The position numbers were made by a program, and so were the translations under genes. Shown in pieces: positions 1 through 64,000 of a stretch of DNA of 64,000 nucleotides. Numbering within the stretch: the first letter of the stretch is position 1; every line of letters starts with the position of its first letter. Below the pieces are notes generated by a model. That model worked only from the letters and a program-made list of their open reading frames with translations, made no database searches and was not told where the DNA came from. Origin of the DNA: Melioribacter roseus. GTDB taxonomy: Bacteria; Bacteroidota; Ignavibacteria; Ignavibacteriales; Melioribacteraceae. Location of the stretch: assembly GCA_020724265.1 (NCBI GenBank), contig DYHH01000013.1, positions 1 through 64,000 on the forward strand. Direction: 5' to 3'.

Positions 1-122
1 CTTCTTCTTTCAACAATAGATGAAGCAAAAAGACCTATTAAAAATACTATAACAACAGTAGAGAAAAACAACAACCATCCTACCCATGGTTTGTCTTTAA
101 TAATGTCTTGAATCGGTCTCAT
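1..122 (-). CDS. nrfA: Ammonia-forming cytochrome c nitrite reductase NrfA, N-terminal fragment cut by the window edge
   Basis: Only the first 40 codons are present. They encode a short charged start (MRPIQDIIKDKPW) and then a hydrophobic segment of about 22 residues ending in SSIVERR, which fits the signal/anchor region at the N-terminus of pentahaem nitrite reductase. None of the haem-binding motifs lies inside the window. The main support is position: it starts 24 bases after the stop of nrfH, and nrfH-nrfA is the standard order. NrfA reduces nitrite to ammonium in the periplasm using electrons from NrfH. Another partner of a NapC/NrfH cytochrome cannot be excluded from this fragment alone. 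Confidence 0.62.
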   Translation of the reverse strand, partial: MRPIQDIIKDKPWVGWLLFFSTVVIVFLIGLFASSIVERR

Positions 123-146
123 CGAAAGTCCTTTAGTTTATTGTTA

Positions 147-767
147 TTAATTTTCTTTTGCAAAAAACCTTTTTATCCAACCGGGTGTGATTTCTTCGTA
201 CTGCGGAGTTTGGGCATACGGTGTTGATGATAACCCCTTAACTCTGCCGTGTGGAACTTCGCGGTGGCAATCCCAGCAATAACCCGGTCTTTGATCTTCA
301 ACACTTCTGTTATTGATTGCTCTTAATCCTATCGGATGAATTTGATTTGAATGACAACGGACGCAATTTTGCTGAACTGCTTCCATTCCGGCACTTTTAA
401 TTCTTATCACCTGCGGCTCTAATCTGAAAGTAAACATTGTTGCGTGTCTTAGTCCGTCCATCGCTTTGAAATAATATGTTCTTACAATATGATCTTGCGG
501 AACATGACAATCGTTGCATGTTGCAACTTTAGCATGACTGCTTCTTTCCCATGTTGCGTATTGAGGAGTCATAACATGACAATTAATACATGCCATCGGG
601 TCATCGGAGAGATAAGAAACAGCGTTAGAAATGTAAAATATATGAAGCCCTATCCCGAAAAAGATACCAAGTAAAATAATAACCGGGAATCTCCATCGCG
701 GCGGCGGTATAAAGACATGTAATAATTTAGAAAGTATGTTTCTCTTCTCAATTTTTTGTTGAGACAT
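147..767 (-). CDS. nrfH: NrfH/NapC-type tetrahaem cytochrome c, quinol-to-NrfA electron carrier
   Basis: A membrane-anchored tetrahaem cytochrome of the NapC/NirT/NrfH family that oxidises menaquinol and passes electrons to NrfA. One transmembrane anchor lies near residues 29-51. Four CxxCH motifs follow, and the first is CINCHVM, with the Met two residues after the haem His that is typical of NrfH. The other motifs are CNDCH, CVRCH and CWDCH. The length of about 206 residues suits the family. An ATG at 773 lies directly against the AGGAG, so the ATG at 767, six bases downstream of it, is the better start. The gene overlaps the end of the upstream polyferredoxin gene and is followed by nrfA, so the three are probably co-transcribed. 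Confidence 0.9.
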   Translation of the reverse strand: MSQQKIEKRNILSKLLHVFIPPPRWRFPVIILLGIFFGIGLHIFYISNAVSYLSDDPMACINCHVMTPQYATWERSSHAKVATCNDCHVPQDHIVRTYYFKAMDGLRHATMFTFRLEPQVIRIKSAGMEAVQQNCVRCHSNQIHPIGLRAINNRSVEDQRPGYCWDCHREVPHGRVKGLSSTPYAQTPQYEEITPGWIKRFFAKEN

Positions 768-1857
768 TTTCATCTCCTGATTCTGAAATCTTATTTAGCT
801 TTTTAATATCTGCCGTACTTCTTGGATGTCCCAGGCTTTGAATGTTTTTGTTATGGATTACGTACTGTTCTTTTGTGATATTATTCTGCCAATTTCCCGT
901 AAGCATGCCTAAACCGATAATAAAAATATAAATACCCACAACTCCAACTGCAACCCATTTTTTATTAAAGGTTTTTTTTGTGAATTGCGGTTTCAATTGA
1001 AGCGTATCTTTAACGGGACAAACATCAACACAGTTCATACATGTTGAGCATTCATCCGAAAGCACCGTCTTAACGCTGTCAACCTTTATAAAAGAAGGAC
1101 ATGCTTTATTACACAAACCACAGTCAATGCAGGAAACCGGGTCGCGCTTGATTTTATTCGGACTGACCAAGGTGAATATTCCAAGCAAAGCACCGTAAGG
1201 ACATAAATACCTGCACCAAAAATTTCTAACAATTATAGAAAGAACAAATAAAACTGCAATTACAATTAAAGCAAACCTTGAAATATCCGCAAAGAAATAA
1301 TACATCTTTACATCTGCAACCATATTATAAGGACTGTCTAAAAAATACTTTAAAGATGCCGCAGTCATTGTAAAGAATATTGCATAAACAAAATAAGCAA
1401 GCATCAAGTATTTTAAGCTTCGCAGCGGGTAGTCCAAGAGTTTCGGAATTTTGATCCGTTTCTTAAAAAGTTTTTTGGATACTTTATCGCCGAAGTCACC
1501 GACGAGTTCGGAAAGAAATCCGATGGGACACATCCAACTGCAAAAAGCCTTACCGAAAAAGAACGACACAGTTATTATGCCAATTAAAATTACAAATCCC
1601 GCCGGGTGTGCTTGATGTATTTCTCCCGTTAAAAAGAAATAATAAATACTCATTAATGCACTAATTGGTAAAAAGCCTTCAACTCCGGGTGGTCGATAAC
1701 CGACACTTGACGGATTCCCGCCTTCTATTGATTCAACAAAAAAGTGAAATTCTACCCCAATCCAAATACAAAGGAGTGCAACTCCTGCTTGAATCCAAAA
1801 TCTATATTTTTGTACCGGTTTTTCAGTGTTTCGAATGAACTTCTTTTTATCAGTCAT
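748..1857 (-). CDS. NapH-like membrane polyferredoxin (4Fe-4S), first gene of the nrf operon
   Basis: An integral membrane iron-sulfur protein of the NapH/NosR-C-terminal/MauN type. A first transmembrane segment lies near residues 22-40. Several more helices follow, with two cytoplasmic CxxxCP motifs (CSWMCP near 106-111 and CRYLCP near 215-220). Two [4Fe-4S] ferredoxin motifs sit at about 243-253 and 270-280, and a last helix at about 295-315. Such proteins move electrons from quinol to periplasmic reductases or support their maturation. It lacks the C-terminal Ig-like domain expected of CcoG. Its position directly ahead of nrfHA suggests a role in nitrite ammonification, but this is an inference. 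A strong palindrome sits 17 bases upstream of the ATG. Confidence 0.82.
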   Translation of the reverse strand: MTDKKKFIRNTEKPVQKYRFWIQAGVALLCIWIGVEFHFFVESIEGGNPSSVGYRPPGVEGFLPISALMSIYYFFLTGEIHQAHPAGFVILIGIITVSFFFGKAFCSWMCPIGFLSELVGDFGDKVSKKLFKKRIKIPKLLDYPLRSLKYLMLAYFVYAIFFTMTAASLKYFLDSPYNMVADVKMYYFFADISRFALIVIAVLFVLSIIVRNFWCRYLCPYGALLGIFTLVSPNKIKRDPVSCIDCGLCNKACPSFIKVDSVKTVLSDECSTCMNCVDVCPVKDTLQLKPQFTKKTFNKKWVAVGVVGIYIFIIGLGMLTGNWQNNITKEQYVIHNKNIQSLGHPRSTADIKKLNKISESGDENVSTKN

Positions 1858-1873
1858 TTTATTATTCTTCTAT

Positions 1874-1895
1874 AATCAGAAATATATTTCCGATT
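1874..1895. promoter_or_regulatory. Predicted Rrf2-type operator of the nrf operon
   Basis: A 22 bp palindrome with one mismatched pair: left half AATCAGAAATA, right half TATTTCCGATT. It shares the CAGAA-N6-TTCYG layout with four other sites in this window. It lies just upstream of the polyferredoxin-nrfH-nrfA unit. A possible minus-strand TATAAT (1907 to 1902) lies immediately upstream, so a bound protein would cover the likely transcription start and repress. Confidence 0.6.
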
Positions 1896-2017
1896 AAAAA
1901 TTATTATAAAAGGAGAAATTTGTCAATATAAATCGACTGAAATAACCAATATTTGCAGATGAAAAGTATTTTATAACCGATTTCCCTTGCAAAAGACAGA
2001 CATGTTCTCTATTTTAT

Positions 2018-2039
2018 AATCAGAATAAAATTTCTTTTT
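2018..2039. promoter_or_regulatory. Predicted Rrf2-type operator of the ferredoxin-DUF438-DUF1858 operon
   Basis: The left half reads AATCAGAATAA and the right half keeps TTCT at the same spacing as the other sites (CAGAA-N6-TTCTT). It is the weakest of the five copies. A TATAAT box at 2015-2020 overlaps its left edge, and the gene starts 15 bases downstream. It is read in the opposite direction to the nrf operator about 130 bases away, so this is a divergent regulatory region. Confidence 0.5.
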
Positions 2040-2054
2040 ATAACGGTGACTGGA

Positions 2055-2888
2055 ATGATTAGAGAAATAATTAAGATAGACGAGTCCCTTTGTGATGGAT
2101 GCGGGGAATGCGTTCCCTCCTGCCACGAAGGAGCTTTGCAAGTAATTGACGGTAAAGTCAGACTAATCAGCGATTTATTTTGTGATGGACTTGGTGCCTG
2201 TATCGGTCATTGCCCGCAAGGTGCGCTTACAATTGAAAAAAGAGAAGCCGAGCCATATAACGAAACTAAAGTTATGGAATATATTGTTAAAGGCGGACCG
2301 AATGTTATCAAAGCACATCTTGAACATTTGATCGATCATAACGAATTGGATTTTGTAACCGAAGCGATTGAATACTTGAATAAACATAATATACCCATCC
2401 CGGAATTACGAAAAGAAAATGTTGAACACGCAGGTTGTCCCGGGTCAAAGGAAATCTTATTCGAAAATTATATTGATTCGGAAAGTGAATCCGGGCAAAG
2501 ACAATCTCATTTAACGCATTGGCCTATTCAATTGCATCTTGTTTCACCTGAAGCACAATATTACAGGGATGCACATTTACTGCTTGCCGCAGATTGCTGC
2601 GGATTTTCGTATCCCGATTTTCATAAAGATTTTCTTAAAGGTAAAAGTCTTGCAATCGCTTGTCCAAAACTCGATACTAATAAGCAAGTTTATTTTGATA
2701 AACTTATAACAATGTTGGAACAAAACAGATTAAAAGCGATTACTGTTTTAGTAATGCAGGTTCCTTGCTGCAGCGGTTTGGTTCAAATGGTGCAGCAGAC
2801 AATTGAATTTACAGGTAGTGATATTGAAGTTAATGTCATAGTAATCGGTATTGACGGAAATATTTTAAAAGAAGCACAAATAAATTAA
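2055..2888 (+). CDS. 4Fe-4S ferredoxin-type protein with cysteine-rich C-terminal half
   Basis: The N-terminus carries two ferredoxin-like clusters: a CxxCxxCxxxC-type motif at about residues 13-23 and a second Cys group within the next 35 residues. A linker is followed by a C-terminal domain of about 150 residues with more conserved-looking cysteines (CPGS, CCGF, ACPKL, PCCSG), which could bind another metal site. I know this domain pattern only as 4Fe-4S proteins of anaerobes near hybrid cluster or RIC genes, and the reaction is unknown. A GTG at 2046 is in frame, but the ATG at 2055 has GGTGA five bases upstream and is preferred. It probably forms an operon with the DUF438 and DUF1858 genes, under the operator at 2018-2039. 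Confidence 0.75.
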   Translation: MIREIIKIDESLCDGCGECVPSCHEGALQVIDGKVRLISDLFCDGLGACIGHCPQGALTIEKREAEPYNETKVMEYIVKGGPNVIKAHLEHLIDHNELDFVTEAIEYLNKHNIPIPELRKENVEHAGCPGSKEILFENYIDSESESGQRQSHLTHWPIQLHLVSPEAQYYRDAHLLLAADCCGFSYPDFHKDFLKGKSLAIACPKLDTNKQVYFDKLITMLEQNRLKAITVLVMQVPCCSGLVQMVQQTIEFTGSDIEVNVIVIGIDGNILKEAQIN

Positions 2889-2890
2889 TT

Positions 2891-2972
2891 CGTAGAGGTT
2901 TGATTCATCAAACCTCAGAACTGGAGAATGGAAAACATATTACAAAGAGATTTGATAAATCAACTCTCTACG
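2891..2972. repeat. Double-hairpin palindromic repeat element inside an operon
   Basis: The element is bounded by CGTAGAG (2891-2897) and its inverse CTCTACG (2966-2972). Inside are two hairpins: GAGGTTTGAT-TC-ATCAAACCTC (2895-2916, perfect 10 bp arms) and GAGATTTGAT-AA-ATCAACTCTC (about 2947-2968, one mismatch). The two hairpins are variants of one unit. It lies between two co-directional genes and may terminate or process the transcript, or be a REP-like mobile unit. Confidence 0.75.
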
Positions 2973-2986
2973 ATGGAAGGAATATC

Positions 2987-4210
2987 ATGAGTGAATTTAT
3001 AAACAACAGCGAACATAGAGTAAAAATTCTAAAAGAGCTTATACTCAAATTACATAAAGGAGTCTCAGTCGAAGAGACTCAAAAAGAATTAAAAAAAGTA
3101 ATGGGCGAAGTCCCCTACGGTGAAGTAGTTCAAGCAGAAGAAGAATTAATTAAAGAAGGATTAGACAGAGAAGAAGTTCTAAAATTTTGCGATCTTCATT
3201 CCGATGCGCTCAAAGGAAATTTGATGAGTAAGTTTTCGAAAGAAATTCCAACCGGACATCCCGTTGATGTTTTTATAAATGAAAATCGAGAAGTAGAAAA
3301 AGTAATTGAAAACATTCGCAAACTTTATCCATCCGAAAATTTTAGCGGATCACCGTCAGAGACACTAAACGAAATCAACAAACATTTCAATCTCCTGATG
3401 GATATCGAAAAACATTATGTAAAAAAAGAAAACTTAGTCTTCCCTTTTTTAGAGAAACATAACATTACCGGTCCGCCGATGGTTATGTGGGGCAAACATG
3501 ATGAAACTAGAGCCATGTTAAAATCTGCATTTTCGGTTTTCGAAGAAAAAGAAAATGTTGATATGGAAACACTAAACGGTTTCAAGGAATTTATGTTTGA
3601 ACCGGCACTTAAATCAATCGAAGAGATGATTTACAAAGAAGAAAACATTCTCTTCCCGATGTGCATCGATACTTTTACCGATATAGAATGGTATGAAATT
3701 GATCAGCAGAGTGATGAAATAGGATTCTGTATTTTCTATCCTGAAAAAAGATGGCAGCCGGAATTCGATACAAATAAAGAACGAATGGAAAAAGAAGAAT
3801 CTAAATTCAAGCTTTCGACCGGAAGTTTATCACCTGAAGAGTTAGAAGGAATATTTAATTCCGTCCCGCTTGATTTAACATTTGTAGATAAAGAGGATAA
3901 AGTCAGATACTTCTCACATGGAACAGACAGAATATTTCAGAGAAGCAAAGCAATTCTCGGAAGAGAAGTTCAATATTGTCATCCGCCGTCAAGTGTGCAT
4001 ATAGTTAATCAAATTTTGGATGACTTCAAATCCGGCAAACAAGATGCCGCAAAGTTCTGGATAAACTTTCACGGTAAATATGTACACATTTCCTATTACG
4101 CAGTTCGAGATAAAGCAGGAAATTACTTGGGTACAGTTGAGTTAACTCGAGACATTGCCGAATTCAGAGAATTAGAAGGTGAAAGGAGAATTTTGCAGTA
4201 TGACAATTAA
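2987..4210 (+). CDS. DUF438-hemerythrin-PAS domain protein
   Basis: A soluble three-part protein of about 407 residues. It has an N-terminal DUF438 domain (about 1-80), a hemerythrin HHE domain (about 90-240) and a PAS domain (about 285-395). The HHE domain carries His/Glu ligands in patterns such as EKHYVKKENLVFP, WGKHDETR and YKEENILFP. It could bind a di-iron site and sense NO or oxygen, probably together with the DUF1858 protein encoded next. The reading frame extends upstream to a TTG at 2900, but that stretch lies in a palindromic repeat. The ATG at 2987 has GGAAGG six bases upstream, so it is chosen. The stop overlaps the next gene by 11 bases. Confidence 0.85.
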   Translation: MSEFINNSEHRVKILKELILKLHKGVSVEETQKELKKVMGEVPYGEVVQAEEELIKEGLDREEVLKFCDLHSDALKGNLMSKFSKEIPTGHPVDVFINENREVEKVIENIRKLYPSENFSGSPSETLNEINKHFNLLMDIEKHYVKKENLVFPFLEKHNITGPPMVMWGKHDETRAMLKSAFSVFEEKENVDMETLNGFKEFMFEPALKSIEEMIYKEENILFPMCIDTFTDIEWYEIDQQSDEIGFCIFYPEKRWQPEFDTNKERMEKEESKFKLSTGSLSPEELEGIFNSVPLDLTFVDKEDKVRYFSHGTDRIFQRSKAILGREVQYCHPPSSVHIVNQILDDFKSGKQDAAKFWINFHGKYVHISYYAVRDKAGNYLGTVELTRDIAEFRELEGERRILQYDN

Positions 4211-4733
4211 AGACGACATAAAATTAGATAAAACACCTAAAACAATAATCGGTGATTTACTAAAAAATTATCCGCATCTTGAAGATAAATTAATTGAGAT
4301 CGCACCGGTTTTTAAGAAATTGAAAAATCCGGTTTTACGAAGAACGGTTATAAAAGTAACAACACTAAAACAAGCGGCGGTTATCAGTGGAGTTTCTTTA
4401 TCTTTATTAATAAACGAACTTAGAAAGGCGGCGGGCATGGATGACCCTGAATTTGAAAAAGATATTTTTGAAAGCATCAAACCAAAACCTGTTTGGGTTG
4501 AAGAAAATATAATTGTAAAAGAATACGATGCGCGTGAAGATTTAGAAAACGGTAATCATCCCGCGGCAAAAGTAACAAAAGATATTCTCGAGTTAAAAGA
4601 AAACGAAAATTATTTGTTAATCACGCCATTTGTTCCCGCGCCGTTAATTAAGATTATGGAAGACAAAGGATTTGAAACATTCACCGAAAAGGTTGAAGAA
4701 GAATTGGTCAAAACGTTTGTGCGTTTGAAGTAA
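4200..4733 (+). CDS. DUF1858-DUF2249 domain protein (ScdA_N-like partner)
   Basis: The N-terminal part (about residues 10-75) is a DUF1858/ScdA_N-like helical domain with the LLKNYPHLEDKLIEIAPVFKKLKNPVLRRTV-type region broken by charged turns. The C-terminal 70 residues look like a DUF2249 (TusA-like) domain: LDARE-like start, LITPFVPAPLI and a beta-strand end. These domains accompany RIC and DUF438 proteins in NO-stress gene sets, and the biochemical role is not established. The ATG at 4200 follows AGGAGA and overlaps the DUF438 stop, indicating translational coupling. An upstream GTG at 4179 is less likely because it would precede this ribosome binding site. Confidence 0.8.
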   Translation: MTIKDDIKLDKTPKTIIGDLLKNYPHLEDKLIEIAPVFKKLKNPVLRRTVIKVTTLKQAAVISGVSLSLLINELRKAAGMDDPEFEKDIFESIKPKPVWVEENIIVKEYDAREDLENGNHPAAKVTKDILELKENENYLLITPFVPAPLIKIMEDKGFETFTEKVEEELVKTFVRLK

Positions 4734-4740
4734 TAAATCT

Positions 4741-4760
4741 TAAGCCGCTAATGCGCGAAT
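4741..4760 (+). repeat. Short intergenic repeat, copy 1
   Basis: The 20 bases TAAGCCGCTAATGCGCGAAT match 18 of 20 with a second copy at 38296-38315. Both lie between genes and are preceded by CTTAA. No function is apparent. Confidence 0.5.
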
Positions 4761-4776
4761 GAATTAGTGCTTTATT

Positions 4777-5130
4777 TTAGAATGTAACAACCTTATCAGA
4801 GGCTAAAGTTAAATCAGTAAGTTCTTTCATTGTGCTGTGTTCAACGCCGTCAATTAATTTTATTTCGTGCAGACCTCTTGCTTCCAAACAAGAACCGCAA
4901 GCTCTTAGCTTTGCACCTTTCATTACAACTGATTTCATCATTCGTTCAATATTGTAATAACCAGCCGGCGTTTTCTGATTTGGTATGGCGCAGCCAACCG
5001 CATCCGCCATTAAAAAAATTGAAACTTCTGTTTCGGGACTTTCCTTCTGGATATTCATTGCCAAACGTAATGCATTATATGCTTTCTCCGTACCATATGG
5101 TGCATCGTTAATTATGATAAGTATTTTCAT
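4777..5130 (-). CDS. DsrE/DsrF-like (YchN-type) small protein
   Basis: A 117-residue protein of the DsrE/DsrF fold. It begins MKILIIINDAPYGTEKAYNAL, continues with an FLMADAV strand, and has a Cys pair in the RACGSCLEARG loop near residues 77-80. Family members bind or transfer sulfur on a conserved cysteine, and many act in persulfide relay, though the partner here is unknown. It is convergent with the DUF1858 gene and read in the same direction as the hemerythrin gene further downstream, with a 120-base gap in between, so it may be its own unit. The length is normal for the family. Confidence 0.82.
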   Translation of the reverse strand: MKILIIINDAPYGTEKAYNALRLAMNIQKESPETEVSIFLMADAVGCAIPNQKTPAGYYNIERMMKSVVMKGAKLRACGSCLEARGLHEIKLIDGVEHSTMKELTDLTLASDKVVTF

Positions 5131-5250
5131 TATCTGCCTTTTTTGTTTTTACATATTATAAAATATTTCAGTAGAACTAAGATAATAGTTTATATAAAAC
5201 CATTCAGCAAAAATTTACTACCACTTTCTTCTAAACTATATTTAGTTCCA

Positions 5251-5886
5251 TTATGAATTAAATAAAGAAGTGAATTCTTCCTCACCAAACAACTTCATCG
5301 CTTGTGAAAAGAGAATATTCTCCTCGCGGAAGATGTGAAGTTTCATCGTTTCAATAATTGCAATCCCCTGTTCATATGCGGCTTGAAATGTAATTTCTTT
5401 CGAACGTTGATCGGGAAGACGCGAACCCAATCCTAAAAAGTTGAAAACTATTGCCGCCGCTTGCGCAACTTTTATATGTTCGTCTTCAATTATATTTATA
5501 CCCGTTAAAGAAGAATCCTTTGAATTATGTTCTCCTATTTCAACCAACTTTTTTTGAAGTAATGGAAATAATTCTTTCTCTTCTTTATGATTATGAACCG
5601 GAACCTTTTCATCAATGAATGCAAAAAAGTTTTTAAACTTTTCGTCAATCTCTTTATCGAATATCCAATTATTCTTTCGCCAATTAATTAATCCTTCTTC
5701 AAAACCGTTCAACACATTTTTGAAAGCTGCGTGTTCGTCAACAAGTTGTTGCAGAAACGGATTCAATTTATCGTAAGGTATCTGTTCAATATTTTGGGGA
5801 TCGTAAGCCTCCGGCGGATCCATAGGCGAAAGTTCTGTGCCGGAATCTTTTTCAACAAATCTTTTTATTGGATCGTTTGTTTTCAT
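5251..5886 (-). CDS. Hemerythrin HHE-domain protein
   Basis: A 211-residue soluble protein with a four-helix hemerythrin domain from about residue 45 onward. The expected ligands are visible in DEHAAF, VHNHKEEKELFP, EDEHIKVA and MKLHIFREENILF. The first 45 residues are Pro/Asp-rich and probably disordered. It likely binds a non-haem di-iron centre and may bind oxygen or NO, or protect iron-sulfur enzymes, as expected beside nitrogen-oxide respiration genes. It starts five bases after the stop of the alpha/beta hydrolase gene, so the two may be co-transcribed. Confidence 0.85.
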   Translation of the reverse strand: MKTNDPIKRFVEKDSGTELSPMDPPEAYDPQNIEQIPYDKLNPFLQQLVDEHAAFKNVLNGFEEGLINWRKNNWIFDKEIDEKFKNFFAFIDEKVPVHNHKEEKELFPLLQKKLVEIGEHNSKDSSLTGINIIEDEHIKVAQAAAIVFNFLGLGSRLPDQRSKEITFQAAYEQGIAIIETMKLHIFREENILFSQAMKLFGEEEFTSLFNS

Positions 5887-5891
5887 TTTCT

Positions 5892-6776
5892 TTACTCTCT
5901 AATTTTTTTTAACCAATTGATAATTACTTCAGCAAGTTCATTTCTGACTTTTTTAAAGGAATGATCATCCTGAAAAGCAACAATTGTTACCTTATCGGCT
6001 TTCTCTTTTTGAAGGGCACGGTATAAAGGAAGAATGTGATTATCGATCGTAACATTTACATCATTCCATCCGGCAATTAATAAAATATTTCTTGATGAAA
6101 GCAGGGGAGCACATTTTCTTAAATCAAATGTAGAATCTGCTGCGGCAATGGTTTCTTCATTCATGTCTTTCGGCATACCTCCTTCGGGAAATCGAACCGG
6201 ACCGGTAGGGGCCGCAAGCTGCTCAAATATCTTATCAATCATCTGTTTAAAACGGTTGTTGCGGAAGTATTCTCTAAAAAATTCACCGTGATCTGTTCCG
6301 GCAATTGAGAAGACAGACTTTATTTCGAGATGATTGGCAGCATACGTTAATGCCATCCCGCCGCCGTAGCTGTAACCCCCGAGGATTATTCTTGCTTTAT
6401 CAATCTTGTATTCATTGATGGTTCCAGGCTGATGAATAAAATCGTAAGCGGCTTTAATATCCTTTTGGGTATTTATAAAACCATAAAGCTCTTCGCTTTG
6501 ATAAGTGCCGCTGTAATTGAAAGTCAGTGCATTGATACCGGTTTCGGATAATCTCTTTCCGACGCCCAGAACATCGGTTTCGTTTCCGGGAAAACCGTGA
6601 AGTAAAATTACAGTTGTAAAAGGTCCTTCACCTTCAGCCGGGTAAAACTTTCCTTTCAATTCTATTCCATCGCGAAAGATTGTGATCTCATCGGCTGTAT
6701 TTCCCTGTGCAGGAGCAATACCGGCAATGAAAACCAATAAGAGAGACATTTTTATAAATTTCTGTTTCTTTTTCAT
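5892..6776 (-). CDS. Exported alpha/beta hydrolase
   Basis: A 294-residue protein with an N-terminal signal peptide (charged start, then a hydrophobic stretch to about residue 23). The alpha/beta hydrolase fold follows: oxyanion region LLHGFPGNE near 58-66, nucleophile elbow GYSYGGG with Ser near 136, and a late DDHSF supplying the likely catalytic His. It resembles dienelactone-hydrolase/acyl-peptidase-like esterases, and the substrate cannot be read from sequence. It is encoded just upstream of the hemerythrin gene on the same strand. The upstream 178 bases contain an AATCAGAA half-site, but the second half is one base out of register, so I do not call an operator. Confidence 0.8.
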   Translation of the reverse strand: MKKKQKFIKMSLLLVFIAGIAPAQGNTADEITIFRDGIELKGKFYPAEGEGPFTTVILLHGFPGNETDVLGVGKRLSETGINALTFNYSGTYQSEELYGFINTQKDIKAAYDFIHQPGTINEYKIDKARIILGGYSYGGGMALTYAANHLEIKSVFSIAGTDHGEFFREYFRNNRFKQMIDKIFEQLAAPTGPVRFPEGGMPKDMNEETIAAADSTFDLRKCAPLLSSRNILLIAGWNDVNVTIDNHILPLYRALQKEKADKVTIVAFQDDHSFKKVRNELAEVIINWLKKIRE

Positions 6777-6954
6777 AATTTAATTCCCCAAAGTGATGTG
6801 TTTCTATCCCCCTCTCTCAATTTAATCAGAAATTAATTCAAATCTTCCACCAATAAAATAATTCTTAACTGTCTGCAAACTGTAAAGGTTTTCATTTTCC
6901 TCACAGAGATAATTAATAATAAGTATCCGATTGATTTAATACAAAACAAAGTGT

Positions 6955-8568
6955 TTACGGATTTTTAATTTCCGCATTCTTCCGTGTGTAATACCACCAA
7001 TTCAAAAACAAGCAACCAATATAATAAAGAGCGAATCCATACATTGCGTATTCCGGTGTACCGTTTTCTATTTGTTGACCGAAAACTTTCGGGATAATAA
7101 AAGCTCCGTAGGCAGCTATAGCCGAAGTCCACCCCAATACAGGTCCAGCTTGTTCTTTGCTAAAAATATTCGGAATACTTCTGAAAGTTGAGCCATTGCC
7201 AATACCGGTTGTGAGAAACAAAATCATAAACCCGGTAAAGAACGGTATCCAATAATCTTCGGGTGTTGGACTTGCTTTAGCTTGAATAATAAAGTAAGCT
7301 ACAAATATCGATGCAATAATTTGCACAACCGTAATATAACCGGTTACCCTGGCACCGCTGTTTAGTTTATCGGATAACCAACCGCCTACCGGACGAATTA
7401 ACGCACCGAGCATCGGACCGATAAAAACCCAAAATAAAAAATCGGGTGCGTTTGGATTTATATAAGATGGATCAGCTTCGTTCGAATACACGAAAATATC
7501 TTGAGACAATTTCGGAAATGCTGCCGAAAATCCGATGAACGAGCCAAACGTCATCGTGTAAATTACAGTCATTATCCAATTATGTTTGTTATTAAAAATT
7601 GCGAACTGTTTGTTGAGATTTGACCGTGTCTCACTTGGCGTAGTGTATTTCATCAACGCAAGTGTAACTATAATTACGAGAGGTAAAACAATCCACATAT
7701 TAAGATCAACACCGACTAACAGAATTGCACCGATTGCAGTAGCAATAAATCCAAGTAAAACGAGATATAAAGATTTTGCTATTCCTTGTAAAGTACCTGG
7801 TAATATGGGAGTTCCGGTTATTACATTGTTCATCCCGAAGTAAGCTGCAATTGCGGAAAGAGTTAAGAACGGAACCCAAATCCATCCTGCATTTTGAATT
7901 CCCGCAAGTCCCTCATTTGAAACTATTTCACCGGCATGATTAACAGCGCCAAAAAGAAAAATCCCCGTAACCCACGGGATTGCAATCTGCATAACTCCAA
8001 CTCCAAGATTGCCAATTCCGGCATTCAACCCGAGCGAAGTTCCCTGAACTTTTTTAGGGAAGAAGTAACTTATGTTGCTCATTGAAGAAGCAAAGTTTCC
8101 GCCTCCTATACCGGAAAAAGCGGCAAATACTGCAAAAGTTAGATATGGTGTATTGACATCCTGCAAAGCAATCGCCGTTCCGATAACAGGGATTAACAAA
8201 AGCGTAGTCGTAATAAAAATTACGTTTCTCCCGCCGCCGAGCGATATTAAAAACGAATTAGGAATGCGGAGCGTTGCGCCCGAAAGTCCTGCAATTGCAG
8301 GCAGCGTATAATAAAGCGTGTTAATTTCTTTTAATTTTTCTGTTATTTCGTTCGGATTCATACTTTCGGTAATCATCCCGAAATTATAACCGTACTCTTT
8401 CATCTTTGCCGCAATTATACTCCACATCATCCAAACGGCAAAAGCGAGCAGCAGCGCGGGAATTGATATCGCAAGATTTCTGTATGCAATTTTTTTTCCT
8501 TCGGAATTCCAGAACTGCTCGTCCTCAACTCGCCAGTCGTTAATATTAATCTGAATCAATCTTTTCAC
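6955..8568 (-). CDS. narK2: NarK-type nitrate/nitrite transporter (MFS, NarK2/antiporter class)
   Basis: A 12-helix major facilitator of 537 residues. The nitrate-porter signature is clear twice. One copy is the glycine-rich GGGNFASSMSNIS-FFPK region followed by LGLNAGIGNLG. The other is GIGNGSTFRSIPNIF followed by a second Gly-rich helix. This matches the E. coli NarK class, which exchanges nitrate for nitrite across the inner membrane. It is longer than E. coli NarK (463 residues) because of extra sequence before the second helix and in the middle loop. It is the last gene of the minus-strand nar cluster, 271 bases after the other transporter, and that gap holds a nested inverted repeat. 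Confidence 0.88.
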   Translation of the reverse strand: MKRLIQININDWRVEDEQFWNSEGKKIAYRNLAISIPALLLAFAVWMMWSIIAAKMKEYGYNFGMITESMNPNEITEKLKEINTLYYTLPAIAGLSGATLRIPNSFLISLGGGRNVIFITTTLLLIPVIGTAIALQDVNTPYLTFAVFAAFSGIGGGNFASSMSNISYFFPKKVQGTSLGLNAGIGNLGVGVMQIAIPWVTGIFLFGAVNHAGEIVSNEGLAGIQNAGWIWVPFLTLSAIAAYFGMNNVITGTPILPGTLQGIAKSLYLVLLGFIATAIGAILLVGVDLNMWIVLPLVIIVTLALMKYTTPSETRSNLNKQFAIFNNKHNWIMTVIYTMTFGSFIGFSAAFPKLSQDIFVYSNEADPSYINPNAPDFLFWVFIGPMLGALIRPVGGWLSDKLNSGARVTGYITVVQIIASIFVAYFIIQAKASPTPEDYWIPFFTGFMILFLTTGIGNGSTFRSIPNIFSKEQAGPVLGWTSAIAAYGAFIIPKVFGQQIENGTPEYAMYGFALYYIGCLFLNWWYYTRKNAEIKNP

Positions 8569-8725
8569 CTTTAGTTTTTCGTTTGATAATGCTGCTTGTG
8601 AAACATATTAATATGCTCTAATATTTCCGGAACCTCTTCTTTCAATAATTTTCTATATATATAATAATTTCATCTTACATATCCGTCTTAATCTAAATCG
8701 CAAACTGGTAAATTAGAAGATCGAC

Positions 8726-8807
8726 GGTTTTCGGATTTCATTTTTTATGAACTCACCTTGATCCTCTCTTAAAAAGAGAGGAAAAAATTTGACGAAATCC
8801 GAAAACC
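8726..8807. repeat. Nested inverted repeat between the two nitrate transporter genes
   Basis: The outer arms GGTTTTCGGATTTC (8726-8739) and GAAATCCGAAAACC (8794-8807) are a perfect 14 bp inverted pair. An inner hairpin CCTCTCTT-AAA-AAGAGAGG lies at 8763-8781. It could act as a transcript end or processing site between the transporter genes, or be a dispersed repeat. Confidence 0.75.
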
Positions 8808-8839
8808 TATTTTTACAAAAAGTATTTTCAATATACTTA

Positions 8840-10435
8840 TTAATTCACACCTACAACTTTTTCTTGCACAACATATTCATGCGAATCCATTTCTTCGGAA
8901 AATGAATCTTTCGGTTCTTTTAAGAAAATCAAACAATATAAAAAGCTAAGCACTGCGCCTCCTGCAATTATAAAGAAAAATGTTTTAGCATCAACCATAG
9001 AATAGATTACTAAATAAACTACGGCGCCAACATTACCGTAAGCTCCAGCCATTCCGGCTATCTGCCCGGTCATTCTTTTTTTAATTAACGGTATGATTGC
9101 AAACGTTGCGCCTTCGGCTCCTTGAACAAAGATGGAACAAAGTATTGTGATAATAACAGCAACAATAAGCCACCACATACCGTCGAAAGTAGGAATTAAA
9201 GTAGCGGTACCGGTAGAATCAACCGGACCCCAAGCACTAATATTAGCCATACCTATAAAGCCGAGAAAAATTCCGAACATATAAATCAATATGACCCGTT
9301 TCCTATTTTTTAATTTATCCGAAATTAATCCGCCGAGCGGACGCGCAAATAAATTCACCACGGCAAAAGAAGATGCAACGAGTCCGGCAAATGTTGCGGT
9401 CATTACATATTGTCCATCTGCATTTGTCAAATTTTGAAATGTAATTTCGAAAAACATCGGAAGCATTGAAACAACCGCAAGCTCTGCACCGAAGTTTGCA
9501 AAGTAAGTACTATTTAAAGCGGCAACCGAACTCCACGGATATTTTTCATCTTCAGGCACACCTGCTTTTAACGAAGGAAGATTTACTTGAAGTGTTTTTA
9601 TTACGTGAGCTATAAAAATTAACGCCAGCAAAACAAAAATTATATTTAAGATTTCCGATGTGATTAATGCTTGTCCTTCAATTTCAATTGTACTTATCCT
9701 CCAAGCTAAAATACCCATGGCTCCGACAAGAGGAAAAGACCAAACGAGATATTGTGCTAAATCAAAATAGGAAGTTACTTTCATCGGTTCGGTTTTCTTT
9801 GCGCCGGTAAACTTCATACCGTTCGGCAGATCACGAACAACAAAGTAATAAATAAATCCGTATACTAAAGAGACGAAACCGTTAAAAGCCAAAGCCCATC
9901 TCCAGCTATCGGCATTTAATCCCAGCCAATCTTGAAAAAAAGTTATTGCTATCCAGGGCAGAGTCATTGCAGCCCAAGCCGAACCGAAGTTTCCCCAACC
10001 GGCATAAAACCCTTCTGCTCTGCCTATCATATTCGGCGGAAACCATTGGGCAACCATTCTAATACCGATAACAAAACCGGCACCGATTGAACCCAAAATT
10101 AATCTTGCAATTAAAAGCTGTGTAAATGAATCTCCGAATGCGAAAAAGAATGTCGGTATAGACATTGATATCATCAAACCTGAGAAAATAAGTCTCGGAC
10201 CATACTTGTCTATCAATGCACCGACGACAATCCTTGCCGGAATTGTTAATGCAACGTTGCAGATTGCAAGGACTTTAATATGCTCCATCGTTAACTGGTT
10301 CATGCTTTTCAGCATTGTAGTTGCTAACGGAGCCATATTAAACCAAACGTAAAAAGTAACAAAGAACGCAATCCAGGTAAAATGAAGAACTCTAATTCGT
10401 TCTTGCGAGAAATCAATTAGTTCAGGTTTCTTCAT
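8840..10435 (-). CDS. narK1: NNP-family nitrate transporter (NarK1/NasA-like class)
   Basis: A 531-residue MFS protein with about 12 helices. The N-terminal helix carries the TWIAFFVTFYVWFNMAPL pattern typical of nitrate/nitrite porters. The family signature appears as FYAGWGNFGSAWAAM near residues 143-157, with a second Gly-rich segment GMAGAYGNVGAVVY near the C-terminus. By type it resembles NarK1/NasA proteins, which are usually proton-linked nitrate importers. It follows narI by 40 bases and probably belongs to the nar operon. Two transporters of different class side by side recall the NarK1-NarK2 pairs of Paracoccus and relatives. Confidence 0.86.
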   Translation of the reverse strand: MKKPELIDFSQERIRVLHFTWIAFFVTFYVWFNMAPLATTMLKSMNQLTMEHIKVLAICNVALTIPARIVVGALIDKYGPRLIFSGLMISMSIPTFFFAFGDSFTQLLIARLILGSIGAGFVIGIRMVAQWFPPNMIGRAEGFYAGWGNFGSAWAAMTLPWIAITFFQDWLGLNADSWRWALAFNGFVSLVYGFIYYFVVRDLPNGMKFTGAKKTEPMKVTSYFDLAQYLVWSFPLVGAMGILAWRISTIEIEGQALITSEILNIIFVLLALIFIAHVIKTLQVNLPSLKAGVPEDEKYPWSSVAALNSTYFANFGAELAVVSMLPMFFEITFQNLTNADGQYVMTATFAGLVASSFAVVNLFARPLGGLISDKLKNRKRVILIYMFGIFLGFIGMANISAWGPVDSTGTATLIPTFDGMWWLIVAVIITILCSIFVQGAEGATFAIIPLIKKRMTGQIAGMAGAYGNVGAVVYLVIYSMVDAKTFFFIIAGGAVLSFLYCLIFLKEPKDSFSEEMDSHEYVVQEKVVGVN

Positions 10436-10475
10436 AATCTATTTTTATTTGTGATGGTTACAAATTGATACCGGC

Positions 10476-11204
10476 TCAATTATTTCTCGGTCTATGTATA
10501 TCCCAACTTGTATTCGGGTTTCGCACTTTTTTTCTATCCCAATACCAAATAACTTTTTGATACGGACGCCATAAATAACTAAGCGGAAAAACAAGAACGT
10601 GAACAAGTCGCGTGAATGGAATTATCATAAAAATTACAAATGCTAAAATGATATGAAGCTGTATAACAAACGGAAGCATAGCTACCGCGTCAATCTGCGG
10701 ATTGAATGTAAATATTGAAGTCAAGTAAGGCGATAAAACAGTTGCAAACCATGAAGATCCCCATCTGAATCCGTATGCAACCCACAATCCCAAAAATATT
10801 TGAACCAGCAAAAGTACTTCAAGTATCAGGTCCATATAGTTTGTTACTTTGCGCAGACGGTCGTTTGTAATTCTTCTATAAAACAAACCTGCCAGACCGA
10901 TAAGAGCAACAACACCACCGATAAATGCACTCACTTCAAGAATTGCTAATCTTACCGGGACTTGATTCCATAATAAAATATAGCTTGGGAATAAAAACGC
11001 TATTAAGTGACCGAAGAAAACAAAAAGTATTCCCCAATGAAACGGAACCGAACCCCAATAAAGTTTTTTTGTTTCAAGAAACTGCGAGGATAAAGTTGAG
11101 AATTTAAACTTGGTTGCTTTGTACCTGTAAATTGTTCCGACTAAAAACATCAATAGTGCTGCATAAGGAAGTGCAATAAAGAATATGTTGTTAAATGCGT
11201 TCAT
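10476..11204 (-). CDS. narI: Respiratory nitrate reductase gamma subunit NarI
   Basis: The membrane di-haem cytochrome b subunit, 242 residues with five helices. It anchors NarGH to the inner face of the membrane and oxidises quinol. The expected haem ligands are visible: His56 and His66 in PFHWGILFVFFGH, and two later histidines in QLHIILAF and TRLVHVLV. The spacing of the first pair is the same as in E. coli. It starts five bases after the narJ stop, within an unbroken narGHJI order. Confidence 0.96.
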   Translation of the reverse strand: MNAFNNIFFIALPYAALLMFLVGTIYRYKATKFKFSTLSSQFLETKKLYWGSVPFHWGILFVFFGHLIAFLFPSYILLWNQVPVRLAILEVSAFIGGVVALIGLAGLFYRRITNDRLRKVTNYMDLILEVLLLVQIFLGLWVAYGFRWGSSWFATVLSPYLTSIFTFNPQIDAVAMLPFVIQLHIILAFVIFMIIPFTRLVHVLVFPLSYLWRPYQKVIWYWDRKKVRNPNTSWDIHRPRNN

Positions 11205-11209
11205 ATCAG

Positions 11210-11884
11210 TTATCCTAATTTTTCTATTTCCAATTCGCTTGAAATTTGGCGTGTGAAATTTTTATCTTCGGTTGAATCCAACCCGTTTCCGGGAAAATCT
11301 TTGTTTAACATTAACAATAAAGTATCGATTGCATTTCTATAAATTAGAGCGTAATGTTCATCTTTCTCGATAATAACGCGATGATGTTTTTGATATACTT
11401 TACTTTTTTTCTCTATATGTTTTGAATCGAACTCTAATGCTATTTTTGATAATGCCGGTTTAAGAAGAAGTGAAATAATATCTTCCAGTAAATCGTTGTC
11501 GTTAAGTTTTCCTAATAATCTTAAAACATTCGGTAAATGATCAGCCAACTCGCTGCTGCATTCGTTATTAACTTTTTTATGTTCTTTACTTAGATTAACC
11601 AACAGCTCGCCTCTTTTATAATCATCGCCGAAAAGAACATAACCCAAATCAAGAGTTGTTAATGCCTGTACATCAAACGTGCGTGTGTAAATCTCTTCCC
11701 ATTTTTTTAATTCTATTGATGAAGCGAATTCGGAAAATTCAAAAAACATATTTGCTTCTTCGTTATAATATTTTTCCAAATGATTTTGCACATTTTTAAT
11801 TTTGCTGCGTAATGTTTCGTTAGGATAAGCGAAGACATCGGCAAATATTTCATAACTTTTGAAAATATCTCTCATATCATCCAT
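11210..11884 (-). CDS. narJ: Nitrate reductase assembly chaperone NarJ (TorD/DmsD family)
   Basis: A cytoplasmic chaperone that holds apo-NarG until the molybdenum cofactor is inserted. It is not part of the final enzyme. Its all-helical character, its position between narH and narI and the FADVFAYPNETLRSKI start fit the family. The reading frame extends 45 codons upstream into narH. The ATG at 11884 directly follows the narH stop (TAATATG) and has AGAGGA upstream, so it is chosen, giving 224 residues against 236 in E. coli. Sequence conservation is low, as usual for NarJ, so context carries much of the call. Confidence 0.88.
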   Translation of the reverse strand: MDDMRDIFKSYEIFADVFAYPNETLRSKIKNVQNHLEKYYNEEANMFFEFSEFASSIELKKWEEIYTRTFDVQALTTLDLGYVLFGDDYKRGELLVNLSKEHKKVNNECSSELADHLPNVLRLLGKLNDNDLLEDIISLLLKPALSKIALEFDSKHIEKKSKVYQKHHRVIIEKDEHYALIYRNAIDTLLLMLNKDFPGNGLDSTEDKNFTRQISSELEIEKLG

Positions 11885-11885
11885 A

Positions 11886-13439
11886 TTATAATCCTCTTTG
11901 CGGAACTTCTTTAAATCCGAATCCCGATGAACCTTTTGCATCGCCTGTGTATTCAAGCATTTCGAGAGCCTGTTCTCTGTGTGCCGGCGGAATGTTGAAC
12001 CTATCGTCGAACTTTGCAAGCGATGTTAAGTAATAAATATCATCGGCTATTTCGGGAGTGAGTTTCACTTCGGTAAGCGTATCTTTTGTGATTTCTTTAT
12101 CAATATCTCCGACCGTAACACTTCTTCTATGTATTCTAACTGCCAATTGTTTTTTAAGAACTTGGATTATTTTTCCTTCCGTACCGGTACCGAATAAATT
12201 AGCCATATACTTAACCGGGAAACGAGCTTGTTCAACCGTCTGCATAATTGATTTTGAAGTTGTATCGTAACGATGATGTTTATCCCAAAACTTTGCAATC
12301 GGATCGAGTTTTTTTGCTTGTTCCGTATCATCAGTTTGACTTAAAGATGCCATAATCGGAAGCATCGGCGGTACGTAGAAAAGCATCGGTAAAGTTCTGT
12401 ATTCTGCATGAAGTGGAAGAGCCAGTCCCCATTCTTTAACAAATTTATAAACCGGTGAAGTTTGAGCCGCTTTAAGAGTAGAATCTGCAATCCCGTTTTC
12501 TTTCGCATTACGAATTACTTCTTCATCGAATGGATCGAGTATCAAATCAAGTTGACTATCGATTAATTCTTCTTCGGGAACAGAAGCAGCCTCTTCAATT
12601 TTATCTGCATCGTAAAGAAGTACACCGAGATAACGAATTCTTCCAACGCATGAATGCATACATGCCGGTGCATGCCCGGCTTCTAAACGCGGGTAACATA
12701 AAATACATTTTTCCGATTTGCCTGTATTCCAATTGTAATATGATTTTTTATACGGACAGGCAGTAACACACATACGCCAAGCTCTACAGACTTTTTGATT
12801 AATCAATACTACGCCGTCTTCACCTCTTTTATAAATTGCACCGGAAGGACAAGAAGCAACACATGCAGGATTCAAGCAGTGATTACATATTCTCGGCAGA
12901 TAAAACATTGCCATCTTTTCCAATTGAAACATTGCTTCGCGTTCGGCTTTCGACAAGTTTTTTAAGTTGGGGTCTTGTCGTGCATATTCGGGAGTTCCGC
13001 TTAAATCGTCATCCCAATTCGGTCCGCTTTTAATATCTATCGGTTTACCGGTAACAAGCGAAACCGGTCTCGCGGTTGGTTGATCATCTCCAGCGGGCGA
13101 TTCTATCAAATCAAGATATTTATAAGTCCACGGTTCATAGTAATCATCAAGTACAGGTAAATATGGATTATGAAATATGTTAAGCAGTCCTTTGTATTTA
13201 CCTGAACCGCGCAGAGAAATTTTTTCTTCGCCGTTTTTCTTCCATCCTCCTTTGTATATATCCTGGTCTTCCCACTTAGTCGGATAGCCGGTCCCGGGTT
13301 TTGTCTCGACATTGTTCCACCACATATATTCTGCACCTTTTCTATCAGTCCAAATATTCTTACATGCAATTGAACATGTGTGGCACCCGATACATTTATC
13401 GAGATGAAAAACCATTGCAATTTGTGATCGTACGTCCAT
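11886..13439 (-). CDS. narH: Respiratory nitrate reductase beta subunit NarH
   Basis: The iron-sulfur subunit, 517 residues, carrying electrons from NarI haems to NarG through three [4Fe-4S] clusters and one [3Fe-4S] cluster. The cysteine groups are clear: CIGCHTCSIACK near residue 17, CNHCLNPACVASCP, CRAWRMCVTACP and CILCYPR, followed by CMHSC. The CRAW motif with Trp in place of a Cys is the hallmark of the [3Fe-4S] site. No signal peptide is present, so the subunit is cytoplasmic. A 132-base gap separates it from narG, which is longer than usual, but no terminator is obvious there. Confidence 0.96.
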   Translation of the reverse strand: MDVRSQIAMVFHLDKCIGCHTCSIACKNIWTDRKGAEYMWWNNVETKPGTGYPTKWEDQDIYKGGWKKNGEEKISLRGSGKYKGLLNIFHNPYLPVLDDYYEPWTYKYLDLIESPAGDDQPTARPVSLVTGKPIDIKSGPNWDDDLSGTPEYARQDPNLKNLSKAEREAMFQLEKMAMFYLPRICNHCLNPACVASCPSGAIYKRGEDGVVLINQKVCRAWRMCVTACPYKKSYYNWNTGKSEKCILCYPRLEAGHAPACMHSCVGRIRYLGVLLYDADKIEEAASVPEEELIDSQLDLILDPFDEEVIRNAKENGIADSTLKAAQTSPVYKFVKEWGLALPLHAEYRTLPMLFYVPPMLPIMASLSQTDDTEQAKKLDPIAKFWDKHHRYDTTSKSIMQTVEQARFPVKYMANLFGTGTEGKIIQVLKKQLAVRIHRRSVTVGDIDKEITKDTLTEVKLTPEIADDIYYLTSLAKFDDRFNIPPAHREQALEMLEYTGDAKGSSGFGFKEVPQRGL

Positions 13440-13571
13440 AATTTTCTATTTTCTATTTATTATTTAATATTCGATTTCGCTAAAGCTCTTAAGCTACATT
13501 CACTAATTCGTTTTAATAATTATTTCCTGTTGATGATTATCAATAATCAATCGTCAATAATAAATCATAAA

Positions 13572-16500
13572 TCAAAAAACTACTTTGTTCATTTTCTTAA
13601 CAAAAACGTGAGTATCGCGGTTAACCGCAGTCGGACCCCAGTAATTAAAATGATATGAAAATTGTCCGTAACCACCTGCAAGCAGATTCGGTTTTAAGTG
13701 TGTTCTTGTTATGCTATTATTTCCACCTGCTCTTTTGTTCCCGCGAATTTGTGATTTCGGAATTGTAATAGTTCTTTCAACAGTATGATAGACAATACAT
13801 ACGCCTTTCGGAATTCTACTGCTTACAACTGCACGAGTACAGTAAACTCCGTTATCGTTATAGACTTCAACCCAATCGTTATCTCTAATTCCTAATTCAT
13901 CGGCGTCTTCTTCACTCAGCCAGCACGGTTCGCATCCGCGAGAAAGCGTGAGCATTCTTAAGTTATCCATATAAGTCGAATGGATATGCCATTTACCGTG
14001 AGGTGTAAGACAGTTCAGTGCTTTTGCTTTGTTTTCTTTCGAAGTTTCTTTTAAGTCACCGTATGCTTCGGGTTTTGGTGAAGGTTTATATGTCGGTAAA
14101 TGCTCGCCGAATTTAATATACATTTCGTGATCGAGATAGAAATGTTGTCTACCTGTTAATGTTCTCCAAGGAACTAACCTTTCAACATTATAAGTAAATG
14201 CAGAATACGCTCTTCCGTTATTCATTAATCCCGACCAAACCGGTGACGTATTATATCTTCTCGGTTGCGCCTGAAGATCTTTGAAATCCATACGCACGTC
14301 TTTACTTCCTTCGGCTAAATCGGATAAAACAAGACCGGATTTCTCTTCCATAAAATCGTATGCGCGTTTGGTCAACTCTCCGTTGGTCAGCGACGAAAGA
14401 TGAAGAACCGCATTTGCTGCAGACTTTGCTTCTTTTAATGAAGGATATATTTTCCCGTCAACTTTTTCTTTAGGAAAGTGATTTGATGTTAACATCTCTT
14501 CGTAAAAATCTTCACATTGATAATGATTACCGTGTGCACCCAGTCCTGATTTTTTGATATTATCTCCAAGCGAAATGAACTTATCATAAATCTTTGTATA
14601 ATCTCTTTCAATCACCGCAAGCTTATGCATTGTTTTACCGGGTATTGCATCACACTCTCCGGCGAACCAATCTTTCATTTCGGGTTGTGTAATTTCATCG
14701 GCTGAATCGTGTGAAAGTGGAGCGGCTATTATATCAATCTGCGGTTTATAGAAATGCTGCTTTGCCAACTCGGTTGTTTTATAAGCAACGGCTTTAAAAA
14801 TTTCCCAATCCGATTTTGATTCCCAAACCGGGGCAATTGCAGCAGAAAGAGGATGAATAAACGAATGTAAATCGGTACTATTCAAATCATCCTTTTCATA
14901 CCAGGAAGCCGCTGGCAAAACTATATCGGAATATAAAGCTGATGAATCCATTCTAAAATTAAGATCTACAACCAAATCCATCTTACCGACAGGTGCAACA
15001 TCGTGCCATTTCAATTCTTCGGTTTTATTTTCATCATCTTTTGCAATCGTGTTGCTGTGAGTTCCGAGATAATGTTTAAGCGCATATTCATGCCCTTTCA
15101 TACTTCCGGAAATTGCATTACCCCGCCAGATATACCACACACGCGGAAAGTTAATTTCATTATCCGGATCCGCGATTGAATATTCAATTTCTCTGCTTTT
15201 TAATTTTTCTAAAACATATTTTTTTATTTCTCCGGGATCGGTTGAACCGGCTTCTTTACTTATTTCCAAAGTGTTTTTATTGAATTGCGGGTAGAAAGGC
15301 ATCCAGCCCATACGAACCGATTTGAATATCAAATCGCCCATATGTTTTTTAGTTAACTCGTTATCAGGTGCGGTATTATATCTTGATGTTAGTCCATCGT
15401 AACGGTATTGACATGTATTTATATAATGCCAAATAGGAGTTTGCTGCAGCCGGGCGCCGCCAACCCAATCTTTTGCGAAAGCAATTGCTCCCCATGAATC
15501 CGATGGAGCTAATTTTTCCTGTCCAACGTAATGATTTAGACCTCCGCCGTTTTTCCCGACACATCCGCACAACATTAAAGCCATTATACCGGCGCGATAA
15601 ATAAGATTATTATGATACCAATGATTAATTCCCGCACCGATGATAATCATACATTTACCTTCGGTAATTTCGGCTGTGTTAGCCCATTCTCTTGAATAAC
15701 TTATAACGGTTTTAGAATCAATACCTGTGAAGATTTCCTGCCATGCGGGAGTGTAAGCGGCATCTTTATCAGTATAATCAGCCGGGTAATCGCCCTCCAA
15801 TCCCCGGCTGACACCGTACTGTGCCATTGTCAGATCGTAGACGGTTGTAACGGCAATTTTCTTTCCATCAATTGTTTTTATGATTTTAACAGGAACACCG
15901 CGTTGTTGTTTTTTATTCAAACCGTATTCAACAAATTCTACTTGTAGAATTTCATCGTTATTATCTATTAATGTTAATAACGGATCAAACTTGGAATTAT
16001 CCGATGAGTTTTCGTACTTAAGATTCCATGAACCTTTTTCTTTATCCCATCGATGCCCTACGCTGCCTTTCGGTACAACAAGTTTCCCTGTTTGCGAATC
16101 GATGTTCAAAAATTTCCACTCACCGTTTGAAATGTTTTTATATTCTTCAATTTGATTAGCTCTTACTAATCTATCGGGTTTATAAACTCCGTTATCATTT
16201 TTCAATTCAACAAGGTAAGGAGAGTCGGTATATTTTTTTACGTAATCAATAAAGTAAGGTGTTTTCTTTTCGTGATGAAACTCTTTAAGAATAACATGAG
16301 TAACCGCCATCCAAAATGCACCGTCGCTTCCGGCATGAAGGGGAATCCATTGATCTGCATATTTTGATACCTGACTAAAATCGGGAGAAAAGACTACTGC
16401 TTTAGTTCCGTTGTGACGTGATTCGGCGAAGAAGTGACAGTCGGGTGTGCGTGTCATATTTAAGTTGGCACCCATAACAGCAACCATTTTTGCATTATAC

Positions 16501-17180
16501 CAATCGGCACTTTCGCATACGTCTGTTTGTTCACCCCAAATTTCTGGTGAAGCATTCGGAAGATCGCAGTACCAATCATAAAAACTAAGATTAACACCGC
16601 CGAACAATTGAAGAAATCTGCTTCCCGCTGCATAACTCAGCATTGACATTGCAGGTATCGGAGAAAACCCGATTACTCTATCAGGTCCATATTTTTTTGC
16701 TGTATAAATATTAGCGGCGGCAATAATTTCAAGGACTTCATCCCAAGACGTTCTTCTGAATCCCCCTTTACCGCGTGCAGTTTGGTATTCTTTTCTTTTT
16801 GCCCTGTTGTTCTGTAAATTTTCCCACGCTTTTAACGGGTCTCCGGTTTTAAGTTTTTCTTCTCGATATGCATCAATCAAGGCACCTCTTACAAGAGGAT
16901 ATTTAATACGAAGAGGACTATATAAATACCATGAAAAAGAAATCCCGCGCTGACAGCCACGCGGTTCATATGGGGGCAGGGTGCTTTCTAATAAAGGATA
17001 ATCCAATTGTTGTGTTTCCCAAACTACTATTCCGTCTTTAACATGAATCTGCCATGAACAGCCGCCGGTGCAATTTACACCGTGCGTACTTCTTACAATT
17101 CTATCGTGTTGAAAACGGTTGCGGTAAAACTCCTCCCACTTTCTCGTATCGGGAGAAATTATATCTTTAATCCAGCTCAT
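13572..17180 (-). CDS. narG: Respiratory nitrate reductase alpha subunit NarG
   Basis: The molybdenum bis-MGD catalytic subunit, 1202 residues, reducing nitrate to nitrite. The N-terminal [12 protein letters not shown] motif gives His33, Cys37 and Cys41, with Cys76 completing the FS0 cluster. The molybdenum ligand is Asp202 in YDWYCDLP. The C-terminus contains the expected cofactor-binding domain. There is no twin-arginine signal, so this is the inward-facing bacterial form rather than the exported archaeal or anammox form. Its start follows the dihaem cytochrome c gene by 24 bases. Confidence 0.97.
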
Positions 17181-17204
17181 AGACTCACTTATATTTATTA
17201 AAAA

Positions 17205-18029
17205 TTATCGAAACGAATTAACGCTGTATTTTTTTACCCGTCTCCAATTCAATAAAAATATTAGGAAGACGATATTGATGCCGAAGATGGTAATTATTAA
17301 CAAATTTATTTCACCGCTGTTTGAAGCGGATTGAACTATTCCTTTATTATCAGTATAGTAAAGAAATGCAAGTATGTCTTTGATCTCTTGATCGTTAAGA
17401 GGATTATCTCGGTATGAGGTTATCATTGCCGGGAATGGCGGGTTTCTAACAATGCCATCAACACCGGCTGGACTAAGTCGTGTGAAAGCTGTTGTTAAAT
17501 CTTTAGCCAACAAACCGCCGTTAAAAACTCCCGGTACTTGTACATTATGACAAACGATACAGGGGGCACCCCGGTTTTGAAATTTTGCTCTTCCCTCGAA
17601 TAAATCTTTTCCTCGTTGAATATCCGCATCGGTAACCGAAGCCGCGCTAAATATTTGTGCAGGTGTTCTGCGTATTGTATCGCCTGGATCAGGACTATTT
17701 GCTGCAATATATTTTAGAACCTCTAAAGTTTCGTTTCTGTTTATCGGCTGATCGGGCATTAAAATTTTATTGTATTGTTCGTAAACCGCAATTGCGAGTG
17801 AATCGCCGGAGTTGATTAAACTTTGTGAAGATCGAATAAATTCTATTAACCAGTCTTCGTCCCGTTTTGTTGTGATATTGGCAAGATCGGGACCGACTCT
17901 TTGTCCTTCACCAACAGTATGGCATGCAAAACATTTGTCATAAAATATTTTTTCCCCGGAAGATTGGGCATAATGATTGGGAAGATACATTAAACTGACT
18001 ATCGCAATAATTATTATCTTCTTTTTCAT
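17205..18029 (-). CDS. Membrane-anchored dihaem cytochrome c, first gene of the nar operon
   Basis: A 274-residue exported protein with a signal peptide at about 1-22 and two class I cytochrome c domains. CFACH lies near 33-37 and CIVCH near 157-161. A single C-terminal transmembrane helix lies near 244-263. It faces the periplasm and probably carries electrons for the respiratory chain. A dihaem cytochrome in a nar operon recalls narC of Thermus, but homology to NarC is not claimed. The frame is open up to a GTG at 18092, but the ATG at 18029 begins a canonical signal peptide and leaves the operator at 18095-18116 outside the gene. Confidence 0.85.
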   Translation of the reverse strand: MKKKIIIIAIVSLMYLPNHYAQSSGEKIFYDKCFACHTVGEGQRVGPDLANITTKRDEDWLIEFIRSSQSLINSGDSLAIAVYEQYNKILMPDQPINRNETLEVLKYIAANSPDPGDTIRRTPAQIFSAASVTDADIQRGKDLFEGRAKFQNRGAPCIVCHNVQVPGVFNGGLLAKDLTTAFTRLSPAGVDGIVRNPPFPAMITSYRDNPLNDQEIKDILAFLYYTDNKGIVQSASNSGEINLLIITIFGINIVFLIFLLNWRRVKKYSVNSFR

Positions 18030-18094
18030 AAAAATATATCCTGCAGATTTTTTATTTATTCCCGTAAAGAGACGACAGTCAAGAAAAAACACAT

Positions 18095-18116
18095 AATCAG
18101 AATATTTATTCTGTTT
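18095..18116. promoter_or_regulatory. Predicted Rrf2-type operator of the nar operon
   Basis: The left half reads AATCAGAATAT and the right half TTATTCTGTTT, giving CAGAA-N6-TTCTG with the exact spacing of the other sites. It lies 66 bases upstream of the dihaem cytochrome start, a normal promoter distance. Confidence 0.62.
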
Positions 18117-18150
18117 TTAATTTAGGAGAATAATATATCAGACGCAAGTA

Positions 18151-18172
18151 TTTCCGAAAATATTTTCGGAAA
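18151..18172. promoter_or_regulatory. Perfect 22 bp palindrome upstream of the nar operon
   Basis: The sequence is TTTCCGAAAAT joined to its exact reverse complement ATTTTCGGAAA. ATCAGA (18137-18142) and TCTGAT (18179-18184) flank it as an imperfectly spaced outer pair. It lies in the divergent region between the nar operon and the DUF5694 gene. It could be a second regulator's operator or a hairpin, and nothing in the sequence decides which. Confidence 0.55.
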
Positions 18173-18315
18173 ATATTATCTGATTTCAATTAAATTTTTC
18201 TTCTCTTATTCTGATGAAACCTTCGATATTCTTAAGACGTCTGATTATTTTTTTTAATTATTGGATTACAAAACTACGTTAATAAATAAAAGTATATTCA
18301 ACCGGAGAAAAGAAA

Positions 18316-19194
18316 ATGAAAACATTCTATAAACCCTTCCTACTTGTCTTTTTAATACTTGTTGTATGTAATAAGATAATTGCTCAATCAGAGGGTAATA
18401 AAGAAATTATTGGTGCGGAAGTAATGATCCTCGGTACTTTTCATTTTGCTTACCCGAATTTAGACAGGATAAAAATTGAAGAGAAAGATCAATTAGATTT
18501 TACATCACCGGAAAGACAAAAAGAAATCGAACAGCTTGTTGAGCAAATTGCTCAATTCAAACCGACTAAGATTGCCGTTGAATTGAAAACTTGGTCACAA
18601 CATAAAATTGATTCCTTGTACAATGAATACTTAAAAGGAAATTATGAACTTCCGATTAATGAAAGCTATCAGGTTGGATTTCGACTTGCGAAAATGCTGA
18701 ACCACAAACGCGTTTACTGTGTTGATGCCTGGGGAAATATCAACGAATTTTTTGACGGTGATAATATAAATGTATTCACTCCCAAAAAGGAAAAGCTTTC
18801 TATGTTCGAAAAATTGAAAGCATACTCCGATTCTTTATTAACTGCCGATAAAGACAATGTTGATGAAAGAAACTCTTCCGTATATAATAAAACATTACAG
18901 GAAATTTTATATGAATCAAATCAGCCGGACAAAATAAGCCGGGATCATGCAAGTTATCTTAACAATCTATTTCTCTTTGAAGAGCACGAAGGTGATTATT
19001 CCGGTGTAGATTGGTTATCGGCTTCTTGGTTCAATAGAAATATGAGAATATTCCGTAACATTCAGAGAATAACAGAAAGTGCGGATGATAGAATTTTTAT
19101 CCTTTACGGTTCCGGTCATTTGTATCTATTGCAAAGTTTATTAGCGGAATCACAAAGATATAATGTTGTATCGGTGCTTGACTATATCAAATAG
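18316..19194 (+). CDS. Exported DUF5694 (TraB/Tiki-like) protein
   Basis: A 292-residue protein with a signal peptide of about 23 residues. The early motif VMILGTFHFAYPNLD and the later IAVELKTW, and GSGHLYLLQSLL near the C-terminus, match the DUF5694 pattern. That family looks distantly like the TraB/GumN (Tiki) metallopeptidase-like fold. The catalytic activity is unproven. It has its own promoter region, divergent from the nar operon, and no functional link to its neighbours is visible. A good AGGAG-like site (CCGGAGAAA) precedes the ATG. Confidence 0.78.
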   Translation: MKTFYKPFLLVFLILVVCNKIIAQSEGNKEIIGAEVMILGTFHFAYPNLDRIKIEEKDQLDFTSPERQKEIEQLVEQIAQFKPTKIAVELKTWSQHKIDSLYNEYLKGNYELPINESYQVGFRLAKMLNHKRVYCVDAWGNINEFFDGDNINVFTPKKEKLSMFEKLKAYSDSLLTADKDNVDERNSSVYNKTLQEILYESNQPDKISRDHASYLNNLFLFEEHEGDYSGVDWLSASWFNRNMRIFRNIQRITESADDRIFILYGSGHLYLLQSLLAESQRYNVVSVLDYIK

Positions 19195-19255
19195 ATATTT
19201 GCTTTGATTATCTTGGGGTTGGCTTCAATGCTTTGGTAAACCTATTTTACTTTTT

Positions 19256-20017
19256 ATGGAAGAATACAAGCTAAAGAAATATTTATCCCGTATTAAGTAC
19301 AACAAAAATGTCCGTGCTGATCTTGATACGTTAATTGAATTACAAAAGTGTCATTTATTAAATATTCCGTTTGAAAATCTTGATATACATAACGGAACAC
19401 CGATAACAATCGATGTAGAAAAGTTCTACAATAAAATTGTTGAGAACAAAAGAGGCGGATTTTGTTATGAGCTTAACGGGCTGTTTAACGAGTTGTTGAA
19501 AACCGTTGGATTCAAAACATTTCTTGTGTCGGCACGGGTTTTTGATACCGAAGAAAATTACAGCGATGAGTTTGATCATCTTGCTGTTATAGTTTCGTTT
19601 CATAATGAACAGTGGTTAACCGATGTAGGCTTTGGCGAGTTCGCTTTTTCTCCGCTTAAAATTATGACCGGCATTGAACAAAAAGATGCAAGAGGTATTT
19701 TTAGAATAAATCAATTTGATGAAGAATACATTGCCGTGCAGAAACAAATACCCGGCGGATGGAAAAATGAATATCTTATTTCATTGATACCAAGAAACAT
19801 TTCGGAGTTTTCTGAAAAGTGTTATTATCATCAAACCTCACCCGATTCACATTTTACACAGAAAAAGTTGTGCAGTATTCCAACTCGAAACGGACGAATC
19901 ACACTCACAGATAAAAGTCTGAAGATTACAAACAATGAAAGTATTGAAGAGAAAGAAATTAAAAACGAGGAACAGTTTTATCAACTGTTAAAGGAGTACT
20001 TCAGTATTGAATTCTAA
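19256..20017 (+). CDS. Arylamine N-acetyltransferase (NAT family)
   Basis: A 253-residue cytosolic enzyme of the NAT family, which transfers acetyl from acetyl-CoA to arylamines, hydrazines or related amines. The Cys-His-Asp triad is visible: Cys in RGGFCYELN near residue 69, His in FDHLAVIV and Asp in DVGFGEF. The opening KKYLSRIKYN and LHLLNIPFENLDIH-like region also fit. It stands alone, 62 bases after the DUF5694 gene, and is convergent with the next minus-strand gene. The native substrate is unknown. Confidence 0.9.
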   Translation: MEEYKLKKYLSRIKYNKNVRADLDTLIELQKCHLLNIPFENLDIHNGTPITIDVEKFYNKIVENKRGGFCYELNGLFNELLKTVGFKTFLVSARVFDTEENYSDEFDHLAVIVSFHNEQWLTDVGFGEFAFSPLKIMTGIEQKDARGIFRINQFDEEYIAVQKQIPGGWKNEYLISLIPRNISEFSEKCYYHQTSPDSHFTQKKLCSIPTRNGRITLTDKSLKITNNESIEEKEIKNEEQFYQLLKEYFSIEF

Positions 20018-20064
20018 GATGCAGCTTTGAATAGTATTAATGCTTTCGTAAAGTTGGAAATTGA

Positions 20065-21408
20065 TTAAAACGCATGATCCACATACATCTGCATAAACAT
20101 TCCTTCTTTACCGAAAGCGGCATCGGCTCTTAGAATAAGATTATTCATAAAAATTCTGATACCACCGCCGGCGCTCCATTTCATATCGGTATGAAGTGTT
20201 TCTATATTCCATTCCGGCGCAACTCTGCCGAGTTCCGCAAAAACAGCAAGCTGAAGCCAGTGTACATTCAACTTTCTGGTTAACGACCAATAATCAAAAG
20301 GATTCCATGGGATTATTTGTCTATATTCGGCGCCGTAATAAATTGCCGCTCTATCGTTAAACCTTCCTTCGTAATAAGCACGCAGTCTATATCTTCCGCC
20401 GAGGTATGCCCCGGTATAAGGGGGCGGGCGGTGATATATTTTAATTAAATTCCCTTGAGGATCAACACCTTCAACATCATAACTATCCCAGGTTAATGTG
20501 TTAACCGTCCAGAAGTCGAGAGCTAAAACTTTCGGCAGAGAATTTTTTCTGCCGAGCATTTCGTTTAATGGAAGATACCAACGAAGATCAGTTTCAATTA
20601 CACTCCATGGCGCCATCGTACCGAACCATCCGAAGTCTCTTCTAAATGCGAACTTCTGAAGACTGCCTCGAGTTGGGTTGACATAGAAATCCGTATTCTC
20701 CCTTGTCAATGCAAATTCAATTCCGTTGGTTGCAAATGCAACTCTCTTTCTATAAAAAGGTTTTATATCAATGAATGTTCTACCACTTACAAAAGGGTTC
20801 CAATGAGTTCCGCCCATTTCCCCCGATTTTAAAATTCCATTTTCAAGATCGGGCATAAAATACACTTGATCTTTACCGTGACCGATAGGCAGGAGAAACC
20901 TGAATTTCATTTCATACCATTGATCGGAACCGCTTACTTCGATATAATCATTTTCATCTGATTCATTACTACCCGAACGCGGTTTATTGGAATCAACGTT
21001 AATATTAGCGGGATCATCTTTATAAACTTTCAACACTCCAAAGTATCCGCCGAGAATATCTGGTGCGATATATATTCTTGGATAAAACGGCAAGTAAAAT
21101 TCTCTAAATTGAATAAAGCCGTACTTAGTTCCGTTAGTACTAATCAACCCACCGGCATAAAGAGACATATTCTTCTGCGAAAGTCCTTGAATACCAACAA
21201 ACCCTCCGGCAGCCCAGCCGAATATTTCACTGTAAAGAGCAAACGGCAGCGCGGAGATTACAATTTCTTTTTTTTCTTCTTTTAGAGAATCTTCTTTTTC
21301 TACATTGTCTGTAATCCCATACGAAGAAAAGTAAGATTGGTTATCATAACTTTGCGCTGTAATGCTAATAGAGATAATTGTTGTTAATATTATGAGTAAG
21401 TATATCAT
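20065..21408 (-). CDS. Omp85/BamA-TamA-like outer membrane barrel protein
   Basis: A 447-residue exported protein with a signal peptide (MIYLLIILTTIISISITAQS) and alternating amphipathic strands ending in an aromatic residue (YVDHAF), as expected for a beta-barrel. RGSLQKFAFRRDFG and the LGGRYRLRAYYEGRF segment recall the RGF/RGY motif of the bacterial surface antigen (Omp85) domain. No POTRA domains are evident. The frame extends upstream to a TTG at 21450, but the ATG at 21408 starts the signal peptide. It follows the inositol phosphate synthase gene and may be the last gene of that long unit. Confidence 0.72.
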   Translation of the reverse strand: MIYLLIILTTIISISITAQSYDNQSYFSSYGITDNVEKEDSLKEEKKEIVISALPFALYSEIFGWAAGGFVGIQGLSQKNMSLYAGGLISTNGTKYGFIQFREFYLPFYPRIYIAPDILGGYFGVLKVYKDDPANINVDSNKPRSGSNESDENDYIEVSGSDQWYEMKFRFLLPIGHGKDQVYFMPDLENGILKSGEMGGTHWNPFVSGRTFIDIKPFYRKRVAFATNGIEFALTRENTDFYVNPTRGSLQKFAFRRDFGWFGTMAPWSVIETDLRWYLPLNEMLGRKNSLPKVLALDFWTVNTLTWDSYDVEGVDPQGNLIKIYHRPPPYTGAYLGGRYRLRAYYEGRFNDRAAIYYGAEYRQIIPWNPFDYWSLTRKLNVHWLQLAVFAELGRVAPEWNIETLHTDMKWSAGGGIRIFMNNLILRADAAFGKEGMFMQMYVDHAF

Positions 21409-21458
21409 ATCATATTTAGAATGAAAACTGCTCAAATCGAGACCGACCAATAGGTGAT

Positions 21459-22802
21459 CTAATCATAGCATTCATATTCTTCAACACTATGCTCCACGCC
21501 GTTTGTGTCAAGATGTGTAATCGGCATTTCGTTCATTAATTCTCTAAGTGTGTTTTTCAACTTCATTGATTGAATAAACAAATCGTGTTCGGGAACAATA
21601 TTTTCCGAATGCATAGGGCTCTTAAAGAACAACGACAACCATTCTTGTATTCCTTTCATATTGCTGCGTTGAGCAAGATCAGCAAAGAGGATAAGATCGA
21701 GCATAATCGGTGCTGCAAGAATCGAATCGCGGCAGAGGAAATTAATTTTCAATTCCATCGGGTAACCAAGCCAGCCGAAGATATCTATATTATCCCACCC
21801 TTCCTTATTATCGCCGCGCGGCGGATAATAATTAATACGAACTTTGTGATAGTAATTCGAATAAAGTTCTTTGTACAATTCCGGTTGAAGAATTGTGTTT
21901 AAAACAGAAAGTTTACTTTCTTCTTTAGTTTTGAATGAACCGGGGTCATCCAATACTTCGCCGTCTCTATTACCTAAAATGTTATCAGAAAACCAACCGT
22001 TTAGACCTAGCATCCTCATTTTCAACATTGGCGCAATTACTGTTTTGATCAACGTTTGCCCGGTTTTAAAATCTTTACCGGCAATCGGCACCTCTTTTTT
22101 GATCGCAAGATCAACTATCGCCGGAATATCCACACAAAGATTTGGCGAACCGTTAATAAACGGTGCACCTTCCGAAACTGCTGCATATGCATAAAGCATA
22201 CTTGGTGAAATATCCGGGTCGTTATTTTTCATACCCTCTTCAAATGCTTCGATAGTTTTATGAACATCTTTCTGCTCAATAAATATTTCAGTACTTCCTG
22301 CCCAAACTACAACTACCCTTTCGAGAGAATTCGCTTCTTTAAATAATTCAATATCGTCACGAAGTTGCTGCATTAGTTCATGCTTTGTTTTACCTTTCTT
22401 TACAAAATCTCCATTTAATCTTTTGACATAATTTTGATCGAAGACTGCTTTCATTGGTTTGATTGACTTCAACTCATCTGTGACATTGTTGAGATCGTTT
22501 TCATTCAATACTTTAGCATACTTTGCTGCATCGTAACAGTTTTCTTCTCTAATATCCCATCCACCGAAAACGAGATCATCAATTGAATTCAACGGAACAA
22601 AATCTTTAATACGCGGGAAATGATTATCGCTTCTTTTTCCAATCCGGACTGTTCCCATTTGTGTTAAAGAACCAATCGGCAGAGACAAACCTTTTCTAAC
22701 GGCAAAGATGCCGGCTAAAAAAGTAGTTGATACTGCTCCGTTTAATCCTACGATTAAAACGCCAAGCTTCCCACCGGGTTTTTGAATTTCATAATTTTTC
22801 AT
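21459..22802 (-). CDS. ino1: Inositol-3-phosphate synthase (MIPS)
   Basis: A 447-residue NAD-dependent enzyme converting glucose-6-phosphate to inositol-3-phosphate. The N-terminal Rossmann motif GVLIVGLNGAVSTTFLAGI near residues 14-32 and later GKDFKTGQT, LNGWFSDNILGNRDG and the KINFLCRDSILAAPIMLDL-like regions are typical. The length is in the range of bacterial and archaeal MIPS. Its place behind a HAD phosphatase, a flippase-like protein and a CDP-alcohol phosphatidyltransferase points to inositol lipid or inositol phosphodiester synthesis. Confidence 0.93.
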   Translation of the reverse strand: MKNYEIQKPGGKLGVLIVGLNGAVSTTFLAGIFAVRKGLSLPIGSLTQMGTVRIGKRSDNHFPRIKDFVPLNSIDDLVFGGWDIREENCYDAAKYAKVLNENDLNNVTDELKSIKPMKAVFDQNYVKRLNGDFVKKGKTKHELMQQLRDDIELFKEANSLERVVVVWAGSTEIFIEQKDVHKTIEAFEEGMKNNDPDISPSMLYAYAAVSEGAPFINGSPNLCVDIPAIVDLAIKKEVPIAGKDFKTGQTLIKTVIAPMLKMRMLGLNGWFSDNILGNRDGEVLDDPGSFKTKEESKLSVLNTILQPELYKELYSNYYHKVRINYYPPRGDNKEGWDNIDIFGWLGYPMELKINFLCRDSILAAPIMLDLILFADLAQRSNMKGIQEWLSLFFKSPMHSENIVPEHDLFIQSMKLKNTLRELMNEMPITHLDTNGVEHSVEEYECYD

Positions 22803-22836
22803 TTTTCTCTCCTTTAGACTATCTTGTTGAGGTTAA

Positions 22837-23541
22837 TTATATTTTTAAAATATTAGGTAACTCTTTAAGTGATTTGATTATTATATCTGCGCTGCTTGTA
22901 TCCGAAGGCTCTTTCCAGCTTTTACCTTTAAGCCAGACGGTGGTACAGCCTAATTGTTTTGCGGGAACAATATCGTTTTCGTATGAATCGCCGACAACCA
23001 TAGTTTCTTTAGCATTTGCTTCCAACCGGTAAAGCGCAAGTTGAAATATTTTTTTATTTGGTTTCCTTACCCCGACTAAAGTTGAATCAATTACTACTTT
23101 GAAGTATTTACGCAGATCAATTTCCTTTAATACTGTTTCAACATTGCCGTAATAATTCGAAACTAAACCGAGCCTGTATTCACTATCAAGCAAAGCAAGA
23201 GTTAGTTTCGTGATTTCAATATTGTCAAGAACGGTCTTCATACAATACCGGCTAATATTTTCAACAATCAAAAAATATATTTCCGAAAGAAGCTGCATAT
23301 TTTCAAAGTATTTTAGTTGATATGTAATTTGTGTTTCGTAAGTCTTGCTTAAGCTAAAATATGGTTTGATCACATCAGCAATATTTCTTTCAGAATAAAC
23401 GAAAGCATTTCGGAAATCTTCTTTCTCGACTGGTATTTGAAAATGTTGATATACCTTCCAGAATTTTTCACTCCAATGAATACCATCGGTATCGAGTGTG
23501 CCTCCGTAATCGAAGATTATATTTTTTATTTTTTTATTCAT
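22837..23541 (-). CDS. HAD-superfamily phosphatase
   Basis: A 234-residue HAD hydrolase. Motif I is IIFDYGGTLD, so the nucleophile Asp is present, but the usual second Asp (DxD) is Gly. Motif II is VSNYYG, the Lys is in VRKPNKKIF, and motif IV is VVGDSYENDIVPAKQLG. In an inositol cluster it could remove the phosphate from inositol phosphate or from a phosphatidylinositol-phosphate intermediate. This is inferred from context only. It overlaps the flippase-like gene by four bases and precedes ino1 by 34 bases. Confidence 0.8.
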   Translation of the reverse strand: MNKKIKNIIFDYGGTLDTDGIHWSEKFWKVYQHFQIPVEKEDFRNAFVYSERNIADVIKPYFSLSKTYETQITYQLKYFENMQLLSEIYFLIVENISRYCMKTVLDNIEITKLTLALLDSEYRLGLVSNYYGNVETVLKEIDLRKYFKVVIDSTLVGVRKPNKKIFQLALYRLEANAKETMVVGDSYENDIVPAKQLGCTTVWLKGKSWKEPSDTSSADIIIKSLKELPNILKI

Positions 23542-24551
23542 TTTATATCCGCATAACCGATTATTTCATTTTTAGCCGGTTTTGTTTTGCGTAATTGAAT
23601 TAACAACAATCCAACTAAAATCCAGAAGAACTCTCTAATTCTATTAATTAATCCGATATAAATTCCGATTGCCGAAGTGAACTTCAATAGCCCCATTATA
23701 AAATACAGGCTTCCTTCACGCACACCCAAATTCATAGGGATGAAAAAGAATAAGTTCATAAACAAAGAAGAAAAAGCATTTATATAAATTGCTTCTTGAA
23801 AAGATATTTCGATTCCAATTGCTCGGAGGATAAATATAAATTCGATCGAAGCAATGAAACGTGAAGTAACTTCAGTAAATAAAGAAGTGTAAAAATCTCT
23901 TTTACTATTTTTATAGAAATCAACTATTTGATGATCGATAACCTTGAGCGTATCTTCTTTTAATTTTATTTTTTCTACAAGTTTTGTTGTAAATGGAAGT
24001 TTCGGAATGATTTTAATAATGCTTTCAAAGATTCCGTTTTTATGGCGTGAATAGAAAAACCATACGCCCAGCAGTGCAATTATAAATCCCGCGCCGAAAA
24101 TTATTTGTATCTCTTTAGACAGAGTTAACGAGAATAGTACAAGTATAATTGCTGCTATCCAAAAGATAAATGACGAAAGAAAATGAAGCATAGAATAAAG
24201 TATAACAGAAGAAACAGCTTTTTGAGTACCGAGTTTATCTTTTAAAGCAAATACTTTATAAGGTTCGCCGCCAAGATTTACAACCGGCGTTATATAGTTA
24301 ATTGCAAATCCGCTTAGTAAAATTGAGAATATATCTATGAATGATACTTTATCCTTATGCGGCTTCAATATTATCTGCCAGGCGAACGTATTCAATAAAT
24401 AAACAAAGAACCAGACGCCAATTATCGGCACAATCCACCATCCGGTTTTTTCAACATTTGCAATAATATTTTCAAGACCGAATTCGTTTATAAGAAAAGC
24501 AAATATCAGCAGTCCGGCAATAAAGAATATTATTTTAATTTTTCTATTCAT
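23538..24551 (-). CDS. Flippase-like integral membrane protein (UPF0104/LPG-synthase TM family)
   Basis: A 337-residue polytopic membrane protein with about eight hydrophobic helices. It matches the lysylphosphatidylglycerol synthase transmembrane/AglD-like family in length. Its GGEPYKVFAL motif (near residues 88-97), GVREGSLYFI motif and NYITPVVNLGG region also fit. Members are thought to move lipids or act with lipid-linked glycosyl transfer. Here it lies between a phosphatidyltransferase and a phosphatase gene, suggesting it handles the product of that pathway. The substrate is unknown. Confidence 0.8.
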   Translation of the reverse strand: MNRKIKIIFFIAGLLIFAFLINEFGLENIIANVEKTGWWIVPIIGVWFFVYLLNTFAWQIILKPHKDKVSFIDIFSILLSGFAINYITPVVNLGGEPYKVFALKDKLGTQKAVSSVILYSMLHFLSSFIFWIAAIILVLFSLTLSKEIQIIFGAGFIIALLGVWFFYSRHKNGIFESIIKIIPKLPFTTKLVEKIKLKEDTLKVIDHQIVDFYKNSKRDFYTSLFTEVTSRFIASIEFIFILRAIGIEISFQEAIYINAFSSLFMNLFFFIPMNLGVREGSLYFIMGLLKFTSAIGIYIGLINRIREFFWILVGLLLIQLRKTKPAKNEIIGYADIK

Positions 24552-24563
24552 CGTTATCGCTTG

Positions 24564-25484
24564 TTAAAGAGCAATTAAGCGTTTATTAATTTCTTTATAA
24601 ATAACGTCGCTGTTTTTTTCATGTTTTAATATGACATATACAAATAAAATGTTCAGCAAAGTAAGTTCGAATAGGAAATAAAGCTCCGGCAGCTTTATAA
24701 ACAAAGTGAAGAATAAAAATATCATTCGTGTATTTGTTGTAAGAATATTGAAATATTTTATTAGCTGTTTGTTAAGCAAACGGTAAATGGATGATAATTG
24801 TGAGTGTGTACTAATATTCAACTTTTCTTTAGTTAGCCGATAAAGTTTGATAATGTTTTTCGAAAACAACTCCTGTTGAATAGTATAATTAAGATAAACT
24901 CTCATTAAGAACTTTTGCGGAAAGTTTTTCAGCCATCTTAATTCTTTGTAGTCTTCCTTTAGTTTAGTTGATTCATCTATTTCACCTATATTATTGCCGT
25001 GCACAAACATTAAGTAGTAATTACGATAATAATCCGCATAAGCAGATTGAAAAGAATGGCTGATTCCGGCAATTAAAATAAAGAGTAAGATAAAAGGATC
25101 GTACCCGTTGCTGATTAATCTGAAGTATAAATGAAAATAAATACTTACAAACCATAAATTTCCGCCAAAGCCGTCCAGGATTCTTCCGATTCTACTTTTG
25201 GTATTTGTAATTCTTGCCAGCTGACCATCGGCACTATCCATTGCATTGGCAAGAATTAAAAGTGCTATTCCGTAAAGGTTAAGAGTAATATCGCTGTAGT
25301 AAAAAAAATGTCCCGCTGCAACTCCGACAAATATGCTGATGATAGTAACTGCATTAGGAGTTAGCCCCACCGACTTAGATGCAAGCGCCATCACATAGCC
25401 TAAGGGTCTATAAAATATTCTATCAATTATTTCTTCAGTATCTTTTGCTTTATATGTTGATTTAATTGATTGCACTTGTACCAT
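24564..25484 (-). CDS. CDP-alcohol phosphatidyltransferase with an altered catalytic motif
   Basis: A 306-residue membrane enzyme of the CDP-alcohol phosphotransferase family. The signature DSADGQLAR, eight residues, Gly, RIL, Asp is present at about 83-104. The fourth conserved Asp, expected at position 108, is Gly (DGFGG). That residue is the presumed catalytic base, so the enzyme may use another base or act on an unusual substrate. The C-terminal 130 residues add helices beyond the core. With ino1 nearby, a phosphatidylinositol-phosphate or inositol-phosphodiester synthase is plausible. It lies 24 bases after the ATP-grasp gene. Confidence 0.82.
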   Translation of the reverse strand: MVQVQSIKSTYKAKDTEEIIDRIFYRPLGYVMALASKSVGLTPNAVTIISIFVGVAAGHFFYYSDITLNLYGIALLILANAMDSADGQLARITNTKSRIGRILDGFGGNLWFVSIYFHLYFRLISNGYDPFILLFILIAGISHSFQSAYADYYRNYYLMFVHGNNIGEIDESTKLKEDYKELRWLKNFPQKFLMRVYLNYTIQQELFSKNIIKLYRLTKEKLNISTHSQLSSIYRLLNKQLIKYFNILTTNTRMIFLFFTLFIKLPELYFLFELTLLNILFVYVILKHEKNSDVIYKEINKRLIAL

Positions 25485-25508
25485 AGCTACTTATCCTTCT
25501 TATTCAAG

Positions 25509-26360
25509 TTAAGCGATTACTTGTTCTTCAATTTTTTTATTTTCAGAAAACTCAACTGCTTTTTCATAAATAATTTTGGCGATAAACCTACTTGCTTCGT
25601 CTCGAAAATTTGCAAAGCTGGGCCAATCATTTACGTCTATTAATGTTATAGAGCCATCTTCAGAAATGATTGCGTCGCCACCGTATATAAATAAATTCAA
25701 TATTTGTGCGGATTTTTCAGCGAGTTCTTGTAAGCGAAGTTGATCGAATTTATAATGATTATTTCCGTTAACGTAATACCATCTAAAAAAGTTCGTATCT
25801 CTAACCGAATAAAATTTTATAACATCGCCGTAAATATGTTCTTGAAGCACAGTATCTTTTATTCCGCGATGAGCAAATTCATTCAATAAAAAATTCAGCT
25901 CTTCATCGCCGTACACAAGCGATACATCTTCTCTATGCACAGCGTGAACATCTCCGCGTTTAACCCATATTTTTCGTTCACCAACGTCATTTAATTTATA
26001 ATTCTCATTAGATTTAGTTGGTACAACTTTACTATTTGGAAAAGGTATTCCCGCCCTTTTTAATTTTTCAACCATATTAATGCGGTAACAGTTAATGCTT
26101 GCTAAAGATGAGTTAATTATAAACATACCGTTTTCTTCCAGCTTAACTAACTGTTTCAAAGCATCATATCCGCGTGCCATACTAAAGATTACTTCTTCAT
26201 CTATGTGTCCGGAGAGAATATCGGATTCTTCATAAAGTTTATAATCTGCTCCAAGCTTAATTAATTCTTGTGCGGTTTTAAGGATTATTAATCCATCGTT
26301 TGTAATTTGATTTGGAGAGTAATCGGATTTTCTTCTTATTCCGGCAAATTGTAATTTCAT
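25509..26360 (-). CDS. ATP-grasp protein in an inositol cluster (RimK/ITPK-like)
   Basis: A 283-residue soluble protein with ATP-grasp features. A Lys-bearing strand IWVKRGDV lies near 131-138, and QEHIYGDVIKFYSV near 182-195. A C-terminal metal site reads GGDAIISEDGSITLIDVND followed by WPSF. The DVND-WPSF ending resembles both RimK-type ligases and inositol tris/tetrakisphosphate kinases, which end in an Asp-x-Asn-x-x-Pro pattern. In this neighbourhood a kinase acting on an inositol phosphate or lipid headgroup is a reasonable hypothesis, but a peptide-type ligase remains possible. Confidence 0.7.
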   Translation of the reverse strand: MKLQFAGIRRKSDYSPNQITNDGLIILKTAQELIKLGADYKLYEESDILSGHIDEEVIFSMARGYDALKQLVKLEENGMFIINSSLASINCYRINMVEKLKRAGIPFPNSKVVPTKSNENYKLNDVGERKIWVKRGDVHAVHREDVSLVYGDEELNFLLNEFAHRGIKDTVLQEHIYGDVIKFYSVRDTNFFRWYYVNGNNHYKFDQLRLQELAEKSAQILNLFIYGGDAIISEDGSITLIDVNDWPSFANFRDEASRFIAKIIYEKAVEFSENKKIEEQVIA

Positions 26361-26377
26361 TTAGTCATCTCTAAATT

Positions 26378-27103
26378 TTATTTGTTATTGGTTAAAAACT
26401 CTTCAGCTGTTTTAATATCAGCTGCGTGGTCAACATCAATAATTTTTGAAAATGGAAAAGCAAACAAATTGTGATTGTAATTAATAAGATAGCGTAAGAA
26501 ATTCCTGAGTCTGCTAACATTTTCATTTAATGCATTGTTAATTTCATCGCGAAAATCTTTCTTGAAGAAATACATACCGCCTGTAACGAATTCGCTGTTA
26601 TTATCTTTATCACCGAAGCTAAGTATCTTTGAATCTTCATCAATGTTTACAAAAAGAGGTTTTTCGTCATCAATAAAATCAGTTACGGCTAAGACCGCAT
26701 CGGCGTTTTTATAATTCATACTATACTTCAAGAATTCTGTAAATTCTTCCTCTCTAAAAACCGAGTCGGTTGTTGTAAGAAGGAATGGGGGTTCTAAAAA
26801 TCTACTTACCTGATGAAAACTGTGTAAAGAACTCGGTGTTGATTTAACTATTAAATTGAACGGAAGTAATGAATTGTTATTTAGTAAATATTTTTCAAGT
26901 TCGGGCGATTCTTCATTAATAATACATGCTATTGAATCAACTCCGTTTTTAAGAGCTATATCAATTATTCTCTGTATCAATGGAATGCCATTAATTTCGA
27001 CAAGAGGTTTTGGAATATTAATTCCTTCTTCTTTTAATCTAAGTCCTTCACCAGCCGCAATAATTCCTAAGTTAAAATCCAGCTTTTCAGTTTGAGCACT
27101 CAT
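26378..27103 (-). CDS. MobA-like sugar/inositol-phosphate nucleotidyltransferase
   Basis: A 241-residue enzyme of the NTP-transferase (GT-A) fold. The start GIIAAGEGLRL and the KPLVEINGIPLIQR block are the nucleotide-binding signature. A central TTTDSVF holds the metal Asp, and FPFSKIIDVDHAADI ends the domain. The family includes CTP:inositol-1-phosphate cytidylyltransferase, which makes CDP-inositol. With MIPS and a CDP-alcohol transferase in the same run, this is the most attractive reading, but base specificity cannot be seen. Its ATG overlaps the stop of the upstream Omp85 gene by one base (TAATG). Confidence 0.8.
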   Translation of the reverse strand: MSAQTEKLDFNLGIIAAGEGLRLKEEGINIPKPLVEINGIPLIQRIIDIALKNGVDSIACIINEESPELEKYLLNNNSLLPFNLIVKSTPSSLHSFHQVSRFLEPPFLLTTTDSVFREEEFTEFLKYSMNYKNADAVLAVTDFIDDEKPLFVNIDEDSKILSFGDKDNNSEFVTGGMYFFKKDFRDEINNALNENVSRLRNFLRYLINYNHNLFAFPFSKIIDVDHAADIKTAEEFLTNNK

Positions 27104-28191
27104 TAGAACGCCTCCTGAATTGTAAAGTAGACGTAAGTTCCTTCACGGCTTTGTGCTATATCAAGACGAACATTTAAATGCTGTTCTTTATCAAGCATAT
27201 ATCTTAATCCTAACCCGCCCGCAATTTTTAAATCATCAACACTGAATTTTGAAAATTTCGGGAATACTTGTCCTACCCCGATAAATGCCGAAGCACCTAA
27301 TCTCCAAAAGAGAGGGCGTCTATATTCGGCTTGTACAGCCCACAAATTCTTATCGAGATATTTACCCATCGGGTAGCCGCGCATCATTTGATGACTACCG
27401 AGTTTAGGAAGCATTTGAATAGGCACATCGCCTGCCGTGCTGTTAAACAAAGTATTCAACGCAAGGACTTGCCCTTTTGTTAATTCTATATAGTAACGCG
27501 CATCTAAGTCGAATCTGAAAAAATTAACATCTCCACCGAATGCTTTTGAATAGAAAAGAGCTTTAACATCTGTGAAAGTTCCTTTAGTCGGGAAGAAGAG
27601 ACTATCGCGGTAATCTAAAATCATCTCGATACCTGCGCCGGAAGTAGTTACGCCTAACGCTCCGAGTAATCCTCCTTGAACAATAACGCCGTCCGGTTCG
27701 TAATCGGATAAAACAAACTTTTCAAACCAGTAATACGGACCTATATAGAGTCGTTTAACTACTGCGGTTAAGAAATCAACCTTAACTCTATATTGATTGT
27801 AGGTAACATCCTCTTTTACTTTAGTATTCGGATCGGGTCCGATTCCCCAGAATTCATCGGGTGTTCGGTAATAAGAAATTTCAAGATCAAAACGATAATC
27901 GTTATTACCGAAGAATCTATTAACACGAATGCTTCCCTGTACTTGTTTTTTAGTTGAGTATGTTCCGAATCCACCAATTATATCTGGAAATCGGTTTGGA
28001 TTACCCGGCTCGGGGTTATTATAATAAAGAAAGGCTGCGCCAAATGCATAACCGGTGTTAGGCAAATAAAATAAAACGGGCACGGGATAAAAACCGTCTT
28101 TACTCACGGTTACATTTTCATCAAGTGATTGTGCCTTTACAATTGCTATAAATAAAACCATGGTTAACAGTATATTTTTATAAAGTTTCAA
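27103..28191 (-). CDS. Omp85/bacterial surface antigen family outer membrane protein
   Basis: A 362-residue exported beta-barrel with a signal peptide (about 1-20). The RGYPMGKYLDK motif near residues 269-279 is the Omp85 core RGF/RGY motif. The C-terminus ends in aromatic YVYFTIQEAF. No POTRA repeats are present, so it is a short member, perhaps a lipid- or enzyme-linked barrel rather than an assembly machine. It is translationally coupled to the nucleotidyltransferase gene and lies 12 bases after the DUF3943 gene. Confidence 0.85.
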   Translation of the reverse strand: MKLYKNILLTMVLFIAIVKAQSLDENVTVSKDGFYPVPVLFYLPNTGYAFGAAFLYYNNPEPGNPNRFPDIIGGFGTYSTKKQVQGSIRVNRFFGNNDYRFDLEISYYRTPDEFWGIGPDPNTKVKEDVTYNQYRVKVDFLTAVVKRLYIGPYYWFEKFVLSDYEPDGVIVQGGLLGALGVTTSGAGIEMILDYRDSLFFPTKGTFTDVKALFYSKAFGGDVNFFRFDLDARYYIELTKGQVLALNTLFNSTAGDVPIQMLPKLGSHQMMRGYPMGKYLDKNLWAVQAEYRRPLFWRLGASAFIGVGQVFPKFSKFSVDDLKIAGGLGLRYMLDKEQHLNVRLDIAQSREGTYVYFTIQEAF

Positions 28192-28203
28192 GTGCAGTCT
28201 CTC

Positions 28204-29625
28204 TTAAATTGAATGCTTAACATAAAATCTCAGTGCCGAGTTTGAGCTGCTGTAGTTTTCATAATATTCATAATCACCGTAGCGTTCATATAAAAGAAAT
28301 TCCATACCGAGTGCAGTTTTTCGAGATAATTGTAAATTGATTCCTGTATTAAGTAACCCGACGAATTCATTCCCTTCGGCACCGGCAAGCGTATGTACCC
28401 AATATCTTTTATAATTAGAATAAACTTCGCCCAGATCATCGAAAATGAATCTGATGCCGATACTTCCGCTTGCACCGGGCCCTAAGTTATATTCTTTTCC
28501 TTCTTCTGCTGCGTACTGTGAATTTGTTGCACCCATTACTATTGCAGATACATTTAAATTGTTTTGCATTTTTATTGAAGTTGAAAGCGGAACCCGGTTA
28601 ATTATTTTAGCAGTCAGACTTGTAGCGGACAATTGATAAGTTTCATTAATGAGTATGTCAATCTCTTTATATAAACCGAAGATATTATCGGTATTTTCAA
28701 AAAGATATATTTTATTATCAACAAGAACACCGCTTGCAAATATTCCTATTATATCATCCCCTTCGGCAATGTTGAATTCTGTATGAAGCGAGAAGTAGTC
28801 GAATGGTTTTTTGTGTTTTGATACATCAAATATATTACCGTAATTAAGGTCGGCTCTAAGCGTCAAGTATGTTTTACTGTCGTTAATATTTTTACTGAAG
28901 AAAAGATTATGAACACCGGTAGAGAAAACAAAATTAAAATCGGATCTTTTATTTGGTGAGCCGGCTTTCCACATATCGCCACGAATCAACCTGTTAAATC
29001 CCTGCATCGGATTAATTACTGTAGAAGTAAATTCACGAAGAAATCTTTCAAAACCGACCGCGCTTTCATCTATGATAAGATTAGAAACACGGTAAGAAAT
29101 TTCTCCCATTGTAATACCGCTGACGGTTGTGTTAACAAGATCATTATGTGAAGGTGGTTCGTTCTCCATAAAGAGTTCCCACATTAAGCTGCCGCCTAAT
29201 GAATAAGGAACAGCTTCCCAAAACTCTAAACCATTAGAACGTGCCGAGTTATAATAAAGTGATCCGTGAAACGGATGAAAAAATTGATTTGTTAGATAAT
29301 CATCTTCATCCCAAACAAAACCGGTTTTAAAATTATTTTCAATTGTTTTCCAGCTTATCTTTGCAAAATCTTCTTTTGTTACATAAGTGTTAAAAGCGCC
29401 GACAAATAAATTTAACCCTACTACTTCAATCGCCGGGATTAAATAGTTTTTCTCCGGTTGAGTTGCTTCATTTATATTTTCATTATTAACACTGTTAGAG
29501 TAAGCCGATAAGCCAGATGGTAAATCAGAACTATATTTGTCTTTTGATATTAAGTCACCGGCAAAAAGCAGTAAACTTAAAACCATTAGCAAAGTCGCTG
29601 ATACATTAGATTTTTCTTTTTTCAT
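28204..29625 (-). CDS. DUF3943 outer membrane-associated protein
   Basis: A 473-residue exported protein. After a signal peptide and a polar spacer, the DUF3943 region is recognisable at about residues 100-185 by FFHPFHGSLYYNSARSNG, FWEAVPYSLGGSLMWE and PSHNDLVNTTVSG. The remainder has many alternating strands ending in FYVKHSI, like an outer membrane barrel. The function is unknown, though such proteins are common in the Bacteroidota envelope. It sits between a histidine kinase gene and an Omp85 gene in the inositol run. Confidence 0.82.
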   Translation of the reverse strand: MKKEKSNVSATLLMVLSLLLFAGDLISKDKYSSDLPSGLSAYSNSVNNENINEATQPEKNYLIPAIEVVGLNLFVGAFNTYVTKEDFAKISWKTIENNFKTGFVWDEDDYLTNQFFHPFHGSLYYNSARSNGLEFWEAVPYSLGGSLMWELFMENEPPSHNDLVNTTVSGITMGEISYRVSNLIIDESAVGFERFLREFTSTVINPMQGFNRLIRGDMWKAGSPNKRSDFNFVFSTGVHNLFFSKNINDSKTYLTLRADLNYGNIFDVSKHKKPFDYFSLHTEFNIAEGDDIIGIFASGVLVDNKIYLFENTDNIFGLYKEIDILINETYQLSATSLTAKIINRVPLSTSIKMQNNLNVSAIVMGATNSQYAAEEGKEYNLGPGASGSIGIRFIFDDLGEVYSNYKRYWVHTLAGAEGNEFVGLLNTGINLQLSRKTALGMEFLLYERYGDYEYYENYSSSNSALRFYVKHSI

Positions 29626-29638
29626 TTCATTTCCCGTT

Positions 29639-30835
29639 TTAATTATCCGTTACGAAGATTAATTTGATTATAGTCCCTTTACCCAATGAACTTTCAACAA
29701 AAACTTCAATATTGTTCAAATCACTGAACTTTTTGACCACAGCCAACCCCAAACCGGAGCCTTCATATTTTCTACTGTAGCCGTCCGATTCCTGAGAAAA
29801 CTCCTTAAATATTTGCGGTAGATAATCTTTTGAAATGCCAATACCCGAATCTATAATTTCAACAACAATTCTAAATTCGTTATCTCTATTGAGAATAATT
29901 TCTATCTTCCCTTCGTTGGTATATTTTATGGCGTTGTCTATTAGGTTTGAAAAGATTTGTGCAACACTGTATTCGTCGGCTATTGTTTGCGTATGCTTGC
30001 TTAATGTGCTGAAAGAGAGTTGAATTCCTTTGCTATTTGCAGTATTCTTATATTCCATCACTAGTTGAGAAAGAATAAGTTTTATATCTATTTCACGAAA
30101 AATCGGTTTGTATAAGTTGCCGGATAATTGTGCTGAATTAAGAATCAAGTCAACTGTTTTTGTAATTCTTCTGCTTGAAGACCGAATTACATTAAAGTAA
30201 TTTGAAAACATATCTTCACCTTTAAGTAATAGTTCTTCCTCAAGAAGATTAATTGCAATCATCATTGCGTGAAGCGGCGATCTAATTTCGTGCGACATTT
30301 GTGTAAGAAATTGCGATTTCATTTGTTCAACTTTTTTTGCTTCTTCGGCAATTTGTTCAAGTTCTTGTTCTCTTTCTTTCATTTTACTTATGTCTCTTAG
30401 CATAACAAGAATAACCTTTTTGCTATCAAAGAATATTTCCGTTGCAATGCCCTGTATGTAACGCAATTCGTTTTTTAGATTTTTGATTTTAACATCTGCT
30501 ATAATGGAATCTTCACCGCTAAGAATAATTTTTGCTAAACTTTCACGTGCCTTGTTTTTGTATGATGATTCGACAAAGTCAATCATGGATTGGTTAACTA
30601 ATTCTTTATTATTTTTTGCCGCGAAAAGAACTGTCGCCGGTTCATTAGCAAATATTATTTTGTCTTCATCAAGAATAACTATAGGTTCGGGAGATAATTC
30701 AATCAAATGTATGTATTGATTGATCATAATCTTCGCCTTATTTGAAAACAAACTTTTCATAGTTGCTAATAGTTTTTCAATAAGCAAAAATGATTGTATT
30801 TCATAATTGCATTCTTGGACTTTAGTAAGTTTCAT
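29639..30835 (-). CDS. PAS-domain sensor histidine kinase
   Basis: A 398-residue kinase without transmembrane helices. A PAS domain (about 45-155, ending in a KKVILVMLRDISK strand) is followed by a short coiled coil. The HisKA domain has the phosphoacceptor His in QMSHEIRSP. The HATPase domain has N box NLIDNAIKYT, G1 DSGIGIS and G2 GSGLGLAVVKKF. No response regulator is encoded nearby, so its target is elsewhere or not visible. It starts inside the end of the EEP gene (ATGA overlap), so it belongs to the same transcript. Confidence 0.9.
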   Translation of the reverse strand: MKLTKVQECNYEIQSFLLIEKLLATMKSLFSNKAKIMINQYIHLIELSPEPIVILDEDKIIFANEPATVLFAAKNNKELVNQSMIDFVESSYKNKARESLAKIILSGEDSIIADVKIKNLKNELRYIQGIATEIFFDSKKVILVMLRDISKMKEREQELEQIAEEAKKVEQMKSQFLTQMSHEIRSPLHAMMIAINLLEEELLLKGEDMFSNYFNVIRSSSRRITKTVDLILNSAQLSGNLYKPIFREIDIKLILSQLVMEYKNTANSKGIQLSFSTLSKHTQTIADEYSVAQIFSNLIDNAIKYTNEGKIEIILNRDNEFRIVVEIIDSGIGISKDYLPQIFKEFSQESDGYSRKYEGSGLGLAVVKKFSDLNNIEVFVESSLGKGTIIKLIFVTDN

Positions 30836-31917
30836 TTATTATACCTGCTGTTATTAATTACAAATTCAGCATAAATCGGATAATGATCGGAAAGAATTAG
30901 ATCAAGTTTTTTGTAGTAAACTGGAATAACTTCATTTTTTGCGAAAAGATAATCGATGCGCAAAATCGGGAAAGGCGGACTGAAAGTATTGCCTATTAAA
31001 GATTTTGAAATCGTAAAAGCATCGACGGCTGTTTCATTTAATTTTCTTACTGTTTTGGCAGTCGAGTGTGCATTTAAGTCGCCTCCGAAGATTATATGCC
31101 CATCAATATTATTAATGTAATCAATAAAAAAATCGATTTCCTTTTGATGAATATCGATTAAGTATCTACCCCAACGGATAGATTCTTTTAGACTATTATC
31201 CTTTGGTCTTCCGCCAAGTAATCTAATTGAAATAATATTGACCGGTGTGTTTTTCACATCAACAACAGCGTGAAGAAAGGCGCGATGCGGATTGCGATGA
31301 AGCGTATCAAGATCATTACTTCTACTTAATGATGCTTGATAACTCGGAAGCTCAATTTCTTTATAATTTAGTATAGGATACTTCGACAAAATTGCCGAAG
31401 ACCCCGGTCGTCCCGTTACTACATTATATGGATAAGCTATAGAATCAAAAATTGCTGTTTGTTTTTCGTCAAGTACATTTTCAGTAATTAAAACAACATC
31501 AGTATCTATTTCCTTTATTTTATTAATTAAGTTTTCGAAACCCTTTGCATAGTATTGAACATTAATTGCTGCTACTGAAATATCTGATTTATAAAATTGA
31601 GAGTGAGTATTTGATTTAACTGAAGCAATTAGATTTTCGTCACCAAATTGTGAAAAGTAAAACAAAAATATTATTATGAAAACCGATGCTGATTTTTTGT
31701 AACCAAGAAAAAGCCGAATTATAAATACAGGGATAACAGCTATCGTGATTAGTAATGAAGGAATATAATCTAACCCATAAAAAATGGAGGTATCACTAAA
31801 TATATCAAGTTGATCAAAAGCGTTTAGCACCATTGCTGTCATAGCAATTACTGCCGGCAATTTTATAAATAGACCAATGCTTTTTTTAATAATATTTAAT
31901 ATTCTTTTTGTATTCAT
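30832..31917 (-). CDS. Membrane-tethered endonuclease/exonuclease/phosphatase (EEP) family protein
   Basis: A 361-residue protein with about three N-terminal transmembrane helices and a C-terminal EEP domain. The active-site blocks are ISVAAINVQYY, DVVLITENV (metal Glu), FGGDLNAH, RIDYLF and LSDHYPIYAEF (catalytic Asp-His). The family includes DNases, sphingomyelinases and inositol-polyphosphate 5-phosphatases. In this cluster a lipid or inositol phosphatase role is plausible. The frame begins at a TTG at 31929, but the ATG at 31917 is a more usual start. It overlaps the kinase gene by four bases. Confidence 0.85.
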   Translation of the reverse strand: MNTKRILNIIKKSIGLFIKLPAVIAMTAMVLNAFDQLDIFSDTSIFYGLDYIPSLLITIAVIPVFIIRLFLGYKKSASVFIIIFLFYFSQFGDENLIASVKSNTHSQFYKSDISVAAINVQYYAKGFENLINKIKEIDTDVVLITENVLDEKQTAIFDSIAYPYNVVTGRPGSSAILSKYPILNYKEIELPSYQASLSRSNDLDTLHRNPHRAFLHAVVDVKNTPVNIISIRLLGGRPKDNSLKESIRWGRYLIDIHQKEIDFFIDYINNIDGHIIFGGDLNAHSTAKTVRKLNETAVDAFTISKSLIGNTFSPPFPILRIDYLFAKNEVIPVYYKKLDLILSDHYPIYAEFVINNSRYNK

Positions 31918-31925
31918 CTTTGCTA

Positions 31926-33161
31926 TCAAAAACTGTATTTGATCTTTGTGTATATCATATCGTTTTTATCGAATCTTCCGAATTGTCCTTCATCACCGAA
32001 GAATAAATTTGCTCCGAGTTGAATTTGAAAGCCGTCAATAAAATCATAAGTTACTTTTGGACGAACAAGTGCGTCACCGTTATCCAAACCGATATATGAA
32101 AACAATTCTACATTAAGAGTCTCGCGCAAGAAATCCATTGATGCAAGAAATGTCATTGTGTTTTCAAATTCATCGTTAAGTAAATAATCGTTGTAATCAA
32201 GTATTGCTTGCTGAATAAATTGAGTGCTTAGTTTAAGATCACCAATGCTGTAATCAATACCGAGCAAATAGTGAATGTAATCTTTCTCTTCTGTTCCGTC
32301 TGAGTATTTCGGATTAGTAGATTGAAAATGTTTTCCGTTGTAGTATGCCCCTTCACCTCTAAGAACAACTGGACCAATTGTAGTACTGAAGCTTCCGCCT
32401 AATGTTGCCAAGCGATGATGTTCGGGTTTTAGTATAACCGAATCAACAATACCGTTTGCCGGGTTTAATATTTTTTCGGAATGAAAAGTCGGGTCATCAT
32501 CCCAGGAGTATCCCGCCATTATTTCAAAATCTATTTCAGAAGATAGAAGTGAATATTTAGCAAATATTTCACTGTTGCTTAATTTATTTTTCACATCCGA
32601 ATTCGAGTAATCAATACTGTAAGGAAGCGGATAGTTTGGCTTTATACTCCAAATAGAATTTTCGTCAGGCATTTGAGTGGGAGTAAAAACCGGAATCCAT
32701 ACAAGTTCGAAAGTACTGTTGCCAGAGTAGTAATTGAATTTAAGTGAAGTTACTCCGACACGAATTTCACTGAATTCCGGCAAAAGAAATTCTCTCATAT
32801 CTTTTGGAGAAACAATATCGGTTATGAATACTCCGTCTCCTTTACCCCAAACTATCTGCTGTTTTCCTATCCGTATATCGAAAGAATCAAAATATAAATC
32901 CATATATGCTTGTCTAAATCCGAGCTCTAATTCATCATCGGAATAATGATAGAGAAAAGGATTTACTTTGAAATAAACATCACCCCGGCTATGCTCGAAG
33001 TTCAGATCAAAAGTATTCTGTATAATTGAATAATCACTTTCGCCTGTAGTTAGTGCACCGAGATAAGTTCTCGCATAACCGCTTAAAAATAAATCTTGTG
33101 CGCCGATCATTGGTGTCATCATAATAAACATCAATGTTGTTTTGATTAACTTTGTGACCAT
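31926..33161 (-). CDS. DUF1302-like outer membrane barrel protein
   Basis: A 411-residue exported beta-barrel with a signal peptide of about 21 residues. The segment RIGKQQIVWGKGDGVFITDIVSPKD near 95-120 matches the pattern of DUF1302/alginate-porin-like proteins that accompany MMPL/RND exporters and LolA-like proteins. The C-terminus ends in an aromatic (YTKIKYSF). It probably forms the outer membrane part of the export route encoded upstream. Its ATG overlaps the stop of the LolA-like gene (TAATG), so the pair is coupled. Confidence 0.75.
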   Translation of the reverse strand: MVTKLIKTTLMFIMMTPMIGAQDLFLSGYARTYLGALTTGESDYSIIQNTFDLNFEHSRGDVYFKVNPFLYHYSDDELELGFRQAYMDLYFDSFDIRIGKQQIVWGKGDGVFITDIVSPKDMREFLLPEFSEIRVGVTSLKFNYYSGNSTFELVWIPVFTPTQMPDENSIWSIKPNYPLPYSIDYSNSDVKNKLSNSEIFAKYSLLSSEIDFEIMAGYSWDDDPTFHSEKILNPANGIVDSVILKPEHHRLATLGGSFSTTIGPVVLRGEGAYYNGKHFQSTNPKYSDGTEEKDYIHYLLGIDYSIGDLKLSTQFIQQAILDYNDYLLNDEFENTMTFLASMDFLRETLNVELFSYIGLDNGDALVRPKVTYDFIDGFQIQLGANLFFGDEGQFGRFDKNDMIYTKIKYSF

Positions 33162-33943
33162 TATAAACCTCTCTTCATCATTCTTTCGGTAAACATACCG
33201 TCATCAATACCGATATTGATTTGAACATTTTTCAGGTTCATTATTGTTCTGTGATCTTTTTGAACATTGTGCATCTCCGAATGAAGAATAACCCAGTAAC
33301 CGTCTATCTTATCATATTTTTCAACCGATAAAGTTTTCAAGTGATCACCGTCTTCGTCATAGAATTCTTTCTTCATTCCAATCCATTTATCTTTGATTAC
33401 CCAGGTAACAGTACGCGAATACATATATCCTTTTTCTTTAGGAATGCTTTCGACAACGTAGCAGTCTTCCCCGTTAAGTTTTTCTTCGCGAAGTAGTTTG
33501 TGAGTATCTTCTGAAGGATGTCGATCACCAAGATCATCATACGTAAAGTCGGAACCCATAAAGTAATCGCTTTTACTGTCGCTTGAAATTCGTTTTACTT
33601 TCTTAAGAGCGGGAAGATAAATCCATTGATCGTCGTCTCTTCCGGCTTGATCATAACTCCAATTCATAAAAGAAGTGTTTCGTACATCCGCCGGGGAGAG
33701 AAAGAACATTATACTTTTTTCTTCTTTCCCGTAGTCTTTGCTGAATTGTTTTATCTCTCTAACTCTTTCACTGCCTCGTGAATTGATTAATGTCATAGTT
33801 AGATCAGATGTAGCGTCATTACCGGTTTCACGGTAATACACATTCTCAATTATTTGCTGACCTGTTAATTTTTCTTGTGCTTGAGACTCAAAGCCGATTA
33901 CAGTTACCAGCATTGTCATCAATAATATTTTTACGAGTTTCAT
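33161..33943 (-). CDS. LolA-like periplasmic lipoprotein/lipid-sorting protein
   Basis: A 260-residue exported protein with a signal peptide of about 22 residues. It resembles the outer membrane lipoprotein-sorting (LolA_like, PF17131-type) family. The diagnostic stretches are QWIYLPALKKVKRI, FMGSDFTYDDL and YSRTVTWVIKDKW. Such proteins often sit with an RND/MMPL exporter and a DUF1302/1329 barrel, and the set is thought to shuttle hydrophobic cargo. It overlaps the YtfJ-like gene by four bases (ATGA). Confidence 0.85.
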   Translation of the reverse strand: MKLVKILLMTMLVTVIGFESQAQEKLTGQQIIENVYYRETGNDATSDLTMTLINSRGSERVREIKQFSKDYGKEEKSIMFFLSPADVRNTSFMNWSYDQAGRDDDQWIYLPALKKVKRISSDSKSDYFMGSDFTYDDLGDRHPSEDTHKLLREEKLNGEDCYVVESIPKEKGYMYSRTVTWVIKDKWIGMKKEFYDEDGDHLKTLSVEKYDKIDGYWVILHSEMHNVQKDHRTIMNLKNVQINIGIDDGMFTERMMKRGL

Positions 33944-34500
33944 TTCGATTCTCCTTTATTTATTAGTAATTCAATTTGATTTATCAACTTGCTTTCAATT
34001 TCTTTCGTCAATTCATCGGTATGAAGAAAAACTACTTCACCTTTTCCGTTTATCAATAAAATGTTCGGGTTATCTTCAGATAGTTTCCATTCTTTCAGAA
34101 GTATTTCTTTTTTATCGAGCACATAATTTTTTGTAGTATCCTCCTTTGCTCTTCCTTTAACCTTTCCCACGATTACAGAATTCGGTATCCAGGTAGCTTT
34201 TGTGTTAATGATTATGGTGGTGGATAATTCTTCAACGGGATAATTATTCTTATCAATCTTTTCAAGTAAAGGTTCTACTACCTTTTGTTGACTCGGCGAT
34301 ACGTAATAAATTAAGTTTATCTTATTTGTAAGATTAGTGTTCGTCCAATCGCTTCCGTCAATGTTGCCTCCGTTTGTTCCGCTTAAGATTATATTCGGAA
34401 GATTTTTTTGAAGTTCAACTTGAGCTATTGTACTTGCTGTAAAAAGTATCAACGTAACTGCTAGCAAAATCCATTTATTTTTAATTACTCTTATAAACAT
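33940..34500 (-). CDS. YtfJ-family thioredoxin-like periplasmic protein
   Basis: A 186-residue protein with an N-terminal signal or anchor (about 10-28) and a thioredoxin-like core. The pattern of LIYYVSPSQQK, TTIIINTKATWIPNSV, NYVLDKKEILLKEWKL and ILLINGKGEVVFLH corresponds to the YtfJ family. The CxxC redox pair of true thioredoxins is absent, so an oxidoreductase function is doubtful. It precedes the LolA-like gene and follows the RND gene after a 116-base gap that holds a hairpin. Confidence 0.75.
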   Translation of the reverse strand: MFIRVIKNKWILLAVTLILFTASTIAQVELQKNLPNIILSGTNGGNIDGSDWTNTNLTNKINLIYYVSPSQQKVVEPLLEKIDKNNYPVEELSTTIIINTKATWIPNSVIVGKVKGRAKEDTTKNYVLDKKEILLKEWKLSEDNPNILLINGKGEVVFLHTDELTKEIESKLINQIELLINKGESK

Positions 34501-34537
34501 ATTTTTACCTTTTTATTTATAGTTAATCCTTCTTGTA

Positions 34538-34604
34538 CGGTATTCCCTCTGTGCATTTTGTGTAACAAGAGGGAGCATTACACTTTAGACACAGAGGAAT
34601 ACCG
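34538..34604. repeat. Inverted repeat in the gap between the RND exporter and YtfJ-like genes
   Basis: The arms CGGTATTCCCTCTGTG (34538-34553) and CACAGAGGAATACCG (34590-34604) pair with one unpaired base. An alternative inner pairing of CCCTCT with AGAGGG is also possible. The arms resemble the CAGAGG-rich hairpin repeats seen between genes in many environmental bacteria. It may attenuate transcription within the long run. Confidence 0.7.
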
Positions 34605-34616
34605 AGATCATTCTTT

Positions 34617-36932
34617 TTAATTATTACCATCTTTATGTTTTGCGCTATTTTTCTTTTTGAAATAGACATTAGATTTATATAGAACCAAGAACATAATAGT
34701 TACCGTACCGAGGAAGCTTGTAAACATATTGAGCGATACCAATGCACCGAGCGACCTGTTCGGAGGAAATACGGAAAACAACAGAACTAAAAATCCGGCT
34801 ATTACTACCATTGCATTGAAACTTATTGCTCTTCCGGAATGATGCATTGTTTCTTTTATTGTTAACGATTTATCGCCGGACTCCAAAGCATATATTTTAT
34901 ATCTTTCAATAAAGTGAACTGCGTAATCTATACCTATGCCGACCGCGATACTTGAGATTAATGCCGTTGTTGTACTTAATGGAATATCAAGCAAGCCCAT
35001 TAATCCAAAAGAGATCGCTGCCGTAATTACGATTGGAATTGAACCAATAAAACCGATAGATAATTTTCTGAACATTAATGAAAGTAGAATGATTATAAGC
35101 AATAGAGATATGAGAAGACTTTTGATCTGTCCTTCTAGAATCAAATCGCTGAAAATTAACGCTTTATAACCCGAGCCTGCATAATTTAGATTTACTCCCA
35201 GATCAGAAAATTCACTGCGGTATTTTTCAAGTATTTCGATTGCGCGATTTATTTCTTTTGAGTTATCACTTTTCAGTTGAACATTTACGTTTGCCTGCTT
35301 GTAATCGTAATCAACAACCTTCCAAAGATTTTCGGGATCGCCGGACATTTCATACAGTAGAAGGTACTGTGCAATTAAATCATGAGAGCCGGGAATTATA
35401 TTATAAGCTTCATCATCGGCGTGCATTACCTTGTTCATTCGTTTTAGGTAATCCGCAAGCGAAAATGAATTACCTACTACATCAATTGATTCAACATCTG
35501 ACTGCATTTTATCAATTAATCGCTGCACATCAGGGTCTTTAAATTTGTCATATTCTTCCGAGTCAAGAATAACATTAATTGTGTTGGTACCGCCAAAATG
35601 TTGATTGATAAACGCATCGGTGAGAACTATATCACTGTCCTTTTCGAACTTGTCTAAAAAGCTTGAGTTGATCCATACTTCATTAATTCCGATAATTGAG
35701 GCAACAATAATTATAGCCGTTACCGAGATAACAAGAGCCTTAAACTTAACCGCACCATCTGCAAATTTATATGCGAGCTCGCCGCTCTCTTCTTTCGATT
35801 TTTCTTTATGAGCTTTTCTTCTGGGCAGACCGAATACAATTATTGCGGCGGGAATTAATACTAAAGAAAATACCATTGCCATCATCACACCGAAAGCAGT
35901 AAACACACCGAAATATTTTATCGGATAAACATCGGATGTAAGAAGTGATATAAATCCTATCGCAGTAGTTACAGACGTCATAGCTATCGGTTTCCACATT
36001 CCTTTAATCATATCTTTCACTGCATCAATTTTATTAGCGTTGGGATGTTCAAATAAGAATAGATCGAGGTGACTGTAAAGATGTATGCCGTCCGCAACTC
36101 CAATTGCAATAAGCATTACAGGAATCATGGTTGAGACGGAATAAATAGGAATGCCAAATACTGCCATCAAACCGAAAGCCCAAATTGTACTGAATAACAC
36201 GACAAGTAAAGTGAATATTGTGTTTCGAACGCTTCTCATAACGAAATAAAGAACTAATATGATAACTGCTATTACAATCGGTACCATAATCATCATATCT
36301 TTTGGTGCGAGATAAGCGAGTGTTCCTTCCACAATCGGAACTCCGGCAACGTGCAGTATTTCGGGTCCTTCGTATGATTTTGCTAAATCCAATATTTCGT
36401 GATAGAATTCAATCGTAAAAACATCGTCGGCAATTTCGGCAACAATAAGTGTAATCTCTTCATTTTCGGAAACTAATCTTTTATATACCATTTCATTGTT
36501 TCTAACATCATCTCGTAATTTCTGAAGAGCGTCTTCTGTTTTGGGTATAGATGAATAGAAATCTTTTACATCTAGACCCTCTTCCGTACCGACAATATTT
36601 TCGGCAGTATAAAGAGAAGTAACGTCATCTTTGTGAATCTCCTTCATTTGCTGAAGGGCTCGCGTAAGATCTTTTATTTTCTTTAAAGTAGCCGGGTTAT
36701 AGATTCCTCCTTTATTTTCAACCGCGATTAGAATTCCGTCTTTAATATTGAACATATCTTCCGCTTGATCGCTGAAAATGAAAGCCGGGTGATCATACGG
36801 CATATATTCATCAAGGTCTGTTTCCATTCGGGAATTTTCTACCATTCTATCAAAGAAGAATGCTGTTACGATGAGAATCATAACAAGAGCTGCAGCCGAC
36901 CAGATTAGGTGTTTGTTTTTAGGACATTTCAT
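34617..36932 (-). CDS. MMPL/RND-family transporter
   Basis: A 771-residue exporter with the two-fold RND layout. TM1 lies near 12-30, a periplasmic domain near 35-205, five helices near 210-370, TM7 near 395-415, a second periplasmic domain, and five more helices. The paired motifs GVADGIHLYSHLD and GIGIDYAVHFIERYK hold the Asp residues of the proton relay region. MMPL/HpnN-type members export lipids or hydrophobic molecules, which fits a LolA-like partner and barrel next door. An operator-like palindrome lies 16 bases upstream of the start. Confidence 0.9.
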   Translation of the reverse strand: MKCPKNKHLIWSAAALVMILIVTAFFFDRMVENSRMETDLDEYMPYDHPAFIFSDQAEDMFNIKDGILIAVENKGGIYNPATLKKIKDLTRALQQMKEIHKDDVTSLYTAENIVGTEEGLDVKDFYSSIPKTEDALQKLRDDVRNNEMVYKRLVSENEEITLIVAEIADDVFTIEFYHEILDLAKSYEGPEILHVAGVPIVEGTLAYLAPKDMMIMVPIVIAVIILVLYFVMRSVRNTIFTLLVVLFSTIWAFGLMAVFGIPIYSVSTMIPVMLIAIGVADGIHLYSHLDLFLFEHPNANKIDAVKDMIKGMWKPIAMTSVTTAIGFISLLTSDVYPIKYFGVFTAFGVMMAMVFSLVLIPAAIIVFGLPRRKAHKEKSKEESGELAYKFADGAVKFKALVISVTAIIIVASIIGINEVWINSSFLDKFEKDSDIVLTDAFINQHFGGTNTINVILDSEEYDKFKDPDVQRLIDKMQSDVESIDVVGNSFSLADYLKRMNKVMHADDEAYNIIPGSHDLIAQYLLLYEMSGDPENLWKVVDYDYKQANVNVQLKSDNSKEINRAIEILEKYRSEFSDLGVNLNYAGSGYKALIFSDLILEGQIKSLLISLLLIIILLSLMFRKLSIGFIGSIPIVITAAISFGLMGLLDIPLSTTTALISSIAVGIGIDYAVHFIERYKIYALESGDKSLTIKETMHHSGRAISFNAMVVIAGFLVLLFSVFPPNRSLGALVSLNMFTSFLGTVTIMFLVLYKSNVYFKKKNSAKHKDGNN

Positions 36933-36944
36933 AACTTACTCGCT

Positions 36945-37532
36945 TTAGTTAACATTAACTAACTTATTGATTAAAAATTTCTTCCCCTTCTTTGTAAGGG
37001 CGCCGTTTAGTATGATCTTCAGTAATTGATCTAACTCGCCAGCAATGGGTTTCGCATTTCTTTTTGTTACTTCGGTAATTGCGCCGTAGATCAGCTTTAG
37101 GTATAGTTCGATGGGATAATCGTTCAATACTCCTTTTTTAATTCCGCCTGTTATTAAAAGTCGCAGCAACGGAATTATATTATATTTCCGGAACCGTGCA
37201 ACCTTTATCCATATTTTAGGATGAGTTCTCTTCAGTTCTGCAAGCGATATATCGTCAAATACTTTTAAGTTCTCTTTGACAGCATCAAAGATCGTATAAA
37301 ACTTTTCAACGAAAGGCGATTCATTTGAAACAACATAAATTACCTTGTAATACGCTTCACTCAGCATACTCATAATTGTTATTTCGATGAGTTTATGTTT
37401 GCTTCCGAATTCTTTGTAAATAGTTTTTTTACTTACATTCAGATCGGCAGCAATATCATTTATAGAAATAGAAGAAAATCCTTCTTTCTGAAATCTCTTA
37501 ACTAAATATTTTTGTGTCTTCTCTTTAATCAT
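36945..37532 (-). CDS. TetR/AcrR-family regulator, gene-proximal to the RND exporter
   Basis: A 195-residue repressor. The N-terminal helix-turn-helix lies near 18-50 (FSSISINDIAADLNVSKKTIYKEFGSK). A helical ligand domain follows. The gene ends 12 bases before the RND start, and its own 3-prime codons contain the 36948-36963 palindrome. A second copy of this palindrome lies 15 bases upstream of its ATG, so it probably represses itself and the exporter. A GTG at 37538 is possible, but the ATG at 37532 is preferred. Confidence 0.88.
   Translation of the reverse strand: MIKEKTQKYLVKRFQKEGFSSISINDIAADLNVSKKTIYKEFGSKHKLIEITIMSMLSEAYYKVIYVVSNESPFVEKFYTIFDAVKENLKVFDDISLAELKRTHPKIWIKVARFRKYNIIPLLRLLITGGIKKGVLNDYPIELYLKLIYGAITEVTKRNAKPIAGELDQLLKIILNGALTKKGKKFLINKLVNVN
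36948..36963. promoter_or_regulatory. Predicted TetR operator upstream of the RND exporter
   Basis: The sequence GTTAACATTAACTAAC (GTTA-N8-TAAC) is 16 bases upstream of the RND start codon and inside the last codons of the TetR gene. The same core occurs at 37547 and 38189. Confidence 0.6.
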
Positions 37533-37546
37533 AACCACACGAGTAA

Positions 37547-37562
37547 GTTAACACTAACTAAC
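37547..37562. promoter_or_regulatory. Predicted TetR operator upstream of the first TetR gene
   Basis: The sequence GTTAACACTAACTAAC lies 15 bases upstream of the ATG at 37532. It matches the copies at 36948 and 38189, allowing one or two base changes. Confidence 0.6.
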
Positions 37563-37580
37563 TTTGTTGTTCAAAAAAAA

Positions 37581-38165
37581 TTAATTTGTTATCATTTCTT
37601 TAATTGCACTAAATATACTATCCCCTTTTTTGGCAAGACTAAAACTAAATCCGCCCAGTCTCCATTCCAGAACCGTCAATCTAATGAATCCTAAAATCAT
37701 TGTAATTATATCACTTGTTTCAATATCTTTAAATTCATTTGCAGCTTTACCTTCTTCTACGATTGTCATCAGAAGACTTTTGCGATATTTTATTATTCTA
37801 ATAAGTTTCTGTTTTAATAAAGCACTTTGGCTGAAGATATCTTCCGAGAAAAGTACAGATGTCATTTCTTTGTTTTTTTGAAGAAAATCAAAATGAAATT
37901 GAATAAATCTCCTCAGTTTCTCGGTTGCCGTATCGCCGCCGGCTAAATACTCTTCAAGCAGATGATCGAATTCGCCGATGCGGGATAAGATTCCCAAAAT
38001 TATATCTTCTTTATTTAGGAAATGTCTGTAAATAGCAGGTTCGCTAATCTTAACCTTACCGGCTAATTCACGTATGGATAAGGATTCATATCCCCCTTCG
38101 TGAATAATATTTATTGCTTCGTCAATAATTGTTTTCTGTCTTTCTTCCGTTGTCAAGCGTGCCAT
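37581..38165 (-). CDS. TetR/AcrR-family regulator, head of the long minus-strand run
   Basis: A 194-residue repressor with an N-terminal helix-turn-helix (about 8-52, YESLSIRELAGKVKISEPAIYRHFLNK). The C-terminal helical domain would bind a small, probably lipophilic, inducer. It differs in sequence from the second TetR encoded next, so the two are not a recent duplicate. Its promoter carries the same operator core, suggesting that one or both proteins control the whole set. Confidence 0.88.
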   Translation of the reverse strand: MARLTTEERQKTIIDEAINIIHEGGYESLSIRELAGKVKISEPAIYRHFLNKEDIILGILSRIGEFDHLLEEYLAGGDTATEKLRRFIQFHFDFLQKNKEMTSVLFSEDIFSQSALLKQKLIRIIKYRKSLLMTIVEEGKAANEFKDIETSDIITMILGFIRLTVLEWRLGGFSFSLAKKGDSIFSAIKEMITN

Positions 38166-38188
38166 AATTCTCTCATTAAATAATGTTT

Positions 38189-38204
38189 GTTAACACTCAC
38201 TAAC
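38189..38204. promoter_or_regulatory. Predicted TetR operator upstream of the leading TetR gene
   Basis: The sequence GTTAACACTCACTAAC lies 24 bases upstream of the start at 38165. Including one flanking base on each side it becomes TGTTA-N8-TAACA. Confidence 0.6.
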
Positions 38205-38295
38205 AAATATAATGTAATATGCCGGTCTTGTCAAGAAAAAAATAAATTAGTTTCTAATGGGGTCACTTCTTAATGACTCTTGAATTCTTAAAGCG

Positions 38296-38315
38296 TAAGC
38301 CGCAAATGCACGAAT
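38296..38315 (+). repeat. Short intergenic repeat, copy 2
   Basis: The 20 bases TAAGCCGCAAATGCACGAAT match the copy at 4741-4760 at 18 of 20 positions. The copy lies in the 258-base gap between the TetR gene and the following plus-strand gene. Confidence 0.5.
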
Positions 38316-38423
38316 AAAGTATAAACGAATTATTTTCTGCAGTTATTATAAATTGTTTGAGTAAGAGAAAAGCAACATTTTAATTAGTATGTAATTTTGA
38401 AATAGATTTATTATTATTTGGTT

Positions 38424-39008
38424 ATGGGACTTACAATTCATTACAACGGTAAATTTAATCCTTCTTCTTCACTCAAAAATATGATTGAAGAGGTTAAAGA
38501 TATAGCTGAAATATATAACTGGAAGTATCACATTTACGAAACGGAATTTCCCGTCAATTCATTGGGGAAAGAAATTTACGACGGCAAGATTTATGGAATA
38601 CATATTATCGCTCCCAATTGCGAGCCGCTGTATTTAACATTCCTTTCAAACGGAAGAATGGCAGATGAGATGGGCTTAAAATTATGGGGCAATGCAACAG
38701 ACCCAAAAGAAAAAAGTTTCTTGTTTATGTTGTTTACCAAGACACAATTCGGCGGCAGTGAAATCCATAAACTGATAATTCATTTGCTGAAGTATCTTAA
38801 AGAAAAATACTTTGCCGAATTAAATGTTGTTGACGAAGGCAAGTATTGGGAAACGGGTGACGAAAGGTTACTGGATGAAATTTTTGCAAGATATAATAAA
38901 TTTTTTGATGCAGTTGAAACAGCACTCAACACAATCCCGCTAAACCAAAACGAATCATACGAAGACTACTTTAAAAGAATACTCAAGATAATTAACAAGA
39001 AAAAATGA
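38424..39008 (+). CDS. Conserved hypothetical protein
   Basis: A 194-residue protein beginning MGLTIHYNGKFNPSSSL. I recognise this opening as a pattern of uncharacterised bacterial proteins but cannot assign a domain. There is no signal peptide or membrane segment. A central block (FTKTQFGGSEIHKLIIHLLKYL) is amphipathic and helical, and the C-terminus is charged. The upstream TTG at 38418 is an alternative start. The gene is plus strand, between the TetR gene and the Na/Pi transporter gene, and is probably expressed alone. Confidence applies to the gene, not to a function. Confidence 0.7.
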   Translation: MGLTIHYNGKFNPSSSLKNMIEEVKDIAEIYNWKYHIYETEFPVNSLGKEIYDGKIYGIHIIAPNCEPLYLTFLSNGRMADEMGLKLWGNATDPKEKSFLFMLFTKTQFGGSEIHKLIIHLLKYLKEKYFAELNVVDEGKYWETGDERLLDEIFARYNKFFDAVETALNTIPLNQNESYEDYFKRILKIINKKK

Positions 39009-39168
39009 ATTTTAATCCGAATCATCTGCACATTAGAGTCAAAACAAAATAGCGGCGTGTTGTAGAGTAATTTCATTTTATACGTGAAGGATTACTTTTA
39101 TACAATTAACATTGACAATTATCTTCAATTTACTATCTTGTTACGTTTCGAACTTATAGATTCTGTAA

Positions 39169-41274
39169 ATGAAGAAATTGTTTTTCATCATATTATTCTT
39201 TTCGATTTTTTTTAGTGCTTCAGCAAATATAGATTCATTAAAACCTTCGCTGAAAGTACCCGAAGCCAAAAGATATACTGAATCATTATTCACAACTGCA
39301 GGTAAATATTTAGATGAACCCTTTACTGTTTTTGTAATTGACAGCAACAAAAATCCCATTCCCTCTGCACCGGTTCTATTTGAACTGATTTCACATCCCG
39401 AAAACGAACATAAAACCAAAATTGAAAAATCATTATCGTTTACCGATTCAACAGGAAAGGCAGAAACGAATATAAAATTAGGCGAAACCGAAGGCACCTA
39501 TATTTTTTCGGCTAGAATTAAAGATTATTACGGAGACGCCTCACAAGTTTATTTAACTGTTGTTGCACGGGAGAAAAGCTGGGTACTGCTTCTTGTAAGC
39601 GGTATGATCGGCGGACTTGGTCTCTTTCTTTTCGGTATGTACATGTTAAGCGAGGGACTTAAAAAAGCTGCCGGCAGTAAAATGCGAAACATTTTAAATA
39701 AAGCTACCAACAATCGCTTTGTTGCTGTCGGTATAGGAACATTAATTACAATTATAGTGCAAAGCTCAAGTGCAACAACCGTTATGCTTGTAAGTTTTGT
39801 TCAGGCAAACCTGCTTACATTTGTTCAGACTCTGGGCGTAATTCTGGGCGCAGGTATCGGTACTACAATTACATTACAACTTATTGCATTTAAAATTACC
39901 GACTTTGCGCTTTTGATTATCGGTCTTGGATTTATTCTTTACTTCTTCACTAAATCAAAAAAGATTAAGAGTATTGGTGAAGCTGTATTAGGATTCGGAA
40001 TTTTATTTTACGGTATGCACATAATGTCGAGTGCTATGGTACCTCTTAGAACATTTCCTCTATTTTTAGATATACTTTTACAACTTGAGAATCCCATACT
40101 TGGCATATTAGTCGGGACATTAATAACAGCATTAATACAAAGCAGTGCGGCATCTTTAGGACTTGTACTTATTTTGGGAATGCAGGGATTAATAACTCTC
40201 GAAGCTGCAATCCCATTAATTTTCGGAGCTAATATTGGAACTTCAGTAACTGCAATTTTAGCAAGTATCAATTCAAACCGAGATGCAAAACGTGTTGCTT
40301 TTGCTCACACTTTATTCAAGGTTGTTGCGGTTGTAATATTTTTATGGTTCATCCCTACTTTGGCAGAATTTGTAAAAGCAATTTCCCCTACTATTGATTC
40401 TATGAACTTAATCTCGGATTCCGAGTTTGCATATATACCGCGTCAAATTGCGAATGCGCATACTGTTTTTAATTTACTCTCTACACTTATTTTTCTTCCG
40501 TTTTTAACACCTATTTCAAAATTAATTCATAAACTTCTACCTGATAAACCTGAAGAAGAAATATCTCCTTACGAAACAAAATTTTTGGAAGATTCGCTTA
40601 TTACAACACCATCACTTGCATTGAATCTTGCAAAAGCCGAAGTATTAAACTTTGCAAAGAAAGTTAAAACAATGACGGAGATGATAATCATTCCTTTCTT
40701 TGAAGATAAACCTGAGATTCTCGACGAAATAAAGGAAATGGAAAAGGAAATAGATTTTGTTCAATATAAAACTGCAAAGTATCTTACAAAAATCAGTCAA
40801 CAGGATCTAGACGAAAGTACAGCCGAAGAATCATTTCAAATTTTACAATGTTCAGCAGAGTTTGAGTTAATTGCAGATTTGATTTCTTCAAGACTTAGAA
40901 TGCTTGCAAAGAAGAGAATTAAATACAATCTGAACTTCTCCCAGGAAGGAAAAGCCGAATTAAGCAAATTTCATTTGCAAACAGTTAAGCAGGTCGCTCG
41001 TGCAATTGATGTTTTTAAAGAAACTAAGTTTGAGCGGGGTAAAAAACTTGAGCGTAAATATCAAAAATATAAAGCCGGTGAACTTGATCTTAAACGTGCC
41101 CATTTTGAAAGACTAAGACAGGATATTCCCGAAGCAATCCAAACAAATGAAATGCACCTTGAATTAATTGACCTCTTCCTTAGAATCAATAGACATGCCG
41201 CTACAATCGGTAGAATTATGATGGGTGCCGTTGAATCAGAAAATGGTAACGAACCGGATCCGGACGAAAATTAA
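39169..41274 (+). CDS. Na/Pi-cotransporter family protein with N-terminal exported domain and C-terminal PhoU domain
   Basis: A 701-residue protein. It has a signal peptide (about 1-20), a periplasmic Ig-like/regulatory-type domain (about 25-125), a Na/Pi-cotransporter membrane core with the repeated motifs IVQSSSATT and IQSSAASLG, and a C-terminal PhoU-like helical domain (about 470-690). The family takes up phosphate or exchanges anions with sodium. The added N-terminal domain with many Lys, Glu and Pro residues is less common. It stands alone on the plus strand with 160 bases of upstream sequence. Confidence 0.85.
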   Translation: MKKLFFIILFFSIFFSASANIDSLKPSLKVPEAKRYTESLFTTAGKYLDEPFTVFVIDSNKNPIPSAPVLFELISHPENEHKTKIEKSLSFTDSTGKAETNIKLGETEGTYIFSARIKDYYGDASQVYLTVVAREKSWVLLLVSGMIGGLGLFLFGMYMLSEGLKKAAGSKMRNILNKATNNRFVAVGIGTLITIIVQSSSATTVMLVSFVQANLLTFVQTLGVILGAGIGTTITLQLIAFKITDFALLIIGLGFILYFFTKSKKIKSIGEAVLGFGILFYGMHIMSSAMVPLRTFPLFLDILLQLENPILGILVGTLITALIQSSAASLGLVLILGMQGLITLEAAIPLIFGANIGTSVTAILASINSNRDAKRVAFAHTLFKVVAVVIFLWFIPTLAEFVKAISPTIDSMNLISDSEFAYIPRQIANAHTVFNLLSTLIFLPFLTPISKLIHKLLPDKPEEEISPYETKFLEDSLITTPSLALNLAKAEVLNFAKKVKTMTEMIIIPFFEDKPEILDEIKEMEKEIDFVQYKTAKYLTKISQQDLDESTAEESFQILQCSAEFELIADLISSRLRMLAKKRIKYNLNFSQEGKAELSKFHLQTVKQVARAIDVFKETKFERGKKLERKYQKYKAGELDLKRAHFERLRQDIPEAIQTNEMHLELIDLFLRINRHAATIGRIMMGAVESENGNEPDPDEN

Positions 41275-41427
41275 GCAATACCAAAATTGTTTTGTTCGGG
41301 TTATAATCACTACCTAATTTTTAGTCCACTTTTATGAATTCTCTATATCTGGTTTTTCTTTAAAGAAACTGATCGAAAAAAATTTTACGTTTTTAGTTGA
41401 CACGATGTCTTTTTATCATTATATTGA

Positions 41428-41449
41428 AATCAGAATAAAAATTCTGTTT
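41428..41449. promoter_or_regulatory. Predicted Rrf2-type operator upstream of the DUF6448-nirK genes
   Basis: The left half reads AATCAGAATAA and the right half AAATTCTGTTT, giving CAGAA-N6-TTCTG. A TATAAT box at 41451-41456 follows at once, so the site covers the -35 and spacer region. It is 79 bases upstream of the first gene start. Confidence 0.62.
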
Positions 41450-41527
41450 ATATAATCGATCGTTTATGCGGCTTTTTTAATCAAATTAAATAAGATGTTT
41501 TTGTGCTGTTAAAAAGATCAAAGGAGA

Positions 41528-42136
41528 ATGAATAGGTTTATGAAAAAAATAGTACTTGTATTAATGCTTTCATTAACAACAATTCAAATTAATGCGCATT
41601 GCGATGGAGTTGATGGTCCGGTTGTAATTGATGCGAAAAAAGCTCTTGAAACAGAAAATGTTGATGTGGTTTTAATTTGGGTAATGGAAGAATACGAAGA
41701 TGAAATTAAGGATGCTTTTAACAAAACACTCCAGGTTAGAAAACAAAGTCCGGAAGCACAAGAATTGGCAGAAATGTATTTTTTCGAAACCTTAGTTCGT
41801 GTTCATAGACAAGGCGAAGGAGCCCCCTATACCGGTCTGAAACCAGCAGGAAGAGATTTGGGTCCGGCAATTACTTTGGCAGATGCTTCAATCGAAAAAG
41901 AAACTCTTAAAGAATTATATGAACTATTAACAAGCAATATTCACGATGGTCTTCATCTTTATTATGATAATGTCTTACGGAAAAAGAATTTTGATAAAGA
42001 CAATGTTGATGCAGGTCGAGAGTTCGTCGAAAGTTATGTTGAGTTTGTTCATTATGTTGAAGCTATTTATGAATCCGCAAAAACCAAAAATGCCGGTCAT
42101 GGTCATAAATCGGAAATTCAATCACACAAACACTAA
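41528..42136 (+). CDS. DUF6448 exported protein, first gene downstream of a nirK-region operator
   Basis: A 202-residue exported protein. After the signal peptide (about 1-23) the mature chain begins AHCDGVDGPVV. Later LVRVHRQGEGAPYTGLKPAGRD and the aspartate/glutamate-rich helices match the DUF6448 pattern. The protein is His-rich at the C-terminus (HGHKSEIQSHKH), which could bind metal. The function is unknown. Its place ahead of nirK suggests a copper or nitrite-related role. ATG at 41528 sits very close to AGGAG, and the ATG at 41540 is an alternative start that keeps the signal peptide. Confidence 0.78.
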   Translation: MNRFMKKIVLVLMLSLTTIQINAHCDGVDGPVVIDAKKALETENVDVVLIWVMEEYEDEIKDAFNKTLQVRKQSPEAQELAEMYFFETLVRVHRQGEGAPYTGLKPAGRDLGPAITLADASIEKETLKELYELLTSNIHDGLHLYYDNVLRKKNFDKDNVDAGREFVESYVEFVHYVEAIYESAKTKNAGHGHKSEIQSHKH

Positions 42137-42235
42137 AACTGAGAAAAAAGTCATTCTATTATAATTGTGAACATGAACAAAAAAATTTACACAAAAATCG
42201 GACAGTTTATTCTTTTTAATAAATGAGAGGAAACA

Positions 42236-43777
42236 ATGAAAACCATATATAAATTACTAACTGTTTTTATAATTATAGGAATTTCGCTTGGCATTAACTC
42301 CTGCAGCGAAAGCCAATCGGCTGAACCGCAGAAAGAAATAAAAGCTGAATTAACACATGCCCCCTTTGTACCAAAACCTATTCAAAGAGATTATCCGGCA
42401 AAGGTTAGAGTTGATATGGAAGTTTTAGAACTTGTCGGACAGCTTTCAGACGGAGTCGAATATACATTTTGGACATTCGGCGGGAAAGTACCCGGTGAGT
42501 TCATTCGAGTAAGAGAAGGTGACGAAATTGAATTTCATCTTCATAATCATCCTTCGAGCAAATTACCGCATAATATAGATTTACATGCTGTAACCGGTCC
42601 TGGAGGAGGCGCAGAAGCATCATTTACTACTCCCGGTCATAGTTCGGTATTTTCTTTTAAAGCATTAAACCCCGGATTATATGTTTATCACTGTGCAACC
42701 GCTCCTGTCGGACTTCATATTGCAAACGGTATGTACGGATTAATCTTAGTTGAACCGAAAGAAGGTCTGCCCCCGGTTGATAGAGAATACTATGTAATGC
42801 AAAGTGAATTTTATACCGAAGGCGCTTATGGTGAAAAGGGATATCAACCTTTCAGTATGGAAAAAGCTTTGCAAGAAAACCCGGATTATGTTGTGTTCAA
42901 TGGCTCGGTAGGTGCAATGGTTGGAGATAAATCTTTACGAGCTAATGTAGGAGAAAGAGTAAGATTATTTGTAGGTAACGGCGGTCCAAATCTTGTTTCA
43001 TCATTCCACGTTATCGGCGAAATCTTTGACGTTGTTTATCAAGAAGGTGGAACATCTGTAAAACAGAAAAATGTTCAAACAACATTAGTACCCGCGGGCG
43101 GGTCAGCAATTGTTGAATTTGATGTTGATGTACCGGGTGAATTTATTCTTGTAGATCATTCAATATTCAGAGCATTCAATAAAGGAGCAATAGGTAAACT
43201 TGCCGTTGCAGGTCCGGAAAACGAAATAATATTTTCACATAAAATTGAAGATAAAATTTACAGCGGTGCAGATTCAAAATTTGGGTCAATAGATCCGACA
43301 ACAGGTAAATACCGAGAAAGTAAAGATGAAGTATATAAGCCACAATTTGCAGATCAAGCTAAAGAAAAAAATCTCTCGAATATTTCAACCGAAAACAAAT
43401 CAAGCAATTCAAGTTCATCTTCGTCCGAAAGTGATATTGCAAAATTAGGTAGACAAATTTATCAATCAAGTTGTTCTGCTTGCCATATGCCTGATGGCTC
43501 GGGAATGGTAAACGTATTTCCACCTGTTAAAAATTCCGATTGGATTGATAAAAATGGAAAAGCAGGAATGATCTCGGTAGTCGCAAACGGCATGAACGGT
43601 CCCGTTACTGTAAACGGTGTAAAATATAATAATGTAATGCCGCCGCAAAATTTAAGCGACAAGGAAATAGCTGCTGTTCTTACTTATGTATATAAAGAAA
43701 TTAATAAATCAAACGAAACGGTTACTATTGAAGATGTTAAGAAACATAAAAACAATAAACAGCTTTCGAGTAAGTAA
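42236..43777 (+). CDS. nirK: Copper nitrite reductase NirK fused to a C-terminal cytochrome c domain
   Basis: A 513-residue periplasmic enzyme reducing nitrite to nitric oxide. A lipoprotein-type signal ends at Cys23. The type 1 copper ligands are His112, Cys153, His161 and Met166, and the type 2 ligands His117, His152 and His308. The catalytic Asp115 and His258 are also present. After a Ser-rich linker (about 385-400), a class I cytochrome c domain carries CSACH (413-417) and Met468. The fusion would let the cytochrome feed the copper site internally. It is followed by the SUMF1-like gene after two bases, so they are co-transcribed. Confidence 0.96.
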
Positions 43778-43779
43778 AA

Positions 43780-44571
43780 ATGAAAACATTAATTAACATA
43801 TCGCTTTTCATATTATTAACTGCGTCAATTGTCTACGCGAAGAAACCTTCGGAACATATTCCCGATATGGTGAAAATTTCTGCCGGAACTTACACGCCTT
43901 TATATGTTAACGATACAACCGATCAAAGCGAAAAGGTTGATGCTTTCTTAATAGATAAGTACCCGGTAACAAACAAGGAGTTTCTCGAATTCGTAAAAGA
44001 AAATCCGAAGTGGAGAAAATCTAACGTAAATAAATTATTCGCAGATGAAAGATATTTATCACATTGGTATGATGATTTAACTCTTGGTAAAAATGTTAAT
44101 CCCGATGCACCGGTTACAAACATCAGCTGGTTTGCTGCAAAAGCTTATGCCGAATCTCTTGGCAAAAGATTACCAACTGTTGCGGAATGGGAATTAGCAG
44201 CTCAAGCCGATGAATCAAATCCAAATGGTTATGCTAACCCTAAGTATGTAGCAAGAATATTAGAATGGTATTCAAAACCATCATCAAAAAATTTACCTGC
44301 TGTCGGAAGTGTGTTTGAAAACTATTACGGCGCTTACGATATGCATGGTCTAGTTTGGGAATGGACTTCTGATTTTTTCAATGCATTAGTTTCCGGTGAA
44401 TCGAGAGCAGACGGCGGAATTAATAGAAATCTATTCTGCGGCACCGGCTCCGTCGGTGCTACGGATTTTACAAACTATCCGGCATTTATGCGTTTCGCTT
44501 TCAGAAGCAGTCTCAAAGCAAATTACACAACCGAAAGTCTCGGTTTTAGATGTGCAAAAGATATTAATTAA
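43780..44571 (+). CDS. SUMF1/FGE-sulfatase-domain exported protein linked to nirK
   Basis: A 263-residue exported protein (signal about 1-20) with the FGE-sulfatase fold: DKYPVTNKEFLEFV, PVTNISWFAAKAYAESLGKRLPT, GLVWEWTSDF and the terminal LGFRCAKD. Only one Cys is seen in the active-site region (LFCGTGS), where true formylglycine-generating enzymes have two. It is therefore unlikely to act as such and may instead be a metal or accessory factor for NirK. It is two bases after nirK and 12 bases before the SCO gene. Confidence 0.88.
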   Translation: MKTLINISLFILLTASIVYAKKPSEHIPDMVKISAGTYTPLYVNDTTDQSEKVDAFLIDKYPVTNKEFLEFVKENPKWRKSNVNKLFADERYLSHWYDDLTLGKNVNPDAPVTNISWFAAKAYAESLGKRLPTVAEWELAAQADESNPNGYANPKYVARILEWYSKPSSKNLPAVGSVFENYYGAYDMHGLVWEWTSDFFNALVSGESRADGGINRNLFCGTGSVGATDFTNYPAFMRFAFRSSLKANYTTESLGFRCAKDIN

Positions 44572-44583
44572 GAGAGGTTTGTT

Positions 44584-45261
44584 ATGAAAAAATTATCCGC
44601 AATTATAATAGCTGTTTTAATATTGACTGTATCAGTCATTTTTATTGTTGCAACCGAAACATCCGTTGATGCATCTTCGCGGGTTGAACTTCAAGATAAG
44701 AAAAGCGAAAAAGAATCTTGTTGTTCTTCCGATATAGAAGAAGTTTCAATGAGTGATTTAACCGAAAATTCTTTATATCAATTGAACTCTGAATGGACAA
44801 ATCAGTTCGGAAATAAAATTAATCTCACAAAATTAAAAGGAAAAAAACAAATTGTAACAATGATATTTGCAAACTGCACTTATGCCTGCCCCATTCTTGT
44901 TAATGATATGAGAAGAATTGAAGAACGTCTATCAAAAGAAGAATTACGCAACGTTCGGTTTACTCTATTTACAATTGATCCCGAAAGAGATACTCCCGAA
45001 AAATTAAAAGAGTTTGCTCAAAATCAAAATCTAAATTTAAGTAGATGGCAGTTGCTTACTTCCTCAAAAAGTGATATTGCCGATTTAGCTGCACTAATGG
45101 GCTTCAGATATAAAAGAGAAAATGACGGAAGTTATTCTCATTCTAATATTATCAGCATTCTTAATGAAGATGGTGAATTAATCCATCAACAAGTCGGCTT
45201 AAGTCAAGATATTGAAAAAACATTAAACGTAATTAGAAACCAAAATAAACAAGGAGCATAA
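44584..45261 (+). CDS. SCO1/SenC-family copper chaperone
   Basis: A 225-residue membrane-anchored periplasmic protein. An N-terminal anchor (about 5-24) is followed by a thioredoxin-like SCO domain. It carries the copper-binding CxxxC pair Cys98/Cys102 (FANCTYACP) and the distal His186 (SYSHSN). It likely delivers copper or manages the redox state of copper sites, here probably for NirK. An extra CC pair lies at about 46-47. It ends one base before the RIC gene, so the two are translationally close. Confidence 0.92.
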   Translation: MKKLSAIIIAVLILTVSVIFIVATETSVDASSRVELQDKKSEKESCCSSDIEEVSMSDLTENSLYQLNSEWTNQFGNKINLTKLKGKKQIVTMIFANCTYACPILVNDMRRIEERLSKEELRNVRFTLFTIDPERDTPEKLKEFAQNQNLNLSRWQLLTSSKSDIADLAALMGFRYKRENDGSYSHSNIISILNEDGELIHQQVGLSQDIEKTLNVIRNQNKQGA

Positions 45262-45262
45262 A

Positions 45263-46006
45263 ATGTTTGAAGCAATAAGAGAAAACCCAAACCAGGTAAT
45301 TGTTAGAGATATATTAAAAACCAACATAAAAACCGCACACGTTTTTGAAAAATACGGAATCGATTTCTGCTGCAAAGGAAACCGTCCGCTAAAAGAAGCA
45401 TGTGACGAAAAAAACGTAAGCGTTGAAACAATCATAGAGGAATTGAAAGATCTTAACACTGCCTCGGAGAAAGAAGACCTTCGTTTTGATCAATGGGATT
45501 TGAAATTCTTGATTGACTATATAATTAATAATCATCATTCGTATGTTCGAAATGCGATCCCGCAGTTAATGCCTCATTTGGAAAAAGTTGCATTTAAGCA
45601 TGGTAACAAGTATCCCGAATTACTAGAAATTAAATCGCATTTTGAAAATGTTGCAGAAGAAATGTATTCACACATGGAAAAAGAAGAAAAAATACTTTTC
45701 CATATAATAAAATATTTAGTAGATTCTAAACACTTTAATGAAAAACCTAGGATGAATGGTTTTAAGACTGTAAAAAATCCAATCGATTCAATGGAAGCAG
45801 AACACAGTAATGCAGGCGGAACAATGGAAGAAATAAGAAAGTTAACTAATAATTTCACGCCACCGGCTGATGCTTGCAATACTTTCCAATTAACATATAA
45901 AGAATTGGAAGACTTTGAAAAAGATCTACACATTCATGTTCATTTGGAAAATAATATTTTGTTTCCTAAAGCAATTGAGTTGGAGAAAGAGTTGTTAAAA
46001 TTATGA
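45263..46006 (+). CDS. ric: Iron-sulfur cluster repair di-iron protein RIC (ScdA/YtfE)
   Basis: A 247-residue protein that repairs iron-sulfur centres after nitrosative or oxidative damage. The N-terminal ScdA_N domain carries the conserved YGIDFCCKGNRPL motif with Cys36 and Cys37. The hemerythrin-like domain carries the His and Glu ligands in NHHSYVR, KHGNKYPE, MEKEEKILF, EAEHSNAGG and HVHLENNILFP. The gene is part of the nirK operon and fits a role in protecting against the NO that NirK releases. A four-base overlap couples it to the next gene. Confidence 0.93.
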   Translation: MFEAIRENPNQVIVRDILKTNIKTAHVFEKYGIDFCCKGNRPLKEACDEKNVSVETIIEELKDLNTASEKEDLRFDQWDLKFLIDYIINNHHSYVRNAIPQLMPHLEKVAFKHGNKYPELLEIKSHFENVAEEMYSHMEKEEKILFHIIKYLVDSKHFNEKPRMNGFKTVKNPIDSMEAEHSNAGGTMEEIRKLTNNFTPPADACNTFQLTYKELEDFEKDLHIHVHLENNILFPKAIELEKELLKL

Positions 46007-46452
46007 GAAGACATCAAAATCTAATAGGTTTATCACACGATCATCATCACGGATTGCGTCTTGCGCACTTAATTAAAAAAGATGCCCCAGTGTATAAGGA
46101 TTTACCGAATGATGTTGAAGGGAAAATTAGTTATACAATTAAAGCGTGGGAAGAAGAATTAAAATTTCATTTTAAAAATGAAGAAGAAATTCTTTTTCCC
46201 GCCGTTGAAAATCGTGATGACAAGATTGACGAATTAATTGATGAACTATTGGTTGAACATGAAGAGATCGAGTACAAAATCAATCAATTAAAAACTTCGG
46301 TTGAAAAAGAAGAGATATTGAATGATCTCGGTTACATCCTCGAACAGCATATAAGAAAAGAAGAGCGTGAATTGTTTGACAGGATTCAAGAAATATTCGG
46401 CGAAGATGAGTTGAATAAATTGATTGATAAAATTGAACCGGTGAAAGGTTAG
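46003..46452 (+). CDS. Small hemerythrin-domain protein
   Basis: A 149-residue hemerythrin HHE-type protein. The opening HQNLIGLSHDHHHGLRLAHLI, then EEELKFHFKNEEEILFPAVE, LLVEHEEIEYKI and LEQHIRKEERELFD supply the expected di-iron ligands. It is likely a cytosolic di-iron protein that senses or binds NO or oxygen. It overlaps the RIC stop by four bases (ATGA) and is the last gene of the nirK operon before a region of small palindromes. Confidence 0.88.
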   Translation: MRRHQNLIGLSHDHHHGLRLAHLIKKDAPVYKDLPNDVEGKISYTIKAWEEELKFHFKNEEEILFPAVENRDDKIDELIDELLVEHEEIEYKINQLKTSVEKEEILNDLGYILEQHIRKEERELFDRIQEIFGEDELNKLIDKIEPVKG

Positions 46453-46785
46453 TAAATATTATTCTGAATCGGAATTCATATTCAACTACTTCGTAGTTGT
46501 GATTTCCTGTACACAATATTCTATTCATTTTGAATCCCTCCGGGATTCTAAAAACTTTATTTTCATTAGAGCAAGAAGAGGTTGATTCTTTATCTCGATT
46601 AAATTCTGATCGAGTATACAAGTTTGTTTTAGGTTAGATTAAATCCCTTTGGGATTCCATAGTTCGTAAATGATTAAGAATTATCTGAAAAGATAGATTT
46701 GATGACTGCAAAGCAGTCAAATATGAATAGAGACAATAAAATAATTTAAAGAACTCCGACGGGGTTCAAGAAAAACCAAAATAAA
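46453..46785. repeat. 333-base non-coding gap holding a cluster of small hairpins
   Basis: No gene is supported here. Five small palindromes occur: CAACTAC-TTC-GTAGTTG (46483-46499), GAATCCC-TCC-GGGATTC (46532-46548), AATCCC-TTT-GGGATT (46642-46656), GACTGC-AAA-GCAGTC (46704-46718) and GAACTCC-GAC-GGGGTTC (46751-46767). A looser stem CTCGAT/ATCGAG lies at 46594-46614. Stems are 6-7 bp with three-base loops. Confidence 0.78.
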
Positions 46786-47532
46786 ATGAACAACTCAGAA
46801 TTCTACGACAGCTTTACAGAAGATTATAATTCTATGATTCCGCTTGAAAAGCAGATTGAATCAAAGACAAAATTCTTCAAACGTTTTATAAAGGATAGCA
46901 CAAAATCCGCCGCAGATCTTGGTGCAGGCAGCGGTGCAGATTCAATCGCGCTTGCCAAACTCGGTTTAGATGTTACCGCCTTTGAACCGTCAATTGAAAT
47001 GCTTAAACAAGCTAAATTAAATTTTACTAAACAATCAGTTGCGGTAGATATCTATTATAAAAAGATTTCTGAAATTGACGAGAAATTCCATCACTCATTC
47101 GATTTGGTTGTGTCGCTCGGCAATACATTTGCAAACATTAACGTAGAAGAGATAGAAGAATCAATCGCAAAGGTAATTGAATTGCTGAAAAAAGACGGCA
47201 CTGCAATAATACAAATATTGAACTATAACAAGGTCTTAAGTGCAAAGGAAAGAATAGTCAACATAACGGAATCAAATGAAAAACAGTTCATTAGATTTTA
47301 TGATTTCTGCGGGGACAAAGTTTATTTCAATATATTATCATTTCAAAAAGAAGATTTTTCTAACCGGCAATTAATTACAACGGAAATTTTCCCATATACA
47401 AAATCATTACTTGAAAAAATGATTGCCAGAAACGGCATACAGGAACTTGAGCTTTATGGTGATATTAAGATGGCTAATTTTGATGAAAACAAATCGAATG
47501 ATTTGATTATGATAATTAACCAATTCAGATAA
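46786..47532 (+). CDS. Class I SAM-dependent methyltransferase
   Basis: A 248-residue soluble enzyme. Motif I is DLGAGSGADSIALAKLG near 44-60, and motif II contains VTAFEPS. The later VVSLGNTFANI and LKKDGTAIIQILNYNKV match motifs IV and V. The substrate cannot be read from the sequence. It follows the hairpin region and is convergent with the nucleotidyltransferase gene, overlapping its end by eight bases. Confidence 0.88.
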   Translation: MNNSEFYDSFTEDYNSMIPLEKQIESKTKFFKRFIKDSTKSAADLGAGSGADSIALAKLGLDVTAFEPSIEMLKQAKLNFTKQSVAVDIYYKKISEIDEKFHHSFDLVVSLGNTFANINVEEIEESIAKVIELLKKDGTAIIQILNYNKVLSAKERIVNITESNEKQFIRFYDFCGDKVYFNILSFQKEDFSNRQLITTEIFPYTKSLLEKMIARNGIQELELYGDIKMANFDENKSNDLIMIINQFR

Positions 47533-48112
47533 TACCTGCTTCAGATTTGGCTTTAAGAAATTCTACATTAACAAAAAGTTTCTCAGACCAATAATCGAGA
47601 TAATTCATGTCGAGCTGATTCTTCTGAACCTTCAGAACTCCTAAAATATCACTCCATTGCTTTTCCGAAACACCGCCTCTTTCTTTGTACCAAATTAGTT
47701 TTGTTAGAATTACATCTTCTGGCGAACAAATAAATATTTCTATTGTTTCATTCCGGTCAACAAACTTTTTCCGTATAATTCTATCGAATATAGTTTGCTG
47801 GTAATCTGAAGTTTTACTAATGAAGAAATCAATTTTATAAGATGTGCTATTGTGTATAATATTGAAAGATGATTTATGCTCAAACGCATCTCTGATCATT
47901 TCTCCGTCAATATAATATTCTTTACTTAATCTTTGAACAAGATTCTTAATGACTGCCGGATTAAAATCAGTAATTACATCAACATCCATCGTTGACCTAG
48001 AGATACCAAGTGCTGAACTTGCAACTGATCCTCCGATATAATAAGGTATTTTCAATTCTTCTAAAAGTTCAACGATCGGATGTAATGCATTAATGATTTC
48101 ACTTTTACTCAT
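47525..48112 (-). CDS. Nucleotidyltransferase-fold protein (possible toxin-antitoxin partner)
   Basis: A 195-residue protein with a nucleotidyltransferase-like motif GGSVASSALGISRSTMDVDVI near 24-44, giving the G-S and D-x-D metal pattern. A second Asp strand follows (YKIDFFI) and then ICSPEDVILTKLIWYKERGG. These look like AbiEii/DUF6036-type transferases. The gene overlaps the small upstream gene by eight bases, a typical pair layout. It could be the toxin or antitoxin of such a pair, or a stand-alone transferase. Activity is not proven. Confidence 0.75.
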   Translation of the reverse strand: MSKSEIINALHPIVELLEELKIPYYIGGSVASSALGISRSTMDVDVITDFNPAVIKNLVQRLSKEYYIDGEMIRDAFEHKSSFNIIHNSTSYKIDFFISKTSDYQQTIFDRIIRKKFVDRNETIEIFICSPEDVILTKLIWYKERGGVSEKQWSDILGVLKVQKNQLDMNYLDYWSEKLFVNVEFLKAKSEAGII

Positions 48113-48362
48113 CTTTCGTCATCCAAGATCTTCGTACACGCTCGGCTAATTCTTCGCCATAATGAATTGAGATAAATAAGATTTTTTGTTCGAGTTCGTT
48201 CAAATGAGGATTAGCTTCTTTGATAGCTTTTTTCGATTGATTAAGTACAAAATCTGACAAGCGAATTGCTTTAAAAAATCTTTCGGAAGAACTCATTCTT
48301 CTAAATCTTTCTATAAGCTCAGTTTCTATCCTTAGATCAGTATCTGCGGATTGAGGTTTCAT
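48105..48362 (-). CDS. Small hypothetical protein paired with the nucleotidyltransferase
   Basis: An 85-residue basic/acidic helical protein beginning MKPQSADTDLRIETELIERFRRMSS. A C-terminal FISIHYGEELAERVRRSWM pattern recurs in small proteins next to nucleotidyltransferases. No metal or DNA-binding motif is clear. The overlap with the next gene suggests translational coupling and a two-protein module. The gene is well supported by its tight spacing but its function is unknown. Confidence 0.68.
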   Translation of the reverse strand: MKPQSADTDLRIETELIERFRRMSSSERFFKAIRLSDFVLNQSKKAIKEANPHLNELEQKILFISIHYGEELAERVRRSWMTKDE

Positions 48363-48401
48363 AATGATTAAATATAATTAAAGAAGTCGTAAAATGGTAT
48401 T

Positions 48402-48833
48402 CTACAAATTAACCAATTTGTGAAGTGTCTTTTCTTTTAGCTGTTCGAGTGTTTCGTTGGAAAGCATTTTGTAGGCATCGTCACGTAGTTTTCCCCATTT
48501 TTCATGAACGGGACATGGGTTTTCATTTGAGCATCCCGGGAAACCGAGTACGCAGTTGTTGAAGATTTCGAGTCCGTCTATTGCTTCAACTATGTCTATT
48601 AACTTAATGCTACTTGGACTCTTAGCTAAATAAAATCCGCCGTTCTTTCCCTTTTTAGAACCGATAATACCGCTCTCTGTTAAAATCTGCATAACTTTAG
48701 AAACATACTCTTTCGGTACTTTCAGTTCTTTGGAAACTTCACCGGCGGTAAATATTCTTTTTTCTTTTTTTATTGACAAAAAGAGTACGGCTTGAAGCCC
48801 TAATTCGCATGTTTTTGAGAATATTACGGTCAT
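48402..48833 (-). CDS. Rrf2-family iron-sulfur transcription regulator (NsrR/IscR-like)
   Basis: A 143-residue regulator. The winged helix-turn-helix occupies about residues 5-75 (TAGEVSKELKVPKEYVSKVMQIL then GIIGSKKGKNGGF). The cluster-binding segment holds Cys94, Cys101, Cys107 and His110 (C-x6-C-x5-C-x2-H), close to the IscR pattern. A [2Fe-2S] or [4Fe-4S] cluster could sense NO, oxygen or iron-sulfur status. A palindrome at 48835-48856, directly at its start codon, matches sites at the nrf, ferredoxin, nar and nirK units, so this protein is the best candidate for their regulator. Confidence 0.92.
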   Translation of the reverse strand: MTVIFSKTCELGLQAVLFLSIKKEKRIFTAGEVSKELKVPKEYVSKVMQILTESGIIGSKKGKNGGFYLAKSPSSIKLIDIVEAIDGLEIFNNCVLGFPGCSNENPCPVHEKWGKLRDDAYKMLSNETLEQLKEKTLHKLVNL

Positions 48834-48834
48834 A

Positions 48835-48856
48835 AATCGGATTTTTTATTCTGATA
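48835..48856. promoter_or_regulatory. Predicted Rrf2-type operator, autoregulatory
   Basis: The left half reads AATCGGATTTT and the right half TTATTCTGATA, giving CGGAT-N6-TTCTG at the shared spacing. Reading the minus strand, a TATTAT lies at its upstream edge, and the site abuts the Rrf2 start codon. Binding should repress the gene. Confidence 0.62.
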
Positions 48857-48905
48857 ATATATTGTTTAGTAAGATAGAATTCAAGTAAAAAGTTTTAATG
48901 GTATG

Positions 48906-49148
48906 CTAATAATTTTTTAGCGAAGGGCGCTTTTCCTTTCGCCACTTATCATATTCTTCCAAACGAGAGAGCCGTTTTTCGACAACCTTATATTCATGTA
49001 TATCAAAGAATTTTTTTAAGGCGGGGTCGTGATCTTCCAAATTTTTAAATGCCAAAACCGCGTCAATCAGTTCTCCTGTTTTGCGGTTCTTAAATTTGTA
49101 GTAAACAAAAGCATCTTCAGGCATACTTTCCTCAAAAAAATGCGACAT
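48906..49148 (-). CDS. Small hypothetical protein
   Basis: An 80-residue acidic/basic protein beginning MSHFFEESMPEDAFVYYKF. It has no signal peptide or membrane helix, and the C-terminal half is a charged helix (EKRLSRLEEYDKWRKEK). I cannot assign a family. Upstream there is no clear Shine-Dalgarno sequence. A TTG one codon earlier (49151) is less likely. It lies between the Rrf2 gene and the divergent C39-like peptidase gene. Confidence 0.55.
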   Translation of the reverse strand: MSHFFEESMPEDAFVYYKFKNRKTGELIDAVLAFKNLEDHDPALKKFFDIHEYKVVEKRLSRLEEYDKWRKEKRPSLKNY

Positions 49149-49299
49149 CAAAATTAACTGAGCAAAGTAGAATTAGCAAAGGAAATTTTATTTTTATTTT
49201 TTGATGTGCTGCAAAATTTTGTGTTCTTTATATATCAAAACATTTCTCTTTCTTTTTGAATATTTTTTAATTAAATATCGCTCCGTTTTTAACGGCAAA

Positions 49300-50001
49300 A
49301 TGATACCTATTAAAATAATGACCCAGCCGGATGACGTAACTTGCGGTCCGACGAGTTTGCATGCGGTTTATAATTACTTCGGTGATAAAATATCACTCCC
49401 CAAAGTCATTTCCGAAATTTCTTACCTTGAAGAAGGCGGCACGCTTGCCGTAATGCTTGCCATACATGCCCTTAAAAGAAATTATAAAGCAAAGATCTGC
49501 ACTTACAATCTTTCCGTATTTGATCCGGTTTGGTTTAAAGAAAAAGTTAATATCAAAGCCAAGTTAATTGAACAAAAGAAACATAAGAAAAGTAAAAAGT
49601 TACATCACGCAACAGATGCCTATGTTGAGTATTTATTACTCGGAGGAGAGATTGAATTTGTTAATTTAACTCCCTCGCTTCTTAAAAAGATATTTGATAA
49701 AAAACTTCCGATTCTTACCGGTTTAAGTGCAACATACTTATATAACTGCTCGCGGGAAGCATGGATAAACAACAAAAGTGTTTACGACGATGTTAAAGGT
49801 TTTCCGACCGGTCATTTTGTTGTACTTTCCGGGTACGACGAAGAGACCAGAAATGTTGTTGTTGCCGATCCTTACCGCGAAAACCCTGTTTCACACAACA
49901 ATTATTATTCTGTAAAGGTGAGCAGGCTTATTAATTCAATTATGCTAGGTATACTCACTTTTGATGCCAACTTATTAGTAATTCAACCTAAGGATAAATA
50001 G
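49300..50001 (+). CDS. C39-like (papain-fold) peptidase, first gene of a four-gene unit
   Basis: A 233-residue protein with a C39-type fold. The catalytic Cys lies in TQPDDVTCGPTSLHAVYNYFG near residue 15, the His in TGHFVVLSGYDE and the Asp in VVADPYRENP. No membrane segments are in the chosen protein, so it is not a fused exporter. The frame extends upstream to an ATG at 49201, but that extension is hydrophobic and unlike the family, so the ATG at 49300 is chosen. It may cleave or process a small peptide for the ligases encoded next. Confidence 0.75.
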   Translation: MIPIKIMTQPDDVTCGPTSLHAVYNYFGDKISLPKVISEISYLEEGGTLAVMLAIHALKRNYKAKICTYNLSVFDPVWFKEKVNIKAKLIEQKKHKKSKKLHHATDAYVEYLLLGGEIEFVNLTPSLLKKIFDKKLPILTGLSATYLYNCSREAWINNKSVYDDVKGFPTGHFVVLSGYDEETRNVVVADPYRENPVSHNNYYSVKVSRLINSIMLGILTFDANLLVIQPKDK

Positions 50002-50004
50002 TCT

Positions 50005-51477
50005 ATGAGAAGTTTTGTTGTAGTGAATAATCCGAAAGACTGGAATTTTAAAATCGATAATGTAGAAGTAGTTTCCGCAAAATCTTATTTAACTGAAAGC
50101 AGCTTTGCCGAAATAAAAAGTGCCCGCATTTTCAATTTGTGCCGGTCATACCGTTATCAGGCAACGGGTTATTATGTTTCGTTGTTAGCTGAAGCGAGAG
50201 GTCATAGAGCTTTTCCTAACGTATCGACTATTCAGGATATTAAATCACAAACAATAGTCAGAATAATTTCCGATGATCTCGATGATCTTATCCAGAGAAG
50301 TTTGAGCAAAATAAAATCCGAAGAATTTGTTTTAAGTATTTATTTCGGTCAAAACATGGCAGCACAATATGAAAAACTTGCATCACAGTTATACAATTTA
50401 TTTCAAGCTCCCTTAATTCGTGCAACTTTTTACTTTAATAAGAAATGGTTTTTACAAAGCATAACTCCTATTCCGGTAAACGAAGTACCTGAAAAACATA
50501 GACCATTCTTAGAAAGATGCGCAGAATCATATTTCTCTAAAAAAAGAATTTACACGGCTAAAATTAGTCGTGCTAAATATGATATGGCGATTCTTATTAA
50601 TCCAAATGAAGAGGAACCGCCTTCGGATAAAAAAGCAATAAAAAGTTTTATTGATGCAGGGGAAGAAGTAGGCATTAGATGTGAGTTAATAACAAAAGAA
50701 GATTTCAGCAGAATACCAGAATTTGATGCATTGTTTATTAGAGAAACAACAGCTGTTAATCATCATACATATCGTTTTTCGCGAAGAGCTTTTGCCGAAG
50801 GTCTTGTCGTTATTGATGATCCGCATTCAATTATTCAGTGCACTAACAAAGTTTATCTTGCCGAAGCATTGATAAAAGCGAAAGTTCCGGCACCAAAAAC
50901 AATTATAGTGCATAAAGACAATAGAGAAATATTGGAAAACGCTTTGGGCTTCCCGATTGTTTTAAAGCAGCCGGATAGTTCTTTCTCGCAAGGTGTGATA
51001 AAAGTCGAAAACAAAGAGCAGCTTAAAGCGGAAGCCAATCGTTTACTCGAAATTTCGGATTTAATTATTGCTCAAGAATTTACTTATTCCGACTTTGATT
51101 GGAGAATAGGAATACTTGATAAGCAACCATTATTTGCCTGCAAATATTTTATGGCTAAAGACCACTGGCAAATTTACAATTGGAATAAGAAGAACAACGA
51201 GCAATACGGTAAATACAAAACTATACCAATCTACGAAGTACCTGACAAAGTAATTAAAACTGCATTGAAGGCGGCAAATCAAATTGGTGACGGGCTTTAC
51301 GGTGTTGACTTAAAACAAATTGGAAGTGAAGTATTTATTATCGAAGTGAATGACAACCCTAGTATTGAACACGGTGTTGAAGACGCGGTTATGAAAGAAC
51401 ATCTTTACCTAACAATAATGAAATCATTTAAAGACAGGCTTGAATCAATCCGCCAGGTAAAGGAATTACATTTATGA
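50005..51477 (+). CDS. RimK-family ATP-grasp ligase with N-terminal RLAN-type region
   Basis: A 490-residue ligase. The N-terminal 150 residues look like the RLAN domain, and the ATP-grasp domain spans about 290-480. It contains FPIVLKQPDSSFSQGV, then AQEFTYSDFDWRIGI, then YGVDLKQIGSEVFIIEVNDNPSIEHG with the metal Glu and Asn. It adds an amino acid to a carboxylate acceptor using ATP. It lies three bases after the C39-like gene, and its stop overlaps the next gene. The substrate is unknown. Confidence 0.88.
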   Translation: MRSFVVVNNPKDWNFKIDNVEVVSAKSYLTESSFAEIKSARIFNLCRSYRYQATGYYVSLLAEARGHRAFPNVSTIQDIKSQTIVRIISDDLDDLIQRSLSKIKSEEFVLSIYFGQNMAAQYEKLASQLYNLFQAPLIRATFYFNKKWFLQSITPIPVNEVPEKHRPFLERCAESYFSKKRIYTAKISRAKYDMAILINPNEEEPPSDKKAIKSFIDAGEEVGIRCELITKEDFSRIPEFDALFIRETTAVNHHTYRFSRRAFAEGLVVIDDPHSIIQCTNKVYLAEALIKAKVPAPKTIIVHKDNREILENALGFPIVLKQPDSSFSQGVIKVENKEQLKAEANRLLEISDLIIAQEFTYSDFDWRIGILDKQPLFACKYFMAKDHWQIYNWNKKNNEQYGKYKTIPIYEVPDKVIKTALKAANQIGDGLYGVDLKQIGSEVFIIEVNDNPSIEHGVEDAVMKEHLYLTIMKSFKDRLESIRQVKELHL

Positions 51478-52709
51478 AAAAAAAACTCGGACTTTTTGAA
51501 GGATTCGGTGTTGAACTTGAATACATGGTTGTTGATAAAGATTCACTGAGAGCAAAACCTATTGTTGATGAAGTCATAAAAGAAGTTGCCGGTGAATATG
51601 TCTCCGACTATGAAGAAGAAGAAATTGCCTGGTCTAATGAAATTGTCTTACATGTAATAGAATTAAAAACAAACGGCCCTAGTAATACATTAGTCGGACT
51701 TGATAAAAAATTTCATCAACACGTTATAAGAATTAACAAAATACTAGAGAAGTATAATTCGGAATTACTTCCTTCCGGAGCACATCCGCTTTATGACCCA
51801 TATAAGGAGACTAAACTTTGGCCACATGAAAGCAATCCGGTTTATGAATCTTATAATAGAATTTTTGATTGTAGGGGACACGGTTGGTCAAATTTGCAAA
51901 GTAATCATATAAATTTACCGTTTGCCAATGATGAAGAATTCGGGAAACTTCACGCAGCAATACGAGTTCTGCTGCCAATTATTCCTGCTATTTCAGCAAG
52001 CACTCCTGTTTTAGACAGTAAATACACGGGTTATCTCGATTCACGGCTTGAAGTATACAGAAAAAATCAAATTAAAATTCCCTCCATTACCGGGAAGGTT
52101 ATACCGGAACAGGTTTTTTCAAAAGTTGACTATGAAGAAAAGATTCTAAATAAAATTTATAAAGACATATCCCCTTTCGATAGCAATGGGATCCTACAGT
52201 ATGAATGGCTTAATTCACGGGGTGCAATTGCCAGATTCGATAGAAATACAATTGAAATACGAGTTGTAGATATTCAAGAAAATACAAAAGCTGATTTAGC
52301 GCTTGTGGGTTTATTTTGTCTGCTTCTCAAAGAATTGATGAGTGAAAAACATGTTTCGATAAATGAATTACAAAAATTCCACGAAAATGAATTATCCAAT
52401 ATTTTTCTAAGTAACATCAAATATGCGGAGAACACTTTATTAAATAATCTTTCATTTTTAGAAATATTTGGTGTTAGGAAAAAAGTTACCGCAAATGAAC
52501 TATGGCAGCATATCTTCGAAAACATCTCCTTTGATTCAAACATTATAAGTGAAGAAGAACTTGAACCGATAAAGACTATTTTACAGAAAGGGACTCTGGC
52601 AACCCGAATAAAAAAATCTTTGGGTAATGACCTATCAAATAATAATATAATAGACATTTACAAACAATTGAGTAATTCGCTTTTATCAAACGAGATGTTT
52701 GAACCGTGA
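51474..52709 (+). CDS. GCS2-type glutamate-cysteine ligase-like carboxylate-amine ligase
   Basis: A 411-residue protein of the GCS2/YbdK-like superfamily. FEGFGVELEYMVVDKDSLRAKP near residue 8-29 gives the Glu-x-Glu start. GAHPLYDP and NLQSNHINLPF are also family marks. The enzyme would join a gamma-carboxyl or similar acid to an amine using ATP, but the length and divergence argue against a normal glutathione enzyme. It overlaps the RimK-like gene and the next gene by four bases each, so the set is strongly coupled. Confidence 0.82.
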   Translation: MKKKLGLFEGFGVELEYMVVDKDSLRAKPIVDEVIKEVAGEYVSDYEEEEIAWSNEIVLHVIELKTNGPSNTLVGLDKKFHQHVIRINKILEKYNSELLPSGAHPLYDPYKETKLWPHESNPVYESYNRIFDCRGHGWSNLQSNHINLPFANDEEFGKLHAAIRVLLPIIPAISASTPVLDSKYTGYLDSRLEVYRKNQIKIPSITGKVIPEQVFSKVDYEEKILNKIYKDISPFDSNGILQYEWLNSRGAIARFDRNTIEIRVVDIQENTKADLALVGLFCLLLKELMSEKHVSINELQKFHENELSNIFLSNIKYAENTLLNNLSFLEIFGVRKKVTANELWQHIFENISFDSNIISEEELEPIKTILQKGTLATRIKKSLGNDLSNNNIIDIYKQLSNSLLSNEMFEP

Positions 52710-53398
52710 AAAAGTTATTATTTACTTGCGAACACAGTGGAAATCAAATACCCGCAGAATTTAAAAAGTTATTCGCTCCATACAAACCTTTGTTAAATAG
52801 TCATCGCGGCTATGACATAGGAATAATAGATGTATTCAAAAAATTTTCAAATGAATTTGATTCAGAAAATTTTTATTCAGAAAATTCCCGTTTATTAATT
52901 GAATTGAACAGATCACCTCATCATAATGATTTATTCTCGGAAATAACTAAACCCCTTAACAAGAAAACTAAGCAATGCATTATTGACAAGTATTATAAAC
53001 CTTATCGAGCTAAGATTGAAACTAAAATAGAAAATTATATTAGTAAGAAATATCATGTTGTTCATATTTCTTTTCATTCGTTCACACCCGAATTAAATGG
53101 AAAGTTTAGAAATGCAGATATCGGGTTGCTATATGATCCGAAAGTGGAACAAGAAAAAGAATTTTGCAGAAGATGGAAAAAAGAGATTGTGACGTTGAAT
53201 AAAAAATTAAAAGTACGGCTTAATTATCCATATTTAGGAATTGCAGACGGCTTCACATCTTTTTTGCGAAAAAAATTCAGTTATAAGTTTTACGGCGGAA
53301 TTGAATTAGAAATAAATCAGAAGCTGTTAAAGAATAAATCCGCTTTGAATCGAACAACCAGGTTATTGATTAACTCATTTATGAAGGTGGAGATTTGA
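52706..53398 (+). CDS. N-formylglutamate amidohydrolase-family enzyme
   Basis: A 230-residue hydrolase. The opening LFTCEHSGNQIPAEF, then HRGYDIGIIDVF, IELNRSPHH and ISFHSFTP match the family. True members split N-formylglutamate in histidine breakdown. No hut genes are present here, so the substrate is more likely a related amide in a RimK/GCS2 pathway. It overlaps the GCS2-like gene by four bases and ends 21 bases from a convergent gene. Confidence 0.85.
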   Translation: MKKLLFTCEHSGNQIPAEFKKLFAPYKPLLNSHRGYDIGIIDVFKKFSNEFDSENFYSENSRLLIELNRSPHHNDLFSEITKPLNKKTKQCIIDKYYKPYRAKIETKIENYISKKYHVVHISFHSFTPELNGKFRNADIGLLYDPKVEQEKEFCRRWKKEIVTLNKKLKVRLNYPYLGIADGFTSFLRKKFSYKFYGGIELEINQKLLKNKSALNRTTRLLINSFMKVEI

Positions 53399-53419
53399 TT
53401 ACCAAAATTTTTTCAAAGT

Positions 53420-54466
53420 CTATTTAGTCTCCAAATTATAAACGGTACGAGTTGGATAAGCAAACTGAATACCGCGTTTTTCAAACTCCTTATAAATCTT
53501 CAAATTAATATCCTGCTGGATATCCATATATTTCACATACTCGTTTGTTTCAACAAAGAAAACCGTTTCGAAATCTAAACTAAAATCGCCGTATTTAAAG
53601 AAATGTGATCTATCGAAAGTTGTGTTTGGATATTCGTCAATGATTTCTTTAATGATCTTCGGTATTTCTTCCAACTGTTCGGGTTTTGTTTGATAAACAA
53701 CACCAAAAGTAAACACAACACGTCTTCTGAACATTTGCTTGAAGTTATGCACTCGCGAGTTAGTCAAATTTGAATTCGACATTATTAAAAGTTCACCGCT
53801 TAACGATCTTATCTTAGTTGATTTTATTCCTATCTTTTCGATAACGCCGGCTTTATCGTCGACCCTTATGAAATCACCGAGTTCAAAAGGTTTGTCAAAG
53901 TAAATAACAAAATAACTGAAAAGATCACCTAGTATTGCTTGAGCTGCCAATGCTATTGCAATACCGCCTATACCCAATCCCGCAACAACCGTTGATATTT
54001 GAAAACCGAGATTATCAAGTATGAAAAGAATTCCAATTATGTAGAAGGTAAAATTTATAAACGCAACTAAAGGTCGGAATTTTCTTACCGTATCTTCTTT
54101 GCCTGTTTCTTCGGCATATTTATTAATAATAAAATCAATAACTGAGCGAGCAAATTTTATTATTATCCATACTGTTATTACAAGATAAATTATCTTTAAA
54201 ACTTTACCTGCACTTGCGGGAACATCAATAAACCCGAACGCAATATATAATGCCAATAAATAGAATAATGGAATGATAAACCGTGATGTAATCTTAACCA
54301 AAAATTTTGTGCCCAATAACCCTTCGGTTCCCGTACTTTCAATTCTCTTAATTACAAATTTTTTGATGAACTGAATAATGACAACCGAAACAAAAAGTAT
54401 GGCAATTGCTGTCAAATAATCCGAAACAATATTGCCCCAAAGTTCATATTCCAAAATGTTTTTCAT
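53420..54466 (-). CDS. MscS-type mechanosensitive channel
   Basis: A 348-residue membrane protein with four or more N-terminal helices. The MscS pore helix is seen as GLGIGGIAIALAAQAILGDLFSYFVIYFDKPF near 160-195. A soluble beta/alpha domain follows with DFIRVDDKAGVIEKIGIKSTKIR and a C-terminal mixed domain. It relieves turgor under hypo-osmotic shock. It ends close to the N-formylglutamate hydrolase gene (convergent) and starts one base before the corA stop. Confidence 0.9.
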   Translation of the reverse strand: MKNILEYELWGNIVSDYLTAIAILFVSVVIIQFIKKFVIKRIESTGTEGLLGTKFLVKITSRFIIPLFYLLALYIAFGFIDVPASAGKVLKIIYLVITVWIIIKFARSVIDFIINKYAEETGKEDTVRKFRPLVAFINFTFYIIGILFILDNLGFQISTVVAGLGIGGIAIALAAQAILGDLFSYFVIYFDKPFELGDFIRVDDKAGVIEKIGIKSTKIRSLSGELLIMSNSNLTNSRVHNFKQMFRRRVVFTFGVVYQTKPEQLEEIPKIIKEIIDEYPNTTFDRSHFFKYGDFSLDFETVFFVETNEYVKYMDIQQDINLKIYKEFEKRGIQFAYPTRTVYNLETK

Positions 54467-55570
54467 TTAAATCCATTTTCTTTTCTTAAAAAACAAAAGT
54501 AATAATACACCTATTAAAGCCATAAGACCTAATATAATGAAGTAAGCATATTTGTAACCCAGCTCAGGCATATTTTCGAAATTCATACCGTAAACACCTG
54601 CGATAAAAGTTAAAGGGATGAATATTGTTGCAATCAATGTAAGCATTTTCATTACTTCGTTCATTCTATTGCTTACACTGCTGAGATATATATCAATTAA
54701 TATAGTTATAGATTCTCTTAATGTGTCTAAAGATTCGTTTACCTGTACGATATGATCGAGTGAATCTCGGAAATAAATTAGGTGATTTATGGTAATGAGA
54801 TTTGATTCCTGCCTAATAATACTTGACAATGCTTCTCTCATTGGACGAACAGCATGCTTAATCCTATAAGCATCTCGTTTAAGAGATTGAATTCTTTTTA
54901 AGTCGTCCTGCGTTGGGTTTTCAAGAAGCATTTCCTGCTCTTCTTCGATTCTCTCGTTAAGTTCTTCGAGAACAAGAAAATATCTGTCTATTTCATAATC
55001 AACAAGAACATAAAACAAATAATCTGCTTTTGATTTACGAAAAACATTTTTACCGGTTTCTATTCTCTGGTGAATTGACGAATAATCTTCTTTAGTATCA
55101 TCGCGGAATGTAAATACAAACTTGGATGTGAAAAGAAACGATATTTGGTCATAATTAATGTCCTGTTTCTCTTCCCAAGTTATTTTTTTCATAACAAGAA
55201 ATATATCGTCATCGTAGTATTCAACCTTCGGCTGCTGGTTTGAATTAACCGCATCTTCCAGAATTAAAGGGTGTATTTTAAATATCTCTCCAAACTTTAC
55301 AAGAAAATCAACATCACTTAACCCGTTTATATCTATCCATCTTACTTTTTCGTCTTCAACAATCGACAACTTTTGCAAGTCTTCAATGGATTCAATCTTT
55401 TTAACGGAAAACTCATTATCGTTGTACTCGGTTAAAGTAATAACTGTTTTTTCAATTATACTTTCACCAACATAAATAAGAGTACCCGGCGGTTTACCAA
55501 TTTTACTTTTTAACTGCTGTTTCTTTTTGTTGGAGATTTTATTTTTTGTTTTCTTCATTTTTTGCTTCAT
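54467..55570 (-). CDS. corA: CorA-family magnesium/cobalt transporter
   Basis: A 367-residue divalent-cation transporter. The large cytoplasmic N-terminal domain is followed by two helices, with the signature YGMNF just before the second helix near residue 327. The terminal LFFKKRKWI is usual. The first 25 residues are Lys-rich. It acts in the inner membrane. It sits directly beside the MscS gene on the same strand, so the two probably share a transcript. An ATG four codons further in is also possible. Confidence 0.92.
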   Translation of the reverse strand: MKQKMKKTKNKISNKKKQQLKSKIGKPPGTLIYVGESIIEKTVITLTEYNDNEFSVKKIESIEDLQKLSIVEDEKVRWIDINGLSDVDFLVKFGEIFKIHPLILEDAVNSNQQPKVEYYDDDIFLVMKKITWEEKQDINYDQISFLFTSKFVFTFRDDTKEDYSSIHQRIETGKNVFRKSKADYLFYVLVDYEIDRYFLVLEELNERIEEEQEMLLENPTQDDLKRIQSLKRDAYRIKHAVRPMREALSSIIRQESNLITINHLIYFRDSLDHIVQVNESLDTLRESITILIDIYLSSVSNRMNEVMKMLTLIATIFIPLTFIAGVYGMNFENMPELGYKYAYFIILGLMALIGVLLLLFFKKRKWI

Positions 55571-55579
55571 GGTTACTAT

Positions 55580-57001
55580 TTAAAAATATTTTATCACAAT
55601 ATCAATCAGCTTGTTTTTTATTTTATTGTAAGGAGGATACAAAAACATCAATGCGGAATACTTTCTTTGTTTCATTATACTCTTCTCGTTAGAGAAAGTT
55701 TTAAATCCGTAAAAACCATGTGCTTTACCAATACCCGACTGATTAATTCCGCCGAACGGCAAATTATAATTGACAAAATGTACTACCGCATCATTAACAG
55801 CAGCGCTCCCGGCGGGAATGGATTTTAACATTTTATCAATGAATTTTTTCTTTTTACTAAAAATGTACATCGCAAGCGGATTAGGATTCTCATCAATAAT
55901 AGATAAAACCTCATCTTCATTCTTATAAGTTATAATAGGCAGTACCGGGCCAAAGATTTCATTTTGCATAACTTCGGAATCCATTGATACGTTATCAATC
56001 AATGTCGGCGAAATCAAATTATCATTGTCATCAGTTTCACCGCCGTAAATAATTACTCCGTTTTTGTTTACGGCATCATCAAGAAATAATTTGATATTAT
56101 AAAATTGTGTATCGTTAATTATTCTGCAATAATTATTTCCCTTTTTAAGTTCATCTTTTTTTCCGTAATAATGTTCAACCGATTTAATAATTTCGGAAAT
56201 TAGTTTTTCTTTTACCTTTTCGTGAACAAGAAGATAATCGGGCGCAATACATGTTTGACCTGCATTCATAAATTTTGCCCAGGCAATTCTTTTTGCTGCG
56301 GTTTTTATATCGGCATCACTACAAACAATTGTAGGTGATTTGCCGCCGAGTTCTAATGTTACTTTTGCTAAATTTTTAGAAGCAGCGTCCATAACAAGTT
56401 TTCCAACTTCAATACTTCCTGTAAAAAAGATATGATTAAAAGGAAGACATGTTAATTCTTTTGCAATCTCAGCTCCGCCAAGAAATACTTTCACTTCTTC
56501 TTCGGGAAACAATTTATCAATAATATTTTTTACAAGTTCCGAAGTATTGGGACTTCTTTCGGATGGTTTCATTATAATGGTATTACCTGCGGCAATTGCT
56601 GAAACAAGGGGGCCCATTGACAGTAAAAACGGAAAATTCCATGGTGAAATTATCAGCGACTGCCCAATTGATTCGTACATTACCTTATTAACCGATCCGA
56701 AGAATGATAACGGGGTATGTACGCGATGGGGCTGCATCCATTTGTTAAGGTTTCTAATCATATGCCTGATTTCACTTACAACAGTAAATATCTCCGTTAG
56801 TTTAGTTTCCTCTTTTGATTTTCTGAAATCCTTATAAACCGCACTGCAAATTTCGTCCTGTATGGACATAATCTCAGAAAGCATAATTTTTAGTCTTGAC
56901 TTTCTTTGTGCTGCAGTAGTTTTTGATAAATTAATTCGATTAGCTTTCTGGAGTTGAAATACTTTGTGAATTTCTTGTTTGATTATTTCTTCTACCGGCA
57001 T
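55580..57001 (-). CDS. Aldehyde dehydrogenase family enzyme (class 3-like)
   Basis: A 473-residue NAD(P)-dependent dehydrogenase. Catalytic Glu lies in TLELGGKSPTI and catalytic Cys in NAGQTCIAPDYLL near 245-252, with a FTGSIEVGK NAD-binding region. The C-terminal tail is hydrophobic and resembles the fatty-aldehyde-type members that attach to membranes. It oxidises aldehydes to acids. The substrate cannot be read. It ends nine bases before the corA start. Confidence 0.93.
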   Translation of the reverse strand: MPVEEIIKQEIHKVFQLQKANRINLSKTTAAQRKSRLKIMLSEIMSIQDEICSAVYKDFRKSKEETKLTEIFTVVSEIRHMIRNLNKWMQPHRVHTPLSFFGSVNKVMYESIGQSLIISPWNFPFLLSMGPLVSAIAAGNTIIMKPSERSPNTSELVKNIIDKLFPEEEVKVFLGGAEIAKELTCLPFNHIFFTGSIEVGKLVMDAASKNLAKVTLELGGKSPTIVCSDADIKTAAKRIAWAKFMNAGQTCIAPDYLLVHEKVKEKLISEIIKSVEHYYGKKDELKKGNNYCRIINDTQFYNIKLFLDDAVNKNGVIIYGGETDDNDNLISPTLIDNVSMDSEVMQNEIFGPVLPIITYKNEDEVLSIIDENPNPLAMYIFSKKKKFIDKMLKSIPAGSAAVNDAVVHFVNYNLPFGGINQSGIGKAHGFYGFKTFSNEKSIMKQRKYSALMFLYPPYNKIKNKLIDIVIKYF

Positions 57002-57147
57002 GGCTTCCTTTGGGTTGTTTATAATTTCGTTTCAAATCTATAGTCAACGTCAAAGACGTTTATAATCGATCTATCTATACCTCCCAAATCCTGTACAATT
57101 TAACAGCCCAAATCTTTGCAGAAATAATTCTCTAAGAATTAAATATA

Positions 57148-58566
57148 CTACTTTTTTAAGTCCATAAACGAAAACCGCAGGTTATCACTATCAAGGTCTT
57201 TGATAATTTTTTCTAACTGAGTAATTTGCTGCCGTGTCGGTATCATATGTTTATACATGTATAATAAATATTCGGCAGCATCTTTCTGAAAATAATTTCT
57301 ATTTTTCGCAACATTTGTTAAAAACTTATCTGCCCTATCTGCATCTCTTAAATTAAAAAAGAAAACTCCCGTATAAAATTCATACGTGGCTCGCAAAAAC
57401 CCGTTTTCGGGTATGGCTCCAATTGAAGAAAGATTAGTATTAATATTTTCATCCATTCTTCCGATTGAAGATGCGTAACTGAAAATTTCTTTTGCTGCCG
57501 TTAAATTGTTTTTCAACTCATCATAAATTTTTCTTTGCTGCTCGTTTAATTCTTTTTCATACTCTAAGGAAGGTTTATCTATTAATAACGAAGCAGCCGC
57601 ACGAAGATATTTTGAATTTTCAAAAGCGGAACGCCACTTGAAATCTTTCGTTTCTATTAAACGATTTAACAGCTCTATTGCTTTTTCGTAATCACCGTTT
57701 TTAAAATAAAAGTCAGCTTTAGTATATCCCCAAACATGATTATTGGGATCATTAACAATGGATTCCTCCGCATCTTTCAGCCTGTTAAGTTGTAATAGAA
57801 GCCGAACATACCAATCAAAAAAGCTTGCGTTGTTCTTATATTTTTTTACCAGCAAATTAAAATAGTTTACTGCTTCGAAATGATTGGATTCTTGAGCCGT
57901 GTATGTTTCGCCCAAAATAATTTCTGCCATTGGTCTTGTAAGTTCACCTTTTAAGTGAGCGAGTTTCAGGTATTTCAACCCGGTCTCTCTATCTCCCGAT
58001 AATCCCAAAACAGATAAAATAAATCTCGTCAATCCACTGAGGCGATCGGTATAATATTCAAACATTCCCATTAAAAGATATGCATCATATAACTCGGGAT
58101 CGGTTTTAACAAGTTCTTCAATTAATGTCTTTCCTTTTTTTGCATTTTGAAATGCTGCAAAATATGATCTTGATGCCGTATGCATTCTTCCAAGGTAACC
58201 GTAGATATTTGCAAGATAGAATTGATTTTCGGTAGTCATTTCAACATGTTCTAGTTTTTTAACTACCGACTCTGCATATTTAATCAACTCTTCGTTTTTC
58301 TGATTCCGGTATTCATATCTTTTCTCAAAATTGAATTGATCTGCATCGGCAAGATTTTTTAACGAGAGAGCAAATATTTTTAAAAAGTAATATTTCGGTT
58401 TTTGAGGGTCTTCACTAATTTTTTGTTCAATAAGTTCAAGTGATTTGTCGAATTGGTGATCGAATGTCCAGTATACTATTTGATGATCATACCCGTTAAT
58501 TTTCAAAGAAGCGTTTGCAGGTATAGATAACAAAATTATAGTCAAAAGCAGAATCAGTCTTTTCAT
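57148..58566 (-). CDS. Exported TPR-repeat protein
   Basis: A 472-residue protein with a signal peptide (about 1-19) and a mostly helical body with TPR-like repeats. The units include QFYLANIYGYLGRMHTASR, LGETYTAQESNHFEAVNYF and KADFYFKNGDYEKAIELLNRL. No enzyme motif is seen. It is likely a periplasmic or outer-membrane scaffold. It stands alone, with 146 bases after and 191 bases before it. Confidence 0.78.
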   Translation of the reverse strand: MKRLILLLTIILLSIPANASLKINGYDHQIVYWTFDHQFDKSLELIEQKISEDPQKPKYYFLKIFALSLKNLADADQFNFEKRYEYRNQKNEELIKYAESVVKKLEHVEMTTENQFYLANIYGYLGRMHTASRSYFAAFQNAKKGKTLIEELVKTDPELYDAYLLMGMFEYYTDRLSGLTRFILSVLGLSGDRETGLKYLKLAHLKGELTRPMAEIILGETYTAQESNHFEAVNYFNLLVKKYKNNASFFDWYVRLLLQLNRLKDAEESIVNDPNNHVWGYTKADFYFKNGDYEKAIELLNRLIETKDFKWRSAFENSKYLRAAASLLIDKPSLEYEKELNEQQRKIYDELKNNLTAAKEIFSYASSIGRMDENINTNLSSIGAIPENGFLRATYEFYTGVFFFNLRDADRADKFLTNVAKNRNYFQKDAAEYLLYMYKHMIPTRQQITQLEKIIKDLDSDNLRFSFMDLKK

Positions 58567-58757
58567 AAAAGTTTTTCTTGAAATAAATTTTTTGAAGATA
58601 GCAAAATCAAAGGTGATCTTCCATTAATGTGTGTTATTAAATAATGAAGAAATTTATCCGAAAATATAATCAATAAAAACAAACTATAATTCTTCTTATT
58701 TTAAATAGGTACGATTTGTTTATTTGTTAAGTTGTTTAATAATCGAGAGAAAGTGCG

Positions 58758-59195
58758 ATGAATGCAAAAAAACCGATACTTGTTATTATTCTTTTCTTTC
58801 TAATTTTATTTCAAGCAATAAGCGGAATTTTCGGGGGAATAGGTTTAATTATTGATCCCTCAGGCGAAACTCTTCAAATTCCTTTAGAATGGCTCGAAGG
58901 CTCACCGTTTAAGAGCTATTTAATACCCGGTATAATTCTTTTTATTGTTCTTGGAGTAATGCCGTTTCTTATATTCTTTGGTATACGTAAAAGAAAATTA
59001 TGGGGCTGGCAGGGAAGTATTTTCATTGGTCTTGCATTAATTATTTGGATTGCAGTAGAAATAATTATTATCGGCTACCAACATGACCCGCCGCTGCAAT
59101 TAATTTACGGTTTAGTCGGTATTGCAATTCTTACGGTTACAAATACCGCAAGTGTTAAAAAATTCTTTAGGCAGACTGATAAAATTCAACAATAA
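58758..59195 (+). CDS. Small membrane protein, hypothetical
   Basis: A 145-residue protein with about four hydrophobic helices (near 6-28, 55-74, 86-107, 116-134). No known domain is recognised. It is the first of a pair of membrane genes on the plus strand, 23 bases before the next. It probably lies in the inner membrane. The start follows a possible GAGAGAAAG ribosome binding site. Confidence 0.7.
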   Translation: MNAKKPILVIILFFLILFQAISGIFGGIGLIIDPSGETLQIPLEWLEGSPFKSYLIPGIILFIVLGVMPFLIFFGIRKRKLWGWQGSIFIGLALIIWIAVEIIIIGYQHDPPLQLIYGLVGIAILTVTNTASVKKFFRQTDKIQQ

Positions 59196-59218
59196 ATAAA
59201 GAACAGTTTGGGTTTGTT

Positions 59219-60079
59219 ATGAAACACAAAAGCGTTATTTCATTTTTAGTAATGGTTATTACCGCGGCTTCAATTATTGCTTCGCTTAATGGAATTTTAA
59301 GCAAAGATGGGGACGGTGAATATTTTTATGAATCAATTCGAGGAGAAACAGTAACAATTTACAGTAAAGGTTTATATAAGCACATGTCGGCAGATGTTGC
59401 AATTCAAGGTATTGCACAGGATTATATTACATTGTTTATAGGTATTCCTTTTTTACTATTTGCACTTTTATGGTCTGCTAAAAATTCGTTAAGAGGAATG
59501 TTATTGCTTTCAGGTACACTTGTATATTTTTTTATTACCTATCTTTTTTATTTGTCAATGGGAATGTATAACGAAATGTTTCTTGTTTATGCATTTTTAC
59601 TTGGTACTACATTTTTTGCATTTGTTTTAACTCTCTTTGCTTACGAGTTCAATAATATGAAGGATATTTTCACATCACAAAAGTTAATGAGAAATGCCGG
59701 AGTCTTTTTAATTGTGAATGCATCTTTGGTTACACTGCTTTGGCTTGGTGTGGTTGTTCCCCCTCTGATTGACGGTACAATTTACCCTAAGCAGCTTCAG
59801 CATTATACGACTTTAATTGTGCAGGGATTTGATCTTGGATTACTTCTGCCGATTTCCTTTGTTGTAGGCATACTTGCAATTCGTAAAAATAATTTCGGTT
59901 ATCTCTTTACAACAATTTATGTGATTTTTCTTTCATTCTTAATGCTGGCTCTAACATCAAAAATAATTTTTATGGCAAACGCAGGCGAGAATGTTATTCC
60001 GGTTATTTTTATTATGCCGACAATAGCGCTTATAGCCATTCTATTCTCTTTTCTTATTTTGAAAAATATCAATAAATAG
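59219..60079 (+). CDS. Membrane protein, hypothetical
   Basis: A 286-residue protein with about eight hydrophobic helices and few charged loops. It begins with a signal-like helix (MKHKSVISFLVMVITAASIIA) and a periplasmic loop of about 40 residues. I do not recognise the family. It ends at a palindrome that may be a terminator. With the gene before it, it forms a small unit. Confidence 0.7.
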   Translation: MKHKSVISFLVMVITAASIIASLNGILSKDGDGEYFYESIRGETVTIYSKGLYKHMSADVAIQGIAQDYITLFIGIPFLLFALLWSAKNSLRGMLLLSGTLVYFFITYLFYLSMGMYNEMFLVYAFLLGTTFFAFVLTLFAYEFNNMKDIFTSQKLMRNAGVFLIVNASLVTLLWLGVVVPPLIDGTIYPKQLQHYTTLIVQGFDLGLLLPISFVVGILAIRKNNFGYLFTTIYVIFLSFLMLALTSKIIFMANAGENVIPVIFIMPTIALIAILFSFLILKNINK

Positions 60080-60080
60080 A

Positions 60081-60154
60081 AACCTTAGCGTTCTCCGCGT
60101 CTTTGCGGTTAATCAATGAAAGAAAACCGCAGAGACGCCAAGACGCTAAAAATT
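60081..60154. terminator. Imperfect inverted repeat between convergent genes, possible bidirectional terminator
   Basis: The arms run AACCTTAGCGTTCTCCGCGT-to-GCGGTT (60081-60110) and AACCGCAGAGACGCC-to-AGACGCTAAAA (60125-60153). They pair over about 25 bases with a few mismatches around a 14-base loop. It sits between convergent genes ending at 60079 and 60162. It also resembles the CAGAGACGC-rich intergenic hairpins known in many bacteria. Confidence 0.65.
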
Positions 60155-60161
60155 ATTAACT

Positions 60162-61565
60162 TCACCTCAACTTAAGTTTATTCAACATTTCTTCTGCATT
60201 TTTATTTTTGGGGTCAAGCTCTAAAGATTTCTTGTAATTAATTATTGCGTTTTCTTTATCACCCGTTTTCATATAAGCTTCGGCTAAGCTGTCGTATGTA
60301 TTTCCAATATTAGGGAAGCATTTTACATTTACTGTGAATATTGCAATTGCCTCATCATTAAGACCTTCATAAAGAAATTGGTAGCCGATTCTATTCAGTA
60401 TTCTATCATTAACTATATTGTATTCTGATAAATATTCTTTATAATTTTCTACGAAATCTGAAGTCCCTTTTTCCTTAATAACAGTAAAGATGTATCTCCC
60501 TAATTCCAATCTAAGCGGTTGATAATTTTCGCCTTTTAAGATTGCATTAATTCTTTTAATTAAAGCTTCTGCACCTTGATCAATATTGGAAAGAATTATT
60601 ACGGAATATTTGCTTGCAACATTTTGATCATATACCGCGTTCCACCCCGGTGAACCTCCGGCAACACCTAACCCAAAATCGGGGAGTTTCGATAATTCCG
60701 CCCAAGTCAAATTTACGTCTTCGTTGAACCTGCTGTGAAGAAGAACTTTAAATTCATCCTCTAAGAGAATATTATCATTAATAAGTGATCTATCCAACTT
60801 CAGCATATCCTCTAAAGTAGAATACATTCCTCCCGCCGGTGTCGGAATGTTCGGCATTCTTTCGTATGTTGATTCTTTATTGCCCGTCGGAGTTACTAAA
60901 AATCCTTTTGCTTTATTCTCAACTTGATCTTCCTTATAAATAAACCCGGAGTTATTCATTCCAAGAGGATTGAGAATGCGTTCTTTCAGCACATCATAAT
61001 ATGATTTCCCGGTTAACTTTTCTATTATTCCACCTAAAATTACATAGCTTGAATTCGAATACCTGGTTGATGTACCCGGTTCGAAAAGCAAGGGTTGTTT
61101 TGCAATTAATAATAGAAGATCTTCAACATTTCTAAACCGGTTCGGCTCCTGGCGAAACTCGGTTAACTGTAAGTAATCTCCGAGCCCGGCAGAAAAAGTC
61201 AACAACATTTTTACGGTTATTTTTTCATCTGATTCATTATTGAAAACCGGGTATATATCATTGAGATTATCGGAAAGATTCAATTTTTCTTCTTGAATTA
61301 ACTGTGTGATAAGTATTTGTGTAAATAGTTTCCCTATCGAACCGATGTTAAATTTCGTATCAGTTTGATTAACTATACCATTGTCCCAATCCGCATAACC
61401 GAAAGCTTTTAAATATTCGGTCTTGCTCTTGTCGGCAATCAATACAACACCGGAAAAAATATCCTTTTCGTAAGCTTCATTTATAATACCATCTATTTTA
61501 TCAAATTTAGTTTGTGAATTAATTTGTATGCAGAACAGCAGAATAATGATCGAAACAATTTTCAT
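60162..61565 (-). CDS. Exported serine beta-lactamase-family hydrolase with TPR tail
   Basis: A 467-residue protein with a signal peptide (about 1-18). The serine-hydrolase motifs are SIGK (Ser76-Lys79), YSNSSY and a later glycine-rich site. The class-C-like fold fits a penicillin-binding/esterase-type family rather than a resistance enzyme. The last 60 residues are a TPR unit (NTYDSLAEAYMKTGDKENAI) almost identical to the end of the S41 peptidase encoded next. Role unknown. Confidence 0.88.
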   Translation of the reverse strand: MKIVSIIILLFCIQINSQTKFDKIDGIINEAYEKDIFSGVVLIADKSKTEYLKAFGYADWDNGIVNQTDTKFNIGSIGKLFTQILITQLIQEEKLNLSDNLNDIYPVFNNESDEKITVKMLLTFSAGLGDYLQLTEFRQEPNRFRNVEDLLLLIAKQPLLFEPGTSTRYSNSSYVILGGIIEKLTGKSYYDVLKERILNPLGMNNSGFIYKEDQVENKAKGFLVTPTGNKESTYERMPNIPTPAGGMYSTLEDMLKLDRSLINDNILLEDEFKVLLHSRFNEDVNLTWAELSKLPDFGLGVAGGSPGWNAVYDQNVASKYSVIILSNIDQGAEALIKRINAILKGENYQPLRLELGRYIFTVIKEKGTSDFVENYKEYLSEYNIVNDRILNRIGYQFLYEGLNDEAIAIFTVNVKCFPNIGNTYDSLAEAYMKTGDKENAIINYKKSLELDPKNKNAEEMLNKLKLR

Positions 61566-61583
61566 GTAATTTCTCCTTTTAAA

Positions 61584-62993
61584 TTAAGATTCGTTATTAA
61601 GTTTTATTAACATTTCTTTTGCATTTTTATTTTCCGGGTCAAGTTCTATTGCTTTTTTGTAATTAATGATTGCATTCTTGTTGTCGCCTTTTTTCATATA
61701 AGCTTCGGCTAAGCTATCGTATGTGTTAGCAGAGTTTGGAAATGCACGTGTGTTGTATTCGAAAATCATAATTGCCAAATCGTAGTTCTCAGAGAACAAC
61801 TTTTGATAGCCCAAAAAATTAATGAACATTTCATCAACAAGATCTTCTCTTAACCCGAGATCTAATGCCTCTTTTATCAGCGAGTTGGCTTTTTCTGTTT
61901 TTCTATTTTCATCAAACAATTTTTCAGCTTCTTCGATCTTGGAATTAATTTCATCGATGTAGTTTAACATCATCTTATCTTTTGTTGTTTTATATTTATC
62001 GGCTGATTGTTCTGCAAGAGTCAATACCTTTTCCAAGGCTTCTTCGGCTGCAGTTTCAATATCAGGTATTACACCAACTCCTTCCCAGTTTGTTTTTGTT
62101 ATGGGATTAATAGCCATTCCAGTCGGAATGAAAATTTCCAAATTTTCCGTAACATTAAAAATCTGACCAGGATTAGCTCCTCCACCGGTAGTTTCGCCTA
62201 CAAGCGTTCCTCTTTTTTGTGTTTGGATGTTATAAGCAAATTCTTCACCGGCAGAAAATGTTTTACTGCTTGTTAATACAAACAGCGGTATATCCGGCAT
62301 TTTCTGTCCGCCAACTTTTTCTAACGATACAAAGTGAGCTGTATCGTTGCTGACTCTGTTATAAAGACTATTAAGATGTGTAGGTTTTTCAAAAAAATAA
62401 CTGCATATGTATTGAACAAGATCAGGACTGCCTCCGTTGTTTTTTCTCAAATCAATTATCACGGCCTCCGAAGTTGAAAGATATTTCATTGCAAGATCGG
62501 CATAGTCCTTTGCTACGTGTAGTGGTGCAAACCCGTCCAGTTTTAGATAACCGATATTCCCTTTTATTTTTTCAAGTTTGGTAAACCCGAAGTTGATACT
62601 TTTAAACTGACTTTCTGTTTTGTATATATTTTTAAGCGGATTTGGTACTTCGCCTGCAAGTTTATTTTTAGAATTCTTTACATGTACTCTCATGTGTTTG
62701 TCGTTGCTTATCGATTGCATTTCTTTTGTCATTACCTCCGCAAATTCTATTGCATCGGTAAAGTCATCAAAGAATCCTTCTTTATTTTTGTTGTTAATGT
62801 GGGCGACAATTTTCTCAGCAACTGCGGGGAAGACATATTTTTCTTTTAATAGGTTGGACGATCTTTCTACAAATTCATTAATCGTTTCTTTATTTATCTT
62901 ACCTTCCGCTTCTTGAGCCTGAAGGTTTATTGAGAAAAGAATCGACGCAATCGTTAAGAAATTTATTAATCTATTTTTGAATTGAGACTTCAT
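61584..62993 (-). CDS. Exported S41-family peptidase with TPR tail
   Basis: A 469-residue exported protein (signal about 1-26). The tail-specific-protease/S41 core holds the catalytic Ser in SSKTFSAGEEFAY, and GNIGYLKLDGFAPL and IDLRKNNGGSPDL are the usual strands. There is no PDZ domain clear in the sequence. The C-terminal 60 residues form a TPR unit (NTYDSLAEAYMKKGDNKNAI) like that of the gene downstream. The natural substrate is unknown. Confidence 0.9.
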   Translation of the reverse strand: MKSQFKNRLINFLTIASILFSINLQAQEAEGKINKETINEFVERSSNLLKEKYVFPAVAEKIVAHINNKNKEGFFDDFTDAIEFAEVMTKEMQSISNDKHMRVHVKNSKNKLAGEVPNPLKNIYKTESQFKSINFGFTKLEKIKGNIGYLKLDGFAPLHVAKDYADLAMKYLSTSEAVIIDLRKNNGGSPDLVQYICSYFFEKPTHLNSLYNRVSNDTAHFVSLEKVGGQKMPDIPLFVLTSSKTFSAGEEFAYNIQTQKRGTLVGETTGGGANPGQIFNVTENLEIFIPTGMAINPITKTNWEGVGVIPDIETAAEEALEKVLTLAEQSADKYKTTKDKMMLNYIDEINSKIEEAEKLFDENRKTEKANSLIKEALDLGLREDLVDEMFINFLGYQKLFSENYDLAIMIFEYNTRAFPNSANTYDSLAEAYMKKGDNKNAIINYKKAIELDPENKNAKEMLIKLNNES

Positions 62994-63429
62994 TTTTACC
63001 CCCAGATATTTTGATTTTAGAAGCGAGTCTTTAGACGAAGCCCTTCGTAATTAGTTTCGTTTTTTATTTTAAACACGAATAAGAATATTTAATAGTAAAG
63101 GAGGATTTGGAAGCAAAGAATGAAAAGAAAAAAAGGAAATTGGATGAATGGTCAATTTGTAGAATTTCCACGTATTTCAACATTACAAATCCGACAAAAT
63201 CTTCTCTCTCTCCACCCGGTACTGAAACCGAGAGCTTAGATCATTCACAATATTTTTATAAACAATTATTAACTTTTGTCAAAATATCTTGGCAAATAGT
63301 AACCACATCAAACGAGAAAAATCTGGTCGGTTCAGGCAACTGTATTTGATTAATGATTTTCTCATTTTTATTCGCATATATTTGTCCCCTTTTATAACTT
63401 GCTTATACAATTTTCCACGAGATGATGAA
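62994..63429. other. 436-base gap without a supported gene
   Basis: The gap separates divergent genes and probably carries their promoters. Two tiny hairpins occur near 63027-63036 (GTCT-TT-AGAC) and 63036-63047 (CGAAG-CC-CTTCG). A plus-strand reading frame of about 80 codons (63107-63349) has composition unlike a real protein and is not called. I see no RNA gene. Confidence 0.6.
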
Positions 63430-64000
63430 ATGTTATTTCCCAAAAGTATTCTCGCCTTATCGTTTTTAATTACTATAATGTTTGCTTCAACCTGTTATTC
63501 GCAGACAAATAGTTATCCGAAACTTGATTCTCTTGAGGCAGCTGAGTTTTTAGATTCGGTTATAACAAAGGCAATAGATGAACACCGGGTACCGGGTGTC
63601 GGAATAGTCATTGTAAAAGATTCGTCTATTTTCTTTTCAAAAGGCTACGGTTTTTCGGATATAGAAAATCAGGTTCCAATTGATCCGGATAAAACTTTAT
63701 TCCGAATTGCATCGATTTCAAAGGTTGTAACAGGCACAGTAGTATTAACTGCGAGGAATAAGGGAATTGTTGATTTAAATACCGATGTAAATGACTATCT
63801 AACTTTCTTTAAAATACCGGAGAAGTTCGGGAAACCAATTACGCTTCATAATTTATTAACACATACTGCTGGATTTGATGATGTTTATATTGGGAAATCT
63901 TCACGAACTAAAGAAGATACTTTACCGCTCGGAGATTTTCTAAAAAGTATTCTTCCCGAAAGAGTTATGCCTCCAGGAGAAATTTTCAGTTACTCAAATA
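63430..64000 (+). CDS. Exported beta-lactamase-family serine hydrolase, truncated by the window end
   Basis: The frame is open from the ATG at 63430 to the window end (190 codons). It begins with a signal peptide (MLFPKSILALSFLITIMF, then ACSTC-like residues). The SxxK motif is SISK, in a segment reading FRIASISKVVT, and a YSN motif is reached at the edge. The order matches the neighbouring hydrolase on the other strand. The C-terminal part and any TPR tail are not visible. Confidence 0.87.
   Translation, partial: MLFPKSILALSFLITIMFASTCYSQTNSYPKLDSLEAAEFLDSVITKAIDEHRVPGVGIVIVKDSSIFFSKGYGFSDIENQVPIDPDKTLFRIASISKVVTGTVVLTARNKGIVDLNTDVNDYLTFFKIPEKFGKPITLHNLLTHTAGFDDVYIGKSSRTKEDTLPLGDFLKSILPERVMPPGEIFSYSN

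Follow-up and report, generated by a model that had tools for sequence, protein, structure and literature searches.

A predicted inositol-lipid gene core beside an AmeABCD-like exporter module in a co-directional run of Melioribacter roseus

A seventeen-gene run on one strand

The window analysed here is a stretch of 64,000 nucleotides from Melioribacter roseus, and its ORF list holds 17 long ORFs between positions 20065 and 38165, all on the minus strand. The intergenic gaps range from -4 to 42 nt, with the single exception of a 116-nt gap between the RND transporter and YtfJ genes, in agreement with the one-direction run with overlaps or short gaps described by an earlier sequence-only reading. 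When the strands of the 58 selected window ORFs of at least 100 aa were shuffled, a run of at least 17 same-strand ORFs occurred in 39 of 20000 shuffles. Pfam and NCBIfam searches also confirmed the gene families named in that reading, the ATP-grasp protein being recognised by an AlphaFold2 model and fold search, and added two TetR regulators, YtfJ, a PAS-histidine kinase and a DUF3943 protein, which it had not listed.

The upstream part of the run corresponds to an exporter module of the composition TetR-TetR-HAE3 RND-YtfJ-LolA-DUF1302. The first regulator (37581..38165) has a TetR_C_4 domain and is FadR/YsiA-like (81 bits against NF053878, cut-off 200), and the second (36945..37538) was assigned by Pfam. 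Upstream of the first lies a promoter-like TTGACA-17-TATATT (38206..38234, minus strand) with 11/12 consensus bases, although such sites are as frequent in the region as chance predicts. The MMPL/HAE3 RND transporter gene (34617..36932; PF03176, 7.6e-43) is followed by the 116-nt gap (34501..34616), which forms a strong hairpin (fold energy -32.9 kcal/mol, z -5.4) whose segment 34508-34600 is single copy in the genome; a single continuous transcript across the run is therefore not proven. The module continues with a YtfJ-like periplasmic protein (33940..34500; PF09695), a LolA-like/DUF1329 periplasmic carrier (33161..33943; PF17131, 3e-68; PF07044, 3.4e-12) and a DUF1302 outer-membrane barrel (31926..33161; PF06980, 2.1e-12).

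Between the exporter and the biosynthetic genes, the run encodes a membrane-anchored endonuclease/exonuclease/phosphatase (EEP) protein with a TTG start and two TM-like segments (30832..31929; PF03372, 8.5e-14), a PAS-HisKA-HATPase sensor kinase that is soluble, with no TM-like segment (29639..30835; Pfam), the DUF3943 protein (28204..29625; PF13084, 3.9e-38) and an Omp85-family barrel, also with a TTG start (27103..28191; PF01103, 2.1e-14). The EEP residues N123, E150, D284-x-N286 and S347-D348-H349 are kept in 4/4 aligned sequences. Single-sequence PDB searches with the ATP-grasp and EEP proteins gave no match at E 1 and 0.1. A second Omp85-family barrel, with a TTG start as listed, closes the run (20065..21450; PF01103, 2.2e-8).

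A predicted inositol-lipid head-group pathway

The remaining six genes form the core: an NTP transferase (26378..27103; PF00483), an ATP-grasp protein (25509..26360), a CDP-alcohol phosphotransferase (24564..25484; PF01066, 2.2e-9), an LPG_synthase_TM/HpnL-like, flippase-like membrane protein (23538..24551; PF03706, 1.3e-34; 112 bits against TIGR03476, cut-off 195.65), a HAD protein (22837..23541; PF13419, 4.5e-17) and myo-inositol-phosphate synthase, MIPS (21459..22802; PF07994, 1.4e-109), which matched the solved inositol-3-phosphate synthase 7nwr at E 4.2e-180 in a PDB sequence search. A predicted inositol-lipid head-group pathway is well supported by these families. MIPS would convert glucose-6-phosphate into inositol phosphate, from which the NTP transferase would make CDP-inositol, and the membrane CDP-alcohol transferase would place phosphoinositol onto a lipid acceptor, either ceramide or diacylglycerol, the product being possibly flipped by the LPG_TM protein.

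The cytidylyltransferase-like assignment relies on residues 14-231 of the 241 of the NTP transferase, which align to 4jd0 (E 6.4e-7), the inositol-1-phosphate cytidylyltransferase of T. maritima (PMC12275187). Three non-inositol PDB sequences, from the 6-deoxy-heptose pathway and glucose-1-phosphate thymidylyltransferase, score slightly above 4jd0, and a sugar-1-phosphate enzyme comes first, by a hair, in NCBIfam. Among the 89 family rows (some contigs being counted twice under two locus ids, as in the 101 HAD and 72 MIPS rows), R22 is kept in 88, K32 in 89 and D113 in 89; such Arg, Lys and Asp residues are conserved across nucleotidyltransferases in general. Their equation with the critical cytidylyltransferase residues R16, K26 and D112 (PMC12275187) was dropped, as Arg and Lys share one constant offset and Asp does not. 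Given this mismatch and the general conservation, the three residues were not used as evidence for inositol.

Kinase or ligase function of the ATP-grasp protein

The AlphaFold2 model of the ATP-grasp protein (pLDDT 94.6, pTM 0.90) confirmed the ATP-grasp fold in the fold search, and no Pfam family matched at E 0.01. Most likely, the protein would be an inositol or cyclitol kinase that acts alongside the cytidylyltransferase. Alternatively, it could be a carboxylate-amine ligase adding an amino acid to the (amino)inositol head group, a reading that we regard as a serious one, if somewhat short of an even chance. It draws on the only NCBIfam matches, the RimK family (3.7e-8) and LysX (2.5e-6), both below cut-off. 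The 33.1 bits against TIGR00768 (cut-off 143.4) do not place the protein in the RimK family, and the window protein reaches 13.6 bits against PF08443, for a cut-off of 21. Among 50 family members, Pfam RimK matches 6 (best 2.4e-4) and the inositol kinase family PF05770 matches 5, weakly (best E 0.03). By DALI-like Z score, CPS, LysX and RimK come out best, with no ITPK among the best 50 matches, whereas in Foldseek structures of maize ITPK1 take ranks 5, 8 and 10. Likewise, the PsnB ligase tops the profile search, in which ITPK matched at 7.3e-6 and 1.3e-5, but six of the eight PDB sequences below E 0.01 are inositol phosphate kinases (three proteins). Fold and profile searches would thus fit ligases and kinases alike. 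Two other observations speak against a ligase: the protein is kept in loci that have no aminotransferase, and its fusion to the NTP transferase in two loci (L104, L110), which suggests joint action of the two proteins, fits a kinase.

Two enzymes without their textbook aspartates

In the CDP-alcohol transferase motif D1xxD2G1xxAR...G2xxxD3xxxD4, residues D1, D2, G1, AR, G2 and D3 are present, and the catalytic-base position D4 is occupied by Gly108, followed by Asn109. This position is Gly in 74, Thr in 2 and Asp in 2 of the 78 family members with at least 40% identity; from the 80 ORFs listed, one at 21% that has no motif and one at 32% that has D4 were left out. D4 is kept in 9/9 members of a low-similarity group. 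The N-terminal 255 residues of an apparent CDP-alcohol transferase fusion (L094) match no reference protein and look out of frame, so that this fusion is likely a frame artefact. The hallmarks of HAD phosphatases are a DxD motif I, a Lys in motif III and an acidic motif IV. The HAD protein of the run (AF2 pLDDT 96.7) carries DxGGT as motif I, with Gly13 in place of the Asp at +2. In its family Asp11 is kept, the +2 residue is Gly in 101/101, and Lys160, Asp185 and Asp190 are found in 101/101; the fold search retrieved C1-cap HADs of the ordinary kind, both dehalogenases and phosphatases. A motif scan intended as a control met no HAD from outside the family, its two apparent outsiders being the window's own HAD, and so offers no comparison. 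Simple phosphatase action is therefore not assured for the HAD protein, nor is the standard alcohol-acceptor reaction for the transferase, as a D-to-N change at the catalytic-base Asp nearly abolishes PIP synthase (PMC4634129). Judging from these residues, neither family should use the textbook mechanism.

Occurrence of the core and its variants in the order

We looked for relatives of both modules in 164 genomes of the order Ignavibacteriales. The core is present in 31 of them, with its gene order conserved among relatives. Among the best 80 of at least 537 related loci, NTP transferase, ATP-grasp protein, CDP-alcohol transferase and HAD occur together in 56, and with MIPS in addition in 44, counts in which many loci stop at contig ends and ORF picking skips some genes, L084 being one example. 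Core loci almost always include the ATP-grasp protein. A similar gene set is also found in loci of Bacteroidaceae, Tannerellaceae and Prevotellaceae, and no relative was found in the viral contigs searched. The sequence-only reading had named gene-order conservation as a check: the order of the core is indeed kept in relatives, that of the whole 17-gene run is not.

In the core-locus survey of the order (n=34; at least 28% identity and E 1e-8 required), MlaE was found in 20 loci, MlaF in 21 and MlaD in 22, and MlaE beside the core is as expected for a lipid product. Both a class III aminotransferase and an inositol-dehydrogenase-like enzyme are encoded in 27/34 core loci, and neither in the other 7; at L084, where ORF picking showed the dehydrogenase and no aminotransferase, tblastn finds both. 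The usual form of the core in the order is thus with MlaE-MlaF-MlaD, aminotransferase and dehydrogenase-like genes. The window's own run has no MlaE-MlaF-MlaD, but a second core copy, on contig C51 of the same genome, carries Mla homologues, aminotransferase and dehydrogenase-like gene. Of the three nearest relatives of the window run, two retain Mla. The Mla set of L024 comprises a permease (PF02405, 1.4e-67), an ATPase (ABC_tran, 1.7e-35) and an MCE protein (PF02470, 3e-16), and L023 and L027 have homologous copies of it; a PagL label given to L027 and to loci matched to it was dropped as wrong or unsupported. The tree had 50 rows: the window, 30 loci from the order, 16 selected related loci and an outgroup of 3 rows. 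Another 12 locus ids, being repeats or short, were excluded, and along with these G001:C420, G021:C94 and G113:C189, each carrying aminotransferase and dehydrogenase, are absent from it.

The window's genome has an SPT-like gene, as do, at E 1e-90 or better, 149/164 genomes of the order; none of the 164 passes the curated cut-off of 640 bits, so that a ceramide acceptor is not certain. With such a distribution, co-occurrence with SPT was uninformative as a test of the acceptor.

The exporter module stands alone in relatives

The exporter was found in 24 of the 164 genomes, together with the core in 8 and side by side with it in 3, namely the window, G002 and G005. The joining in the latter two (loci L024 and L025) is the same as in the window, with gene differences. 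The run rule of the survey split L025 at a 273-bp gap, giving an exporter count of 2/34 where the ORF map gives 3/34, and L025 is for this reason missing from the survey's 25 loci with NTP transferase and HAD. In G026 the module is intact with no core match, in G023 it is intact on a separate contig from the core, and relatives of MMPL, LolA or DUF1302 occur in 0/80 core loci (the best 80 of at least 537).

The domains of the module recall AmeABCD, the HAE3 monoterpene efflux cassette of Castellaniella defragrans (PMC6394551): by domains only, DUF1302 would correspond to AmeA, DUF1329/LolA to AmeB and the HAE3 transporter, with 233 bits against TIGR00921 (cut-off 351.9), to AmeD. Differing from the cassette, the window run has YtfJ, two TetR regulators and the junction to lipid genes. 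AmeC (COG4447) was not identified, YtfJ lying beside the RND gene and the LolA-like protein being the only other periplasmic gene before DUF1302. An extra gene of ~310 aa between LolA and DUF1302 in L157 and L159 was dropped as an AmeC candidate, since Pfam assigns it no family. We propose that the module may be an AmeABCD-like envelope exporter of amphiphiles under TetR control, presumably recruited beside the core in few lineages.

Discussion

We consider it probable that the run consists of two co-directional modules, an inositol-lipid core and an exporter, and that the core makes an inositol phospholipid via the CDP-inositol route. Gene content, conserved order, conserved residues and phylogeny are what the analysis establishes, whereas all substrates, the lipid acceptor, the direction in which the transporters work and a single transcript are predictions. 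The sequence-only reading had seen in the run a candidate system making, modifying and exporting an inositol lipid to the outer membrane. Its head-group part (MIPS, NTP transferase, CDP-alcohol transferase, HAD, flippase-like protein) is well supported; export by the whole run is weak, as the exporter is intact in a genome with no core match and is rarely adjacent to the core. Taken as a general rule, an obligate role of the exporter in the inositol system was rejected.

The core is not new, since it matches the alternative inositol lipid cluster predicted in B. vulgatus/Prevotella, with a CDP-inositol route, by Heaver et al. 2022 (PMC9246714). In gene content, the level at which they were compared, the two share MIPS adjoining NTP transferase, CDP-alcohol transferase and HAD, with a lysylphosphatidylglycerol-synthase-like protein nearby. 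The ATP-grasp protein is recognised here as near-constant, the window run joins exporter, Omp85, EEP and kinase genes to the core, and its relatives add MlaE-MlaF-MlaD and the aminotransferase and dehydrogenase. The BT_1522-1526 PIP-route cluster of B. thetaiotaomicron shares MIPS and CDP-alcohol transferase with the run (PMC9246714). No AUR1-like or PgpA-like gene is among the Pfam matches of the 17 genes, unlike a BT_1523-type PIP route, and the transferase scores 25.9 bits against the BT1523 model NF052561 (cut-off 350). CDP-inositol is reportedly also the head-group donor in the inositol-phospholipid pathway of Jorge et al. 2015.

The usual form of the core in the order, with MlaE-MlaF-MlaD, aminotransferase and dehydrogenase-like enzyme, is new here. 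The pair of amino genes in 27/34 loci suggests an amino-inositol lipid served by an MCE transporter of its own. A more daring and rather doubtful proposal is that Ignavibacteriales possess an amino-inositol lipid system with a dedicated MCE transporter and a non-canonical CDP-alcohol transferase/HAD pair, the window run being a plain-inositol branch. Inositol would be oxidised by the dehydrogenase (IDH), aminated by the class III aminotransferase and phosphorylated by an ATP-grasp kinase; the product would become a CDP-aminocyclitol, be transferred onto lipid and be moved by the MCE (Mla) transporter. The CDP-alcohol transferase and HAD might act on an unusual acceptor or complete each other's active sites. 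The window run would have lost its amino genes and come to sit beside the HAE3 exporter, the amino branch being kept on C51. No report of an amino-inositol lipid was found in a thin literature search, and no description of a lipid system of this make-up in the literature searched.

That all 17 genes form one system, making an inositol lipid and delivering it to the outer membrane via RND-LolA-DUF1302 and the Omp85 barrels, appears unlikely. Tight co-directional packing and the same joining in G002 and G005 favour it, and an HAE3 system of such make-up exports hydrophobic compounds (PMC6394551). The distribution of the exporter, MlaE in 20/34 core loci and the hairpin gap inside the exporter part argue against it. 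Still far less probable is a soluble di-inositol-phosphate-type solute as core product: the NTP and CDP-alcohol transferases each resemble one half of the archaeal bifunctional IPCT/DIPP synthase NF041135 (47.6 bits, 1.1e-12, and 22 bits, on two separate proteins), but both scores are far under its cut-off of 580, the core has MlaE, MlaF, MlaD and a flippase-like protein beside it, and B. vulgatus and P. veroralis, with the cluster ascribed by Heaver et al., make PI-DHC without BT genes (PMC9246714). That the core supplies a surface polysaccharide or capsule with inositol units is about equally improbable, since the 17 genes have no glycosyltransferase or capsule-export family among their Pfam matches, even if such NTP transferases serve sugar pathways and minor amounts of inositol occur in the BT capsule (PMC9246714).

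Inositol lipids are uncommon in bacteria, and a 2023 review (PMC10191378) still described the alternative (CDP-inositol) route as predicted and not fully characterised. The clusters offer testable partners for this route, i.e. a near-constant ATP-grasp enzyme and a lipid transporter, and the missing aspartates in two enzymes predict unusual catalysis. If inositol is the substrate of the aminotransferase-dehydrogenase pair, the carriers of the pair would make an amino-inositol lipid.

Organization of the run

The ORF map showed 17 long minus-strand ORFs at 20065-38165 of the window, bearing out the one-direction run proposed by the sequence-only reading. In transcription order, they encode TetR a, TetR b, an MMPL/HAE3 RND transporter, YtfJ, a LolA-like/DUF1329 protein, a DUF1302 barrel, an EEP protein, a PAS-histidine kinase, DUF3943, Omp85 a, an NTP transferase, an ATP-grasp protein, a CDP-alcohol transferase, an LPG_synthase_TM flippase-like protein (LPG_TM), a HAD protein, MIPS and Omp85 b. 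A strand run of such length was obtained in 39 of 20000 shuffles (58 ORFs). Intergenic distances range from -4 to 42 nt, the exception being the 116 nt between the RND and YtfJ genes (34501-34616). This sole long gap holds a strong hairpin, single copy in the genome, of -32.9 kcal/mol, where shuffled sequence averaged -16.7 (z -5.4). A promoter-like site just upstream of TetR a has the region's top score (11/12), tied by another site at 11, and the count of such sites across the region equals chance expectation. The PAS-histidine kinase (29639-30835) is soluble and has no adjoining response regulator. Elsewhere in the window lie nitrate-reductase-like molybdopterin and iron-sulfur subunits (11886-17180) and consecutive genes for a multicopper oxidase-cytochrome c fusion, a FGE-sulfatase-like protein, SCO1 and ScdA/hemerythrin (42236-46006).

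The core resembles a predicted inositol lipid cluster

The core, from the NTP transferase to MIPS, is a variant form of an inositol-lipid cluster that is itself a prediction yet to be proven. According to the available text of Heaver et al. 2022 (PMC9246714), a putative alternative inositol lipid cluster occurs in B. vulgatus and Prevotella, B. vulgatus and P. veroralis produce PI-DHC although they lack BT_1522/23/25, and Sphingobacterium spiritivorum is reported to contain ceramide phosphoinositol. The core gene set is that of this alternative cluster, B. vulgatus being likened by its gene content as described there. MIPS is very close to the solved inositol-3-phosphate synthase 7nwr (E 4.2e-180). 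The NTP transferase aligned over almost its full length with 4jd0 (E 6.4e-7), the T. maritima inositol-1-phosphate cytidylyltransferase according to the portion of PMC12275187 available, and three sugar-pathway PDB sequences scored slightly higher over a shorter stretch. In NCBIfam, the sugar-1-phosphate (7.8e-13) and inositol-phosphate cytidylyltransferase (1.1e-12) models were level.

Scanning genome contigs with the CDP-alcohol transferase alignment gave at least 537 related stretches, the best 80 of which, from Ignavibacteria, Sphingobacterium, Dyadobacter, Runella, Muribaculaceae, Prevotellaceae and others, were kept. Their ORF maps showed ATP-grasp (71 loci), HAD (69), the NTP transferase (64), MIPS (56) and LPG_TM (40), and the foursome of NTP transferase, ATP-grasp, CDP-alcohol transferase and HAD was complete in 56 of the 80; these counts are lower bounds, since contig ends cut loci and the ORF picker misses genes.

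As to the acceptor, the window genome has a serine-palmitoyltransferase (SPT)-like gene whose top PDB match is the Sphingobacterium SPT (396 bits), followed by a non-SPT enzyme (290 bits); it scores 490 bits against a curated cut-off of 640. SPT-like genes occur in 149 of the 164 genomes of the order, and Ignavibacter is among the taxa with sphingolipid potential in the available part of a field lipidome (PMC10667739). The putative acceptor may be ceramide or diacylglycerol.

The exporter module is not tied to the core

Relatives of the window DUF1302 at E 1e-60 were found in 24 of the 164 genomes. Core and exporter coexist in 8, versus about 4.5 if independent (31 x 24 / 164, relatedness not corrected), and they adjoin only in the window, G002 (locus L024) and G005 (locus L025). 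Five other genomes (G001, G021, G023, G029 and G160) have core and exporter on separate contigs; some of these assemblies are fragmented, and the two may still adjoin in some of the five. The TetR-TetR-RND-YtfJ-LolA-DUF1302 set stands alone in G026 and G023 (51-86% identity), with DUF3943 following it in G026, and a search of G026 with the core gave no core match. This distribution argues for an exporter existing independently of the core. The sequence-only reading had proposed that the whole run could make, modify and export an inositol lipid: its co-directionality held, and its link between exporter and core is weak, the two being adjacent in three genomes only. That the core is joined to an HAE3 exporter is a local feature, and it is possible that this putative inositol-lipid exporter is used as such in the window lineage. 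Its composition is like that of AmeABCD, an HAE3 monoterpene efflux system, but with YtfJ and without AmeC, going by the available part of PMC6394551.

In the same-genus genome G001, a stretch (L152, 1-8000) carries YtfJ, LolA split over two ORFs, DUF1302 and EEP, with identities of 87-97% and with relatives of DUF3943 and PagL replacing the RND gene upstream of YtfJ. A PagL-like lipid A deacylase gene also immediately precedes the NTP transferase in L024 (8997-9539; Pfam label) and L025 (9764-10309; 72% identical to the L024 copy).

An order-wide form with Mla genes and an aminotransferase-oxidoreductase pair

Of the order's 164 genomes, 31 carry the CDP-alcohol transferase family, at 34 loci in all; a sample of 395 genomes from across the phylum gave 18 carriers. 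All 34 core loci of the order were mapped (33 fetched stretches and the window), with genes labelled by Pfam for members of L023, L024 and L025 and by homology for the other loci. Of the 34, 27 carry a class III aminotransferase together with a GFO/IDH/MocA oxidoreductase, and the other 7 have neither. MlaE was found at 20 of the 34 loci, MlaF at 21 and MlaD at 22, several loci being truncated by contig ends. NTP transferase and HAD share a run at 25 loci; 17 of these also contain Mla, aminotransferase, oxidoreductase and MIPS genes, arranged as NTP-MlaE-MlaF-MlaD-ATP-grasp-aminotransferase-CDP-OH-oxidoreductase-LPG_TM-HAD-MIPS (CDP-OH, CDP-alcohol transferase).

The top NCBIfam model of the oxidoreductase is inositol 2-dehydrogenase (75 bits against a cut-off of 355), and the protein has the signature motifs GxGxIA, EKP and DxxxH. 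The aminotransferase shows the sequence context of its PLP lysine. Since aminocyclitols are made by oxidation of a cyclitol followed by amination, an amino-inositol head group would be the simplest reading of the putative product of this form.

The window genome itself has a full second, paralogous cluster of the amino/Mla form (L023, contig C51, 4000-23999), 49-72% identical to the window over shared core genes, and its MlaE is one of three in the genome. L023 contains MlaE, MlaF, MlaD, two ATP-grasp genes, the aminotransferase, an inositol-dehydrogenase-like gene and EEP; genes upstream include those for a radical SAM and a guanylate-cyclase-domain protein. In the tree, the window copy clusters with G002, G105 and G128, all without the aminotransferase and dehydrogenase (support 100/96), within a clade nested among loci carrying both, the 13 Bacteroidota entries forming a separate clade. 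This placement and the absent amino genes point to the window run as a plain branch of the core.

Conserved loss of catalytic aspartates

The last aspartate (D4) of the D1xxD2G1xxAR...G2xxxD3xxxD4 motif is the likely catalytic base, and even a D-to-N change nearly abolishes PIP synthase activity, according to the available part of PMC4634129. Of 78 members of the CDP-alcohol transferase family of the core (at least 40% identity), 74 have Gly at this position, 2 have Thr and 2 keep Asp; the residue that follows is Asp (57), Asn (19), Glu (1) or Ser (1). In most Bacteroidota members, the Asp one residue past D4 might take over the base role. The window enzyme has no acid at either position (Gly108, Asn109), and Asn109 is invariant in 16 of 16 aligned transferases, all of this order. 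A more distant transferase group from the same genomes retains D4 in 9 of 9. This separate group (L040-L048, 27-34% identity) includes L041, where the D4-keeping transferase occurs with a class I/II aminotransferase, an NTP transferase and a LysE-type gene, probably a separate CDP-alcohol pathway.

Phosphatases of HAD type carry an Asp two residues past the nucleophile. In the HAD family of the core this residue is Gly in 101 of 101 members, with His22 in all 101 and Trp23 in 100. A CDP-alcohol transferase-HAD fusion is described for P. veroralis in the available text of PMC9246714. The missing aspartates of both enzymes are conserved features rather than decay, and non-standard chemistry would be expected from them.

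The ATP-grasp protein

This gene, unnamed in the part of the cluster description available from PMC9246714, is kept in 31 of the 34 core loci of the order. Its predicted structure is a confident model whose fold was confirmed by structure search. We slightly favour a kinase of inositol or a cyclitol that would supply the cytidylyltransferase. A PDB profile search gave six ITPK sequences from three proteins (7.3e-6, 1.3e-5 and, for four of a single human protein, 3e-4 to 3.8e-4), behind the ligase PsnB (4.9e-6) and ahead of ArgX (1e-3); maize ITPK1 took Foldseek ranks 5, 8 and 10, with ArgX and D-Ala ligases ranking higher. The ATP-grasp protein is fused behind the NTP transferase in L104 and L110, both Bacteroidota loci. 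That the protein is instead a ligase is a serious rival, which we hold to be only a little short of an even chance: NCBIfam gave RimK and LysX matches, both below cut-off, Pfam RimK matched 6 of 50 members (best 2.4e-4) versus 5 of 50 for the inositol kinase PF05770 (best 0.03), and no ITPK was among the top 50 DALI-like scores.

The greater interest lies just beyond the coordinates of this run, in the order-wide cluster of an MCE transporter with an aminotransferase-dehydrogenase pair, and in the two conserved losses of catalytic residues.
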